A DNA stretch of 64,000 nt, from NCBI GenBank assembly GCA_009829735.1, contig CM020620.1:27250951-27314950 (forward strand), written 5' to 3'. Position 1 is the stretch's first letter; every line of letters begins with the position of its first letter. Below the pieces are notes generated by a model. That model did not search any database, had not been told where the DNA came from, and saw only the letters and a list, made by a program, of their open reading frames with translations. This document shows positions 1 to 64,000 of the stretch, in pieces. The position numbers and the translations under genes were made by a program. The DNA comes from Pyropia yezoensis (taxonomy: Eukaryota > Rhodophyta > Bangiophyceae > Bangiales > Bangiaceae).

Positions 1-106
1 NNNNNNNNNNNNNNNNNNNNNNNNNNNNNNNNNNNNNNNNNNNNNNNNNNNNNNNNNNNNNNNNNNNNNNNNNNNNNNNNNNNNNNNNNNNNNNNNNNNN
101 NNNNNN
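1..106. other. Assembly gap (N) removing the 5' end of element E1
   Basis: The first 106 bases are N. The sequence resumes inside the untranslated leader of a retrotransposon, so the 5' LTR and primer binding site of that element cannot be seen. Confidence 0.99.
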
Positions 107-226
107 GGACTCCGCGGACACGACCCGGCGGATACGTACGCCGGGGGAGAGTCGGTTATTGGGGGAGGAGGTACCCTCTCGCAGTACCCCCACGACGAAG
201 GAGGCCAGGCAACTCGGGTTCCCGAG

Positions 227-1768
227 GTGCCGACGCCTGAAGTACCATCTTCAGTGGTGGAAGCTATGACCGCGCAGGTAACTGCGAGCCTACTGAAGCG
301 GATGGAGTCCGATGAGTTCGCTCATCAACTGGCTAAGCGACTGGATATCCAGGACGCTGACACGGAGATCGTCAACGAGGTCTTCCGGTCGGTTCTTACT
401 CCGGAACGTTATCGTTTGGAGGACCGCTCTACCACCGTATCGGAATCGATGCGTAATACGTCGCATCGGGCGATCCGCTCTATGCAGACCCTTATGAAGG
501 GAGTCCCTATGTTCGGGGGGCCGAACGGACGCCCGTTGGCAGTCATCGGCTTCTTGACTAGCTTCAAGGCAGCCGCAGACAAGGCGCTCGTTAACGAGGG
601 GCTGGCTCTGGAGATCCTCCCGTTCTTTGTTGATGAACGGGTGCGAGGCTTTCTTCGCCAGGCATCCCCGATGCCGGGAATGAGGGTCGCGGCCACCCCC
701 ATGGATTACCGTGGGATATTGAAGGAGCTGCTGAGCAGCTACCTCAGTGAGGACAAGTGCGAGGACCACTATCGGGCCCTTCGCACTGCCACCGCCCAGT
801 CCTGGGAGGATGAGGAGATGTTTGGACGCCGGATCCAAGAGCTCGACTACGAGCTGGGGAAGCTCCTCGGAGAAGGGGAGCTACGGGCCATCCTGTTCGC
901 AGGAGTACCCAACTACGTGCGGATATCCGCACGGGGCGCCAACACGGCACGGACGAACTTCAGTCGACTGATGCATATGTGCAAGTCCCTAGGGGACGCC
1001 TACCGGGTTCTACACCCGGAGTGTGCCTTGGCCCCGAAGCCCAAGGGTGAGGGAGGCAAGCCCAGTCTTACCCCGGTACCGAGGCAAGAGAAGGTGGAAC
1101 GTAAGGCCGCACCAGTACTGGTGGCGACCGAACATACCCCTATTGGTGAGGATGACCCCCTAGTCGACCAACAGGGCCACCTGTTGCTACCGGCGACGCC
1201 GGTGATTGATGAACATGGTACGGTAGCGTACATCGCCCCGGCTGGAACCCAGTTCCAGGTCAACGAAGGCACGGGACGGCGCGTCCCGTATGTGCGGACT
1301 ACGGGGTACTCCCCGGTGACGGGTAACCCTCACCAACCCTTGCCAACATGGGCGGTGCGCACGGAGGCACCTCCGCAGATTGCGGGCCGACCCAACCGGT
1401 TGGGGGAATCCATGTTCCGGTTGACCCAAGGACCCAAGGCCTACCAGGGAGCAGGCACTCGGGCGCCCGAGGGAAGCAACCGTAGCTACGGGACTACCCC
1501 GATGCGAACTCAAGGGGGGACCGGCACGTCCGGGTGTATGTTGTGTGGGGATCCCCAGCACTGGGTGTCTTCCTGCCCACTCATCCCCGAGGAGTCTCGG
1601 CGGGCAGCGGCGCAACGCAAGGCATCTACTGGGGGATATCCCGCCCGAGCACCCGGACCCGCACCGGGTAGGCAGCCAGCTCCAGGTGGAGTACTGGCCG
1701 TCGAGGGGGCACCTCCTCAGCCGGATGTCCCGGCGGACAGCACCCTACCAAGGGCGGGAAACGAGTAA
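227..1768 (+). CDS. gag: E1 Gag: capsid/nucleocapsid protein with one CCHC zinc knuckle
   Basis: This 513-residue protein should form the virus-like particle and bind element RNA. The N-terminal ~270 residues are helical and charged, as expected of a retrotransposon capsid. The middle (about 270-430) is Pro/Gly/Thr-rich linker. A CX2CX4HX4C zinc knuckle lies at C437-C440-H445-C450 and a basic, Pro-rich tail follows. The protein ends in Ala-Gly-Asn-Glu, the same four residues that end the Gag of E2. The ATG at 227 is used because the frame is open from there. The stop (1766-1768) lies 8 nt before the pol ATG, which is in another frame, so Gag and Pol are not one continuous ORF. The identification rests on the zinc knuckle and on position before pol. 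Confidence 0.9.
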   Translation: MPTPEVPSSVVEAMTAQVTASLLKRMESDEFAHQLAKRLDIQDADTEIVNEVFRSVLTPERYRLEDRSTTVSESMRNTSHRAIRSMQTLMKGVPMFGGPNGRPLAVIGFLTSFKAAADKALVNEGLALEILPFFVDERVRGFLRQASPMPGMRVAATPMDYRGILKELLSSYLSEDKCEDHYRALRTATAQSWEDEEMFGRRIQELDYELGKLLGEGELRAILFAGVPNYVRISARGANTARTNFSRLMHMCKSLGDAYRVLHPECALAPKPKGEGGKPSLTPVPRQEKVERKAAPVLVATEHTPIGEDDPLVDQQGHLLLPATPVIDEHGTVAYIAPAGTQFQVNEGTGRRVPYVRTTGYSPVTGNPHQPLPTWAVRTEAPPQIAGRPNRLGESMFRLTQGPKAYQGAGTRAPEGSNRSYGTTPMRTQGGTGTSGCMLCGDPQHWVSSCPLIPEESRRAAAQRKASTGGYPARAPGPAPGRQPAPGGVLAVEGAPPQPDVPADSTLPRAGNE

Positions 1769-1776
1769 GAGGAAGG

Positions 1777-4700
1777 ATGACCGGGGGGCGCCGGGGTTAC
1801 CCAAGCAAGCCACCCCGGAGTACCGCGGGGAAAGCCCCACGGAGAGCGCGGTTGAGCCGACGCCGCATCAACCCCCGGGTACACCTTCCGGCCCCGACGA
1901 CACGGCGTCAGGGGATTGATGACCAACCTCCAAGGTTGGGAGGAGAGGACGGGAAGCCCCGTCACGTTGAACCAGACAAGGGCCCTGTTCAGGATGCCCG
2001 AGCTACACCGGATATCGGTGTAGGACATGTGTTGTTTACCTTGGAGAACTTCAAGGTATCAGCCACCCTGGGGGTTGACCCCCAGTCGACACGATCGTAC
2101 TACCCTGTACTGGACACAGGGGCTGGACCCAACCTTATCCGGAAGGATACCCTCCCGGACAAGTGGCTTCCACGAGTCAGAGTGACTCGGGGACCCACCA
2201 TCAAGGACGCGAATGGTCGACTCATTCGTACGACCGCAGCGATGTCGCTGCAGGTTACCATCGGGGATCTCACCACGGAAGTTGACTTCCTGGTATGTGA
2301 AACGCTATCGGTGCCCTGCATACTGGGGTGCACCTTCATCAACGTTCACGTTGATACAATCCGGCCAGGCCGGAGGACCGTCGAGCTTCAAGAAGCCGAC
2401 GGGACGAAGCGAGGACACACGGCTATCGTCAGGGACCTGACGCTACAAGGAAGCCACGTTAACGTGGCTGAGGTGTACGCAAGCGTCGAGCCGAAGACAC
2501 TTCGGTTGGCCAAGCGAACTCGCTTTGAGCCGTTGTCAGAGACAGTCCTCCCGGTTAACTGCGACCTCGCAGGCATCTGCAGAGTCCAGTCCAACCTACG
2601 GACGTACAAGCGCCATGGGTTGACCATGGCCAACGGTCTCATAGACCTCCCAGCAGGAGGGTCGTCCCTCCTAGTGATGGCGAACTACCGCCGTAAGGCA
2701 GTCACCCTCCCGAAGGGAACTATCCTCGGGATTGCCGAACTCTACGAAGGAGATATCCTTACCCCTGATAAGGAAGGTCAAGTGGAACCACTTGAAGTAC
2801 TGGCGGTCGCCGAGACCACCGAGCGACAAATACCCGATGACGGGAAGCCTAACCCATCGGCGGCTCCGGCGGACCTGCCGCCAAAGGACCAAGAGGCCTT
2901 GAAGGCACTGGCCGAGGCTGACCTCGACCACCTTCCCCCTTCGGTAGCCGAAGGGGTACGACGGATGCTAAGAAAGCATGACGTTATGTGGACAGGCGGG
3001 GCCTTGGGGACCATTGGGGCAACCCAACATCGTATAGACCTGGTACCAGGCGCACGACCCGCCCGCTCACAACCGCACCGAGCGGGACCTATGCAACGAG
3101 AGATCGTTGATGGAGAAGTGAAGAGGATGAGTGAAGCTAAGGTGATCCGACCTTCGATGTCGGAATGGGGTGCCCCAGTCGTTATTGTGCCGAAGAAGGA
3201 TCAAACCCCTCGGTTTTGCATCGATTATCGACGCCTCAACTTGGTTACCAAGAAGGACTCATACCCTTTACCAAGGATGGATGAATGCATCGACTCCCTG
3301 GGGGAGGCTACGGTGTTTACCACCATCGACTGCAATGCCGGATACTGGCAGATCCCGGTGGCGGACGAGGATATCCCCAAGACGGCATTCGTCTGTCACA
3401 GTGGAGTGTACGAGTTCCTAAGGATGCCCTTCGGATTGTCCAACGCCCCCGCTACATTCCAGCGGGCTATCGACATCATACTGTCTGGGGTGAAGTGGCG
3501 TAACTGCCTAGTGTACCTCGATGACGTCATCGTCTTCTCGCGTAACATGGATGACCATGTACAACATGTTGACGAGGTACTCACCCTCTTGAGGAACGCC
3601 GGGGTAACCCTGCGTCTGAAGAAGTGCGCCTTCTTCCAACAGACGGTCGAATATCTGGGCCACCAGATAACCCCTGGTAAACTAGGGGTACTCGAAGCCA
3701 ATACCCGGGCACTCCGGGATGCCCGGTTCCCTAACACCCAGACGCAGCTCAAGAGCTTCCTGGGAATGTGCAATGTATACCGACGGTTCGTCAAGGACTT
3801 CGCTCGGATAGCTAAACCGTTAACGGTTCTTACGAGCAGTACCTTACCCAAGGTACTCCAACCCCCTTCGCCTAGCGAAGAGGAGGCATTCGAGTCGCTG
3901 AAGCGAGCCCTACTAGCCCCACCCGTCCTTGCGTTACCGCATAGACGGGGTACCTTCGTCATCGATGTCGATGCGTGTGGTACACAAGTGGGATGCACCC
4001 TGTTACAGGGAGAGACGTTGATCGGTACCGATAACGTTATCCCGGACCTACGTCCGGTAGGGTACTTCAGCCGGACACTCAACCCGGCTGAGCGGAACTA
4101 TAGTGCCACCGAGCGTGAATGCCTCGGAGTTATATGGGCAGTGCAACTGCTCCGTCCATACCTGGAGGGCTCCAGGTTCATCGTGAGGTCCGACCACGAA
4201 CCCCTACGATGGCTCCTCAACCTTGGTGACAAGGATTCCGATAGCCATGGGAGGCTAGCCCGATGGAGGCTGAAGATGGCCGAGCACGACTACCGCACGG
4301 TGTATAAGGCTGGGTCAACCCACCACCTCGGAGACGCGTTGTCTCGACTCGACACCCCGAGCGGGGATACCCGCCCGGTGGACGAGGACATCCCGGTAGT
4401 ACCGGTGTGCATGGTGGGTAATACTACCCAGGGTATGGCTGACCATACCATGGCACACCTTGCGTGCCCATTGACCCTCGCGGACTTCCGCGAGGCACAG
4501 GCCAACGACGATGACTGTAGACGTCATCGTGCTAACCTCCTGGCCGGTACGGCCGGCATCTTCTCCGAGAACGAAGACGGACTCATATACCGGCGGGCAC
4601 CCGCCGATGGACGACATCAAGTCGTGGTTCCCGTGTCCTTACGGCAAGCTGTCATGGAACGAGAACATGAGAACCCTACAGCCGGACACCCGGGGGGTTC

Positions 4701-5943
4701 ACGTATGTTCGCAGCAATGCGAAGGTTCTTCTACTGGCCAGCAATGGCCGTCGACGTGGTCGACCACGTAAGGGGATGCCACCCCTGTGCGCGTAACCGC
4801 ATGAGTCTACATAGGCAGGCGTCTGCCATGAAGCTATTCCCACCCGATGGGCCCAACGAGCAAGTCGCTATCGACATACTCGGGCCACTTCCGGTAACGG
4901 AAGAAGGGAACAGGTACATCCTGGTCATGTCTGACCGATTCACCAAGCTGTCACGAGCGGCAGCCATCCCGAATGATACGGCATACACGATTATGAACGC
5001 AGTGGTTGACCACTGGATCAGTGCATACGGAGTCATGAAGCAACTCCTCTCCGATAACGGAGCAAACCTTACGTCGGCATTCTGCACTAAGGTCCTGGGC
5101 ATGTTCGGTATCGAACCACGTCGGGCATCCGACTACCACCCGCAGTCCAACGGGCAGGTGGAGCGGTTCAACCGCACCATCGTCAAGATGCTACAGTGCT
5201 ACGTGGCAGAGCACACGAACACTTGGGACAGGCTTCTGTCCGTACTCGCCCTGGCATACAATGCCAGGCCACATCGGAGTACCAACATCGCCCCACTGGA
5301 ATGGGTCATGCCACTAGGCGTCGGTAACCTGACGCTGCCGCCAGGCAGGTGCACTCGGTATGATACACCGAAGGGCCGACCCGCCGAAAGCATCCACCTA
5401 GCTTGGTTGGCCAAGCTATCGTGGATGATTCCTAAGCTCAAGGGTGCCCTTGACAGAACACAACTTCGATATAAGAAGAACTTCGACGCCCGACTACGGG
5501 TGCGCAACGCAACCCTGGTAACAGGTGACTGGGTCTATATCAGACACCAGAAGTTCCGAGGGAACAAGCTTATGCAACCGGTCAAGGGACCGTACCAGAT
5601 CCTCCACAGAGATGACCACTCTGTTATCTTACACTCCGATACGGAGATCCAACGCATCAGTATGAATGATGTCACACCTGCTCCGAAGCCGGAACAGCCT
5701 CAGCCGGTACCGGCTGGGTTGCTACATGAAGCTCTTACAACCCACCGGTCGGATGACCCGGTGGGACCGGATGGGATTCCATACCAAGTAGAGAGCGTGG
5801 TCGGACACACCGACCCGGACATACCAGGACCCTGGTACGTCAAGGTTATGTGGGTCGGATACGACTCACCCACCTGGGAACAGGCGGCGAATATACCCCG
5901 CCAACTCCTCATGCCGTACATGAGGCGACGACGCCTACTGTAA
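1777..5943 (+). CDS. pol: E1 Pol: protease, reverse transcriptase, RNase H, integrase, chromodomain
   Basis: This 1388-residue polyprotein copies element RNA into DNA and integrates it. Visible landmarks: aspartic protease DTGAG starting at D113; RT catalytic YLDD at 580-583; RNase H with D730/D732 and a late H-x-x-A-D-A-L-S-R-like segment; integrase zinc module H964-X6-H971-X29-C1001-X2-C1004; integrase triad D1033, D1093, E1129 (exactly D,D-35-E); GPY/F-like region; C-terminal chromodomain from about residue 1335 containing W-V-G-Y and T-W-E. The first ~90 residues are basic and low-complexity. No internal stop is present, so this is the most intact pol in the window. The ATG at 1777 follows the gag stop by 8 nt, suggesting reinitiation or a frameshift rather than readthrough. 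The chromodomain probably directs integration to methylated-histone chromatin, as in other chromoviruses (family knowledge). Confidence 0.95.
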   Translation: MTGGRRGYPSKPPRSTAGKAPRRARLSRRRINPRVHLPAPTTRRQGIDDQPPRLGGEDGKPRHVEPDKGPVQDARATPDIGVGHVLFTLENFKVSATLGVDPQSTRSYYPVLDTGAGPNLIRKDTLPDKWLPRVRVTRGPTIKDANGRLIRTTAAMSLQVTIGDLTTEVDFLVCETLSVPCILGCTFINVHVDTIRPGRRTVELQEADGTKRGHTAIVRDLTLQGSHVNVAEVYASVEPKTLRLAKRTRFEPLSETVLPVNCDLAGICRVQSNLRTYKRHGLTMANGLIDLPAGGSSLLVMANYRRKAVTLPKGTILGIAELYEGDILTPDKEGQVEPLEVLAVAETTERQIPDDGKPNPSAAPADLPPKDQEALKALAEADLDHLPPSVAEGVRRMLRKHDVMWTGGALGTIGATQHRIDLVPGARPARSQPHRAGPMQREIVDGEVKRMSEAKVIRPSMSEWGAPVVIVPKKDQTPRFCIDYRRLNLVTKKDSYPLPRMDECIDSLGEATVFTTIDCNAGYWQIPVADEDIPKTAFVCHSGVYEFLRMPFGLSNAPATFQRAIDIILSGVKWRNCLVYLDDVIVFSRNMDDHVQHVDEVLTLLRNAGVTLRLKKCAFFQQTVEYLGHQITPGKLGVLEANTRALRDARFPNTQTQLKSFLGMCNVYRRFVKDFARIAKPLTVLTSSTLPKVLQPPSPSEEEAFESLKRALLAPPVLALPHRRGTFVIDVDACGTQVGCTLLQGETLIGTDNVIPDLRPVGYFSRTLNPAERNYSATERECLGVIWAVQLLRPYLEGSRFIVRSDHEPLRWLLNLGDKDSDSHGRLARWRLKMAEHDYRTVYKAGSTHHLGDALSRLDTPSGDTRPVDEDIPVVPVCMVGNTTQGMADHTMAHLACPLTLADFREAQANDDDCRRHRANLLAGTAGIFSENEDGLIYRRAPADGRHQVVVPVSLRQAVMEREHENPTAGHPGGSRMFAAMRRFFYWPAMAVDVVDHVRGCHPCARNRMSLHRQASAMKLFPPDGPNEQVAIDILGPLPVTEEGNRYILVMSDRFTKLSRAAAIPNDTAYTIMNAVVDHWISAYGVMKQLLSDNGANLTSAFCTKVLGMFGIEPRRASDYHPQSNGQVERFNRTIVKMLQCYVAEHTNTWDRLLSVLALAYNARPHRSTNIAPLEWVMPLGVGNLTLPPGRCTRYDTPKGRPAESIHLAWLAKLSWMIPKLKGALDRTQLRYKKNFDARLRVRNATLVTGDWVYIRHQKFRGNKLMQPVKGPYQILHRDDHSVILHSDTEIQRISMNDVTPAPKPEQPQPVPAGLLHEALTTHRSDDPVGPDGIPYQVESVVGHTDPDIPGPWYVKVMWVGYDSPTWEQAANIPRQLLMPYMRRRRLL

Positions 5944-5988
5944 CAACCCAACCGACACCGACTTCGGCTGTTGGGGGGTGAGGCTTAT

Positions 5989-6112
5989 ACCTACTAAGTA
6001 GGGTGTGACATGGTTAAAGCAGACTTAGGTTTCTAAGTCAAATCAGACTTAGGTTTCTAAGTCGAACCAAGCTTAGGTAACTAAGTAGAGCTAAGCTTAG
6101 GTAACTAAGTAA
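5989..6112 (+). repeat. Cluster of short hairpins between pol and the antisense ORF of E1
   Basis: Four near-identical palindromic units follow each other at 6023-6038, 6047-6062, about 6071-6086 and about 6095-6110. Each has an ACTTAG or CTTAG arm, a 4-nt loop (GTTT or GTAA) and a CTAAGT arm. A related palindrome (CCTACTAAGTAGGG) precedes them near 5990-6003. They lie in the 480-bp gap between the convergent pol and antisense ORF 3' ends. A role in 3'-end formation or in separating the two transcripts is inference. Confidence 0.8.
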
Positions 6113-6423
6113 AAACCTGAACCTTAATAAGGTAACTTAAAGGTAAAGGCTAACTCCGATAATATCGAAGTAACTAGGAGGCTTACACGGGAGGATGACC
6201 TCCCAAAGCCAAGACACAAAGTGAGGGAGGATAACCTCCCCAAGCATGAACCAACCGGAAGAAGTTGGACGGGAGGCAAGGCACCACTGAGCCAGAAGGG
6301 GTACTCCCCAGGGCAGCAAACAGAGGCAAGCAATGCCCCCAGCGGGGGATGAGTTTATACTCACTACTACCCGGCTACCATAAGGGTTGCCGGGGCCCTC
6401 TCCCGCACAAACAATAGCACTCC

Positions 6424-8871
6424 TCAGTGGGTAGACCCACTGCCCGAGGGAGGCCACTCACGCGTAAGCGCGTAGACCTCCGTGCTCCACCGGTCGGCAA
6501 CGTCACGACGGTCGACCACCCGAGTTACCTCGGTGCATAGCTGGACGAGGGTGCTGCGGCCAGCCTCCACGTCCTCCAGAGCTTTCTGGAGGCGGTCCAG
6601 CACGCCACCGAAGCAACGCGCTGACCCAACCAGCGCAGCACCTGGGGGGATATCCCCCCAGCTAACAGAGAGACCCCCACGCATGGCGCGGGTAACAAGG
6701 GCGTCAACGCCCTCATACCAGAGACGGGGACCCCCGTCATGTAGGACAGGGGCGGGAGGTGACACTGGCGCAGCCAGAGGAGCCATAGGAGCCGACACGG
6801 CTACCACCGGAGCCGGTGGCACCTGATACGAGGCCCGGTAGGACCCTACCGAAGGGGCTCCACCGTAACCACGGCGGTACTCCGCCCGACGACGGGACAC
6901 CTCACGCTCCCCACCCACAGAGCCCCACTCTCGGGGACGACGGCCAACCGCCGCCGGCATCGGGTTACCGAACCACGGAGCAAGGACCTGAAGAGGGTCA
7001 GGGATAACCATGGGAATACCCAGGTCAGGAACGGCCTCGGTGGACGCCCACCCATGGCAACTAGGCTCACCCGGCTGAGTACGCCGGACACGCAACGAGT
7101 GACGAGGCAAGGGGGAAGCCCCAGCCTGCGGGTCCCGGTACGGGGGAAGGGCCAACACCCCAGCCCAGTTCACGGCATCGTGAACAGCCAGCAGGGCTTC
7201 GAACTCCCGGGCCAACCCGGTCTTGGCAGCTATCAGATCCACGCCCAACTGCGCGATGTGCCGACGGACACCCGTCGGAAGATGAAACAGACGACCCTGC
7301 CGGCGGACGGACAGCAAGAAGGATGAAGCCTGCCCGAGGGTAACCTCAAGGGTGAAGGTACCCTGCAACGGGTGGACCGGCCGGGAGGCCAACACACTCC
7401 CGAAGTATCGGAGGCAGGAGCCGGTGTCAAACCGGAAAGCAGGGGCGGGTTCCCACCCCTCCTGCCATAGCGGCGGGCGCACGGGAGTGTATACCGGAGC
7501 ACGACCGTTGCCGGTCTGCAACGCACACGTTATATCCGTGCGGAACGCATCGGCCATGACACCATGGTTACGTCGCCAACTCGACGCCGACTTCAACCCC
7601 GCCATGGGCGGGTAGGGAGCCGTCAACGACAGATACGGGGGTTCCCCCGGGTAGTAGTCAAAGTCGGGATACCGACCGGTACGGCTCACCGTCTCCCCAA
7701 ACGCAACCGGCTCCGCCGCCGCCGCAATCCCCCGAGCACTAGCCGGGTAGTCAATCTCCCGCGGCAACGCGGGGGCAATCAAGTCGCAGACCCCGAAGTT
7801 GGGGTCGAGGTAGACCTCACCCCGTCCCACCCGGGTGCGCCAGAGCTGCGCATGCCGGTCGTCCGGCTGACTCAGGATCCAATGGTGTTCCACCCGGACC
7901 GCGTTCGGCTGGTTGACCAGCCGCACCAACTCCCGCTCCCAGCACGGGTCCACCTTGACGCGCCGGGAGGATTCTCCACGGGGATGCACCAGGTGGAAGT
8001 CCACCCGCATACGCCCATCGGACTCCATCGACTCTTGCACCGTGAGGCCTCGAACCCGAGCCACCAAGTCGGACACCGACATGGCGGGTTGACCCGCCGC
8101 CACGGCGACGCCGCCACCCAACGGGGCAACCCGGGCAGGACCAGGAAGAATCGGGGGCGCCGGGGGACGCACCACCGGCAGAGGGGCCGACGTCGGAGAT
8201 GGACGAGGCCGAGGAGGAAGAAGAAGGGCGGGCGCCCGCCCGGAGTAACTCCCGGTGTCAACCGCCATGGGAGAAGGAGCGTCTTGACCGCTCGACGCCC
8301 GCGGCACCGCAGGAACGGCACCGGCGCCGGCACCACCCGTCGGCGTAGCCCCCGCCTCGGAAGGGGAAGGCACTTGGACAGCCTCCGGAGCCGGAGCCCC
8401 GGCCGTGCGGACACCCGCACCGTCTTGACCCGCCGCACCGGGTGTCGCACCGCCACCACCACCCGCGTCAACGTCGGGACCGCCTCGAGGAGTCACCGCC
8501 CGGACACCCGGACCACCTTGACCAGCCGGAGTCGGCTGCGGGTCGCGACCTCCGCCGCAGGGCGGACCATCTTGAGGTACCTGCGGTGAGCCGGCACCGG
8601 CACCAGGCCCCATCCGGGCAGCCGGCAGAGAGGGGGTAGAAGCCGCCACGCGCGGTTGACCGCCGGGTTGACCTCCGGCCGACGGCACCGTCGTGCCGCT
8701 GCACACGGACGACAGTCCTCCGGCCGACAGACGGACGGACACCGCAGGCCCGTCGTCGTCAGACGAGCTCACCCCGTAACGCGCGGCGTCGGGACCGACA
8801 GGCGCGTCGTCCTCCATCTCCTCCCCGATCAGGAGGTCTTCCTCCTCTTCAAGCACCTGGGGATAGGACAT
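6424..8871 (-). CDS. aORF1: antisense accessory protein of E1, aORF-core family
   Basis: This ORF lies inside E1 on the strand opposite to gag-pol, between pol and the 3' LTR, and reads towards pol. From the ATG at 8871 it encodes 815 residues; the frame stays open upstream to about 9153 without a better ATG. The N-terminus is strongly acidic (about residues 8-25), followed by ~230 residues of Pro/Gly/Ala-rich linker and a globular region. The core includes Y-F-G-S-V-L-A-S-R-P (around 7390-7416) and then a helix pair with R-Q-G-R-L-F-H-L and V-N-W. Both features can be aligned by eye with the antisense ORFs of E2 and E3 and the gene at 57291. The function is unknown; I recognise no catalytic motif. 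An uninterrupted 2.4-kb frame argues for selection, although high GC lowers stop frequency and inflates antisense ORFs. Confidence 0.7.
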   Translation of the reverse strand: MSYPQVLEEEEDLLIGEEMEDDAPVGPDAARYGVSSSDDDGPAVSVRLSAGGLSSVCSGTTVPSAGGQPGGQPRVAASTPSLPAARMGPGAGAGSPQVPQDGPPCGGGRDPQPTPAGQGGPGVRAVTPRGGPDVDAGGGGGATPGAAGQDGAGVRTAGAPAPEAVQVPSPSEAGATPTGGAGAGAVPAVPRASSGQDAPSPMAVDTGSYSGRAPALLLPPRPRPSPTSAPLPVVRPPAPPILPGPARVAPLGGGVAVAAGQPAMSVSDLVARVRGLTVQESMESDGRMRVDFHLVHPRGESSRRVKVDPCWERELVRLVNQPNAVRVEHHWILSQPDDRHAQLWRTRVGRGEVYLDPNFGVCDLIAPALPREIDYPASARGIAAAAEPVAFGETVSRTGRYPDFDYYPGEPPYLSLTAPYPPMAGLKSASSWRRNHGVMADAFRTDITCALQTGNGRAPVYTPVRPPLWQEGWEPAPAFRFDTGSCLRYFGSVLASRPVHPLQGTFTLEVTLGQASSFLLSVRRQGRLFHLPTGVRRHIAQLGVDLIAAKTGLAREFEALLAVHDAVNWAGVLALPPYRDPQAGASPLPRHSLRVRRTQPGEPSCHGWASTEAVPDLGIPMVIPDPLQVLAPWFGNPMPAAVGRRPREWGSVGGEREVSRRRAEYRRGYGGAPSVGSYRASYQVPPAPVVAVSAPMAPLAAPVSPPAPVLHDGGPRLWYEGVDALVTRAMRGGLSVSWGDIPPGAALVGSARCFGGVLDRLQKALEDVEAGRSTLVQLCTEVTRVVDRRDVADRWSTEVYALTREWPPSGSGSTH

Positions 8872-9446
8872 GATAACGGGTGCGGAGTCCCCCGCGCCCA
8901 CAAGCCGTCGACGGCTACAACCCGGTACGGTGGGATAACCGGGACGAGCCAGGGAAGCGCGGACACCCGCGCTTATGACCACAAACGGCCACGAGAAGCG
9001 CCGCAGGCACGCGGGTCGACCCGCGCCCCACGGGGCTACGACCGCGCTCCACCCAGGCACCTGGGCGGGACGGGGCCACACCCACACACGGGGTAAGTAA
9101 GGGGGGTCACCCCCAACCGCCCCCACGCAACGCGGGCAGCCCCCGCCCCCCACTCAATCGTCCACACGAGAGGGGCCCCCCTACCACCAGGCACCTGGTG
9201 GCGGATCCGCTTGCACCACCCCTCGGAAAGGGGGGGCGTGAACAGCAACCCGCATCGGGAATTTAACGGTCCGGAAAACGGATCGTGTGTGTGTACCACG
9301 CAAAGGGGGGCACCCCCCTGAGACAACCTCGAAAAGGGGTGTCTGTCGCGACGGGGCGCAAAGCCCCACCCGACGGGTAAACGGTCACGCGACCCACTTA
9401 CATTCGGTACCCCGAATGCAACTCGACCCGAGGACGGGCCGAATCT

Positions 9447-9458
9447 AAGGGGGGGATA
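9447..9458 (+). other. E1 polypurine tract
   Basis: The run AAGGGGGGGATA immediately precedes the TG that starts the 3' LTR. This is the expected position of the plus-strand primer for reverse transcription. Confidence 0.75.
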
Positions 9459-9821
9459 TGTAGCAATATGGTTGTCCGTATTGTGACCCTAATATCAGGG
9501 GGGCTACTTCTAACCCTTAACTTTCAATTTGATAGTTCGTACTGGTCACGGTATCTATAAGTTACGTATGACCAGAGGGACTTGCATCTTGGGGTGGAGG
9601 GTAGTTAGTAGTGTCTCCGAGGGTTTATAACGAGGGGGCCGGTGGCGAATCCACCGCCGGCCAAGGTAGAACAACAAACCCCTCCCATTTGGGCTCCCAT
9701 CTTGGTCCCGTGGCTTGCGCTCCAAGGACAGCAACCTTGGCCTCCCGGTGACGTTGGTGCCGATCCCCCTTGGTGAGTGTTCCCTGAGAGTGGACGTGCG
9801 ACGGATTCCTATTGTGCTACA
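9459..9821 (+). repeat. E1 3' LTR (about 363 bp)
   Basis: The LTR starts TGTAGCAAT just after the polypurine tract. It is judged to end at ATTGTGCTACA, an imperfect inverted match to its start. A TATAA-like stretch lies near 9626-9631. The end point is inferred from the inverted termini because no second LTR copy is visible in this window. Confidence 0.6.
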
Positions 9822-11845
9822 CGCTCACCCCCTCCGCCCAACCCCGTCCCGCCCATCCCTTTTCCGTCAGTATGTCTACCTTCACAGCCATCCACAGCTC
9901 TCGCCCTTTTCGCGTTTTTAACAAGAAGCTGTTTGTTCGCGACGACCTTCGACGGATATTTGCGAGCCGAGCGCCACAAGAAAAACTGGTCGAGCACGCG
10001 CCCCTAGGTGGAAGTCATCCGTCACCATACATAAACCCAACAAACGCTCCCAGCATGAAGAGAGCCCAGATCGTCATGTCAGCGCGCCGTCCTTACCGGG
10101 GGGCAGACGGCCGACGTACATGTGCATGACAGAACCGGCCCCCATCCATCCCCACGAGGCCAACAGGGGTGAGAACTGCATCATCCTCGTCATCAAAGGG
10201 CAGGCGGCGGGTAGAGGGTAGAGGAAGGAAGCAACACACACCCGCCCTCATCGCATCGCCCTCGCTGTCTTGTTCACGAATGGACAGGCAGGCCTTGCGG
10301 GGGAACACGGTTCTGCGCTGCCCTTCCCAAACAAGTGGTAGGCAGCCGCTGCGTCCCATCCATCATTGCGGTCATCGGGACTGCAGCCTCCACAGTTGGC
10401 AGTCGTTGTGCCGTGTGACTTCCCACGGTATCCAACGCGCTTGTGCGCCGTGGGAGCCCCCACGCTGCCCAAGTGCGCGTCACCAGCAGAGAGTCTCTTC
10501 CGTGTCTGTCCGAATGTGATCTTCTAACAACCTCACAACCGCGACCTCGGAATGTACTTACACGACCAACATTGGGCGTTCTGATGAGTTCCAGTCCATC
10601 GGACTGGTCAATTCGTCTGTCTCTGGCTCACTTTAGGGGTTCCGAGGCCCTCAAAGAGCGACTATAGCACATTCGGACTCGAACCGGAGCCCGTTCGAAT
10701 TTTTTTCTGCATTTAACTCCTCTTCGAAGCACCTAAGCAACGCACGCAGGCGAAGCGGGCTGTCCTGTCCGTAAAGGCTATCGAGTACTGAAAAGTACAT
10801 GCACCAAATGCCACTCCGGCAACAACATGCTATTACAGGCGGGCTCCCCACGGGTCCGTACTCGGCTGTCCGACCATGTCCTGGCAAGCATGGTCGCGAG
10901 TGTGACCATGTCTAGTCGGGGGGACGCCGGGGGGACTGGCGTGGTCGCTTCCGCATGCCACCGTCACCACTCGGGTGGTGGGCACGGTGCCTGTGCTTTT
11001 GTGATCGCCCAGCGGATGCGGCGCTGCTGATGTGTGCCAGGAGAATTGCATACATCGACTGAGGGTGGGCGCAGGCGCCACTCGATGCGAGCGCCGGTGC
11101 CCCCGGGGTCCAGGGCGAGGAACCCTCTTTCTGTCAGGGCGAATGGGGACTCGTACGTCTACGTGGCGCGGCCCGACGGGAGGCACCTTCCGGTGATGCC
11201 GCGGCCACGCGCTGCGGGTGTGTGCCAGGAGAATGGCATCCATCGACGAGGGGTGGGCAAGGGCGCCGCTCGATTCGTATGCCGGTGCCCCTGGGGTCTG
11301 GGCCGAGGGAGGCTCTTGCTGTCGAGACTAATGGGGACTTGTCCATCGACGTGACGCTGCCGGATGGGAGGCAACAGCTGGCGATGCCGCGGCCACGGCC
11401 TGCGTTTGCAACCCCGCCACCATCGCCGCAGCCCCCGCCGCCGCGGGTCAACGTCACTTATGGCCGGCGCGGGGACCACCGAATGACTTCAGACGCCGCC
11501 ACAAGTATCGTCTATCATGTTCGGTCAGCTAGAGCGTGGGTCTGTCAGCGTGCCTGCGAGACATTTCTGGTTTTTGTTTTCAAGGGCTCATGGACTGTCG
11601 GTTGCAATGCGGCAGGCTGTGTATTGGAAGGGGCACCTGCTTGGTGTCAGTCTGGGTGAACACGTTACTAGCGTACTGCCAGAGGGACACTGGGAGGCGA
11701 TGTAAATCCTCACGCGTACAATGATGTACTCAGAGATTTGTGCGCCGCAGACGCCCCCAAGGCAAGTCCCGTCGACGACAACGCCGCATCGCCCACCAAC
11801 AAACGATCAAATATATACCAGCAGACCACTGCTGACCTCTATTAC
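9822..11845. other. Intergenic region between E1 and the transposase remnant
   Basis: About 2 kb with only short, overlapping open frames on both strands and no recognisable domain. It holds the tandem duplication at 11032-11408. I see no convincing gene, although the duplicated block could be part of a decayed coding repeat. Confidence 0.6.
11032..11408. repeat. Two degenerate tandem copies of a ~188-bp unit
   Basis: Unit 1 (11032-11218) and unit 2 (11219-11408) both begin GTGTGCCAGGAGAAT and end near GATGCCGCGGCCACG. They differ by scattered substitutions and a 3-nt length difference. On the plus strand each unit encodes a similar ~60-residue segment containing N-G-D and P-D-G-R, but in different frames, so the array is not a simple intact coding repeat. 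Confidence 0.8.
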
Positions 11846-12540
11846 TCATAGGTCGTTGACTGGGGCGGACGTCCATGTATGAAAAGGGTTGAAGAAGAAG
11901 CGGCGGCGGCGCCACTCATCACCCGTAGTCGGAGTTGCAGGCTTGGCGAATAGGCCGTCCCTCTCCGTCAGAGGCACAAAGTCCGGCTCGACCTGCTCTA
12001 GACGAAGAACATCAGCTTCCTCAACCACGGCCAGGGAAGGAGTGCTGGCGTGGTCATCCATGGCCCACTGCAACCGCTTGTAGCCAAATCGAGTGCGCAC
12101 GCAGGCCACATCGGCATCTGCTAGCACCATCCGCTGCACTATGAGGGCTTGGATAGCGCGCCCTCCCACACCGTAAACAGCCACCGATACACGTCCGTAA
12201 AAAACTTCATCAGCCACATTCCTGTCACGGTAGCGGATGAAGTCATACCAGGGAGCCCCGTGGTTACTTGGAGAGCAATGGGCTCTTTGCTTCGCCAGGA
12301 GCGCCCCCCACTCGATGGTAGGAGCGAACGCCATGCTGCGACGATGCACGATGACCTCGTCGTCGCTGACTCCTAAAGTAGCACCCAGCCCCAAAAGTGA
12401 GCCTCCAACTGACGAGGCAACGAGAGATTGAAAGCTCGAGCGCATCCCGCGCAGGCGCTGTCGACGGCCAGAGTCTTTGCGAACGACGCCATTCCTCTCA
12501 GCACCTGCGGAGGCGGCCTCATTGCTGCTGCTGTCCTCAT
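11846..12540 (-). pseudogene. Remnant of a CMC/Plavaka-like DNA transposase (C-terminal end only)
   Basis: The minus-strand frame encodes about 230 residues whose last ~125 match the C-terminus of the transposase at 33066-36794. Shared landmarks are P-W-Y-D-[FW]-[IV]-R-Y-R, Y-G-[YC]-[KE]-R-L-Q-W, and a final D-x-W-R-x-x-R-F-F-x-N. The catalytic part is absent. The frame runs directly into the 5' LTR of E2 at 12541, so upstream sequence has been lost or displaced. I did not find the missing N-terminal part beyond the 3' LTR of E2. This is the 3' end of a second, divergent family member. Confidence 0.7.
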
Positions 12541-13006
12541 AAAGGCAGTATTGACCCCCAGGTAGGGGGGCAACACGTGCCATGCAAGGGGCGGCAGGCC
12601 ACTAGCCTGACCCGTTCCTCCCCCTGCATTTGGGTCCATATTCCCTAAGTAAGGGATATTTAGCTTAGTAGTAAATCCAACGTGGATGTCAGGGTTTTCT
12701 GCATTTATCGTCTTGAATTTTCGTGTGGCCCGGTGGGCAGGTGCTGGGGTGGGAGATTCTGAGTGGCGAGATTCTGAGGGGACCCTGGGGGGATAAGGGG
12801 AGGGACAGCGGGGCTTGGCCTTGCTTCCCCGTCCCGACCAAGAAACTGTTGGCCCACACACCATCTTCTTGTTTGTCAGTGGGATTGCCCCGCAACAGGG
12901 ACAGTGTGTGTGCGACTTGCACTTCTTCCGGTTCCCCCGACACGGGAGGCAGCCCTTGCGCACCGCTCCAACTTGGGTGTCGCGTGTGCGAGCGGTTTTT
13001 GCCACA
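12541..13006 (+). repeat. E2 5' LTR
   Basis: Repeated at 40627-41095. It ends GCCACA, as does the 3' copy. The first three bases are AAA where the 3' copy has TGT, so the outer end is damaged. A minus-strand Cys-rich reading frame crosses the whole LTR. Confidence 0.88.
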
Positions 13007-13008
13007 TT

Positions 13009-13021
13009 TGGTGGAGCAGCA
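13009..13021 (+). other. E2 primer binding site
   Basis: TGGTGGAGCAGCA starts 2 nt after the LTR and begins with the TGG that pairs with a tRNA 3' CCA. The same 13 bases occur at the same place in E3. I cannot name the tRNA; its 3' end should read TGCTGCTCCACCA. It is not the plant-type initiator tRNA site (TGGTATCAGAGC). Confidence 0.75.
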
Positions 13022-13125
13022 AGGGACAGAGGTAAACTTTACCTCCGGGTGCACCCGGGTGTAGGGGGCCCCCTGTCTCAGAGGAACGGTGGACTTGGAC
13101 CGTGTCATACGGATCGTTAGCCAAC

Positions 13126-15072
13126 ATGGGTGGTTCGGACCCCCCGTCGTCTGGGGAGTACACGGGTGACGCACGTACTTCAGTGCCTTTGAATACTGGT
13201 GAGACACAGGTAGGTGTACCTGGGGTCGCAGAGGGACTAGAGGTCCCTCAAGCCAGCAGGACTGGGAGTACGGGCGGGCAACAGGCCACCCCGACTCAGT
13301 AGGGAGTTAATTCGGGTGACACTCCTGATGTTAGTGGGCCGAAGTCCGGCCACCGTGTGGTACACTCAACGGGAACGTCCCGAGGTGAGAGTACTGTCCC
13401 CGCGGGATCCACTCGGGTTGGAGCCAACTTTGGCTTGGAGCCGTCGCCAACTAGGCTTTCGGAGGACGGCAGACCTCCGTTGGTCGGCGATGGGCTCGCG
13501 CCCATGCCCCCGGTTGAGACCCCTGAGGACCGTGGTTACCCCTCAGGTGGACTCCCGGAGGCGGACCGAGACTCAACTGGAGTCGATAATCCACTCCTCG
13601 CGGAAACTGTCCGTCGGGAGGCGACCAATGTGTTGCGGCAGACTTTGCCGGACCTGATAGTCACGATGACGAATGCTATTTTGAATCAGATTGTGGCGAG
13701 TTTGCCAGATGGTCTCAACGTCCAGACCGGATTGGGGCTTTCGAGCCCACAGACGCAGGGGGAATCCCTGCCTACGCCTGTCTCGGGTCTCCCCGAACCG
13801 GAGGCGACCCCTGTGACTCCCAAAGAGGGAGCCATACCATTCTCGGTGGGGCGCACGCCCTTCACGGGGGAGTTCCCCTCGGAAACGCCGGTGGCTACAC
13901 CAAGCTCGCCGCGGCAGACGACAGGCACTGCGGGTCAACTCACCCCATTGCCTCAGCGGCTTTTCCCTCAACGTGAGGTGCCATCCAAGATCCAGGTAGC
14001 CAACCCAGTCTACCAGAGGATCTTTGACTGTGAGATCTACGCCCTCCACAACAAGTCGGTAGCGTACGGTCCTATTCAGGCCCGAGCTATGGGCCGTGCC
14101 AAGAAGAATGCACTTCACTCTTTTGGGCACAAAGCGGAGTGGGATGGAACTCCCCCCCTCCGTGTCTTTGAGTTTCGACGTCGTTTCACAAAAGCCTGTG
14201 ACGACAATGCCATAAGTGAAGGCATGGCTTTCTATATGCTACAGGAGTTTACCACGGGCGACCTACGGACAGAACTCATGTCCGTCATGCCCAGTTCCTC
14301 AAGTGGAGCCGCTGGTGAGGTGACGTCATACTTGGAGCTCGTCAACTGGTTGCTGAGAGCCATGGTGGATGAAGCAGCGTTGGCTTCTCAAGTCGAGGAG
14401 TTTACGCAAGCTCATCAGGAAGAGACTGAGGACGAGTTGTCCTTTGCGGAGCGGGTCCGTGAGCTCAACAATCTTTGTGGCTTTCTTCATCCACAAGCTG
14501 TGGTGAAGAGTCGGTTTGTGGAGGGACTCCATTGGTCAGTCCATACGGAGACCCGGGAGCATAAAACTGCCCGGGCGACACTGGCCGAGTTGGCTAGGTT
14601 CGCCTACCGCAGAGGTGAGGCCTACCGCAAGTTGCGGGAGGAACAACGCCAGGAGCTTCAGGCCGAGTTGGCCAAGGAGCGAGAGGAGGCGCGCCAGGCC
14701 AGAGAGCTACGAGAGGCACGCCGAATCCGCAAGGATAAGGTAGTAGCTGCCGTGGAAACTTTTCAGGGTAACTCATCTACTTACCAAGTCGGGAAGACTC
14801 CTCCGCGAACTGACCATCGGTGTTGGAACTGCAACTCTGATGGACACTGGGCATATGATTGCCCTATGTTGAGTAAACGCATTCAACAACTCTTTAAGAA
14901 TGCGAGTAAGAAGACGGCTACGAACGAAGTACGTTCACGCCGCGAGGGTCGACCTAGACCGGTAGTGGCGGTCGCCACACCCTCGGCGGAGGGGGCGGAC
15001 ACGTCGTCCTCGGACTCGTCGTCTTTCCCTTCGCCCTCGGATTCCGACGCCAAGTCGGCGGGAAACGAATGA
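13126..15072 (+). pseudogene. gag: E2 Gag with CCHC zinc knuckle, broken by an early stop
   Basis: The most natural start is the ATG at 13126. The frame meets TAG at 13300-13302 and then stays open to the TGA at 15070-15072, so one nonsense codon breaks an otherwise continuous ~648-residue protein. After the stop, the first ATG in frame is at 13504. The protein has a Pro/Ser/Thr-rich N-terminus, a helical capsid-like central region with an E/R-rich coiled coil (about 14620-14745), and a CX2CX4HX4C zinc knuckle starting at 14821. The tail is basic then acidic, with a Ser/Asp-rich stretch, ending Ala-Gly-Asn-Glu as in E1. The gag TGA overlaps the pol ATG as ATGA. Confidence 0.85.
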
Positions 15073-18000
15073 CCGTTGGAGTTGGCCGTCCTAAGCTCAC
15101 AACGGCAGCCTCGGCCAAGTGGGTCAAGAGGACGAACCAACCCTGCCGGATACTGCGGCGACTTAAGGGAGTCCGCCCACCTCGGGTAGGACTCCCCAAG
15201 AACGTAAACCCACGTCGGGTCATCGCGGTGCTGACGGGTGAGAACTTCCAGGTGGCTGGACGGGTGCAGCTAGCCCCCGGCCGTGCCTGCTGTGCCCGTC
15301 TCGTACTTGATACCGGTTCAGGAGCCTCCTTGATACGCAAGTCGCTATTACCCAAGGGGATGAAGCTCCAACGCTGGAGGTCTAAGGCCGACCATATGAT
15401 TGACATCAATGGTGGGGTACTTCCCATTGTTGGTGCCGTAACCCTACCAACTAGGTTGGGAACCTATGAGGTCGACGTGACCTGTGGAGTAGTCGATAAT
15501 GTATCGGTACCCATGCTTCTGGGTATCCCTTATGTTGTAACACAAGTGCCTTTGATTTGTGGCGCGGAGTATTGGGTCAAGTTGATGAATGGGGAGACTA
15601 TCCCCATCCTTGGTAACGGAAAGTCTGTGGCTCCTGGGACAGTCTCACAGTCGAAGTCAGTTTGCTCCGTGAGAGAAGGGTTTACCGCTACCCTGCGATT
15701 AGCCCGTAAGGTCACGTTGCCCCCCAACTAGGTGGCGCACGTTGACGTTGTAACTGATTATACGGGGAACGGGTTGGTGCACCCTAACCCCCGTCTTGCT
15801 CGCAAGCACCAAGTGCATGTTGCCCTTGGCACGATGGAATCCAAAGCCGGAGTCCCGTGGAGGATTCAACTGATGAACCTGAGCTCTTCGCCCAAGTACT
15901 TCAAGTCGGGAGCCAAGTTCGGCTATATCGACCAACATGAGAGACCAGTAGTAGCGGTCACCCTCAACTCGGGCGCGACTAGCGACCCGAAGTCCGGAAA
16001 GGAGAAGCACCATGCCAAGCCGGCCGCCTCTCCTCGACCCCATGTGAACATGGAGAATGTTCCACCCAGGTTGAGGGTTCAATTTGAACGCCTCTTGGAC
16101 CAATACCACAAGTTGTGGGATGGTCAATTGGGACTCATGAGAGCCACCAAACACCGGATCGAGTTGCAGCCCGGTGCGCCCCCTATACGCCAACAACCGT
16201 ACAGGGGAGGGCCCCGTTCAAGGGCCCTCGTCAAGGAGCAAGGCGCTCGCATGGAGGCCCTTGATGTGATTGAGCCCAGCAACGCCGAGTGGGCGAGTCC
16301 GGTGGTCATTGTCCCCAAGGTTGATGGGACCCCACGGTTCTGTATCGACTATCGTAAGCTCAACAAGAGCACGGTGAAGGACAGTTATCCCCTACCTAGG
16401 ATGGACGACTGTCTGGACTCTCTGGGGGAGGCAAACGTGTTCTCTACCCTAGACTGTAACGCGGGGTATTGGCACATTCCCATTGCCCCGGAAGACAGGC
16501 ATAAAACTACCTTTACCTGTCACTGCGGTACCTACCAGTGCAAACGACTACCGTTTGGACTGTGCAACGCGCCGGCAACTTTCCAGCGCGCCAAGGACAC
16601 AATTCTGGCCGGAGTACGGTGGCAGATCTGTCTTGTGTACCTAGACGATATCATTGTGTTCTCCCGAAGTCCGGAGGAGCACATTAGCCATCTTGGTCAG
16701 GTCTTCAAGCTACTTGCTGACGCCGGTGTGTCACTGAAGGCGAGCAAGTGCCACCTCTTCACTCAGGAGGTGGAATACTTGGGACATGTTGTCCGTCCGG
16801 GGCGCCTCAGTGTCAACGAGAAGAACTTGAGGGCCATCCGTAAAGCTCAGTACCCCCGGACCCAGACCCAGATGAGGAGCCTCTTCGGAATGTGTAACGT
16901 GTACCGACATTTCACCAAGGGCTTCGCCAAGGTGGCGAAGCCGCTGAATGAGCTAGATAGCTCGACGCTACCGAAGAACCTGCCTCCCCCAAGTCGGGTG
17001 GAGCAGGAATCCTTTGAGACTCTTCGGGACCTACTGCTGAAGCCCCCTATCTTGGCTATTCCCAGGTTGAGAGGCCACTACATCTTAGACGTGGATGCTA
17101 GCTACGACCAACTCGGTTGTGTGTTGCTTCAGCAGCAGCCGGACAAGGAGTACTTTCCGGTAGGATACTTCAGCAAGGGGCTGAACTCAGCTGAGAAGAA
17201 CTATGGAGTCACCGAGTTGAAAGGACTCGCAGTGGTGTGGGCGGTGACGTCACTTCGTCACTACCTGGAGGGTGAGAAGTTCCTCATCCGCTGTGACCAC
17301 CGCGCGTTGCAGTTCATCTTCAAGACGGATTGCACGAACACACGCCTCAACCTGTGGAGGGTGCGACTGGCACCCTTCAACTTTGATATTGAGTACCGAC
17401 CTGGCAGGCAACATGCCCTTGCCGACGGCCTTTCTCGGGTACCTACCGAGGGGCTGGACACTAACTCAGTCGATGATGACATCCCCATCGTGGGGGTAGT
17501 CACGCGCTCGGGTCAGGCGTTGGACCCCGAGGCGCCAGAGAACAAGAAGCACTTGCCCCTGTCCCTGGACGAGGTGGTGAAGGCCCAGGCCGAGGACTCC
17601 TTCTGCAAGTCGCAGAGGGATACGCTAGATATGGTGGCGGAGACGCGGTTCTTCATCGGAGACGATGGCCTCCTCTTGAGGAGGGGGGTAATTCAGGGGA
17701 CCGAACAACTTGTCGTCCCCGCATCCCTCAAGGACAGTATTCTTGAGAGGGAGCACAACGCTCCCACAGGTGGACACCTGGGGTCTAGTAAACTGTACCT
17801 GACCCTGAGGACCAGGTACTACTGGCCGTCCATGGTGGTGGACATCTACAGTCGGGTGGCTGCCTGCACAAGTTGTGCGCAGAACCGTCTGATGGAACGG
17901 CGGCCTACTACGGCTATGTAACTGTTCCCGGCCATGGAGCCCTTTGCCGCGTTGGCAATGGACATCCTTGGGCCCCTGCCAGTGACCGAGGAGGGCAACC

Positions 18001-18121
18001 AGTACCCCCTGGTCATCTGCGATCGCTTCACGAAACTTACGCGAGCGATCCCTCTGGCAGAGATCACGGCCATGTCGGTCGTGTCAGCCTTCCTAGATCA
18101 CTGGGTTGCCGCGTGTGGCAT
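15069..18121 (+). pseudogene. pol: E2 Pol, first part: protease, RT, RNase H and start of integrase
   Basis: The frame opens at the ATG overlapping the gag stop (ATGA, 15069-15072). It holds an aspartic protease (L-D-T-G-S-G near 15310), RT with Y-L-D-D-I-I-V-F-S near 16640, RNase H (D-V-D-A-S near 17090) and the integrase HHCC module (17750-17885). The first integrase aspartate lies in A-M-D-I-L-G-P-L-P near 17960. Two in-frame stops interrupt it: TAG at 15729-15731 (between protease and RT) and TAA at 17919-17921 (just before the integrase core). The reading frame does not shift at either stop. At 18122 the sequence switches to a DNA transposon, and the frame resumes exactly at 37764. Confidence 0.92.
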
Positions 18122-18160
18122 CGTCGGCCTCCGTGCCCACCCCATCTCAGCCGCATCTGA
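18122..18160 (+). repeat. Left terminal inverted repeat of the DNA transposon
   Basis: It begins CGTCGGCCTCCGTGCCCACC and ends at CATCTGA. It matches the reverse complement of 37724-37763 at the first 7 bases, at a CCGyGCCCACC block, at ATCT and at CATCTGA. CATCT or AGATG recurs at 18143, 18154, 18175, 18223, 18233 and 18245. Confidence 0.85.
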
Positions 18161-18880
18161 CATGACCTAGGCTTCATCTCGCAGACCTTGCCATTTTTTT
18201 GAGCTCTACATGCATTTCCAGCAGATGCAGTAAGATGCTGGTCCAGATGTACAGAATTAATACGAACACATGTCATCGGTTTAACCGGCCGAGGCGACGG
18301 GAAATATAATTTGTTTGAATTATACTAATTGTTTTACTACTTAAATCAAGCCTCAATGGCTCGCCAAATCTTGTTCAGCCATCTTCCGGTTACCTTGACT
18401 TGAAAGAACTTACCGCCACTTGTTGTTGCTTGCGTCAATGTTACGCAGATCGACTAGAGTCGTCATCCAGGCGGGCCACTCGTACGCCTAACGAGCATTA
18501 GCCAGCTGTGTGTTGTGCCCGTGTCGGCCGGACAGACACGGCGTCTCAGACACGGGTCACTGTCGTGTCGGGTCACGCTGCCGTGGCCATTGCTGGCCCG
18601 CGGTGCTGGGGCTCTGGGCGAGACGGGCGGGGGCGAGTGACGGGCGCGTATCGGCCAAGGTAATTCAAATCAGACCGCATTTATCGCTCATCTGGATGCC
18701 ATCTCAGCCCAGGACAGCCGTGGTCCACCTGCGCTGCGCCCCCGTCATTAAATGACCAAGCATGCGCAAGCCTCACAGAGGTCTCTTGATTAGCGTGCGC
18801 AGAAAACCGTCAGCCGACCGATCATAAACAAACACATGGAACAGAAAAAGAAGAGAGCAGACGACGTGTCAGTACGTGCG
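18161..18880. other. Left arm of the DNA transposon, no gene seen
   Basis: About 700 bp of lower GC than the rest. It holds subterminal AGATG motifs and no recognisable coding sequence. Confidence 0.6.
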
Positions 18881-20250
18881 GCAATGACCGCCATGGCCGC
18901 CGCCGTCGGACGTCTGTGTCCGTGTCCTTCGGCGGATCGTCACCGCTGCTGCGCGCGTCCGCCTCGCTCCCCCCCTCTGACTCTGACGGCGTGGCGGCTG
19001 CGCGCAGCGGTGGCGGGCTGTCACCGCCACGCGCCTCCCTCGCCGCCGCCGCAACCGCCGCCACCGCGTCGGCTGGGGTGACGGACCGGCTCCGCAGCGC
19101 CGGCGCGGCCCCCGAGGGGTGGAGGGGGCGGGTAGGGGGGGGGCGGAGATAGCCATTGGCGAAGCGCGGCCGCGTTTGCGTGGCGTTTGGCGAAGCGCGG
19201 CCGTCGCGGCCGCCGCCAGTGCGGCTGCAACCAAACGCGGCCGTCGCGGCCGCCGCCAGTGCCGCCGCCACCGGGCGCGGCCGTCGCCGCCGCCGCCAAT
19301 GTCGCCGCCGCCGGCGCGGCCGCCAGGGGGTGGGAGGGGCGGGGTGGGGGGGGGAGGCGGCGGTCGCGTTTGGTGGAGCCGAGCCGCCGCCGCCGCCGCC
19401 AGTGCCGCTGCCGCCAGTGCCGCCGCCGCAGGGCCCGGACGTCGCCGCCGCCGCCAATGCCGCCGCCGCCGGGCGCGGCCGTCGCCACCGCGGCCAGTGC
19501 CGTCGCCGCCGGGCGCGGCCGTCGCCATTGCCGCCAATGCCACCGCCGCCGCCAGTGCCGCCGCCGCCGGGCGCGGCCGTCGCCGCCGCCGCCAATGCCA
19601 CCGCCGCCGCCAGTGCCGCCCCCGCCGATCGCGGCCGTCGCCGCTGCCGCCAGTGCGGCGCGCAGCGATGGCGTGCTGCCACCGCCACGCGCCTCCGTCG
19701 CCACCGCCGCCACCGCCGCCACCGCGTCGGCGGGGGTGACGGACCGGCTCCGCAGCCGGCGCGGCTGCCGGGGGGGGGAGGGGGCGGGGGGGGCGGGGGG
19801 GAGGCGGCGGCGGCGGTTGGCGGAGAGTGGCCGTCGCCGTTGCCGCCAGTGCCGCCGCCGCCGGCGCGGTCGCCGGGGCGTGGAGAAGGCGGCAGGGGGG
19901 TGGGGGGGGCGGCGGTGGCGCCGGGGTGTGGGGGGGGGGGGGGGGGGGGCGGGATGCGGCGGTGGCGGTTGGCGGAGCGCGGCCGTCGCCGCCGCCGCTA
20001 GTGGCACCGCCACAACAAAGGATGGCGGTGGGCAGCGAGGCGGCCGTCGGCCATACCTTGCCGCCATCCCAGCCGCTCGAGCGCGTCGCCCCGCTCCCAT
20101 CCTCGCTGGTCGGTGCGCGCCACCGCGGCGCCCCGCCGTGCTCCTCTGGCCGCACCCCCTCCCCGCGGGCGCCTTCACACCAGCGTCGTCGGCCTGCCCC
20201 CCCCAGCGGCAGTTGCGGCAAGGTTGGCGAGCGGGGGGGGGGGGGGGGGG

Positions 20251-20285
<35 letters not shown>

Positions 20286-21250
20286 CGGGGAAGGTGGGGG
20301 AGAAAGAGGAGGGCGGGGCGGGGCACAAGCGAGCGGAGAGCAAAGGGAGGTGCGAAGGGCAAGAGCGCGGCCGTCGCCGCCGCCGCTAGTGGCACCGCCA
20401 CCACAAAGGATGGCGGTGGGCAGCGGGGCGGCCGTCGGCCATACCTTGCCGCAATCCCAGCCTCTCGAGCGCGTCGCCCCGCTCCCTTTCTCGCCGGTCG
20501 GTGCGCCAGCCGGAAAGGCCGCCGCCGCCCGCCCCCCCGCCCCGCGGCAGGCCGCCGCCGCGCCCCACCCCCCCGGCGGTCCGCTGCCGTCAGTGGGGGG
20601 ACAGACGTGGGCGAAGCAGGTGGCCCAGCCGGAAAGGCCGCCGCCGCCCGGCCCCGACCGCCTCCCTGACCCCCCCCCCCCCCCCCCCACCGGCCAGTGT
20701 GGTGCCCCTTGCCGCCGTCGACACGGGGGCGCCGTTTACCAACCTGGGCAGCGGCGCCGCCCCGACCACCACCGCAACCGTCGCCACCGCAGCCCAGCTG
20801 CCGTCGCCACCGCCGCCACGGCCACTGCGTCCAACACCCTCGCCACAGCCGCCGCCACTGCGTCCTATACCGCCGCCGCCGCTGCCGCCGCCGAACCGGC
20901 TGCCGCGGCCGCCTCCGGCACGCCGCCTCCGGCACGCCGCCTCCGCCACGCCGCCTCCGACACCGCCGCCTGGACGTCGCGCCTCCCCCCCCCCTGCCAT
21001 GGTAGGCCGCCACGACCGCAACCGCAACCGGCGTGGGCAGCAGCGGCGGCGGATCCGGCGGATGCAGGGGCAGGACCCGCCGGTACCCCCCCTCCACACC
21101 CCTACTTCACCCCCTCCCCCCATCGAGCTTGCCCCCCCCCCCCCCCGCCCCCCCCCCCCCCCCCCGCCTTCATCACCAGCTCAGCCTCTCAACCACGCTA
21201 CCGACCGTCGACCGCTATTGATCAACAAACTGGGTTCTCCTCAACCACAT
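18881..21250. repeat. GC-rich low-complexity and minisatellite DNA in the transposon left arm
   Basis: Degenerate CCG/CGG-based units, about 57-60 bp in period between roughly 19180 and 19660, alternate with pure G runs (for example 19930-19950 and 20229-20285) and C runs (20675-20690, 21130-21170). Long frames are open on both strands in several registers at once, the hallmark of codon-like trinucleotide repeats rather than genes. I call no gene here. Confidence 0.75.
19981..20508. repeat. Imperfect ~140-bp direct repeat about 388 bp apart
   Basis: The segment beginning GCCGTCGCCGCCGCCGCTAG at 19981 recurs at 20369. Both copies contain AAAGGATGGCGGTGGGCAGC and the CTCGAGCGCGTCGCCCCGCT-like stretch. 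A long poly-G tract separates them. Confidence 0.8.
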
Positions 21251-24200
21251 TGTGATCGCATCATGCATCCAAACGACGTCTAATGCAGTCCTTCGCACAC
21301 CAAATGTAGGCCATGCGTACACATGGGTGGTATCTCACCAAGCCGGGTGCGGGCACGAAGCAAGTACAGACCGACGCGAGTCACGTGGTGCCCTTGCTGC
21401 TCTCGCCCGCGTCGCTCTCTTAAGCCTCTCCGTCACCCTCCGTCTCCTCGCCCTTCTCCTCGCCCTCCTCCTCCTCCTCCCCCTCCTCCTCCTCCTCCTC
21501 CCCCTCCTCCTCCTCCCCCTCCTCCTGCCCCTCCTCATCCTCCTCCCCCTCCCCTCCTCCTCTTCCGCCTCCTTCTCCTCCTCTACCTCCTCCGCCTCCT
21601 CCTCCTCCTCCGCCTCCGCCTCCTCCTCCTTCTCCCCCTCCCCATCCCCCTCCTCCTCCTCCTCCCCTCCTCCTCCTCCTCCCCCTTATCCTCCACCCCG
21701 TCCTCCTCCTCCTCCGCCACCTCCTCGCCTTCGTCCTCCGCCGCCGCTTCTCCGTCCTCTCCACCCCCTGCCTCCTCACCATCAGACCCACCAAACTTTG
21801 TGTACCTATACTCAAAATGATCGTGCGACGCGTCGAGGTCCTTCAGGTCCTCCATCCTCAGCTCCGAGTCCAGAAACTCGGCGTCCTCCATGGCCCCCTC
21901 GTCAAACCTCACGTAGGAGTCGTCCGACTCCTGCTCGTAGGAGTCGTCCAAAGAAACCGAATACCACGAGGAGAAGTCATGAGCATTGCCGGTTTCAACG
22001 ATCTCGGCCTTGACTGCCGGCATCCCCGCCGCCCCCCCCCCCCCACCCGAGCCACCGACATGAGGCGCTCCCGGCGCTTCGCGTAGCGAGATGACGGCGC
22101 TGTCGCCGTCACCGGGATGACGACGTGGACGACGTCATCGTCGGACGACAAGTCAGACTCCTCCGAGTCGCTATCGTCGTTCAGCAGGTTCAGGATGGCT
22201 TGCAAGGAGGACTGGACCCCGTGGTAAAGCGTGCGCCGCCCGATCTTGTCCACCTTCGTGGTGGTGCCCAGCGTAGAGTCTGGGTCCTTCACCGCCGCGC
22301 AGAAGGGTTCCTTCACGTCGGTGGCAAACAGCTTGACCCACTGGCAGCCGGGCTTGACAGCTGCGGCATGCAGCGCGGTGAGCTCCTCACAGAAGTACGC
22401 GCGGTGCGACGGGTTCACGCCTCCCATCATCTTCTTCAATGCCGACAGTCCGTAGAAGTCGAGGAGAAGCTGGGACCGAATCTGCAGCAGTCACAATCAC
22501 ACCACATGCCAGAGAGATGCAGTCACCAAGAAGAACAGAGGGCCCAAGACAGGTCAGATGCAGCCCAATGCAGAGTAAGATGCAGTCCAATGACGCATGG
22601 CGCCAGATGGTGCCGAATGACATGATATACAACGACAGAGACAAAGTTCACACGACACACACACATCCACACACACACCCACACACACAACATAGGGGCA
22701 CGGTCCATACCTTCGCGACGATCAGGGCAATGACGGCGAGCAACAGGCTGAGCACCCGACGCCCCTTGTGGTACTGGTCCGTGTAGGCGTCTTCCATACC
22801 GTACCGATTGATGTACGCGGCGCACAAGTTGTACAGCGCAGCGCGCCCGCTCTTGGTGTTGAGGTAGCGCCTCCCCTTCAGCCACCCACGTCCCGATGGC
22901 TGCCGTGCGCTTGCTCTCGTCGTTGCCCCTGTAGTCCACCTCCGTCGACTCGTACTCCACCATAGCAGTCCACGACGTCCACACCCAAGTGCACATGCTG
23001 TGGTACGCCGTGGACCGCGCCTGGGCACATTGCCCCCAGAATGTCCGTCGTGCGCGTCGCGCTGCTGGTCTCCTCCTTCTTCGGCCGCGCGTTGACCGCC
23101 GCCACCTGACGCGCCAACTCTTCCGCCCGCTCCATGCTGGCCGGCGCCACCGCCATGATGCTGGCAATGTACATGGCCCGCGCGTCGTCGTTGCACAAGA
23201 AGACGTCGTCGGCGTCCTGCGGATTGCTAAAGAGCGCGATGGTGCGCGTGGTCACCTCCCGGCGGACGGCGAGCGTCAGGGCCGGCCCGGCCAACTCACC
23301 TTGGGCCCTCGTCGGCTTGCTCCCCTCACCCGTCCGCGACGCGTTCGTGGCAAGAAGAGCCAGTTTCTTGCCCTTCTTCGGTGCAGCCGGTCCCTTGCCT
23401 TTGCCCTTCGTGGAAGGCGGCGGCGCAGCCTGGGGCGCAGCCTTGGTCATCCCCTTCCGCCTAACGGGCGCCCTCGGGACTCCCTTCCTGGCGGCATCGG
23501 CGGCTTTCACAGCGGCCTCCATGGCGCGCGCCTGCGCAGCGTCCCGCTCTTCTACGGCCGCCGCGGCGGACCCGTCCGAGTCGTCCCCGCCATCCTCGTC
23601 GCTGTCGCCGGGAGGTGCCAGCTCCCGGAGCAATGTCTCCCTCATCGAGCGCCGCCGCTTCTTGCCTTGTGGAGCGTACTTTGGACGCTTCGGTGCAGGT
23701 GCAGGATCCTCTGCAGATGACTGCGTCGTACGTATCATGAGAATGCAAGGGGGGCGGGGACACACGTCGTTTGAGAAGCGATACGGTAATCCAGATGGGG
23801 CCTCAATGTGAGTGAGATGTGGTCCAGTTGACACCACATGAGGCATCACAGAGGACAAATGCTCATATGCAATGCAGATGACACAAAGGTGCTGCCAAAA
23901 GGAGCCACGCAGGTTGCGCGAACGTACCGAGCAACTGCCTGACGCCTCCTTGCTAGCCTGCGCTTGCCGTCCGATCTTTCTCTTTCCAGCCTGTGCAGCA
24001 CAGTCATTGGAGCGAGGCACACAAACAACTCAGGGGACACGGGAGATAGACGCGGCGACCAACCAGGACGAGCGTGGGGCACAAACAACACGGGGGACAC
24101 GGAAGTTAGAAGCGGCCACCGACCACGACACAAAAAGAGTCACACCGTCAACCAAGCCAAGGAACGCAAAGGGCACCGCTGCGCCATGATGAAGAAAAAG

Positions 24201-25708
24201 ATGCACACGAGCTTACCTTCTCCGCCGCGGGAGCGACCGCGCCACGCGTGACGCCACGCGCGGCCGCGGCCGCGCCACGCGCGCCGCCACGCGCACCGCC
24301 ACGCGCGGCCGCGGCCGCGCCACGCGCGCCGCCACGTGCGGCCGCAGCGCGCCACGCTCGCCGCCACGCGTGGCCGTGGCCGCACCACGCGCGCCACCAC
24401 GTGCGGCCGCAGCCGCGCCACGCGCGCCGCCACGTGCGGCAGAGAGCCTCTTGAGGGCGTCGGTCGCGCCCGCTTGCGTGAGCGTCGACTGGCGCAGACG
24501 AGGAGGAGATGCAGTGGAGGCCGGCGCCCCCGTCCCCCCCCCCCTTGACCTGGCGGTCGACGCGCCGCGCCCTGCCCTCGACACAGCGGCCCCCCGTTCC
24601 GGCTTTGGCCGACCCTGCGGCCTCCGTTCCGGCTTTCGCCGCCGCCCGCCCTGCAGCCGACGCGCCGCGCCCTGCCCCCGACACAGCGGCCCCCGTTACA
24701 GCTTTTGCCGCCGCCCGCCCTGCGGCCGACGCGCCGCGCCCCGCCTTGGCCGCCCCCGCCCTGCCTTGGCCGCCCCCGCCCTGCGTGGCCCCCCCCCGCC
24801 CCGCCTTGACCGCCCCTCGGCCACCGGAGCTCGGTGCGGCAGCCCTCGGGCCTGCCCCGCCATCTCGGCAGTGGTCGACGACGCCGGCAGCGTCTGCGCG
24901 CTCGCCCCGGGCCAGGGAGTGGTTGACACCACCCAAAGCGCCGGCCTAGCCGCCACGTCGCCGTCCGTACCCTCGCCCGCCTCGTCCCCCGCTGCGATCC
25001 CAGAACGTGCGCCGGAACGTCGCCCACCGCCGTCGCCAAGCGGCCAGCGTCCGCCGCCGCGCCACCAGATGCAGCCGCAACACAGCGAGATTCAGTTGCC
25101 GCGCCGTCAGACGCCTTGGCTCCAGCCGCGTCCCCCGCCCGTCCGCCGCCCCGTCACCCGCCGCGTTCCTCAGCACGTCCCCAGCCGCGTCCCCCAGCAC
25201 GTCCACCGGTACGTCGCGCGCCGCCCCCGCCGCCACAGCCGACGCCACGTCGCCAGCCACCTCCCCCCTCACGGGCACCCAGCCGCGTCCCCCGCAAGGG
25301 GGCCAGAAGCAGCCGCCTCCTCCCTCACGGGCACCCCCGCCGCGTCCCCCGCCGATTCTCCCGCCGCTCGGGCAGATGCAGCCGACGCCGCGTCGCCAGC
25401 CGCCTCCTCCCTCAAGGGAACCCCAGCCGCGTCCCCCGCCGGGGGCCAGATGCAGCCGCCGCCGCGCCAGCCGGCGCCGCGCCGCCAGCCGCCGCCTCCC
25501 CCGCCTCCACCACCGCCGCCCGCCCACCGCGCGGCCAGCCGGCGCACCACCACCCCGCGTCAACAGCCGGATCGGCCGGCGCCACCACCACCCCCGCGCC
25601 CACCGACGGGATCGGCCGCCGCCGCACCACCCCCGCGCCAACAGCCGGATCGTCACCGCCGCCGCCACCCGCGCCACCGACGGATCGGCCGCCGCCGCCG
25701 CCACCCCC
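20542..25708. repeat. Copy 1 of a >5-kb direct duplication (ends at the N gap)
   Basis: Almost every base of this block reappears at 26209-31375, offset by roughly 5667 bp. Differences are mostly single-base indels in C/G runs and in the GAG repeat tract. Copy 1 stops at the N gap, and copy 2 starts immediately after it with the same GCGGCAGGCCGCCGCCGCGC. This looks like overlapping contig ends or haplotypes that were not merged. Confidence 0.9.
21420..25708 (-). pseudogene. Copy 1 of the transposon passenger gene, frameshifted and cut by the gap
   Basis: It corresponds to the gene at 31888-27082. The first exon runs into the gap at 25708 and ends at the GT donor near 24216. Relative to copy 2 it has an extra C near 22882-22886 and an extra C near 23034-23038, and the poly-C run at 22032-22044 has 13 C instead of 15. 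These break the central exon into separate frames. Because all are homopolymer indels at a contig end, sequencing error is a likelier cause than true decay. Confidence 0.75.
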
Positions 25709-26208
25709 NNNNNNNNNNNNNNNNNNNNNNNNNNNNNNNNNNNNNNNNNNNNNNNNNNNNNNNNNNNNNNNNNNNNNNNNNNNNNNNNNNNNNNNNNNNN
25801 NNNNNNNNNNNNNNNNNNNNNNNNNNNNNNNNNNNNNNNNNNNNNNNNNNNNNNNNNNNNNNNNNNNNNNNNNNNNNNNNNNNNNNNNNNNNNNNNNNNN
25901 NNNNNNNNNNNNNNNNNNNNNNNNNNNNNNNNNNNNNNNNNNNNNNNNNNNNNNNNNNNNNNNNNNNNNNNNNNNNNNNNNNNNNNNNNNNNNNNNNNNN
26001 NNNNNNNNNNNNNNNNNNNNNNNNNNNNNNNNNNNNNNNNNNNNNNNNNNNNNNNNNNNNNNNNNNNNNNNNNNNNNNNNNNNNNNNNNNNNNNNNNNNN
26101 NNNNNNNNNNNNNNNNNNNNNNNNNNNNNNNNNNNNNNNNNNNNNNNNNNNNNNNNNNNNNNNNNNNNNNNNNNNNNNNNNNNNNNNNNNNNNNNNNNNN
26201 NNNNNNNN
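25709..26208. other. Assembly gap of 500 N
   Basis: Exactly 500 N, a common default scaffold-gap size, so its real length is unknown and may be negative (overlap). Confidence 0.99.
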
Positions 26209-29200
26209 GCGGCAGGCCGCCGCCGCGCCCACCACCCCCCGGCGGTCCGCTGCCGTCAGTGGGGGGACAGACGTGGGCGAAGCAGGTGGCCCAGCCGGAA
26301 AGGCCGCCGCCGCCCGGCCCGACCGCCTCCCTGACCCCCCCCCCCCCCCCACCGGCCAGTGTGGTGCCCCTTGCCGCCGTCGACACGGGGGCGCCGTTTA
26401 CCAACCTGGGCAGCGGCGCCGCCCCGACCACCACCGCAACCGTCGCCACCGCAGCCCAGCTGCCGTCGCCACCGCCGCCACGGCCACTGCGTCCAACACC
26501 CTCGCCACAGCCGCCGCCACTGCGTCCTATACCGCCGCCGCCGCTGCCCGCGCCGAACCCGGCTGCCGCGGCCGCCTCCGCCACGCCGCCTCCGCACGCC
26601 GCCCTCGCCACGCCGCCTCCGACACCGCCGCCTGGACGTCGCGCCTCCCCCCCCCCCTGCCATGGTAGGCCGCCACGACCGCAACCGCAACCGGCGTGGG
26701 CAGCAGCGGCGCGGGATCCGGCGGATGCAGGGGCAGGACCCGCCGGTACCCCCCCCTCCACACCCCTACTTCACCCCCTCCCCCCATCGAGCTTGCCCCC
26801 CCCCCCCCGCCCCCCCCCCCCCCCCCCGCCTTCATCACCAGCTCAGCCTCTCAACCACGCTACCGACCGTCGACCGCTATTGATCAACAAACTGGGTTCT
26901 CCTCAACCACATTGTGATCGCATCATGCATCCAAACGACGTCTAATGCAGTCCTTCGCACACCAAATGTAGGCCATGCGTACACATGGGTGGTATCTCAC
27001 CAAGCCGGGTGCGGGCACGAAGCAAGTACAGACCGACGCGAGTCACGTGGTGCCCTTGCTGCTCTCGCCCGCGTCGCTCTCTTAAGCCTCTCCGTCACCC
27101 TCCGTCTCCTCGCCCTTCTCCTCGCCCTCCTCCTCCTCCTCCCCCTCCTCCCTCCTCTCTCCCCCTCCCCTCCTCCCCCTCCTCCTGCCCCTCCTCATCC
27201 TCCTCCCCTCCCCCTCCTCCTCCTTCCGCTCCTTCTCCTCCTCTACCTCCTCCGCCTCCTCTCCCCTCCGCCTCCTCCGCCTCCTCCTCCTTCTCCCCCT
27301 CCCCATCCCCCTCCTCCTCCTCCTCCTCCTCCTCCTCCTCCCCCTTATCCTCCGCCCCGTCCTCCTCCTCCTCCGCCACCTCCTCGCCTTCGTCCTCCGC
27401 CGCCGCTTCTCCGTCCTCTCCACCCCCTGCCTCCTCACCATCAGACCCACCAAACTTTGTGTACCTATACTCAAAATGATCGTGCGACGCGTCGAGGTCC
27501 TTCAGGTCCTCCATCCTCAGCTCCGAGTCCAGAAACTCGGCGTCCTCCATGGCCCCCTCGTCAAACCTCACGTAGGAGTCGTCCGACTCCTGCTCGTAGG
27601 AGTCGTCCAAAGAAACCGAATACCACGAGGAGAAGTCATGAGCATTGCCGGTTTCAACGATCTCGGCCTTGACTGCCGGCATCCCCGCTGCCCCCCCCCC
27701 CCCCCACCCGAGCCACCGACATGAGGCGCTCCCGGCGCTTCGCGTAGCGAGATGACGGCGCTGTCGCCGTCACCGGGATGACGACGTGGACGACGTCATC
27801 GTCGGACGACAAGTCAGACTCCTCCGAGTCGCTATCGTCGTTCAGCAGGTTCAGGATGGCTTGCAAGGAGGACTGGACCCCGTGGTAAAGCGTGCGCCGC
27901 CCGATCTTGTCCACCTTCGTGGTGGTGCCCAGCGTAGAGTCTGGGTCCTTCACCGCCGCGCAGAAGGGTTCCTTCACGTCGGTGGCAAACAGCTTGACCC
28001 ACTGGCAGCCGGGCTTGACAGCTGCGGCATGCAGCGCGGTGAGCTCCTCACAGAAGTACGCGCGGTGCGACGGGTTCACGCCTCCCATCATCTTCTTCAA
28101 TGCCGACAGTCCGTAGAAGTCGAGGAGAAGCTGGGACCGAATCTGCAGCAGTCACAATCACACCACATGCCAGAGAGATGCAGTCACCAAGAAGAACAGA
28201 GGGCCCAAGACAGGTCAGATGCAGCCCAATGCAGAGTAAGATGCAGTCCAATGACGCATGGCGCCAGATGGTGCCGAATGACATGATATACAACGACAGA
28301 GACAAAGTTCACACGACACACACACATCCACACACACACCCACACACACAACATAGGGGCACGGTCCATACCTTCGCGACGATCAGGGCAATGACGGCGA
28401 GCAACAGGCTGAGCACCCGACGCCCCTTGTGGTACTGGTCCGTGTAGGCGTCTTCCATACCGTACCGATTGATGTACGCGGCGCACAAGTTGTACAGCGC
28501 AGCGCGCCCGCTCTTGGTGTTGAGGTAGCGCCTCCCCTTCAGCCACCACGTCCCGATGGCTGCCGTGCGCTTGCTCTCGTCGTTGCCCCTGTAGTCCACC
28601 TCCGTCGACTCGTACTCCACCATAGCAGTCCACGACGTCCACACCCAAGTGCACATGCTGTGGTACGCCGTGGACCGCGCCTGGGCACATTGCCCCAGAA
28701 TGTCCGTCGTGCGCGTCGCGCTGCTGGTCTCCTCCTTCTTCGGCCGCGCGTTGACCGCCGCCACCTGACGCGCCAACTCTTCCGCCCGCTCCATGCTGGC
28801 CGGCGCCACCGCCATGATGCTGGCAATGTACATGGCCCGCGCGTCGTCGTTGCACAAGAAGACGTCGTCGGCGTCCTGCGGATTGCTAAAGAGCGCGATG
28901 GTGCGCGTGGTCACCTCCCGGCGGACGGCGAGCGTCAGGGCCGGCCCGGCCAACTCACCTTGGGCCCTCGTCGGCTTGCTCCCCTCACCCGTCCGCGACG
29001 CGTTCGTGGCAAGAAGAGCCAGTTTCTTGCCCTTCTTCGGTGCAGCCGGTCCCTTGCCTTTGCCCTTCGTGGAAGGCGGCGGCGCAGCCTGGGGCGCAGC
29101 CTTGGTCATCCCCTTCCGCCTAACGGGCGCCCTCGGGACTCCCTTCCTGGCGGCATCGGCGGCTTTCACAGCGGCCTCCATGGCGCGCGCCTGCGCAGCG

Positions 29201-31375
29201 TCCCGCTCTTCTACGGCCGCCGCGGCGGACCCGTCCGAGTCGTCCCCGCCATCCTCGTCGCTGTCGCCGGGAGGTGCCAGCTCCCGGAGCAATGTCTCCC
29301 TCATCGAGCGCCGCCGCTTCTTGCCTTGTGGAGCGTACTTTGGACGCTTCGGTGCAGGTGCAGGATCCTCTGCAGATGACTGCGTCGTACGTATCATGAG
29401 AATGCAAGGGGGGCGGGGACACACGTCGTTTGAGAAGCGATACGGTAATCCAGATGGGGCCTCAATGTGAGTGAGATGTGGTCCAGTTGACACCACATGA
29501 GGCATCACAGAGGACAAATGCTCATATGCAATGCAGATGACACAAAGGTGCTGCCAAAAGGAGCCACGCAGGTTGCGCGAACGTACCGAGCAACTGCCTG
29601 ACGCCTCCTTGCTAGCCTGCGCTTGCCGTCCGATCTTTCTCTTTCCAGCCTGTGCAGCACAGTCATTGGAGCGAGGCACACAAACAACTCAGGGGACACG
29701 GGAGATAGACGCGGCGACCAACCAGGACGAGCGTGGGGCACAAACAACACGGGGGACACGGAAGTAAGAAGCGGCCACCGACCACGACACAAAAAAGAGT
29801 CACACCGTCAACCCAAGCCAAGGAACGCCAAAGGGCACCGCTGCGCCATGATGAAGAAAAAGATGCACACGAGCTTACCTTCTCCGCCGCGGGAGCGACC
29901 GCGCCACGCGTGACGCCACGCGCGGCCGCGGCCGCGCCACGCGCGCCGCCACGCGCACCGCCACGCGCGGCCGCGGCCGCGCCACGCGCGCCGCCACGTG
30001 CGGCCGCAGCCGCGCCACGCTCGCCGCCACGCGTGGCCGTGGCCGCACCACGCGCGCCACCACGTGCGGCCGCAGCCGCGCCACGCGCGCCGCCACGTGC
30101 GGCAGAGAGCCTCTTGAGGGCGTCGGTCGCGCCCGCTTGCGTGAGCGTCGACTGGCGCAGACGAGGAGGAGATGCAGTGGAGGCCGGCGCCCCCGTCCCC
30201 CCCCCCCTTGACCTGGCGGTCGACGCGCCGCGCCCTGCCCTCGACACAGCGGCCCCCGTTCCGGCTTTGGCCGACCCTGCGGCCTCCGTTCCGGCTTTCG
30301 CCGCCGCCCGCCCTGCAGCCGACGCGCCGCGCCCTGCCCCCGACACAGCGGCCCCCGTTACAGCTTTTGCCGCCGCCCGCCCTGCGGCCGACGCGCCGCG
30401 CCCCGCCTTGGCCGCCCCCCGCCCTGCCTTGGCCGCCCCCCGCCCTGCCGTGGCCCCCCCCCGCCCCGCCTTGACCGCCCCTCGGCCACCGGAGCTCGGT
30501 GCGGCAGCCCCTCGGGCCTGCCCCGCCATCTCGGCAGTGGTCGACGACGCCGGCAGCGTCTGCGCGCTCGCCCCGGGCCAGGGAGTGGTTGACACCACCA
30601 AAAGCGCCGGCCTAGCCGCCACGTCGCCGTCCGTACCCTCGCCCGCCTCGTCCCCCGCTGCGATCCCCAGAACGTGCGCCGGAACGTCGCCCACCGCCGT
30701 CGCCAAGCGGCCAGCGTCCGCCGCCGCGCCACCAGATGCAGCCGCAACACAGCGAGATTCAGTTGCCGCGCCGTCAGACGCCTTGGCTCCAGCCGCGTCC
30801 CCCGCCCCGTCCGCCGCCCCGTCACCCGCCGCGTTCCTCAGCACGTCCCCAGCCGCGTCCCCCAGCACGTCCACCGGTACGTCGCGCGCCGCCCCCGCCG
30901 CCACAGCCGACGCCACGTCGCCAGCCACCTCCCCCCTCACGGGCACCCCAGCCGCGTCCCCCGCAAGGGGGCCAGAAGCAGCCGCCTCCTCCCTCACGGG
31001 CACCCCCGCCGCGTCCCCCGCCGATTCTCCCGCCGCTCGGGCAGATGCAGCCGACGCCGCGTCGCCAGCCGCCTCCTCCCTCAAGGGAACCCCAGCCGCG
31101 TCCCCCGCCGGGGGGCCAGATGCAGCCGCCGCCGCGCCAGCCGGCGCCGCGCCGCCAGCCGCCGCCTCCCCCGCCTCCACCACCGCCGCGCCCGACACCG
31201 CGCGGCCAGCCGGCGCCACCACCACCCCCGCGTCAACAGCCGGATCGGCCGGCGCCACCACCACCCCCGCGCCCACCGACGGATCGGCCGCCGCCGCCAC
31301 CACCCCCGCGCCAACAGCCGGATCAGTCACCGCCGCCGCCACCTTCGCGCCCACCGACGGATCGGCCGCCGCCGC
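26209..31375. repeat. Copy 2 of the >5-kb direct duplication
   Basis: Matches 20542-25708. It continues beyond 31375 into unique sequence holding the 5' end of the passenger gene. Its coding exons are more intact than those of copy 1, so copy 2 is probably the accurate version. Confidence 0.9.
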
Positions 31376-31888
31376 CGCCACCCCCGCGCCCACCGACGGA
31401 TCGGCCGCCGCCGCCACCACCCCCGCGCCAACAGCCGGATCGGTCACCGCCGCCGCCACCCCCGCGCCCACCGACGGATCGGCCACCGCCGCCGCCACCC
31501 CCGCGCCCACCGACGGATCGGCCGCCGCCGCCACCACCCCCGCGCCAGCAGCCGGATCGGTCACCGCCGCCGCCACCCCCGCGCCCACAGACAGATCGGC
31601 CGCCGCCGCCACCACCCCCGCGCCAACAGCCGGATCGGCAGCACTCGCCGCCTCCGCCGATGCGGCCGCGCCGCTAGCCGCCGCCTTCCCCGCCCCCGCC
31701 GCCGCGCACTCGGACCGATCGGCAGCCCCCGCCTCCGCGTCCCCCGCGCCCACGCCAGCCGCCGCCGCGCGCAAGGACGGATCGGCAGCCTCCTCCCCCA
31801 CGGTGCCCACCGCTGGATCGCTGCTGGCCACACCCAGCGCGTCGCCGGCAACCGCAAGGCCGAACGCACGAAGTACCGCGCGGTGCAT
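27082..31888 (-). CDS. Transposon passenger gene: large Ala-rich, basic, acidic-tailed protein of unknown function
   Basis: Predicted exons on the minus strand: 31888-29879 (670 codons), 29379-28372 (336 codons) and 28142-27082. The splice sites read AAG|GTAAGC..CAG|TCA and AAG|GTATGG..CAG|ATT, all phase 0. Exon 1 encodes Ala/Val/Gly-rich 13-residue repeats around D-P-[SA]-V-G-A-G-V, then Ala/Arg/Gly repeats. Exon 2 opens with a lysine/arginine cluster (K-K-R-R-R, likely nuclear signal) and a conserved-looking alpha-helical region ending in a hydrophobic V-L-S-L-L-L-A-V-I-A-L-I-V. Exon 3 continues this region and ends in a long Asp/Glu-rich tail encoded by GAG repeats. The poly-C at 27691-27705 (15 C) shifts the frame; 14 would keep the acidic tail in frame. 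It is divergent from the transposase, like the second gene of CACTA-type elements. I recognise no domain. Confidence 0.6.
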
Positions 31889-32328
31889 GGCAGTGCACCA
31901 CGGCAAGCCGCAAATCAGCACACCCCCTAGGGAGCTGCGCCGACGGCCCGCCCAGGGGAGATGCGCGGTCCGCCCGCCAACGACGGCGGGCCTCCCACAG
32001 TCACAGGATAGTCAGGCCCTCAAAATGCATGCGCACTGCATATGCACTGCACGGAACGGGGTTGCATTTGGCCGCATCTGGCGACGCCAGCACCAATTGA
32101 AAGCACCGCACACGAGCCCAATTGTTGACGGCGACAAAGACAACAGTGGATGCCGGGGCGCCAGCATGCCAAGCTGGCCGTGATGACCGCCGCCGCCACA
32201 ACCGTCCCCGCCGTGCCACCACAGCCGGGACCTGTGCCGGCCGGGCTCACCGTCCCCGCATCCATCCCACCCACCTGCTCCTCGTGGCGAACTCCACCAC
32301 CCGACCCGGTCTTCCTCCCTCCTCCTCC

Positions 32329-32362
<34 letters not shown>

Positions 32363-33065
32363 ACCTTCCCTCATATCTTATCCAAAATACACCAGCCGTA
32401 CTGTAGTTTAAGACAGAAACTTGTGAGACAATTTTCAGAACAAAAAAATTCCGTCATCATGCCACATTGCATTTTTGTATTTCGTTCCGACAGTTGTACG
32501 CCGTACTTCTGAAAAACATCTCTAAATCGCACCTTCACGCACAGATTCGTGGTTTATGCTCTGTGGTCCACGCCACAGCCCAATCGCATGGCACACACGC
32601 TAGTTTTCAAGACAGCCCATGAACATTTGGGTGATCGCGTTTGCCCGAAAACTCTGGAGCACTGCCAATGCGCTGAAGCGTTCCGCAGTGCAGGTGGACG
32701 AGTGAATCCATTTATTTGTTAAGCCCTGTATGCTGGAAATCGAATATATGTACTGAGTGGGTGGTGTCGGTGGGGCGCGCATTATCAATCCCGAGAGTCC
32801 CTTGCGATGGTGACTTCGCCGGCGCTCATCCACGTCTGCCTGACGGGCGACGCGCGTGACTTCGCCTGGGCTCTTCCACGTCTGCCGCATGGGCGACGCA
32901 CCTACCGGCATCTCTACCCCATGGGCGACGCAGCCTCGTCTTCCCCGCATTCCAGGCGTGTGACGCGACGCATCCTCGTCTTCCCCGCTTTACTGGCGTG
33001 AGCCCGACGCCACAGGGGGAGGAGGGGGGGGACGGGGGGGGGGGGGGGCTGATCGCGTTCCTGGT
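31889..33065. other. Intergenic region between divergent transposon genes
   Basis: About 1.2 kb that must carry both promoters. It contains an unbroken run of about 30 C (near 32331-32361), GCATCTGG and other copies of the CATCT motif, and AT-richer DNA at 32390-32760. No gene is visible. Confidence 0.6.
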
Positions 33066-36000
33066 ATGAAGCGGTGTACCGTAGACGGTTGTGATGACGG
33101 TCGTCTTCTTAGTCCCTGCCACCTTGGCCGTCACCTGCGCAAGCGGCACAGGCTTGCAGATGATGCTGCAGAAGCTGGGACTGCGAGGAGCTTGGCCATG
33201 GGGAGCTCAGAAGAGGATGATGGGGTGGCCGGTGGTGGAGATGGGACTGGCGAGGAGGAGGATATCGATCATGATTTGGTGGGTGGGGGCGGGGGAGATG
33301 ATTCCGAAGAGGAGGAGGATTTCGGGGATGCTGAGGAGAGGGGTGACGGTGGAGATGGTGCGGGAGAGAACGACTGGGACTCGCAAGGAGAAAGCTCCTC
33401 GGCATACGACAGTGACGCGTCGGCGCCGAGTGACTCCAGCTCTGATGATTGTGTGAGCGGGGAACATCCAGATGTGGTCAGATCAGCAGAGATGCGTGCC
33501 GCTAATGATTTGCACGGTGCTGCATTTGCGGATCACGCCTCTCCCGTCGTCTGTGAGGGGGACCTCGTTGAAACGCTCTGCGCGAAGGTGTTGGACTACC
33601 TCGATGAAGTTGGTGATGAGGAGCGCTGTCGTGCTGTGTACGAGGACAACGCTCCGACGGACACATTTGCTTTCGTCACCCCATCGCTGCGCGACGTGTT
33701 TGCCAACGCTTGTACCATGTCTGAGACGCGCATTGCCGCAGCTCATCAGATGTGCTTGTCGGTGGAGCGGGCGACTGGCTCAACGACATTGCCGTTCAAG
33801 GTCGCGTTCCCCACGCCATCGTCGCTCAAGACTGCAGTGCGGAACGAGAAGAGGCGCATGCTGCGGAAGCTGGGGTGGATGGAGGCCGTCGTGACGACGA
33901 AGGTGGGTTCCCATCGTATCCTCCTTCGCAAGGGTCTGAAGGTCGTGCAAGAATGCCTTACGGCGGCCGCAACCGTCAGGTGGGAGCGGGGCTCGGAGGA
34001 TTGTGCTTGTGCGGCTGGCGTCCATTACAGTCAAGACGGATCCCAGAACGGACCAGATGCAGTCGGAAGAAGCTCGCAAGACGTCGATTCCGGGACTGCG
34101 ACGCCCACGTCCGCATGTGCGCATTGCACGCCATCTGTTGCCACTGGAGACATTGTTCCAGCCTTCCCGGTGATGCAAGACGGAGACGTACTGCGTGACT
34201 TCTTTGACGGCCATGCCTACGGAGCTCAGCGGGCGGACGTCAAGCGCGTGTTTGGGCTGTGCGCACAGATGCTTGCACTGGTGCTGTACTCAGATGGGAC
34301 GGTTGTAACCTCTTCTGGTGGTACGTTTTCTCACTGGGATTGATTTTCGTACTACCACACTGCGTGTCACTACTGACCGCATCATGACCTCATTTGCTGT
34401 CATCAGCACAGCTTGTGCTTCTCCATACGTCTCGTCGTAACTTGTACTGACGGAGCGTGCGAACTGTTGATTTGGCCATCGCTGTGTCGGCCCATTGTAT
34501 TTCTTGCAGGTGTGTCTGCGTATCCGCTGCGTATGAGAGTGATGAACATCGTGACCAAGGAACCAGAATGGGTCGTCGTGGCATACATGCCCCAAGTACG
34601 GTCGCGGTACGAGGCAATGTCTTTGTCAAAGGCTGCAGAGGCTCGGGCGGAGATCCTCCAACGCACCATCGCGCTGGTCTTTCGAGATACCATCCTCGCC
34701 AGTCATTTCGGTGCCGAGATGACATTGCCGGACGGTGCCGTGGTGAAGATCATTCCGAGACTCGTACTCTACGTGTCGGACCAGCCAGAAGAGGGGGACG
34801 TCTTGTGCCTCAAGCGTCACGGCAGCGCGTACGACTGCACGCCATGTATGGCACGCTCCACGTCGAGCGGGGTGCGGCCTTCCAGGAAGAATTCTCCAAA
34901 GAAGCGGAACGTGCTCAAGATTGTCAAGCTGCAGCTCAAGGGAGCGCTCATGCGGGGAATAAGGGGCAATGGTGTCATTATCAATGCGATTGAGACCGCC
35001 AACAGCATCCACTGCGTTGTACCTGCACTGGCCGCCTGGGCTGGACTCGGCTCTGGTCCGCTGCTGCTGTACCAGATCTTCGGGTTTGACCGACTACACG
35101 TACGCTCCATACTCCTGTGTTTCCTTGGTGATTGCCAGATGCTGCTTGCATGACGCTGCCGTACATGTCATTGTCACGCATCTGTATTGTATCATCTCTA
35201 CATTTCTCTCCTGCAAGAGGGCTGGTGGCACGTCACTCTTTCTCCGTAACACGTACTGACTCGCACAATCCTCTGCTTGCTATCGTTTATGCTCTGTCCC
35301 CCACTTTCTCCTTCCTTTGCCATTGGCAGGTCATGGACCTTGGCATCTGTAGAACGCTGACAACAGGTGTACATTCCTTTGCCCATGAGCTGGCCGGTTC
35401 GAAGAAGCTTTTGCACGGCACAGCGGGTGAGACTGTGCGTATCGCTAACAAGCGGTTCTTGTTCGCGAGTCGCACGCACCGTGTCCCATCCATCTTCCCG
35501 GGGTAAGATTTGCTTGTCGTGAGAGCTTCATCCTTGTGACGCTGCTGCGTGAGATCTGATTGTATCTTGATGTTGCTACATTCCATTGGAGATGCATGCA
35601 CTATATCTGACTGTTTTATTTGATCTCTAGTCACCGCCCTGGCTGGTTCTTGCACTTGATTCTCTACAAATGCACCTCAGGTACTTCATCAAGAGTGGAG
35701 AGAAACAGGCTACCTTGAAGGGTAAGGAGCACCGTGAGGCGGTTCACTTCTTGCCTTTCGCAGCTGCGGGCTTGTTCGGGCGGTCTGGAGCAGGAGGGCA
35801 GCATCATCGTCTCCTGACGTGGGTGCTCTGCGAGCTCGCCGCGATATTGAAGAGCGCCTTTGATGTGCGGCCGAAGACCTGGGCGGAAGCCAAGTCGGTA
35901 TGTCGTCGTATGAGTCGTTTGATTGAGAACGACTACCAGCCCCTCTTTGGGCCCTCGCACACAACCAAGCTGCATCGCGCAGTGTCGCATCTACTGGACG

Positions 36001-36794
36001 AGTTCTTCCTTCGAGGCAACCTCCAAGACGGTAACACGGGCGTGAACGAGGCCCTGCACAAATTTGTCAAGCTGGCTTTTACACTCACGAACAAGAGTCG
36101 TGTTAACGCGGCATTGCAGATGGTGCTCACGGAGCAGATCCAGAGCGTCGTACGACTCTCACGACAGCGGCAGACATCAAAAGCGACTTCCAAGAAGGCG
36201 TCCAAATTGAGTCGTATGCGTGCCCGTGGGGCGCTCAGCTCCGTCTCCGACTTCGCAGCTGCGTCTGGCTTGGTGACATTGGACGAGGCCCTGCAGTGCG
36301 CTTCATCTGACTTCATCACGACGCAGTCCGGGACGTTGTTGCCAGACGCTGATATCCGTCGGGCGCGCGGCGATCGCACCATGGTCTGGGCCACCCCGGA
36401 CCTGAAGGGACGCCCTTGGTATGACTGGGTTCGCTACCGAGCAGAAGACGGGACGGTCGGAGTGGGGCAGGCACGCGCGATTATTGCGGCCCACAACGGC
36501 ACGCTCAGTCGGACGGTCGTGGTGCACTGTGCTGAGACCGCAAGCTCCGTGCCTGAGTGTCCTTTCACGGCATACGGGTGCGAGAGGCTTCAGTGGTGCC
36601 ACCTGGTTCGGGAGGGTAAGATACGCCCCACCCTTGCGGCCATTTCTTCGCACGAGATCATTGACGTTCTCTGCGTGGAGCACGACTGGGAGGAGTGGGT
36701 GGATCGTGTTGGGGTGTGTCGCTTCCCAAAGAGCTTTGCTTCTGATGCATGTGACTGGCGCGACCACCGCTTCTTTACCAATAACTTTGTGTGA
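33066..36794 (+). CDS. CMC/Plavaka-like DDE transposase, four exons
   Basis: Exons 33066-34320, 34510-35099, 35330-35502 and 35681-36794 join in phase to 1043 residues; all introns are GT..AG. The N-terminus is a C2H2 zinc finger (CX4CX13HX4H from residue 4), followed by an acidic Ser/Gly/Glu region (about 45-130). The catalytic part matches my memory of Plavaka/CMC transposases: L-Y-S-D-G-T, P-x-R-x-x-V-M-N-I, Y-x-S-D-Q-P-E with a C-x2-C soon after, D-R-L-H-V-M-D-L-G, F-P-G-Y-F-I, and N-E-A-L-H-K-F-V-K followed by T-N-K. Candidate triad D410, D509, E796. The C-terminal ~130 residues match the remnant at 11846-12540. No stop breaks it, so the protein could be functional. Family placement is by recognised motif order, not by a search. 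Confidence 0.8.
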
Positions 36795-37723
36795 GGCACG
36801 AGAGAGCCACGCGGCTGCATGATGGTGTGCACACAAGTATCTTGTTGCATCTGACTTATTGTGCTGCCATTGAATGACGTGTCACGCATGGCAAGCCATT
36901 GAACGCCGTTTGACCGTCTGGACCGAGAGAGAAGAGAGGGAGAGAGGGGAGAAATAAGAGCGATACAGGAGTGCGAGACACCACGTCCGCCTTGATTTTG
37001 ACGCTTCGTAGAAAAAATCAGTACTATAATCATTGTCGTTGTTTTGACAAACGTGGTCTGAGAGGCCTCTGTGGCCTGTCCCATGACACAGGCGCACAGG
37101 CCAAGTCATTTCGGGCTGTGCCTTGGCCGTGAGAGCACGCCGAACGAGAATCGCCTTCGCTTCATGCGCTTCGTAGATTTTAGTGCAGGCATGTGGCTCT
37201 CTCTCGTTGCTCCCAGGCGCAGCACCTACCTAGTGCTCATGATAGAGCACAGAATCCAAGAAACCATCTGCTATCAGCCCTTCACAGGCTCCAGTATCTC
37301 TCTGTAGCCCCCCAGCACGGAGTCAATAAGCGTCCCTGTCGCTTCTTACCAGGCAAGGCAGGGCATATTTGGGCCACTGGGGGCACTGAGGTGGACTGAG
37401 GCCCCACCCTCACGCTTGAGATGAAGTTGAAATGCTGTCCTAACCAGATCGAGAACTACCCCACGGAGCATTGATACGGATGGCCGGATGGTCGCCCGCA
37501 TTTGCCTGCGTTGACTGTCATTCTGGACAGCTTTAAGACAATCTCTTTGGCAAAGTCCTCAGGCTCCCAGACTTGAAACAGAACGGTCGCAGGCAACGAC
37601 GCCTGAGCATGGAAATGACACGTAGGGTCCAAAAGATGCAGCCGAGATGCAGTTGGGTACGTTTTCAACAATCCCTACAGCAGTCCTAATGGTGTGCTGA
37701 ACGTGGAGATGTGACGAGTACAA
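36795..37723. other. Right arm of the DNA transposon, no gene seen
   Basis: Transposase 3' flank containing a GA-rich purine run (36925-36958) and subterminal AGATG motifs near 37634, 37645 and 37708. No coding frame stands out. Confidence 0.6.
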
Positions 37724-37763
37724 TCAGATGTCATCAAGATACAGGTGGGCGCGGCTGCCGACG
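37724..37763 (-). repeat. Right terminal inverted repeat of the DNA transposon
   Basis: Read on the minus strand it begins CGTCGGCAGCCGCGCCCACC and ends CATCTGA, pairing with 18122-18160. The next bases (37764-37766, ATC) repeat 18120-18122. Confidence 0.85.
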
Positions 37764-38696
37764 ATCCCGGACAGTACACTATCGGACAATGGACCGCAAT
37801 TTGCGTCCGTACTGATTCGAGGAGTGCTGGATATGCTGAGGGTTCAGGCAAACTATGCCGCCCCCGATCACCCGCAAACTAATGGGCAGGTGGAGCGCTT
37901 CAACAAAGCTATTGTTCGGCAGCTGCCCCACTATGTGAGTGAACACGTGAAAACGTGGGACCAATACAGTTCTATTCTTACGACTGCCTACAATTCGCAG
38001 GTTCACTCATCTACCGGGGAAGTACCCCTCGCTTTTGTGACCCCCCGTCGCGTGCGGTCTATTGCCGTACGGCGGCCGCTCCCAACTAGGGAGGCCGATG
38101 GCAGTACACCTACTCCCACTGAGAGTAAGGCGGAATTCGCTGCTAGGCTCGAAAAACTCATCCCTAAAGTCAGGGCTGAGATGGACAAAGCGCAAAAGCG
38201 CTACAAGCGTACTTTTGACAAAAAGGTGCGCAACGCCAAGCACGTCCCCGAGCAGGGTGACTGGGTACTGGCTCACTCGCACATCCCAACTGGGGGTAAG
38301 TTGGTGTTCCAGACGAAGGGGCCATACGAGGTCCTTCGTACAGATGTACGGCGGTTCACCATCGAAAGTGACGATGGGGTCCGCACAGTAAACGGACAGG
38401 ACGTGGTAAAAATTCCACCACCTCCTGCAGGCGACCCGGCTTGGGCGCGTGCGCTGAAAGCGTGGCGCCTGCTTTCGCTACCTGCGGCCAAACAGGGCCC
38501 GCAGGAGTACGTGTTCGATAAGTTCATCGACCACGGAAGGGATGAGGACACTAACCGCCTCATGTTGAGGGTGCGTTGGTTTGGCTATGAGGCGAAGGAT
38601 GATACGTGAGAATACGTGGAGCACCTTCCCGCTGAGAAGGTCCGGGCATACTGCGCCCGGAATGACATCGACCCTAACTGCCCTCCCTCAACGTGA
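37764..38696 (+). pseudogene. pol: E2 Pol, second part: integrase core 3' half and chromodomain
   Basis: This continues the frame of 15069-18121. It supplies the second catalytic D in S-D-N-G-P-Q-F and the E in N-G-Q-V-E exactly 35 residues later, the GPY/F-like region (T-K-G-P-Y-E), and a chromodomain with R-W-F-G-Y near 38575. The chromodomain is interrupted by TGA at 38607-38609 where E3 has a Trp (D-T-W-E), implying TGG to TGA. The frame then continues to TGA at 38694-38696. Confidence 0.9.
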
Positions 38697-38807
38697 GAGA
38701 AGGCCAAGTGACAGTGCCAAGAGAGTGCTTCAAGTCGAAGCGGTACGCAGAGTGGCTCTTAAATACAGCCCTAACCCACACACTCTCACAACAAAGGCAG
38801 CTACCAA

Positions 38808-40291
38808 CTAGGCACGCATGCTAGACTCCCCAACATCACGGCCCTCGCCCTCACGTGGAGGCGAGCGGCGAGACCCACGCCGATAACGTTCCCCACCCGT
38901 CGGCGGGGGCGGCTGCCCGAAGTCGGAACCGTCGCGCCCCTTACGGTCGCGAAAGTGGCGACGACCGCGGCTACTCTTCTGCTTGGTCTTGCGCGCAAGT
39001 TGGCGACGCAGACGCCGGACCGACTCCGTCTCCGACGGGGTAGAGGACTCCGAGACGGAACAAGACACTTCGTCTTCCGAAACGGGGGGAGACCGCCGCG
39101 AGTGACGGCGACGACGGCGAGGAGGCGAGTATGCCCAGCTCACCCGACGCTTGCCACGCCCAAGTCGGGCTGGTTGGGGCACAATTGACCCAATACGAGC
39201 CAACTCGATCGTCATAAACCCCGCTACCGACTCGCAACTCGCGGTCGCCACAACGGTACGAACGCGCTCCTCAAGTTGAGGAGTCTCGGAAACTTGAAGG
39301 GTTGCAGTCGACGCGGCCAACCAAGAAATGGTGCGCACCAACGTGGTGATCATCATTTCGGAGGTCAAGGGCGTGGTCGGCAATACCAACTTGGGATAGA
39401 CCGTCAGGAGGGTGGCCCCCAAGTTGGGGGACACCGGGGTGGACGACTCAACCGCAATGCTTATCGGGATGTCGCCGTGCGGCTGGAAAGGGACAGGAGG
39501 AAGCGGAGGGGCTCGCCGAGTTGGCAAAATCCGAGAGTAACTGCGACCCCTACTCGGGGCCCCCGCAGTGGGTTGAGTCATGTAGTCATCGTGAGAGGGC
39601 ACGGCCATCACGATTGCCTTGTCCGGGGGGGGCGCAGTGCGGCGATCCACCCCCGGGGCATACGGGTAGTCCCCGATGCCCAACCCCTCTCGGAGTACCA
39701 CACGGCCGTCTTGAAGTTCACGACCGACCCAGACGAACTGGCGAAGTGTGCCATCGTCCTTGGGCCCGCGGGAGGAGCGGCGCAACCTGTACTCGATGCT
39801 CTCCCACTCAATAAGCTTTTGAAGACGCAGCATCTCCTCAAGTAGAGTGAGCTGTCCTGATGAGCACTCCGCAGCAACTAGCTGAGGGGTGAGCTGCTCC
39901 AAACCGTGGATAAGCCGGAGGGCGAGGTGCCAGAGCATCCCCCGCTGCTGAACGCAAGACACCCAGGTCGACATGACCTCGAGGAGCCACTGGGCTGCCA
40001 ACATGGCGAACACCACGTGGTCCGGGCTAGCCGTCAACATGGCGGAGCCGAAGTGATCGAGCAACCGTGGAAGTAAAGCCGGAAACCCGTAGGGGACCTC
40101 AACTTGAGGCCACCACTCGGGCTTCTTAGAGTAGTACTGCTCCTTGCTAGCAGGGGACTGCTGCGGAAACTCGAGTTGAGCCGAGGTCACCAAGTAGGGA
40201 CTTCGCCGAAAGTCCCGGCGGGCGCTGCACCGTAGGACGTGTCCTCCATACGCTCGTCCAAGGAGTCAGTCTCCACCCCCGGGGTCACCAT
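38808..40291 (-). pseudogene. aORF2: antisense accessory protein of E2, frameshifted
   Basis: It lies between pol and the 3' LTR of E2 on the opposite strand. An ATG at 40291 starts a short acidic N-terminus (containing D-E-R-M-E-D) that ends at a TGA near 40189, while the main 461-codon frame runs to 38808. One frameshift between about 40200 and 40270 would join them. The main frame carries W-W-P-Q-V-E-V-P-Y-G (40088-40118), then H-F-G-S-A-M, then Q-R-G-M-L-W-H-L and I-E-W, matching the other antisense ORFs and the 57291 gene. The C-terminus is Arg/Ser-rich. Decay matches the broken gag and pol of E2. Confidence 0.7.
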
Positions 40292-40612
40292 GGCTCTCCC
40301 CAAGTTAGGGAGAGACAACCTGGTTGCAGTTGCACGAGACCCACCTCGAGTTCAGGGGGGCTCGGATCGCGGGTAGATGGGTGGCCTCCCCAGCGTGGGG
40401 CGGCCCAGGGTAAGGTGAAGAGGATGTGTTGGTGATGGTGAGGTGAGTATTGATAAGAGCAAGCTGCCAAGTGGGCAAGCTTGAGGAGAGGGGCGGTCAA
40501 CGTGACCGCCTCCACGTCCACGTGACGTACCAGGGGGACAGCAAGTCGCGCCCCCAACGCCGCGATGTGCGTTTCTACGCCCCCTCGCAGGGCCGACCGG
40601 GTCGGTCGGAAC

Positions 40613-40626
40613 TGAGAAGAGGGGAG
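40613..40626 (+). other. E2 polypurine tract
   Basis: A purine run (GAGAAGAGGGGAG) ends directly at the TGTGGC start of the 3' LTR. Confidence 0.8.
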
Positions 40627-41095
40627 TGTGGCAGTATTGACCCCCAGGTAGAGGGGCAACACGTGCCATGCAAGGGGCGGCAGGCCACCAGCCTGACCCG
40701 TTCCTCCCCCTGCATTTGGGTCCATATTCCCTAAGTAAGGGATATTTAGCTTAGTAGTAAATCCAACGTGGATGTCAGGGTTTTCTGCATTTATCGTCTT
40801 GAATTTTCGTGTGGCCCGGTGGGCAGGTGCTGGGGTGGGAGATTCTGAGTGGCGAGATTCTGAGGGGACCCTGGGGGGATAAGGGGAGGGACAGCGGGGT
40901 TTGGCCTTGCTTCCCCGTCCCGACCAAGAAACTGTTGGCCCGCACACCATCTTCTTGTTTGTCAGTGGGGGGATTGCCCCACAACAGGGACAGACTGTGT
41001 GCGACTTGCACTTCTTCCGGTTCCCCCGACACGGAAGGCAGCCCTTGCGCACCGCCCCAACTTGGGTGTCGCGTGCGCGAGTGGTTTTTGCCACA
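40627..41095 (+). repeat. E2 3' LTR (469 bp)
   Basis: It starts TGTGGC and ends GCCACA, a perfect 6-bp inverted terminus, and matches 12541-13006. Confidence 0.92.
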
Positions 41096-41160
41096 TTTAG
41101 TGTAGGGAGCGTTGGCCCGCACGCCGAGGTCCCACAGCGGACCCTGGTCCGGCGGGCCAA
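40630..41160 (-). other. Antisense Cys-rich open frame crossing the E2 LTR
   Basis: On the minus strand both LTR copies are open end to end in the same frame and encode a segment with C-L-P-C, then K-K-C-K-S, then C-P-C-C-G, a zinc-binding-like arrangement. The 3-nt indel between the two LTRs keeps the frame. In the 3' copy the frame runs from 41160 on into the internal region, to 40285. It could be a 5' exon for aORF2 or a chance GC-rich frame. Confidence 0.35.
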
Positions 41161-41287
41161 AGGGGGATATCTGCGCGTGGGGCTGTGCCCGTTGCTTCCC
41201 CCTCACAAAAAATCAACCTTGCGTTACCCTCGTGTTCCCCGTCCCGGACGCTTCCCCCTTCGCGTAAAGCTCTACGTTCCGGCGGTT
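41096..41287. other. Flanking DNA between E2 and E3
   Basis: Short host or older repeat sequence. It continues at 51455 if E3 is removed. No gene seen. Confidence 0.6.
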
Positions 41288-41292
41288 CTGAC
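41288..41292. repeat. E3 target-site duplication, left copy
   Basis: CTGAC directly precedes the LTR and is repeated at 51450-51454. Five bases is the usual size for Ty3/Gypsy integration. Confidence 0.92.
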
Positions 41293-41936
41293 TGTAGCGT
41301 AATGGAACCCAGGCTCCCGAATCCACAAACCACGAACACCCACACAGAGACCACAGTCCGGAGTCCAGGAAGGAACAGGTAAGAGCCCTTGCTGATCCAC
41401 TCGCCCGCCACGATACGAGGCAAAGGTAAACAGGACAAAAGCCCGAGGGAGAAGGAACCCAAAGCACTGTTGATTTTACAAGATGGCCCCGGGGAGAACC
41501 CCGGAGCACCCCTCAAGAACCTCCCCCCCTGGCCCCTCCAGGGGCCCAGAACGAGGCCCCCAGAGGGCGCCCCCAGCGGGCCAAGTGCCAGCAAGGCACC
41601 GGCCGCTCACCGAGCCAACACACGAAAAGCAAGCGAAATCCCCCCACACACAAATGTCAATCCCCAAAAAAAACCCAGTGGGAAAAAGGGGAAAGACACG
41701 AAATCACGCAAGGAAAATAAATGCGAAGAATCAAACAAATAACCCGAAGGTCAGTATGCCCCAACCCGGAAAGTCCTCCGCTCCGGGGGACCAATCAGGG
41801 CACCGGGCGTGTCGCCACTGCCCCGGGCCACCGATGCAAGGATCCCAAGCCAGCGCGTGGTTCCACGTAACGCTGCCAGCCGGGTCCCAAGTCAGCCTCC
41901 CGGGTCCCAACGGTACCTGAGGGCCACAACGCCACA
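41293..41936 (-). repeat. E3 3' LTR (644 bp)
   Basis: In element orientation it begins TGTGGCG and ends CGCTACA. It is nearly identical to 50806-51449. Confidence 0.95.
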
Positions 41937-41949
41937 TGGCCCCCTCACT
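41937..41949 (-). other. E3 polypurine tract
   Basis: On the minus strand GTGAGGGGGCCA lies directly before the TGTGGCG start of the 3' LTR. Confidence 0.7.
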
Positions 41950-42507
41950 AGGGCCGAGCGTCCCGCCGGCCAACAGGGAAACCGGGGAGAGGGACTGGAA
42001 AGGGTCCGACAGGGTTACACCAGGGTCACAACGAACGGGACGTGGGGCCAGTGTCTGCAGACAGGGTCCCCCCCGACAAGTGTCTCGAGGCAGAGGGTCC
42101 CGGGCAGACTGACCAGGGCGGTACGGGAGGGACAGAGGGCCACGCACAGGGTAACTAGGGGGGTGTGGCGCAGCCCGCGCCGGCCGCCCGCCTGCATTCC
42201 CTCTCGCCTCGCCCTCCCCATGTGGCGCTCGGCCCATGGGGTGGGTGAGGTGGCGTCGGGATGCGGACGGGGGCCGGCGGCACACGGGCGCAGCCTGGGT
42301 TCCGTCGGAGTGGGAGCCCAGGGATAAGAGGGCCCTCACGGGCTCCCTCGTTCCCCGCGACCGGGACCCCAACGCACCATCTTCCCCGCTACGCTTCCCC
42401 GTGGGCTCCTCAATCGTTCCCTCTACCCGTTCCCCTTTCCAACGTTCCCACGCACCCGTTCCCCCTGGTACCCCACTTTCCCTTATTGTGTCCCGTTACC
42501 CCGTCCC

Positions 42508-43935
42508 ATGGAGCCCGGCCGCGCCGCGACGAGCGCGTCGGCTGGCAAGGGCTCGACGGTTCCTGGCGGTCCCAGCGTGCCTGTGGGTGCGGCGGTACCT
42601 GGGGCCCAGGGCGGTCCCATCGTTCAAGGCGCAGCGGGTCAAGGGGCTCCCGGCGGCCAAGGCGTACCGGTTGCTGGGCCAGATGGGAACAACATGGAAC
42701 AAGAGGAACGTGGTGCGGGTCAAGCGTACGTCACGGTCCATGGCACGGTACCCGAGGACTTTGGTCCCGAGACGGTCACCGCTTGGCGCCGGGAAGAGGC
42801 CCGCGGTGGGGTCACCGGTACCCTGGCCCATAAGGTCCTTCGAGTCGTGGACGGGTCCTGTCCCGGGAACGCGTTCCGGAAGCAGATGACCGCGATGGTC
42901 CAAGCGCGGATCCCGGTTAAGGCCGATCGGTCCCTGTCGATAACGGTGGTCCGGCACGCGGGAGAAATTGGGTACGTGGAGCGGTTCAAGAGCATCCGGG
43001 ACGAGGTCACCAAGGGGACCCTGCCTGCGGCCCCAGGTCCCGACTACATCGTGCTCCCGTCTCCCTACTTGGACCCTACTTCCTTCAAGCCGTCCCATGG
43101 GGACCTTGTGGTCAGTCGGCTCCATCGGGACAAGAATGGGATCCTGGTCGGCTGGCACCAGCAAGAGTTCCCGAGTTGCCCGGCTACCCTCCGTGGGCTC
43201 CACTACCTCCGGGTACCCCACTGGTTCGGTCACGTTGAGGTCCCTTTTGGGGCCCTGGTGGAACTGCCCCCGGTCCAGTGCTACTTCGGGGACCTCCTTC
43301 GTGCCTCGGACCCCTTTGCCTGGTTCGTGCTCCGGACCGAGTGGGCCACGAACTGTGCCCTTTATACCCTGGAGCGGGCCCGTGGTTCCGGTGAGATGTG
43401 TCTCCTTCCTCGTCTCCTTCGGACCTGGATCGACCGTGTTGGGGTCCCTGATATCTGCAAGGGTCCCGGTGGCGTGGACGAGGGAGCGGCGCGGGACCTC
43501 AAGGCCCTCATGGTTCTTAGCGACCGGGTGGTCGGGGCCCCTGGACTCCGTTCACTTTTGGGTCAGGCGGCTTCCAACCGCAAGGATCGTGCTTCCTATG
43601 TCCTGGTACGGTTCGAGACCCGGGACGGGACCTGGGCAGCGCTCGTGGACGAAGACCTGGCTCCCTTGGACCGTCCTTACTCGACGGACATCCTGGACGC
43701 GCGGGAGGTTGTCGGACCCAAGGACGGGAACGTGGGCCAGTCGGACGAGATTGTGCCTGGAAGTGGGTCCGGTGGTCTTGGTGCCCCTGGTACCCCTGGT
43801 GCCCGGTCGTCGGGCTCCGTGGTTCAACGTGACCCTGCGCTGGGAAGCCGTACCGTCTTCGTGGCCAACTTGTTGGCCCATGGCGAGGTACCTGATGAGG
43901 AACTTCGGGACCTTGAGGGTAACCTGGCTACCTGA
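42508..43935 (+). CDS. aORF3: antisense accessory protein of E3, aORF-core family
   Basis: This 475-residue ORF lies between the 3' LTR and the 3' end of pol, on the strand opposite to gag-pol, and is intact. The first ~70 residues are Gly/Ala/Pro-rich. The core includes H-V-E-V-P-F-G (about 43231-43251), C-Y-F-G-D-L-L-R-A-S-D-P (about 43279-43314), a helix pair with R-T-W-I-D, and a later V-L-V-R-F-E-T-R-D-G segment. The first two align with V-E-V-P-Y-G and H-F-G-S-A-M-L-T-A-S in aORF2, and the last with the V-W-V-G-R-E-L-Q-D-G of aORF2. No named domain is recognised. It is intact although the pol of the same element is broken, which could reflect independent expression or simply chance and youth. 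Confidence 0.75.
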   Translation: MEPGRAATSASAGKGSTVPGGPSVPVGAAVPGAQGGPIVQGAAGQGAPGGQGVPVAGPDGNNMEQEERGAGQAYVTVHGTVPEDFGPETVTAWRREEARGGVTGTLAHKVLRVVDGSCPGNAFRKQMTAMVQARIPVKADRSLSITVVRHAGEIGYVERFKSIRDEVTKGTLPAAPGPDYIVLPSPYLDPTSFKPSHGDLVVSRLHRDKNGILVGWHQQEFPSCPATLRGLHYLRVPHWFGHVEVPFGALVELPPVQCYFGDLLRASDPFAWFVLRTEWATNCALYTLERARGSGEMCLLPRLLRTWIDRVGVPDICKGPGGVDEGAARDLKALMVLSDRVVGAPGLRSLLGQAASNRKDRASYVLVRFETRDGTWAALVDEDLAPLDRPYSTDILDAREVVGPKDGNVGQSDEIVPGSGSGGLGAPGTPGARSSGSVVQRDPALGSRTVFVANLLAHGEVPDEELRDLEGNLAT

Positions 43936-44706
43936 ACCGTTCTGGGGCTCCGTAGTTTCTTTGGCGGGTCCGCGGACGTCTTGGCCCATGCTCACGTGGG
44001 GCCCTTGCTCTCGGCTTCCCTCCATACCACAGTCAACATTGGGTCCCGTGTAGCCGAATAGACCCGGGTCCAGGCGGGTTCCACGACGCCGGACTACAAG
44101 GGCCTGTTGGCGATCGTGGACCGTAATGGTATCCGTGGGGATCTGGGGTCAGAGTTGGCCACGGCCGAGGAGGAGGCCCGTAAGAGTTGGCATGGGGTTC
44201 GTGAGGGTTCCCGGGTCCGAGGTCGGGACGACATGGACCAAGACACTGACCCCCGTGCCGAGAGCCGGGCCCGTTACCAGTGAGTCACACGGAGGGGAGG
44301 GACCCGAGGGACCATGGGTTGTTCTCGCATATGATGTTGATCCAAGGAGTCATAAAGTCTCTTTGTTTGTCAGCTTCCTTGGGACCCCTCCTTCAGTGTT
44401 GACCGTAGGAATCTCCTTCCGACTTAGCCGCATAGCTGGTGCAAAGGGACCCAAACGAGCCCAGACTGGGAAATGGGGAACTAATGGAAACGGAAGGGAA
44501 ACGGGGGAGTTCATATCCAAGGGGGACGAAGTAAATCTCCATTCCAAAAAAAATCATTATCAATAAAACCCCTCCCGTGGGTTAGATGTCTTCCCCACCT
44601 ACCCGAGTTGAACCCCTGACCTCTTTGTTGCCCCCTTCCGATGACTTTCCCTTAGTTCGTTCCATTGACGGACCATCATGCCTGCCCCTGGGTTTCCCTT
44701 TCAGGG
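43936..44706. other. Gap between convergent aORF3 and pol of E3
   Basis: About 770 bp with only short frames and no recognisable gene. The two coding regions converge here, as in E1 and E2. Confidence 0.6.
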
Positions 44707-47700
44707 TCAATAACGGGGCCACAGATCCGCACCCGGTTCAAGGTTCCAGGGCCACACAGCATAGATAGCCTTAAAGGGTTCCAGTAGTGCCACGGCCTCT
44801 TCCTCCCGTAGTGGGGGCTCGGTACCAACACGTTCACAGTACTGAACAACCTTAGCCCTGTCGAACTTATGGCACGGTTCCCATGTGTCCTCGGAATCGG
44901 CGTACCCCCACCAGCGGACCAGGAGCCATAGGTTCCCATCACTGTCCCGGTCGTGGCCCACAAAACGTTCCCAGACAAAAGGGGTGCCTGAGTCTTCGTA
45001 GTCCATAGGTACCACCGGGTCTTGTGGCCCGTGTAAACGGGACGTGGAGTCAATGTGTCCAGCAGGCGTGGGTGCCCGGGCCACATGGTCACTACTTACC
45101 CTGTCACGGATCCCCTCGACCAGAACCGTGAATGTGTGCCCGTCCCGGTCCACGATACGATAGGGGCCCTTGACCTTCTGGTCCAACTTCTGCCGGCTAT
45201 CATCATTGGTATCCACGTAGACCCAGTCCCCGATACGTAGGGCCTCGTTGACCGGAGTGACCCGCTTGTCGTACCCTCTCTTGTACCGTTTCTGTGCCAG
45301 GTCCAGGTTCTTACGGACCGTAAAGGCCAAGTTTCTTAGATGGGCCCGTCTCGCCTCTCGGACCTGTCGCGCGGTACCAGTGAACTCCTTAGGGTACGGG
45401 GAGCCAGGGAGCTTGTCCAGGGCAAAGGTGCGGACCCGGTCAGGGATCACAAACTCAAACGGGGCCACACCGGTACTCTGTTGGGGCCTCGTGTTATAGG
45501 CAACCGTGAGCACGGACACCAACTCGTCCCAATGGTCCTGGTGGTCCTCAACGTACGTGCGGAGCTGGGCCACTATGGTACGATTAAACCGTTCCACCTG
45601 TCCTTGGGTCTGGGGATGGTACGTGGTGGAGGTAACATGCTTGATCCCAAGGAGCCCACAAACGCCACGGAAGTATGTGGACGCTAACTGGGGCCCATTG
45701 TCCGTTAGTAGGGTCTCCGGGGGACCATAGGAAGCCACCCACGTATCCAGAAAGGCCGAGGCCACCACTGCCGCGTCCTGGCTGCCAAGGGGAACCACTC
45801 GGGTCAGCTTAGTAAACCGGTCCACAATAACAAGAAGGTACCGGTTCCTGCTGACGGTCCAGGGTAAGGGGCCCAAGAGGTCAAGGCACACGTCCTTGAA
45901 GGGCTCCGATGCAGGGAACAGTCTGAGCGGGTTGGTCCGCCGTCTCCCTTGGACCCTGCCCTTGGAACACGAGGAACAGTTGGAAACAAAGGCGTGCACA
46001 TCTGCCACCATAGACTCCCAGTAAAATACCCGCCTCATAGAGGTGTACATCTTGTTCATGCCTGGGTGCCCTGCGTGTCCCGGTTCATGTTCCAAGCTCA
46101 GGACCTCTTGTTGTAGGGCCTTGGGGACCACGATCTGGACCGCTCGGTCAAGAGGAGCCAATCGTACCAGTAACCCTTCCGGCGTTTCCCCGTACCTTGA
46201 GTTCACGTGTTGGTCCATCTCTTTCCGTAGTTCCTGGCAACGCTGGTCCTGACCTTGGGCCTTGAGGATCCTGTCCACTATCAGAGGAGGGTACCGTGTG
46301 CCTGTCTTGAAGTTTGGCCGGGTCCAACCGGTGACAAAGTTAGCCAAGGTCAACAGCGAGGGTATCTCGTCAGGTATGGGGCCCCTGTCGTATCCCGTGG
46401 TATCCAAGCGAGACATAAAGTCCGCTGCGTGATGATGTTGCCCAGGACGGGACTCAACGGTATACTGGAACTCTGCCAGCCGAAAGCGCCAGCGGGCCAA
46501 ACGTCCATGGGCCCCGTCCATATGTAACATCCACTTCAGGGCCGTATGGTCCGTTCGAACCACAAAGCGTGTCCCTTCAAGGTACGGTCGTAACAGAAAC
46601 AGAGCCCAAAACAACAGCAAGACACTCACGTTCCGTGGTACTGTAGTTACACTCAGCCGGGGTCAGCACACGGCTCCAGTAACCCACGGGCTTGTAGGCC
46701 CCGTCCCCTTGGTCCTGTAGCAAAACGCAGCCAATCTGGGTAGCGCTAGCATCCGTATCCACGATGTACTGACCCGTGCGTCTCGGAAGAGCCAGAACGG
46801 GAGTATGGGTCAGACGGTACTTGAGCTCCTCAAAAGCGTCCGTCTGGGCCGGGGTAAACTGTGGTAACGGGTCTGGGACCTTGGTACTGGTCATGGCCAA
46901 TAGGGGTCGGGCTACCTTGGCGTAGTCCTTGACAAAGCGCCGGTACACATTGCACATCCCTAGGAAACTGCAAAGGTCCTTCTTGGTCCTTGGAGTCTTA
47001 GCTTCCCGGAGCCCAACCAGGTTCTTCTCGTTCACACGGAGCTGACCCTTACCGACAATGTGCCCGAGGTACTCAACCTCATCCTGGAACAAAAAGCACT
47101 TGGTAGCCTTGAGGGAAACACCGGCCCTAGCCAGTAACCCAAAGATCTCTTCCAGATGGGCCAGGTGTGCCTTATGGTCCTTGGAGAACACAATGATGTC
47201 ATCCAGGTACACAAGGCACGTCTTTCACTTAACCCCAGACAGGATCATAACAATGGCCCTCTGGAACGTAGCCGGGGCGTTGGTAAGACCAAATGGGAGC
47301 CGGATGTATCTGAAGGTTCCTTCGTGACAAGTAAACGTAGTCTTGTCTTGGTCCTCAGGAGCCACAGGGATCTGCCAGTAGCCACAGTTGGCGTCCAGCA
47401 TGGAAAACACGGTAGCCTCTCCCAGGAAATCGATACAATCGTCCATGCGCGGTAACGGGTAGGTATCCTTAACCGTGACCTCGTTCAAGCGCCGGTAATC
47501 CACACAGAACCTAGGGGTACCATCGGCCTTCGGGACCAACACAACCGGAAAGGACCACTCAGCCTGGGACGGTTCAATAACCCCGAGCCGGGTCTGCTTT
47601 TCCACTTGTTCCTTGATGAGGTCCCGTTGATGGAGCCCGGTACGGTACGGTTGGGACCGAATGGGTTTGGCCCCTTCCTTGAGGGTAATCCGGTGAGGGG

Positions 47701-49028
47701 TCACATCAATGCGTCCCAGTTGCCCGTTCCATAGGTCCTTGTAACGGTCCAAAAGTTCGCGTACAGCCTGGTGTAGCTCAGGCGGGATCAAATCATACGC
47801 GACCTTGGGCATCTGGACCGGGGTTCCGTCAGGCTTCTTGTCCGTCGTGTCCGGCTCAGGGACCATGGTTCCGGCGGGTCCCTTGGGAGTCACGTCCTCC
47901 GGTGCCGACGCTTGGCTCAACGGGTTCCCTTGCTCCGGGCCCAGGGTGACAAGTGGTGCGGCCCCCTCACTAGGGGCGGACAAGTAATCCGCAGGGACCT
48001 CGAGCACGGGACCATCGTACGGTATGGCCACGCCAATGGCAAAGTTCTTGGGCAGGTTGACAGCCCGGTCCGAGATGTTCATAACATGGATCCGAAAATC
48101 CCGTCGGGTCCGTATCGTAGCCAGTGCGTTGTGTAAACGGAGCCCCTTCTTAGCCATCTTGTGGGGCCTCTCGTACAATAAACACTTCCCATTGGTACCG
48201 CACTTGACATAAACCGCTTGTAGGGACCGAGGAGCCAAAGTCACGCCCTTGGACAGGTACAGGGCCGAGGGATCTTGACGGATAGGGTTGCCCTTGACAG
48301 GAAAAGCGCTCTGGGCCTTGCCCTCCTAGGTGCTCTTGGCGTAGGACAGGAACCCAAGGTTCCAAAGGACCGACTCGGTCCCAGGGTAGATAGCCTTGAC
48401 ATGTTCCTTTTGGAAGTCCATCCCCAGGATCAATGGGACAGAAAGCGCCCTGACGACAAGGAACTCAAACTCCATCGGCTTCCCGTTGACAATGACCGAT
48501 AGTTCCAGGACTCCCCGGGCCTTGAGCAGTTGCCCGGAAGCGTCACAAACATGGGTAGACTTAGGAGCCCTAGAAGCCAATCGTTGCCATCCACAGGGTA
48601 AGATGTCCTCGCGTACCACACTGGATCCCGCACCTGTGTCCAAAATGGCCGTCGTTTCCTTAGGGTCCTCTTGGTCCAAACGTACAAAAGCATGCAAAGC
48701 AAAGTTCCTCTTACGCAGTACAAGCAAGGTGCCCTTGAACCCATATGGCTTCTTCATTCCCAATCGACGTCGGAGCCCAGACTTGGACCGCCCTGCCAAA
48801 GAGGGTAAACAGGAACAAGGGGTGGGCAAAACAATAGGAGACTCAGAACGAACAGGTACAATGGGGCCCTTGAAGATCTTCGAGAACCCCAGCTTGGTTG
48901 CAAACGAGCAGGTAGTGTCCCGACGATGGGGAGGGGACCTCTTGGATCCGCCCCCCGTTACTCTTTTCCCGAGGGTCCCGGCTCCTGGGATCCGACGGTA
49001 ACATGGCACACTTGGTCCGCCTCATCAT
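44707..49028 (-). pseudogene. pol: E3 Pol with two nonsense codons and a frameshift
   Basis: Segments in element order: protease (L-D-T-G-A-G near 48640), RT (Y-L-D-D-I-I-V-F-S near 47205), RNase H (D-T-D-A-S near 46765), integrase HHCC (H-E-P-G-H-A-G-H to C-S-S-C) and core (L-D-L-L-G-P-L-P; T-D-N-G; G-Q-V-E at D,D-35-E spacing), and a chromodomain with R-W-W-G-Y and D-T-W-E. Lesions: TAG at 48328-48326 between protease and RT; TGA at 47227-47225 where E1 has Trp (G-V-K-W); one extra T in the run near 46606, shifting the frame within RNase H. The start is uncertain: an ATG 19 nt after the gag stop (49028) is in a different frame from the protease frame, whose first ATG is 48757, so a further shift may lie near the start. 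Confidence 0.9.
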
Positions 49029-49047
49029 CTGACAAGTTGATCCCTTC

Positions 49048-50664
49048 TCACAGAACCTGGACCATGGCAACACGTATCTGGCGATGGAACTGACGGTCCG
49101 CGTTGGGCTTGACCTCGGTACTCTGGCTCCGGCCCCGAGTAGCCGCAAGGAAGGAGTCCCGGGCCTGGATAACCGCTTTCCGTTGGGCCTCGGATAACAT
49201 GGAACATTGATGGGCCATGTGGCCCGGTTCCCAGCAAAGGTAACAACGGTACGGGCGCCGGCTATCCATGGTACGTACCCCCACGAACTGGGGCGCGGAT
49301 CCCTTGAACCCAAACACTTGGCTCGACCCGTTCTTCTCAGTTTCCTTGTCAAGGGGGCCCTTAAGGATCGTCGTGGGGCCCATAGGATTGACTGCCATTA
49401 ACGGTGACGGGTCCAGGGTGGGCTTAGCCCGATAATCAGTAGGCCTGCGGGCGGAAACAGAGGGACCAGCCTTACTCGAAGAGGACCCTTGGGCCATCTT
49501 AATAACGTCCGTGGCTGCCTTGTACTTGCCCGCAGTAAAAGTAACCAACTGCTGGTACGTACGGTCGGGAACATTGTAGACAAACGCATCAGTGCGCAGG
49601 TACTCAGGGAGCCCTTGGATCAGCTGCTGTTTCATGGTGTCCTCGGTATGGATATTCCCACATAGTTTCGTTAGGCCCCGGAGATGGACCGCGAAAGCCT
49701 CGATGCCCTCGTCTGGTTCCTTAGCGGCCCGACTGAACCTGTCCCGTGCCAGGGCCAGTGCATGGGGCTCTGCGTACGACTCTAGGAACCAGTTAACGGC
49801 CTCTGGGAAACTTGTGATCGAGGAGCCACCAGACGCGCTGGAGGAATCCGTAAGGGCCCGTGTGTACCGTAGTTCCGCGTCACCAGAAAGGAAATGTGGG
49901 ATCGCATAAAGGGCCATGCCCTCGGAGACCGCGTTGTCGTTACAAGCCTTTACCAGTTTGCGGAGCCACGTGAACACTTTCAGGGCCTCCTTACCAGAGA
50001 AATTAAAGTACCCAGCGAAAGAGTGCTTCATGTTACGCGCGACCCGTCCCATCTTACGAGCCTCACGTGTCCCATAGGTAGCCTTATTGTTCCTCAGACG
50101 GTTCGTACGGTAATCTAGGACCCGAGCAAAGCGATCGTCTGAACACTTGATGACCTGGGGCTCGGTCCGTGGGTATTCAGGGGTCTCAAGGTCCTCCTCA
50201 TCCAGGACAGAAGAAAACGTGGTACCCGAGGAAGAGGACGTACCGGAACCACTGGAATGGTGACGACGCCGACGACGGCGGGAGCGGGAACGATTGGAAC
50301 GACTGGTATCATGGGACCCACCCTGGCCAGCAGGTCTCTGGCTCAGGGCCTGGGATACAGTAGCCAAAATCTCATCTCGAAACGTTTCCAGAGTAGTAAC
50401 AATGTCTTGGGACCCAGCAACAGGAGCCAAAGGTGGAACTCGGGTCCCTGTCTCAGAACCCGTGTCCCGACGTAAATCCTGACCCATAGTAGCCCGAATC
50501 CAACCCGGGGGCTCTGTCCCCCGACGCGGAATCCCTGTCTGCCCGCCTCCGCCACGGCCCAACGGACCCGAGGGACCGCCACGACCGCGACCAGCGGGAG
50601 TAACCATAGAAGTGTCCGACGGCGCACCACGGCCCCGACCTCCCGAGGGAACAGGGTCCGTCAT
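49048..50664 (-). CDS. gag: E3 Gag with CCHC zinc knuckle
   Basis: This 538-residue protein is intact from the ATG at 50664. A Gly/Arg/Pro-rich N-terminus and Ser/Arg-rich segment (R-S-R-S-R-R-R) precede a helical capsid-like region (about residues 180-400). A CX2CX4HX4C zinc knuckle (C-Y-L-C..H..C) lies near the C-terminus around 49200-49250. It should form particles and package element RNA. It does not share the Ala-Gly-Asn-Glu ending of the E1 and E2 Gags. Confidence 0.9.
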   Translation of the reverse strand: MTDPVPSGGRGRGAPSDTSMVTPAGRGRGGPSGPLGRGGGGQTGIPRRGTEPPGWIRATMGQDLRRDTGSETGTRVPPLAPVAGSQDIVTTLETFRDEILATVSQALSQRPAGQGGSHDTSRSNRSRSRRRRRRHHSSGSGTSSSSGTTFSSVLDEEDLETPEYPRTEPQVIKCSDDRFARVLDYRTNRLRNNKATYGTREARKMGRVARNMKHSFAGYFNFSGKEALKVFTWLRKLVKACNDNAVSEGMALYAIPHFLSGDAELRYTRALTDSSSASGGSSITSFPEAVNWFLESYAEPHALALARDRFSRAAKEPDEGIEAFAVHLRGLTKLCGNIHTEDTMKQQLIQGLPEYLRTDAFVYNVPDRTYQQLVTFTAGKYKAATDVIKMAQGSSSSKAGPSVSARRPTDYRAKPTLDPSPLMAVNPMGPTTILKGPLDKETEKNGSSQVFGFKGSAPQFVGVRTMDSRRPYRCYLCWEPGHMAHQCSMLSEAQRKAVIQARDSFLAATRGRSQSTEVKPNADRQFHRQIRVAMVQVL

Positions 50665-50788
50665 GTTGGCCGTGCGGTACTCGACCTGAACCGAAAGATC
50701 TCGTCACCAGAAACAGGAACCAAGGAACCAAACGCTACCGCGAAAGAAAAGGGCTGTCCCGATACGGGAGAGAAGTATAGCCCTCCCC

Positions 50789-50801
50789 TGCTGCTCCACC
50801 A
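50789..50801 (-). other. E3 primer binding site
   Basis: TGGTGGAGCAGCA on the minus strand, 4 nt inside the 5' LTR, identical to the site of E2. Confidence 0.8.
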
Positions 50802-50805
50802 TAAA

Positions 50806-51449
50806 TGTAGCGTAATGGAACCCAGGCTCCCGAAACCACAAACCACGAACACTCACACAGAGACCACAGTCCGGAGTCCAGGAAGGAACAGGTAAGAGCC
50901 CTTGCTGATCCACTCGCCCGCCACGATACGAGGCAAAGGTAAACAGGACAAAAGCCCGAGGGAGAAGGAACCCAAAGCACTGTTGATTTTACAAGATGGC
51001 CCCGGGGAGAACCCCGGAGCACCCCTCAAGAACCTCCCCCCCTGGCCTCTCCAGGGGCCCAGAACGAGGCCCCCAGAGGGCGCCCCCAGCGGGCCAAGTG
51101 CCAGCAAGGCACCGGCCGCTCACCGGGCCAACACACGAAAAGCAAGCGAAATCCCCCCACACACAAATGTCAATCCCCAAAAAAAACCCAGTGGGAAAAA
51201 GGGGAAAGACACGAAATCACGCAAGGAAAATAAATGCGAAGAATCAAACAAATAACCCGAAGGTTAGTATGCCCCAACCCGGAAAGTCCTCCGCTCCGGG
51301 GGACCAATCAGGGCACCGGGCGTGTCGCCACTGCCCCGGGCCACCGATGCAAGGATCCCAAGCCAGCGCGTGGTTCCACGTAACGCTGCCAGCCGGGTCC
51401 CAAGTCAGCCTCGCGGGTCCCAACGGTACCTGAGGGCCACAACGCCACA
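50806..51449 (-). repeat. E3 5' LTR (644 bp)
   Basis: Matches 41293-41936 with six substitutions seen by eye and no length difference. Confidence 0.95.
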
Positions 51450-51454
51450 CTGAC
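51450..51454. repeat. E3 target-site duplication, right copy
   Basis: CTGAC, identical to 41288-41292. Confidence 0.92.
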
Positions 51455-51539
51455 CCCAGGGTATATACCCCGCGTTCCCCACCATCCCTTTCAGGAGGAT
51501 AAGGTACCCCGTTCGTGTGGGCTTACGCCCAGATAACCA

Positions 51540-52464
51540 CTACACCCTCCAGCGACGGCCGAGGCTCAACCGCCCGCGGAGTCCATCCCAACCGCGTCAG
51601 CCGCTTCGACAGTCGGGGTGCTGCCGCCCAATACGGTGGGTGCGATCGCCCCCTCCACGGCTGCCTCGTCGGTCTCTGCGCTGCCTCATGTCGCGGCAGG
51701 TGCTTTTGTCTTGGCAACGGCCGCTGCGCTGCCTCATGGTGCGGCAGGTGCTCCCACACCGGCGGCGGCCCGTGGGCCGACAGAGGGCGTGATAGGAGAG
51801 CCCGAGTCATCCACACCCGCAGCATCAGCGACTGTGCTTCCTGCCGGCCAACGCGCGAGGAAGGCCCCATTACTGCCTCTTGACGAGGCTGGCTCAGCCG
51901 TCCCACCAGGGGCCGCTGCTGCAATGTTTTCCGCTGCTAGACTTGGCTCGACACCGTCAAGCGCGACGACCGGCGCGGGCATGCTACCTGGTCTACCAGG
52001 TGGTTCCTTGCCACGTGCGGCGAGAGCCGCAGCGCCGTCGCTCGGCGTGGCCGGTCCACCCGCCCTCCTTCCTCGAGATCCGCGGACCAGCAACGCGGCT
52101 CAGAAGCGACTGGTCGCGCGGCGACGGGGCCTGTGCCGTGAAGTCTCGTCGCCGCTGCCGCCTCATCCACGGCTATGGCGACACCGCAGCCTGTCGACGT
52201 TCCGGAATGTACTGCATCTCCAACTGCAATGGTCGCCGCACTTCCTTCTGCCGCAGTTGGCTTGACAGAATCGACTACGCGGCAGCCCACGTTGATGAGC
52301 TTTTCTGCGAGCCGCGTGGTCAGGGCGGCAGCCCCACCGGCTGTACGTACACCATCTCGGGCGGCCGCCGACACTCCGAAAGATGCAGACCAGCACCCTA
52401 TGAAAATGGGCAATCTGGATATGCGGGCCCTGTGTACGCGTCGCGCATGATGACGGCGGGTTGA
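51540..52464 (+). CDS. Possible gene fragment: Ala/Pro/Ser/Thr-rich protein, boundaries uncertain
   Basis: A plus-strand frame from about 51545 to 52265 encodes an Ala/Pro/Thr-rich chain with two near-identical A-L-P-H-[VG]-A-A-G-A-like repeats (51675-51760). A second frame (52130-52450) continues in similar composition and ends T-R-R-A. They are offset by one frame with a stop between, so an intron or frameshift is needed to join them. There is no recognised domain. A TATATA stretch near 51464-51470 and a CTTTCAG|GAG acceptor-like site near 51490 precede it. The composition may be a by-product of GC-rich DNA, so confidence is low. Confidence 0.3.
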
Positions 52465-52884
52465 CCTGTAGGTCAGCTGCCTTCGAAATGTACGATGGTT
52501 GGTAGCGTACTCAAGAGGAGAACGATGAGGCAACCCAATGGCCAGCAAGGGTGTAGGTATTGCTGAGAAGGTGTGTGTGGCGTGAAGACGAGTGCGCTAG
52601 GCGGCGCAGAAAAAAGGCGTGGGTGTAAGTGTGCGAGTGATAGACATTGGGTGGGAAAAGTGAGGACGCAATAGCAGGCGCTGTGATAGCAAGAGGATGG
52701 GCGACTGCAGGGAGGTGGCTGGAGGAAGGTGCACGTGTCCTTTAAGTCGCATCCATGCGTGTACTTCATCACATGTGAAGAGTTGTATTGGTCTCACTGA
52801 AAGTCATGGACTTGGGGTGAGGAAGCTTCTCCGCTACGTAGAGAGTATGCTTCAGCTTAAACGCCTTGGTGCATACACAGGTGA
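52465..52884. other. Intergenic, no gene seen
   Basis: Moderate GC, no coding frame of interest. Confidence 0.55.
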
Positions 52885-52889
52885 TCAAG

Positions 52890-53410
52890 TTAATGCGGCT
52901 TTAGGCGGGCGTCGCCCGACGGCACGTTCACGGTGCGGTGGATGGACGCGTGCTCGTTGGTAAGCCCGGGCATCTCCGGCACCTGACTGCGGCGGCGCAA
53001 GGCCTCGGTGCCGGCCTGGTGCACTTTGCATAGCAGCTGCTCGCCGCGGCTCGCCGCGGCTCGCCGCGCCAGCCGCGGCGACCGCGCCGCCGCCGCCCTC
53101 CCCGCACCACCTGGACGATGATGACGACGGGCCGCCTCCACGCCGTCCCCCCCCCCCTCGTACCCTCCGTTCCCCCACCCCCCCTCCCTCGATGACGACG
53201 CGGCGGCCGCCGCGGCAGAGGCGGCGGCGGTGAGAAACTCGCGCCCGGCCCGCGGACGGTCGTGCAGCGGGAGCCCCCCCCGGGCGGCGGCACCCGCCTG
53301 AGCGCGAGCGTCCCCTTGTGCAGCCGCGCCCCACACGCGCTGCACACGGAGCGCGGCTCACCCGCACAAGTGCACCACAGCGGCGTCGCTGTCGCCGCGC
53401 AGTGGACACA
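52890..53410 (-). CDS. Partial gene with a B-box-like zinc finger (exon structure unresolved)
   Basis: On the minus strand, 53410-53318 encodes C-X2-C-X10-C-X7-C-X2-C-X4-H, the spacing of a plant/algal B-box zinc finger (starting C-V-H-C and ending C-S-A-C-G-A-R-L-H). B-boxes mediate protein contacts in transcriptional regulators (family knowledge). The frame stays open to 52928 but becomes Pro/Arg-rich. A different frame (to 52890) looks more protein-like near its end, so a splice or frameshift probably follows the finger. Upstream, the frame runs into a CCG-repeat tract (53430-53530) and no start is evident. The conserved histidines expected later in a full B-box are not visible. Confidence 0.35.
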
Positions 53411-53429
53411 ATAGTGGGCAGGGGGTCCC

Positions 53430-53530
53430 CGCCTCCAGCGCCCCCGCCGCCGCCGCCGCCGCCGCCCCCGCCGCCGCCGCCGCCACCGCCGCCGCCACCG
53501 CCGCCGCCACCGCCGCCGCCGCTGCCTCTG
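53430..53530. repeat. CCG trinucleotide tract
   Basis: Nearly pure (CCG)n with CCA/CCC variants. On the minus strand it would encode polyglycine. Confidence 0.9.
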
Positions 53531-54907
53531 CCGCTACCAAGGGAGACGGATGCCGCCACCGCCGCAGCCGCTGCCTCTGCCGCCACCAACGGAGACGGAT
53601 GCCGCGGCCAACGCAGACGCCAACGAGCCGCCGCCGCCCCCCCCGCCCCTGCCACCGGTCTCCTAGGCCGCAACGGCCGCCGCAGGGGAGCTCATCATGC
53701 CACGCGGGTGACCACGAGGGCGCGGCGCCCCATCGCAGTTCACCCGCCGCCGTGCGCACGGCATTGGCGCCGTGGCGGCAGCGGCAGCGGCAGCAGCGAC
53801 GGCATCAGGAGGATCTCGGCAGAGCAGCGAGCGTTGTGGTGGACAAGGATCTGGCCACAATCATCTCGGGCACCTTCGGAGGGGGGGAGGGCGCGACGTC
53901 CAGCCGGGCGGCCAGCCAGGCGGCCAGATGCGCAGTGTCCCGCCGGGCTGGCGGGCGAGCTCGCTGCTGTCGCCGACGAGCCTGCGCAGGGCGGCGGCCT
54001 CCTCCTGCTGGACTAAGTCGCCCGTGGGGGGAGGGGTAGGGGGGGGGGTGGCACGGCGGCCAACGCCGCACCTGGTTCCCTCCGACTCGCCGCCAGCCTC
54101 CCCCCCACCCCGCGCCTCCTTCCGCGCGGCTTTCGAGGGCCTGTGCATGGCTGGAGGGCAGCTACAGGCGGGGGGGAGAGGGGGGTTGGTGGTGCTGGTG
54201 CTGGCGGCGATGGTGGCAGCAAGCCCGGGACCGTCGCGGCTTGCCGCCGCGACCGCGCGCGTGCGGGCGTGTGTGCGGGCGTGCGGGCGAGCGACCGGGC
54301 ATGCGAGCGTGCGAGCGTGTGTGTGTCGCGAAGAGAGGGGGCGGGGGGGCTGGCTGACTGGCTGTTTGTTAGGTACCGCTTTCAACCCGGCGGCCATGCC
54401 GGACAACGTTCCCCGCCGGGTAGAGCGTCTGCCCAGGGCCAGGGCGGTGAGCGCCACGCTGTCTCGGAAGGTGGTGTCCTTTTTCTACTCCACCGCGTCA
54501 GGGCTGTGCTTGGGGGCCTGCGCCTGCACGACCGGAAACTTTACCGAGCTTCTGCGGGAGGCGGCGGTGGAGGCGCGGGGGGGGGAGGTCGGGGACGGGG
54601 GGGAGGCATGGGGCGGTTTTGGGTGCGAGGACTGGCGCGGGATATGAAAGTCGTCGCGTGGGCCGGGCTGCTATGAAAGTCGTCGCGTGGGCCGGGCTCC
54701 TGCACGGGTATGCGCCGGTGAGACGGGGCAAGGCACGCGAGCGGGGAGGCAAAAGGATCACTGTCGAGGACGGCACGGCTTGGTGGCCCTCCTCAACCCC
54801 GTATCTTTCGTACACACACGCAAACAAATCCCGCGATTGACAAACGCTACAACAAGAAATCCTTCATGCTTCGCACTCGTTGGCGGCAAATGCAGCACAC
54901 CTGTGCA
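53531..54907. other. GC-rich region without a supported gene
   Basis: Several overlapping frames on both strands and no recognised domain. A perfect 26-bp tandem core (ATGAAAGTCGTCGCGTGGGC and following bases) occurs as two 29-bp units at 54643-54671 and 54672-54700. Confidence 0.5.
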
Positions 54908-55304
54908 TCAGAGCACTAACAGGAGTGCGAAGAAGCGGCGGTCCCCATTAACGACCATCCAGGGCTGCTCGCGGCGGCCGGCTCCGTCGCCGTTCGCGTG
55001 CTCCGTCGATGGGGTGTCCACGCCCCACGTGCCGACGGCGGGGAGCCACCTCCGAAAGTGCACGTGCACCTGCCGTGGCAGGCAGAGGCCCACGACGACG
55101 AAAGGCAATATCGTACGGCCCCCACACGACGCTGCTCCTTGTGGTGGCGGCGTCCATGTCAAGCACCTCGCGCACGGAGCGCGGATGCCAACAGTAGCCC
55201 GGCTGGTGAAACTGGTCGTGGTAGGCTGGGTCGGCGGGCTGCCTGGGGGCAGCATCCACGTGAGTGGTGATCGGCAACGTCCGCAGCGTAACGTGATGGA
55301 GCAC
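54908..55304 (-). pseudogene. Possible second transposase C-terminal remnant
   Basis: Minus-strand frames encode V-W-G-P-Y-D-I-A-F-R-R-R, and then in a shifted frame W-M-V-V-N-G-D-R-R-F-F near the end. These resemble P-W-Y-D-F-I-R-Y-R and D-x-W-R-x-x-R-F-F in the two transposase C-termini of this window. The match is short and needs a frameshift, so this is a weak call. Confidence 0.25.
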
Positions 55305-57290
55305 CAGCGACGAGCGCGCCAGGTGATGAGCCGTCAGTGCTGGATTGTGGAGTCACTGCCGCGTTCTTACGTCAGAGATGCTCCCGAGGACAGCATACGT
55401 CATGTTCTCTGCGCTGGTGCACTCTCTACGGCGTTCCGTTATCGACTCGTTGTCTCATTGAGAGGGTTTCCTGGGCGTTTCCTGGCTTACAATGTATATT
55501 TCCTGGGCCAAATGACCAGCATAAAAACCGGGTGATTGTCCGCAGGATACGGTCCGCGGCCGACACCGCCGACGCGGTGCCGACCGCGATCGCCAGCCCA
55601 GGCTTCAAGTGGCGCACCAGCTGGCACCGCGTGGCGGCGTGGCGGCGTGGCGGCGTGGCGGCGTGGCGGCAGCCGTGGCTGTGAAGGCGCCAACGGAGTC
55701 CGCTGGCCTCCGCCCCCACCCATCAGCATCAGCAGCAGCACCCCCCCCACCGCCACCACCGCCACCACCAACCCCACTCTCGACACACACCAACAATGCG
55801 CGGCTCACAACCCCCTCGCCCCCCCCCCCCCCCCACTCACCCACCCCCTATCCCCCACCCCCACCTCCCCCGCACACACGCATATCCACAGAGGTGAAGT
55901 GATCTGGTAGCAAAAACTCCTACATATACTTACCTCTTAATTTTCCAAGTACTTACAGAACTCATACTGCACTCAGGCGGACCGACCACAGCGACGGGGT
56001 CGCGTTATGTACATAACATGATGCCAAGAGATCTCACCGGGCCGCGACTATTTTCATGTGGGTTCGCGAGGATCGCGAACGGTACTCACTGAAACAGTTG
56101 GACGGAAATGTGGTTTACCTGTCAACTAAAGAAGTGGTCCTCGCCATCAGTTAAAAAAGTAACCTGAACACTATCATATGATATGGTAGCGTGATTCATC
56201 AAAAATCGGATCACGTCATCGATCGCACGATTTCGTACGTGGGAATGGCACTCGTGAACAAAGTTTGTGTTTTTGTCTATCACGATCTCATTAGTTACCG
56301 ACATGCCCCGACAGCGGTCGAGGTCACACGCACCCGTCTTGTTGTGTACATAACGGAGCGCTGCGCGGCACTCTTAGGAAATATATTTCAAAGTACACGC
56401 ACAACTGATAAAGTAGACGGTGTTGGTCACTTGAATGTTGACACTTCCTCTCAAATACTGTGCAATGGGTTTGTCAAGGTGGTGTATCGCGGATTCACAA
56501 GACGGTTTCCATTGCACTTGCCATTTCGGGGTCGCTGCGCCGCACGCCAGTCGGGCGTACCGGTGCCGTTGTCGACCGGCGTTGGGCGTATGTACTGGTG
56601 CTGTTGTCGACCGCGGAAGTCGCGACGGCCGCCCGCCTAGACATGCCCAGTCCTTCCACCTCCCCCACCCCCTTTTGCCACAACCCCCACCATCGCCGCC
56701 GCCTCGGTAGTGACGGGCGCGAGCACGTGCCCGCGCCAAGTGGGTGGTTGCCGATCCCCATCCGCGTGCTGTCCCATTTGGAGACGGTCGGCATAGCTCA
56801 TTCCGACACGTTTGCGCTGTCCATTTCCCCTGTCTCTAATATACAGGCCGCCTCAGTGCCCAGTCACCCTTTTCGCCGGTACGGCTGTTTGGGCGGTGAC
56901 AGTGGCGACGGGACAGCGGGTGCTCCACCCACTCGCATCGGAGGGGCCATATAGTGTGGCACTGTGGCTGTTGTACTGGCCGGCCGTTGGCATGCAAGTA
57001 TGCTCGTTTTTCCACGACCACAATGACCCCTTTTTCTAAATCTACACACGACAACCCGTCATGGCAGGGGACCACAGAGAACGTCTGGACACGCAAACAC
57101 AAGGCCACCCGACCCACAGGACAAGCAAACGTTGACGCACAGGCGGTGCCAGCCCACCTACTCACGAACCCCCCCCTGCTGTCAGGGCACGCACTTGGCT
57201 ACTACATTCCCGCCTCGTGTACACGAGGCGAGCCAGCCACTGCTGCCACCACCTCCGCCACCACTTGACTACATGTTGGCGGGGAAGCCC
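55305..57290. other. Intergenic region, no gene seen
   Basis: It contains a short GGCGGCGT repeat (55628-55672), a C-rich tract (55815-55835) and a markedly AT-richer stretch (55910-56460). No frame has a recognisable domain. Confidence 0.55.
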
Positions 57291-58319
57291 TCACCAAAGC
57301 TCATGGGGGGGGGGCGGAATGATAGGCACCGGCGCCACGCTAGGCATCACGACGTCCGCCAGCACGTCCGAGGTGCAGGGCAGGCCCGGGAGATCCACGC
57401 TTTCCCGCAGGTACCTACGGCCAGCGCCTCCCTCTGGACGGTACTCGCAGCGCAAGGCGCGCCGCACGTCGAGGGTTTCCCCGAAGAATGCCTCCACCGC
57501 GTACTGATTGATCCACAGCACGCGTAGTAGCACGAGGGCTGCCGCCAAGATGTGGCGCAGCGTGTCGTCCCCGTTGGACAGCGCCGCATAGTCGGCGTCG
57601 GCGAGGATGTCCACCAAGGCTTGAGGGATGAGCCACAGAATCTTTTTCCATACGACGGACCCCGCCAGCACGACGGCAACGCTCAGCAGCCACGAACTGG
57701 ACAAGGCGGCTGCGGCCCCATTTTCAGGCCGGTCGGACTGTAGCAGACTACCGCGGAGGGAGACGACGTCGTGGAGTGCCACGGGCATGCCGTACGGAAC
57801 CTTCACCTGGAACCACCACAAGGGAAGCGCCGGACACAGGTTAGTGAGGTTGTCGTGCGACATGGACACACACTCGACCTGGGAGGCACACACCAGTACC
57901 CGGTGCTTGCGACGGAAGAAGCGCTCGAGGTGGGCGGCACTCTCCTTGTACTCGAGCGCCTCGCGGACCGCCGTCGGGATGTCGCCCGGGTAGTTTTCCG
58001 GGTCAAAGGACGGCAGGCTACCTACCGGCAGGTCGGCCTTGTCGCAGACGTGCTGCATGACAATCAACTCCACCCGCTCTGACAGAGTGTGCAAAAACAG
58101 CCCGTCCGCTGCCACGCCATTGGACGGTACCGGCGCGGCCAAATGGAAGAGGGACGTGAATAGCGACCACGCAAAAAAAGCGACGTGCGTCGGCAGAGTC
58201 GCCCAGCGGTCGCGAGCACGGCAGTCGCGCAGGGTCGCGGTCCACGACGGGCCGCGAGCGGCGGGGGGGGCGGCCATCATGGGCCTAGCAGGGGAATTGG
58301 GCGCGTCTTGGTTCTCCAT
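57291..58319 (-). CDS. Stand-alone member of the aORF-core family
   Basis: From the ATG at 58319 the protein has 342 residues; the frame is open further upstream but becomes low-complexity (Pro-rich, over a poly-G tract). After a Pro/Ala-rich start it has a globular core: W-W-F-Q-V-K-V-P-Y-G-M-P (57782-57820), then L-R-G-S-L-L-Q-S, then V-V-W-K-K-I-L-W-L-I-P and L-L-R-V-L-W, ending in a short Pro-rich tail. The W-W-x-Q-V-x-V-P-Y-G motif is shared with aORF2 of E2, and the order of the other motifs with aORF1 and aORF3. There is no gag, pol or LTR nearby, so it is either a host gene or a fragment of a fourth, otherwise lost retroelement. The function is unknown. Confidence 0.65.
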   Translation of the reverse strand: MENQDAPNSPARPMMAAPPAARGPSWTATLRDCRARDRWATLPTHVAFFAWSLFTSLFHLAAPVPSNGVAADGLFLHTLSERVELIVMQHVCDKADLPVGSLPSFDPENYPGDIPTAVREALEYKESAAHLERFFRRKHRVLVCASQVECVSMSHDNLTNLCPALPLWWFQVKVPYGMPVALHDVVSLRGSLLQSDRPENGAAAALSSSWLLSVAVVLAGSVVWKKILWLIPQALVDILADADYAALSNGDDTLRHILAAALVLLRVLWINQYAVEAFFGETLDVRRALRCEYRPEGGAGRRYLRESVDLPGLPCTSDVLADVVMPSVAPVPIIPPPPHELW

Positions 58320-61300
58320 CAGGGCCGGATGCCGGGCGGAAGGCACCGGCGATGGGGGGGGGGGGGGGGGGGGGGGGGGTCGGGGGGGGAAACAATCGAG
58401 GGGCGGGGTTCGCGGTGAGGCGGGACTGGGGAACGGGCAAGAGGTGCCTGGACGACAGGGGTGGAGCACACCCGTGAGGCCCGCCTGTCTCTTTCTCCTG
58501 AGGGCGTGTGCGCGGCGGGCGGTGGGTGGGGGAGCCTGCGACGACCCCGTGCCGAGGCACACCCGCGGCAAGGCGTTAATAGCCCTCGGGGATAGAAGGG
58601 GGTGGGGCAGGATTGTGACAGGGGCGCGGCGGCCCTGACGGGTGGGCGCGGGGAAGGGCGCAGCCACAAACAGTGTGGGTGTGGGTTGGGTTGAGTTGGA
58701 GGCTGCCTGTGCACAGGCTTGTGTCACAGAGAGCGCCTCCGTAAAGGCGGATCGGCTACACAAGCGCCCCTCCAGGAGCACGTTCCTCGACCACGCACAG
58801 CACCCTCCCGTGTGTGACCATGTTTTTCACGCCACGCGTTTGTCCACCTTGCCTGCGGGCCCCGCCCATGGTAGAGGGAGGAGGGGAGCTGCAGAGCCCG
58901 GGCACGCTCGCCCGCACCCTGCGCTGCCGGGTGCTGGCCGCGGCCGCCCCCAATACTAGTCAAGCCCCCCCTTCACCCGCCATGGGCGGCTGGAGATTAG
59001 TGCGAAGCCGCGCGCCCCCGGCGCAGCGAGGCACATACCTGGGCCGTCCGCAGTGCTCGACAAGCGCACCCATCATCGGTCCCGGGCAAGAAATCCGGGA
59101 CGGGGTGCGCCTCCAATGACGGTTGAGAGAGAAGGGCCGGGCGGGGCGCTCTCCGGGAAGCGTCTAACCCCGGCAGCGAGTTGTGTGTGGGTGGGGGTGG
59201 GGACCAGGCCGCCCCAGGCGGCTGAGGCGACATGCTCTATGTGTGCGCAACCGCCCCCCCGCGACAAGGGCCAGCACTGTATGCCCCCCACTGCCGCCGG
59301 GCCCCACATTGGTTGGCAGTATCGGCGAACGTGACCGTGTCGCCGCTGAGGTGCAAAGAGATGCGATTTGTGGCCCTGTGCTCGTTTTTACTGTGCGCAT
59401 CGCGACGCGCGCTCGAGCCGCGCGCATGTGGACCGATTGAAGATCCACGTACAGTGTGCGTGTGGGGCCTGTCCACAGCCTCCCAGGACGCGGGTGCGCG
59501 GGTGGCCTGTGAAGCCGCGTTTTTGGACGGTGCATGGGAGAGAGGGTTCCAGAGCTCCATTGACAACTGACTCACGCGAGACCAGCACGGACGTGCGCCC
59601 GATGATGTGGAAGCAAGCGCTGCTTGCTCGGACACCCATACGCGCCCCCCCCCCCCCTCCTCCCCGTGTCAGTCGGAGGCGGGCGTGGGAGCGTGCTCCG
59701 GACGCCCCTTTGCCTTCTCCAGGGGCCCCGTCCCACAGAGACGGGTAATTTCGTACAATCCAATCAGGGTGTGGCTTTGCTTTTCACGTGGCGCGTCTCG
59801 TCGCCCGCTGTGGTGCACCAGGGCCAATGGGGGGTTCAATTTTGACGCGGGTGCCACACCAAGCCGTTGTGGTAACAGGCCTCGGACAATGCACACGGGC
59901 GGTACCACCTGCCGATGAACACGTGGGGCACGGGGAATCGCGGTTTGTACATACGACCCTCGCCCACCCATCAGCCGCAGCTGTGGTCCCCGGGGATGGG
60001 GGGCGGACATCTCCCCCCCCCCCCCCCCCCCCCCCCTCCCGCTCCCCCACGCTTCCCGCCCAGTCCCGCCCGAGGGCCGCCTTGCTTTGCCATCATGGCA
60101 TGATGTCGTCGAGGTCATTTACACACGGTGCGGACGCACGGCCCACACAACCCCCCACTCCACCCCACTCTTCGGCCCTGCGCGTGTGCCCAGCCGATGA
60201 AATTTAATCAGGAACGGGCCAACTTTTTCGCTAGAAGACGCCGTGTCCGGCCGGGCCCCTCCACACCGCCCCGCCTCAACCCCCCCACCACCAACGTCGC
60301 CGCCCCGCACACTCCCTCCCACCGACCAAACCGCCCCGTCTGTGCAGCCACAGCCCGGCCCCGCCACCGCCATCACAGCCCAACCCCGCACCTCGGAGGA
60401 TCCCCCGTGGCGGTGCGCACGTCCTTGACCGAGCGCGAGACACGGCTGGCTATTTGCGATCACGATAACTCTCGACTACACCGCACTCTCGCGATGCGCG
60501 GCAGGCTGTTGCGCGGTTGTCGCCGCCCGTGAAATGGCTGGCAGCGGAACGGCCCCATGCAGGGGAGCATCAGTGTAGGGATGGTAAATCTGGTCCGGAC
60601 AGCGTCACGGAATGAATTCCCATTGGCTGAGAGACTGGATGCAGGTGGCACCCAGCTGGGCCCTCGCCCGCCCCAGTCGGCTGATCTTCTACCGCTGTGC
60701 TGCAGCATATCCCAAACCAGGACACCGCATTGGCCGCTGAGGAGGCCATGCACGCACAGTGTACTGTACTGTATGTACAGGTCACCTTTTTGGAAATCCA
60801 GTCCAAAAAAAAAACAAAAAAAGTCAAGACAACTCTTGCTCGGATTTCTGGCTGGGGCTGCCCGCGCCTCCGTACATACAGTACTGTAGCCTCTGTTGAC
60901 CTCCACGTTTTGGTCCACCCCCTACACCCCGCGAGGACGTGAACAGGAGCTCCTCGCCTGTGCGGGTCTAATATTTTTATTTAGCGGCCAGGGCGATCAT
61001 TGCTCGCCCTTTTGCCTCTCCCTTTGCGCGCTTTGACGGTCCATGTGGGACCTTGTGGACCATGTGACGGACGCAGGTTCCCATGTAAACACTATGAAAC
61101 TGGTGATTCTCTGGCCTGTCATATTTGCCCGCCGTGGTCAGATTGTCCCGCGAGAAGGATACAGTGCCAGTGCCTCACCGCCATCCCGAATACCGACAAG
61201 TCATCCGCGGTCAGGCTACGTACCGACACCCCTCCGGCGAAAAAATGGACCAATCCGGCTGCGACTCGGACTGGGACTGGGGCGAACGTGCAAACGCCGA

Positions 61301-61480
61301 CGTGGTGCTGGACGGATGCTTGCTTTGTGGAAGGGGTGTCAACAAGGTGCAAGGCGAGACGACAGACGCGATCATCCTGCTGGATTAAATATCCCTATTG
61401 TCTTCCTGTGTGCTGTGTGCCCTGTCCCTGGTACATTCCCTGTGTGCCCTGTCCGTGCGCCGCGGGGGGTACTCGTGACG
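58320..61480. other. Intergenic region, no gene supported
   Basis: About 3.2 kb of short frames on both strands. Notable content: a G run at 58351-58380, a C run at 60009-60037, and a 13-bp inverted repeat (60766-60778 and 60872-60884). I see no recognisable coding region. Confidence 0.5.
60766..60884. repeat. Perfect 13-bp inverted repeat around an A-rich spacer
   Basis: GTACTGTATGTAC at 60766-60778 is matched by its reverse complement GTACATACAGTAC at 60872-60884. The ~93-bp spacer holds an A-rich run (60806-60826). It could be a small foldback or MITE-like relic. Confidence 0.6.
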
Positions 61481-62137
61481 ATGCCGCGTCGGTCCATCCA
61501 TACGGCCAATGGTGGCGCTCTGCACGGTGCCGTCGAGACGTTTGTGCTCCTGCTGCGGTTTTTTGGCGTGCTGGCGGGCGTCCCCGGCGCCGCCTCCTCC
61601 CACGTCAACGACCTCACGGCGGGGAGGAGCCGTAGCGGAATGGCTGCGGCGGCGATCTTTATTGCCCTTGAGTGGGACAACACGTACTCCGTTCCTGGCC
61701 GTCTCAACAACCCCCGGCCGGCGGCGCGGCCAGAGCCTGTGGCCGCCCAGTATGTACCGACTGCCATGCTTATTGCCTGTAGGGCCGCTTGTGACCGCCT
61801 GCAGGGATCGGGTCTGACACCCCGAGGGGCGGCAGCCTACGAAGAGCCCCTGCGGCTGATCCCCTCTGTGGTGGCACTCAACGCGGCCGACGGACTCGCT
61901 GTTGCGGTTGCAGAGCTCGCCCTCCGGGCGGTGTGGCAAGACGCTCACCCGCCAGTGGCATACGTGGCACCGGCGTTTGCGGCGGACGTCTCTGCAATGC
62001 GACACTGTGTGGACGCTGCCAAGGCCCCTATCGGAGACAATGGGGACCCGCCCGCGTCGGCGCTGGACCCCCCCGCCGGCTTGTTCAGTGCGAGTGGGTA
62101 TCCCGAGGGAGATTATTTTTCGAAGGTCCATTTGTAG
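61481..62137 (+). CDS. Unknown protein, plus-strand member of a local paralogue pair
   Basis: The protein has 218 residues. The start at 61481 (M-P-R-R) is chosen because homology to the minus-strand paralogue at 63871 begins exactly there (M-P-x-x-x-x-H-x-x-x-G-G-A). Shared segments include F-V-x-x-L-R-F-F-G-x-L, V-P-T-A-[ML]-L-I-A-C-R-A, A-E-L-A-L-R-A-V-W-Q-D-A-H-P and M-R-x-C-V-D-A-A. It is predicted mostly helical, and the C-terminus is unrelated to its paralogue. The R-F-F-G-x-L segment and the helix ending in R-A-V-W recall the aORF-core proteins, which may make it a distant member (inference). I see no known domain, signal peptide or catalytic motif. Confidence 0.65.
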   Translation: MPRRSIHTANGGALHGAVETFVLLLRFFGVLAGVPGAASSHVNDLTAGRSRSGMAAAAIFIALEWDNTYSVPGRLNNPRPAARPEPVAAQYVPTAMLIACRAACDRLQGSGLTPRGAAAYEEPLRLIPSVVALNAADGLAVAVAELALRAVWQDAHPPVAYVAPAFAADVSAMRHCVDAAKAPIGDNGDPPASALDPPAGLFSASGYPEGDYFSKVHL

Positions 62138-63084
62138 GAGGTCCACGGCCCCGGCACTTTGTGGGTGGTTTGTCTACACGACGGGTACTGGGTGTCCGTG
62201 GGGATTTATGGGTGGTTCTTGTACAAATTGTTTTCCATCTCGTTGTCCATCACGTGTCCAGGCCCCCACACGGGTGCCTCCGAAGTCTCTTGCGGGCCCC
62301 CCCCCCCCCCCCCCCCCTCCCTCCCTATCTGGCGGCTACTGTACGCCATGGCCTCGTCGGGGTCCCCGGTCTTTTGTTTGTGGTCCATTGGACGGACACG
62401 GAGTACCCCAGACGCCTTCGGCCGGTGTGAAGGTCCCATTTCGAGGCGCAAGAGGGCAGTGACGGCCAAGCAGGTCAGCACGGGCGCCTGGGCGTGGGCC
62501 GACGTGTCCGTCGCGTCGCCCATTTTGGCGCGGCAGCACGCGTAGCGTAGCTGCGCAAGGACAAGAAGGTGAGCAAGTACTTGTCTGCCTGCGCTCCCCC
62601 CCCCCCCCACATTGTGGCCCGCATTGGTGAGTAGGGCGCGTGGACGATACGGTTTTTTTGTACAGGTGGTGGGCCGGGGGCACGCTACACAACGCCAACG
62701 CACGGTCGGCCAAGGACACGACCACGGACACAACGTGTAGAAACATGGGAATGATCTATACAAAACATGACACGCCTCCAACCCGCCCACATCTTTTTCA
62801 CCATAGACAGAACATGTGGTCAAGTGTTGGCAGAGAGGCGCTCCACATGCGACAAAGTAGCTGTCAGTGGTGGGGCATGAGAAATCGCCCCCCCCCCCCC
62901 GAACAGAAAAGGCAGCATCCTTTACATGCTTACCGCACACACGACCAAGAGAGTCGTCGTGTGAGCTCCCGTAGGCGCTCTCCAAACGGGCGTTTGCCGA
63001 CACGGCGTGGATGTACCGGGTGATGCACGGCACAGGGTCAAAGACAAAAGAAGGCGGGAGAGATGTCTTGGGCCCTTACCTCCA
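62138..63084. other. Spacer between the paralogous genes
   Basis: About 950 bp holding two C runs (62290-62308 and 62598-62609). The two genes converge on it, and no further gene is recognised. Confidence 0.6.
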
Positions 63085-63871
63085 CTATCGCCCTCGTGTG
63101 CTGCGCATGGCCAGGCGCTGACTCCGGCGACGGGACGGCGGGGAGGCTTCCGGGACCGCCGCCTCCTCAACGTGCTGCCCCGTAGCCTCTCCTGCGACAG
63201 CGGCCGCTGTCGCGGTGGTGCCAGCTTCCAAGACGAGGTGCATGTCAGGGTACTTACTGAGAACGGCCAGGTCCGCCGGGATACAAACCGCAGACGGCCA
63301 TGCACCCGTGCCCGTGCCGGTGGGAGCCATTGCCGCGTCCACGCAACGCCGCATGGACGCAACGTCTGCGACGGAAACGAACGAGGCGGCGCGCACGGTG
63401 GGATGGGCGTCCTGCCACACCGCGCGGAGGGCCAGCTCGGCAATGGCGACGGACAGCCCCTCAGCCTCGTTGAACGCCATCGGAGAGTAGATCAGCCGCA
63501 CGGGCTCTTGATCGGCTTCCGCAGCGTCCGCCGCCAGGCCACAACTCTGCAGCCGCCGACAGACGGCGCGACACGCAATGAGCAAGGCCGTGGGCACGTG
63601 CTCGCAGGCCACCGGCTGCTCCCGAGCCGGAGGGCGCCCGACACTCGCACGGGCAGCCACACAGTGCAGGTTTTCCCACTGGACAGCCACGGCCACCGCT
63701 GCTAGGGCCATTCCGCCGTGACACATTGCCGCGGCGTCCTCGCTGATACGGGAAGCGGCGGCGCTGGGGGCACCCGTGAGAAAGCCAAAAAAAGCGCAAG
63801 TAGTCTACAAACACATCGAAAGCAAAGTGAGCCGCCCCACCATGAAGGCTGTGCGCCGCATGCCCCGGCAT
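63085..63871 (-). pseudogene. Unknown protein, minus-strand paralogue, frame broken at a poly-T run
   Basis: The ATG at 63871 starts a frame that matches the paralogue through L-R-F-F. The run of seven T (minus strand, near 63787-63793) then shifts the frame; the matching frame continues with G-F-L-T-G and stays open to the TAG at 63085. Removing one T would give 261 residues. Identity is strongest in V-P-T-A-L-L-I-A-C-R-A and A-E-L-A-L-R-A-V-W-Q-D-A-H-P. The C-terminal ~80 residues (Ala-rich, ending S-R-R-R-S-Q-R-L-A) are not shared. Because the lesion is in a homopolymer it may be a sequencing error, in which case the gene is intact. Confidence 0.65.
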
Positions 63872-64000
63872 GACGGCAACGTTCCCCGGGGGGGGTGCGG
63901 CTCTCGAAAACCCGTTTCACAGGCGACACACGCACCGCACCGCCACCACCACCCGCCGACTTGGCCACCACCTAGGGAGGCGGGCGAGGGGGGGAAGGGC
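63872..64000. other. Right edge of the window
   Basis: Upstream flank of the minus-strand paralogue; nothing further recognised. Confidence 0.5.

Follow-up and report, generated by a model that had tools for sequence, protein, structure and literature searches.

In the red alga Pyropia yezoensis, three Ty3/Gypsy elements within one 64,000-nucleotide stretch of DNA (the window) each carry a long open reading frame that runs antisense to gag-pol between pol and the 3' LTR. This arrangement, proposed in a first-pass annotation, is borne out by the positions of the ORFs, LTRs and pol genes. Judged by sequence comparison, the proteins of these frames (aORF1, aORF2 and aORF3) and of a fourth frame, P0003, are branches of one superfamily, and by their substitution patterns the antisense frames are under purifying selection as protein. 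The protein is probably accessory, regulatory or anti-silencing.

Organization of the Three Elements

In element 1 the gag ORF (227–1768, plus strand, 513 aa; zinc-knuckle match E 0.045, below the cut-off) is followed by a pol ORF (1777–5943, plus strand) with RVT_1, RNase H, Integrase_H2C2, rve and protease-like regions. aORF1 (6424–8871, minus strand) is an intact 815-aa ORF beginning with ATG, within an open frame of 909 codons. The 3' LTR (9459–9821, plus strand; TGTAGCA...TGCTACA) lies just behind a purine-rich tract, and at its end many genome copies break off (9821–9822). The 5' LTR was not seen; positions 1–106 of the window are N.

The LTRs of element 2 (12544–13006 and 40627–41095, plus strand; the 3' copy TGTGGCA...TGCCACA) are paired by a 473-base alignment of the 5' copy with 40630–41102 at 96.8%, the end of the 5' copy and both ends of the 3' copy being set by eye. 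Between them lie gag, protease-like and RT/RNase H/H2C2 ORFs (13357–17921, plus strand; protease match below the cut-off) and a C-terminal part of the integrase (37701–38609, plus strand; rve_3 4.4e-4, below the cut-off) with 35% identity to residues 1091–1364 of the element 1 pol. aORF2 had been described as a single frame at 40291–38808, but that length is not divisible by three and its translation contains many stops. The window copy is instead a 485-codon open frame (38808–40265, minus strand), damaged and without the N-terminal part; in most copies read, aORF2 has 647 codons from ATG.

Element 3 is flanked by a target-site duplication, CTGAC, at 41288–41292 on the low side and at 51450–51454. 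Its 3' LTR (41293–41936, minus strand; ends by eye) and 5' LTR (50806–51449, minus strand, followed by the second CTGAC) are paired by a 652-base alignment with 50806–51457 at 98.8%. aORF3 (42508–43935, plus strand) is a 475-aa ATG ORF whose C-terminus falls about 115 residues short of the end of its database relatives. The pol piece with RNase H, integrase and chromodomain (44707–46629, minus strand; Chromo 1.6e-5, rve, H2C2) has 69 scored genome places among the matches listed, several of them within frames that stay open for about 1437 codons; in the window the RT piece (47225–48244, minus strand; RVT_1 1.8e-14) is a separate ORF. The gag (49048–50664, minus strand) has matches to Retrotrans_gag (0.0021) and zf-CCHC (0.014), both below the cut-off.

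The order RT-RNase H-integrase, in one ORF in element 1 and in pieces in elements 2 and 3, is that of the Ty3/Gypsy class. LTR pairs were found for elements 2 and 3 and a target-site duplication for element 3 only, and because of these LTRs, termini and the one duplication we place the aORFs inside the elements. The label of chromovirus, earlier given to all three, is backed by a Pfam Chromo match in element 3 only; in elements 1 and 2 the pol end is chromodomain-like by eye (no Pfam Chromo match in the element 1 pol). Nor are the Gags unrelated, as had been thought: all three are homologous (gag2-gag3 2e-35, gag1-gag2 1e-14, gag1-gag3 2e-7), and the pol pieces are 35–47% identical.

The arrangement recurs in the genome. 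In every one of the 60 loci fetched (30 for aORF1 and 30 for aORF2) the aORF runs antisense to pol and lies downstream of it; the loci were picked by their aORF and include both window copies. For the aORF3 family, 39 of 90 places adjoin a listed pol (within 4 kb, at 36 pols), and in all 39 the frame is antisense and downstream; LTRs were read in the window only. All four query proteins are repetitive, with 55, 88, 90 and 118 scored genome matches among those listed. For aORF1, 53 of 55 listed matches, its own copy counted, are free of stops; stops are present in 38 of the 90 listed for the aORF3 family (counted by hand). Pyropia vietnamensis has aORF1 homologues at 52–63%.

The Antisense Proteins Form One Superfamily

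That one protein family is common to the three elements was supported by profile-profile comparison, with significant best E values of 2.8e-7 and 4.3e-7 that none of 100 permuted controls reached. BLASTP gave 6e-7 for aORF2-aORF3, 4e-6 for aORF1-aORF2 and 1e-10 for P0003-aORF2, and in each of these pairs the score was reached by none of 1000 shuffled partners. The aORF1-aORF3 pair is weaker (E 0.003; 2 of 1000 shuffles reach the score), and P0003 and aORF1 show no pairwise similarity (446 of 1000). When the 403 window ORFs of at least 80 codons were searched, the aORF3-family profile found at E ≤ 0.1 only itself, aORF2 (1.6e-9) and P0003 (2.9e-8), and the aORF2-family profile matched P0003 (7.7e-13), aORF3 (1.5e-7) and aORF1 (2.8e-4), while the aORF1-family profile found none of the other three frames. 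P0003 also matched the aORF3 family in hhalign (7.7e-8). aORF1 is joined securely only when profiles are pooled (profile A5, at prob 92.7 and E 4.3e-7, 0 of 100 permuted). Core identity between branches is about 18–28%.

P0003 (57291–58319, minus strand) encodes 342 aa from a probable Met and has no detected pol beside it. First listed simply as a gene, it makes up a fourth superfamily branch and sits in a dispersed repeat that spans at least 8.7 kb and in which RT was not detected. It has 22 near-full-length genome places at 83–100%, its own copy included, among the matches listed. None of the 88 places of its weak matches lay within 6 kb of an element-3 pol, in a count that left out two rows at 53% and 69%.

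Frame Length and Selection

The frames exceed what shuffled sequence gives. On the antisense strand the longest open frames run to 909, 485 and 535 codons in elements 1 to 3, whereas 500 dinucleotide-shuffled versions of each stretch from pol to LTR produced at most 408, 390 and 478. dN/dS is likewise non-neutral, at 0.19–0.20 for aORF2 (the window copy against four of 28 readable copies) and 0.22–0.42 for aORF3 (six pairs among the window copy and three relatives). Uncorrected pN/pS was 0.23–0.24 in the aORF2 frame and 0.37–0.61 in the aORF3 frame, and 0.99–2.07 in the two shifted frames. One frame of the opposite strand was also low (aORF2 0.29–0.33, aORF3 0.49–0.68), but the antisense frame was lower in 10 of 10 pairs. 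aORF1 gave 0.42, against 1.13 and 1.54 in its shifted frames and 0.46 in the adjacent last part of pol from the same 30 copies; 116 of its 148 variants are singletons, and its N-terminal third is weakly constrained (0.71). The kept function that the first-pass annotation had suggested for this family thus gains support both from profile similarity with permuted controls and from frame-specific purifying selection.

Searches against Known Families

The family has no name, as was first noted, and no credible match was obtained in Pfam, NCBIfam, PHROGs or PDB sequences. In Pfam at E ≤ 10, Caps_syn_GfcC_N (0.24) appeared in one of eight A1 members (and again in one of 12 A5 members) and DUF6214 (0.014) in one of nine A2 members; both were isolated and weak and neither was credited, nor were the best PDB sequence matches (E 0.52 and 0.33). 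PHROGs gave no match at 0.1; in NCBIfam the four superfamily proteins searched had no match at 1. Comparison of A5 with Gag yielded nothing that we could accept as a relation (gag3, prob 0.3, E 0.22; gag1, prob 0.3, E 0.21). Among the proteins checked, a strongly basic stretch occurs only in the aORF2 branch; it is absent from seven proteins of the aORF1 and aORF3 branches and from P0003. A look by eye for antisense promoters and splice signals gave no lead. AlphaFold2 models were of low confidence (mean pLDDT 39.9 for A1 and 35.3 for A5) and gave no functional hint. In both drafts helices precede a beta hairpin, a shared order that we do not count as evidence.

Association of aORF3 with pol

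Within the element-3 clade, aORF3 identity tracks pol identity (35 pairs, Spearman 0.89), and because the two rise and fall together the sharing of the aORF is explained by a common element ancestor. An aORF3-family match lies within 4 kb of 36 of the 69 listed pols; at the remaining 33 there is either no such match or one that fell outside the best candidates, which alone were scored. Subgroups of element-3 pols (at least 93% identical) were drawn after the fact, by match end. One of them, of close sister pols 93–98% identical to element 3, has such a match at none of 13 pols, nine of which still have an integrase piece free of stops; the other close subgroup has such a match at 11 of 13 pols, element 3 itself counted. 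Because no aORF3 was detected at those 13 sister pols, the aORF appears not to be strictly needed by every copy.

Discussion

Why LTR retrotransposons carry antisense accessory genes is a long-standing puzzle; such genes are known mainly from plant Gypsy elements and one fungal element. The ORFs called aORF-3R occur in the Ty3/Gypsy elements Retand (ORF4), Grande (gene23), RIRE2 and PvRetro13 and in fungal Boty; hosts known for them are land plants and, among fungi, Botrytis and Sclerotinia, and they are conserved with a function that is unsettled (PMC7264820, PMC11963269). The Pyropia aORFs resemble them in their site between pol and the 3' LTR, their antisense direction and their many copies (PMC7264820, PMC11963269). 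Retand is described as a lineage outside the chromoviruses, with Transposase_28 encoded by 97% of its clusters (PMC11963269), whereas the Pyropia elements have a red-algal host, a Pfam chromodomain in element 3 and no Transposase_28 match. The plant mobile domain (PF10536) is reported from Ogre-type Gypsy elements, MULEs and the host genes MAIN and MAIL1, the host versions acting in silencing (PMC5418596, PMC6317226, PMC9289625). The Pyropia family shares with it a distribution that takes in a second type of repeat besides Gypsy elements (PMC5418596) and differs from it in having neither a PF10536 match nor a host-gene member among the sequences found here. REM1 of Chlamydomonas, a chromovirus from an alga, also has a part in reverse frame; this part is described as an integrase that is truncated but retains GPY/F and the chromodomain (PMC2774666), whereas the Pyropia aORF is a separate protein family. 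HBZ of HTLV-1, an antisense-encoded nuclear accessory protein of a virus that has an antisense promoter in its 3' LTR (PMC11963269, PMC7264820), is an analogy only, and homology is not claimed. Our open-access literature search, over titles and abstract openings, found nothing on such ORFs in retrotransposons of red algae. While antisense ORFs in this position are already known, the protein family and the red-algal host group look new.

The reading that we prefer, and to which we give roughly even chances, is an inherited antisense accessory gene with its own transcription unit, coding for a trans-acting regulator or anti-silencing factor that is not strictly needed. Related Pyropia Ty3/Gypsy elements would have inherited the gene, placed between pol and the 3' LTR on the opposite strand, from a common ancestor. 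The ATG lies about 590 (aORF1) and 570 (aORF3) bases inside from the 3' LTR, so that an antisense transcription unit of its own is most likely; transcription would start in the leader or the 3' LTR and run towards pol. The product, with no recognised enzyme signature, would aid persistence of the element, most likely as the regulator or anti-silencing factor just named, perhaps in the nucleus or at chromatin and acting in trans, and would not be strictly needed for reverse transcription and integration of every copy. Counting against this reading are the 33 listed pols with no scored aORF3-family match nearby, the lack of a strongly basic stretch in the checked proteins outside the aORF2 branch, the stops in 38 of 90 aORF3-family matches, and the many singleton variants and weakly constrained N-terminal third of aORF1.

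Alternatively, the antisense RNA itself could be what is selected, giving dsRNA and small RNAs by which the element curbs its own activity, with high GC accounting for the open frame. Roles of antisense RNA have been discussed in other elements (PMC7264820), and these high-GC regions, when shuffled, still give longest frames of about 200 codons on average. An RNA would not account for selection specific to one frame (0.23–0.61 in aORF2 and aORF3 against 0.99–2.07 shifted, with aORF1 alike) or for protein similarity still detectable between branches as diverged as these, and we regard it as very unlikely. Still less probable, indeed barely credible, is a true gene on the sense strand, of which the antisense frame would be a mere shadow. 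Sense frames of 372, 218 and 351 codons do overlie the same bases, and one opposite-strand frame has the low pN/pS given above; the antisense frames, however, are longer in all three elements and have the lower pN/pS in each of the ten pairs, which is the pattern to be expected of a second frame that merely has the wobble position in common, the inter-family homology came from the antisense reading, and no other window ORF of at least 80 codons matched the aORF3 and aORF2 profiles.

The protein might also be a very diverged Transposase_28 (PF04195) or plant mobile domain member that works alike, which we consider unlikely but the most serious of these alternatives. P0003 presumably resembles the plant mobile domain in P-x-G-x(4,5)-L-x-D-V-x-x-L-x-G, which we count in its favour. 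Place and strand are those of the Transposase_28 ORFs in Retand (PMC11963269), and occurrence in Gypsy elements and another repeat type recalls the mobile domain (PMC5418596). Against it, neither family matched A1, A2 or A5 members at E ≤ 10, within HMMER filters, and PF04195 had 0 matches in the whole P. yezoensis genome, in a search run without a land-plant control. Capture of a host gene, which antisense orientation would suit if the gene brought its own promoter, is a poor prospect given that all four query proteins are repetitive, that the apparently stand-alone P0003 sits in a dispersed repeat, and that a search, not exhaustive, saw no single-copy host homologue.

Beyond the accessory-gene reading, we put forward only tentatively that this is a red-algal superfamily borne by transposable elements and serving more than one kind of them (in antisense in Gypsy elements, and in the large repeat around P0003, of 8.7 kb or more, where RT was not detected), a counterpart, evolved independently, to plant antisense or mobile-domain regulators, with an aORF-less sister subfamily recently amplified, possibly via the protein in trans. 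One more family, apparently unrelated to the others, in this position and orientation in red algae, and at least once in an element with a chromodomain, would suggest that the site is a solution that recurs. A natural comparison for the role of aORF3 is offered by the two close subgroups of element 3, with the ORF detected in one and not in the other.

Antisense ORFs of the Three Elements

Each of the three Ty3/Gypsy elements carries an ORF antisense to its gag-pol. In element 1, with gag and pol at 227-5943, aORF1 (8871-6424) is followed by a 3' LTR of 363 bases at 9459-9821 (TGTAGCA/TGCTACA, ends placed by eye), and many other copies of the element break off at 9821-9822. Window positions 1-106, where its 5' end would continue, are N, and its 5' LTR was not seen; the whole window holds 606 N, these first 106 bases included and the rest up to 26208. 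Element 3 lies on the minus strand between LTRs at 41293-41936 and 50806-51449 (98.8% identical over 652 aligned bases, ends by eye), with CTGAC at both outer flanks, and contains aORF3 at 42508-43935. The LTRs of element 2 lie at 12544-13006 and 40627-41095 (96.8% identical, ends by eye); between them are a 5' part of pol (15732-17921) and an integrase end (37701-38609). These pieces are most simply taken as one element with an interruption of ~20 kb. The stretch between its two parts (17922-37700) holds a direct duplication of ~5.2 kb (20544-25708 and 26209-31385, 98.7%) and an ORF at 34413-35153 that matches a Plavaka transposase (1.7e-9).

The antisense frames are longer than expected by chance: when each pol-to-LTR region was dinucleotide-shuffled 500 times, no shuffle reached the observed length. 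The first-pass annotation had placed the three proteins in a single family. BLASTP scores exceeded those of all 1000 shuffled partners for aORF1-aORF2, aORF2-aORF3, and for aORF2 and aORF3 each with P0003, the product of an ORF at 57291..58319 (-) that forms a fourth branch of the superfamily; the aORF1-aORF3 score was reached by 2 of 1000 shuffled partners. Similarity between aORF1 and P0003 was not above chance by this measure (446 of 1000). Profile-profile comparison joined the aORF3 and aORF2 families (score 65.2, probability 93.3, permuted maximum 27.6) and, through the pooled alignment A5, brought in the aORF1 family as well (66.7, 92.7, permuted maximum 22.4). The single-family claim thus stands for aORF2 and aORF3, and for aORF1 by way of the pooled profile; against the alignments A1 or A3 alone the aORF1 family was much weaker (probabilities 12.7 and 31.8), albeit still higher than every one of the 100 permuted controls in both comparisons, and another aORF1 alignment, A2, gave probabilities of 73 and 75. 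No relation to Gag was found, the profile-profile comparisons of gag1 and gag3 with A5 each reaching a probability of only 0.3.

Selection on the Antisense Frames

The expectation that dN/dS would depart from neutrality in the antisense frame was borne out for aORF2, at 0.19-0.20 (the window copy against four of 28 readable copies), and for aORF3, at 0.22-0.42 in six pairs among the window copy and three relatives, where dS of 1.15-1.82 is near saturation. Uncorrected pN/pS in the antisense frame was 0.23-0.24 for aORF2 and 0.37-0.61 for aORF3; the same pairs gave 0.99-2.07 in shifted frames and 0.94-2.22 on the opposite strand, except in the single opposite frame whose wobble position coincides with that of the antisense frame. 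There pN/pS was 0.29-0.68, higher than in the antisense frame in 10 of 10 pairs. Among 30 near-identical copies of aORF1, in which 116 of 148 variants are singletons, pN/pS was 0.42 overall, falling from 0.71 in the low-complexity N-terminus through 0.35 in the core to 0.26 in the C-terminal part, and the last part of pol in these copies gave 0.46.

Genome Distribution and Descent with pol

The genome comprises 107.5 Mb in 11 contigs; the window lies on one of 29.4 Mb, and the three contigs concerned measure 43.6, 34.3 and 29.4 Mb. The published account of the Pyropia yezoensis assembly gives three scaffolds of 29.4, 34.3 and 43.6 Mb and names LTR retrotransposons as its main class of repeats (PMC7423979). 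Because scoring covers the best candidates only, the match counts are lower bounds: at least 55 for aORF1 (53 without stops), at least 88 for aORF2 (84 without stops, counted from the listing) and at least 90 for aORF3 (52 without stops, counted by hand). The window copy of aORF2 is an outlier, to which the other copies show 86-88% identity. Apart from itself (100%), aORF3 matches run from 98% down to 35% identity, and some are pieces of one copy. Of eight aORF1 homologues found, six (52-63% identity) come from Pyropia vietnamensis, also of the Bangiales; the other two are 95% identical.

For 39 of the 90 aORF3 places there is, within 4 kb, one of 69 listed pols matching the RNase H/integrase/chromodomain piece of element 3, and all 39 places are downstream of pol on the opposite strand. 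Conversely, 36 of the 69 pols have an aORF3 match within 4 kb among the best candidates scored. Identities of pol and aORF3 are correlated (Spearman 0.89 over 35 pairs, element 3 itself excluded), the aORF diverging faster; aORF3 therefore descends with pol in the element-3 clade.

Twenty-six pols share at least 93% identity with element 3. Among these, an aORF3 match accompanies 11 of the 13 whose own match extends to residue 640, and no aORF3-family match was found within 4 kb of the 13 ending at 639, a division drawn post hoc with the data already seen. These 13 (93-98% identical; C1:40722952, C1:22571043, C1:1875400 on contig C1, and ten others) include nine with a stop-free integrase piece and four whose stop-free match lies in a frame of 1437-1438 codons. 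Either aORF3 was lost or replaced in this subgroup, or it has diverged too far for the scoring; the lack of a detected match there counts against necessity of the ORF.

P0003 and Its Repeat

P0003 has 22 near-full-length places in the genome (83-100% identity, counting itself); by our own count 15 of these are free of stops. Six further matches stand at 52-91%. It lies inside a dispersed repeat that spans at least 55328-64000, with long copies mostly 92-96% identical; the superfamily therefore extends beyond the antisense site beside a detected pol. The repeat continues past the window end, where an RT or integrase may lie. Three other larger ORFs tested within 55328-64000 had no Pfam match, and no credible domain was found in P0003 or in the ORFs at 61043-62137 (+) and 63085-63726 (-). 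The latter two overlap an inverted repeat (61509-61950 and 63401-63792, ~66-68%).

Ninety weaker matches to P0003, 88 of them at 25-36% identity and many with long open frames, point to more families. The ORFs at 25-36%, such as C1:25284380-25285255 and C2:12526000-12526773 (C2 being a second contig), lie in frames of up to ~900 codons and are probably further multi-copy groups.

A Possible Accessory Role

The ORFs start about 590 (element 1) and 570 (element 3) bases inside of the 3' LTR. The simplest unit would be an antisense mRNA that starts in the leader or the 3' LTR and runs towards pol. The superfamily proteins checked showed no enzyme signature, no C-x(2-4)-C pattern and no known domain. 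The product may be an accessory factor that aids the element in countering the host or controls its expression, perhaps in trans. Such a protein would fit better than a structural or catalytic one, given the pol-like selection, the co-descent with pol, the close subgroup apparently without the ORF and the homologue in another repeat.

A plant mobile domain is reported for 57% of Ogre elements, and Transposase_28 for 23% of Retand elements (PMC6317226); the former domain is also known from MULEs and from genes that act in silencing (PMC5418596). By structure the red-algal aORFs belong with the known antisense Gypsy ORFs, whereas in sequence they match neither Transposase_28 nor the plant mobile domain at the sensitivity available, so that the kind is known and the variant seems new. 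Outside plants, fungal Boty is already a known example of an antisense ORF.
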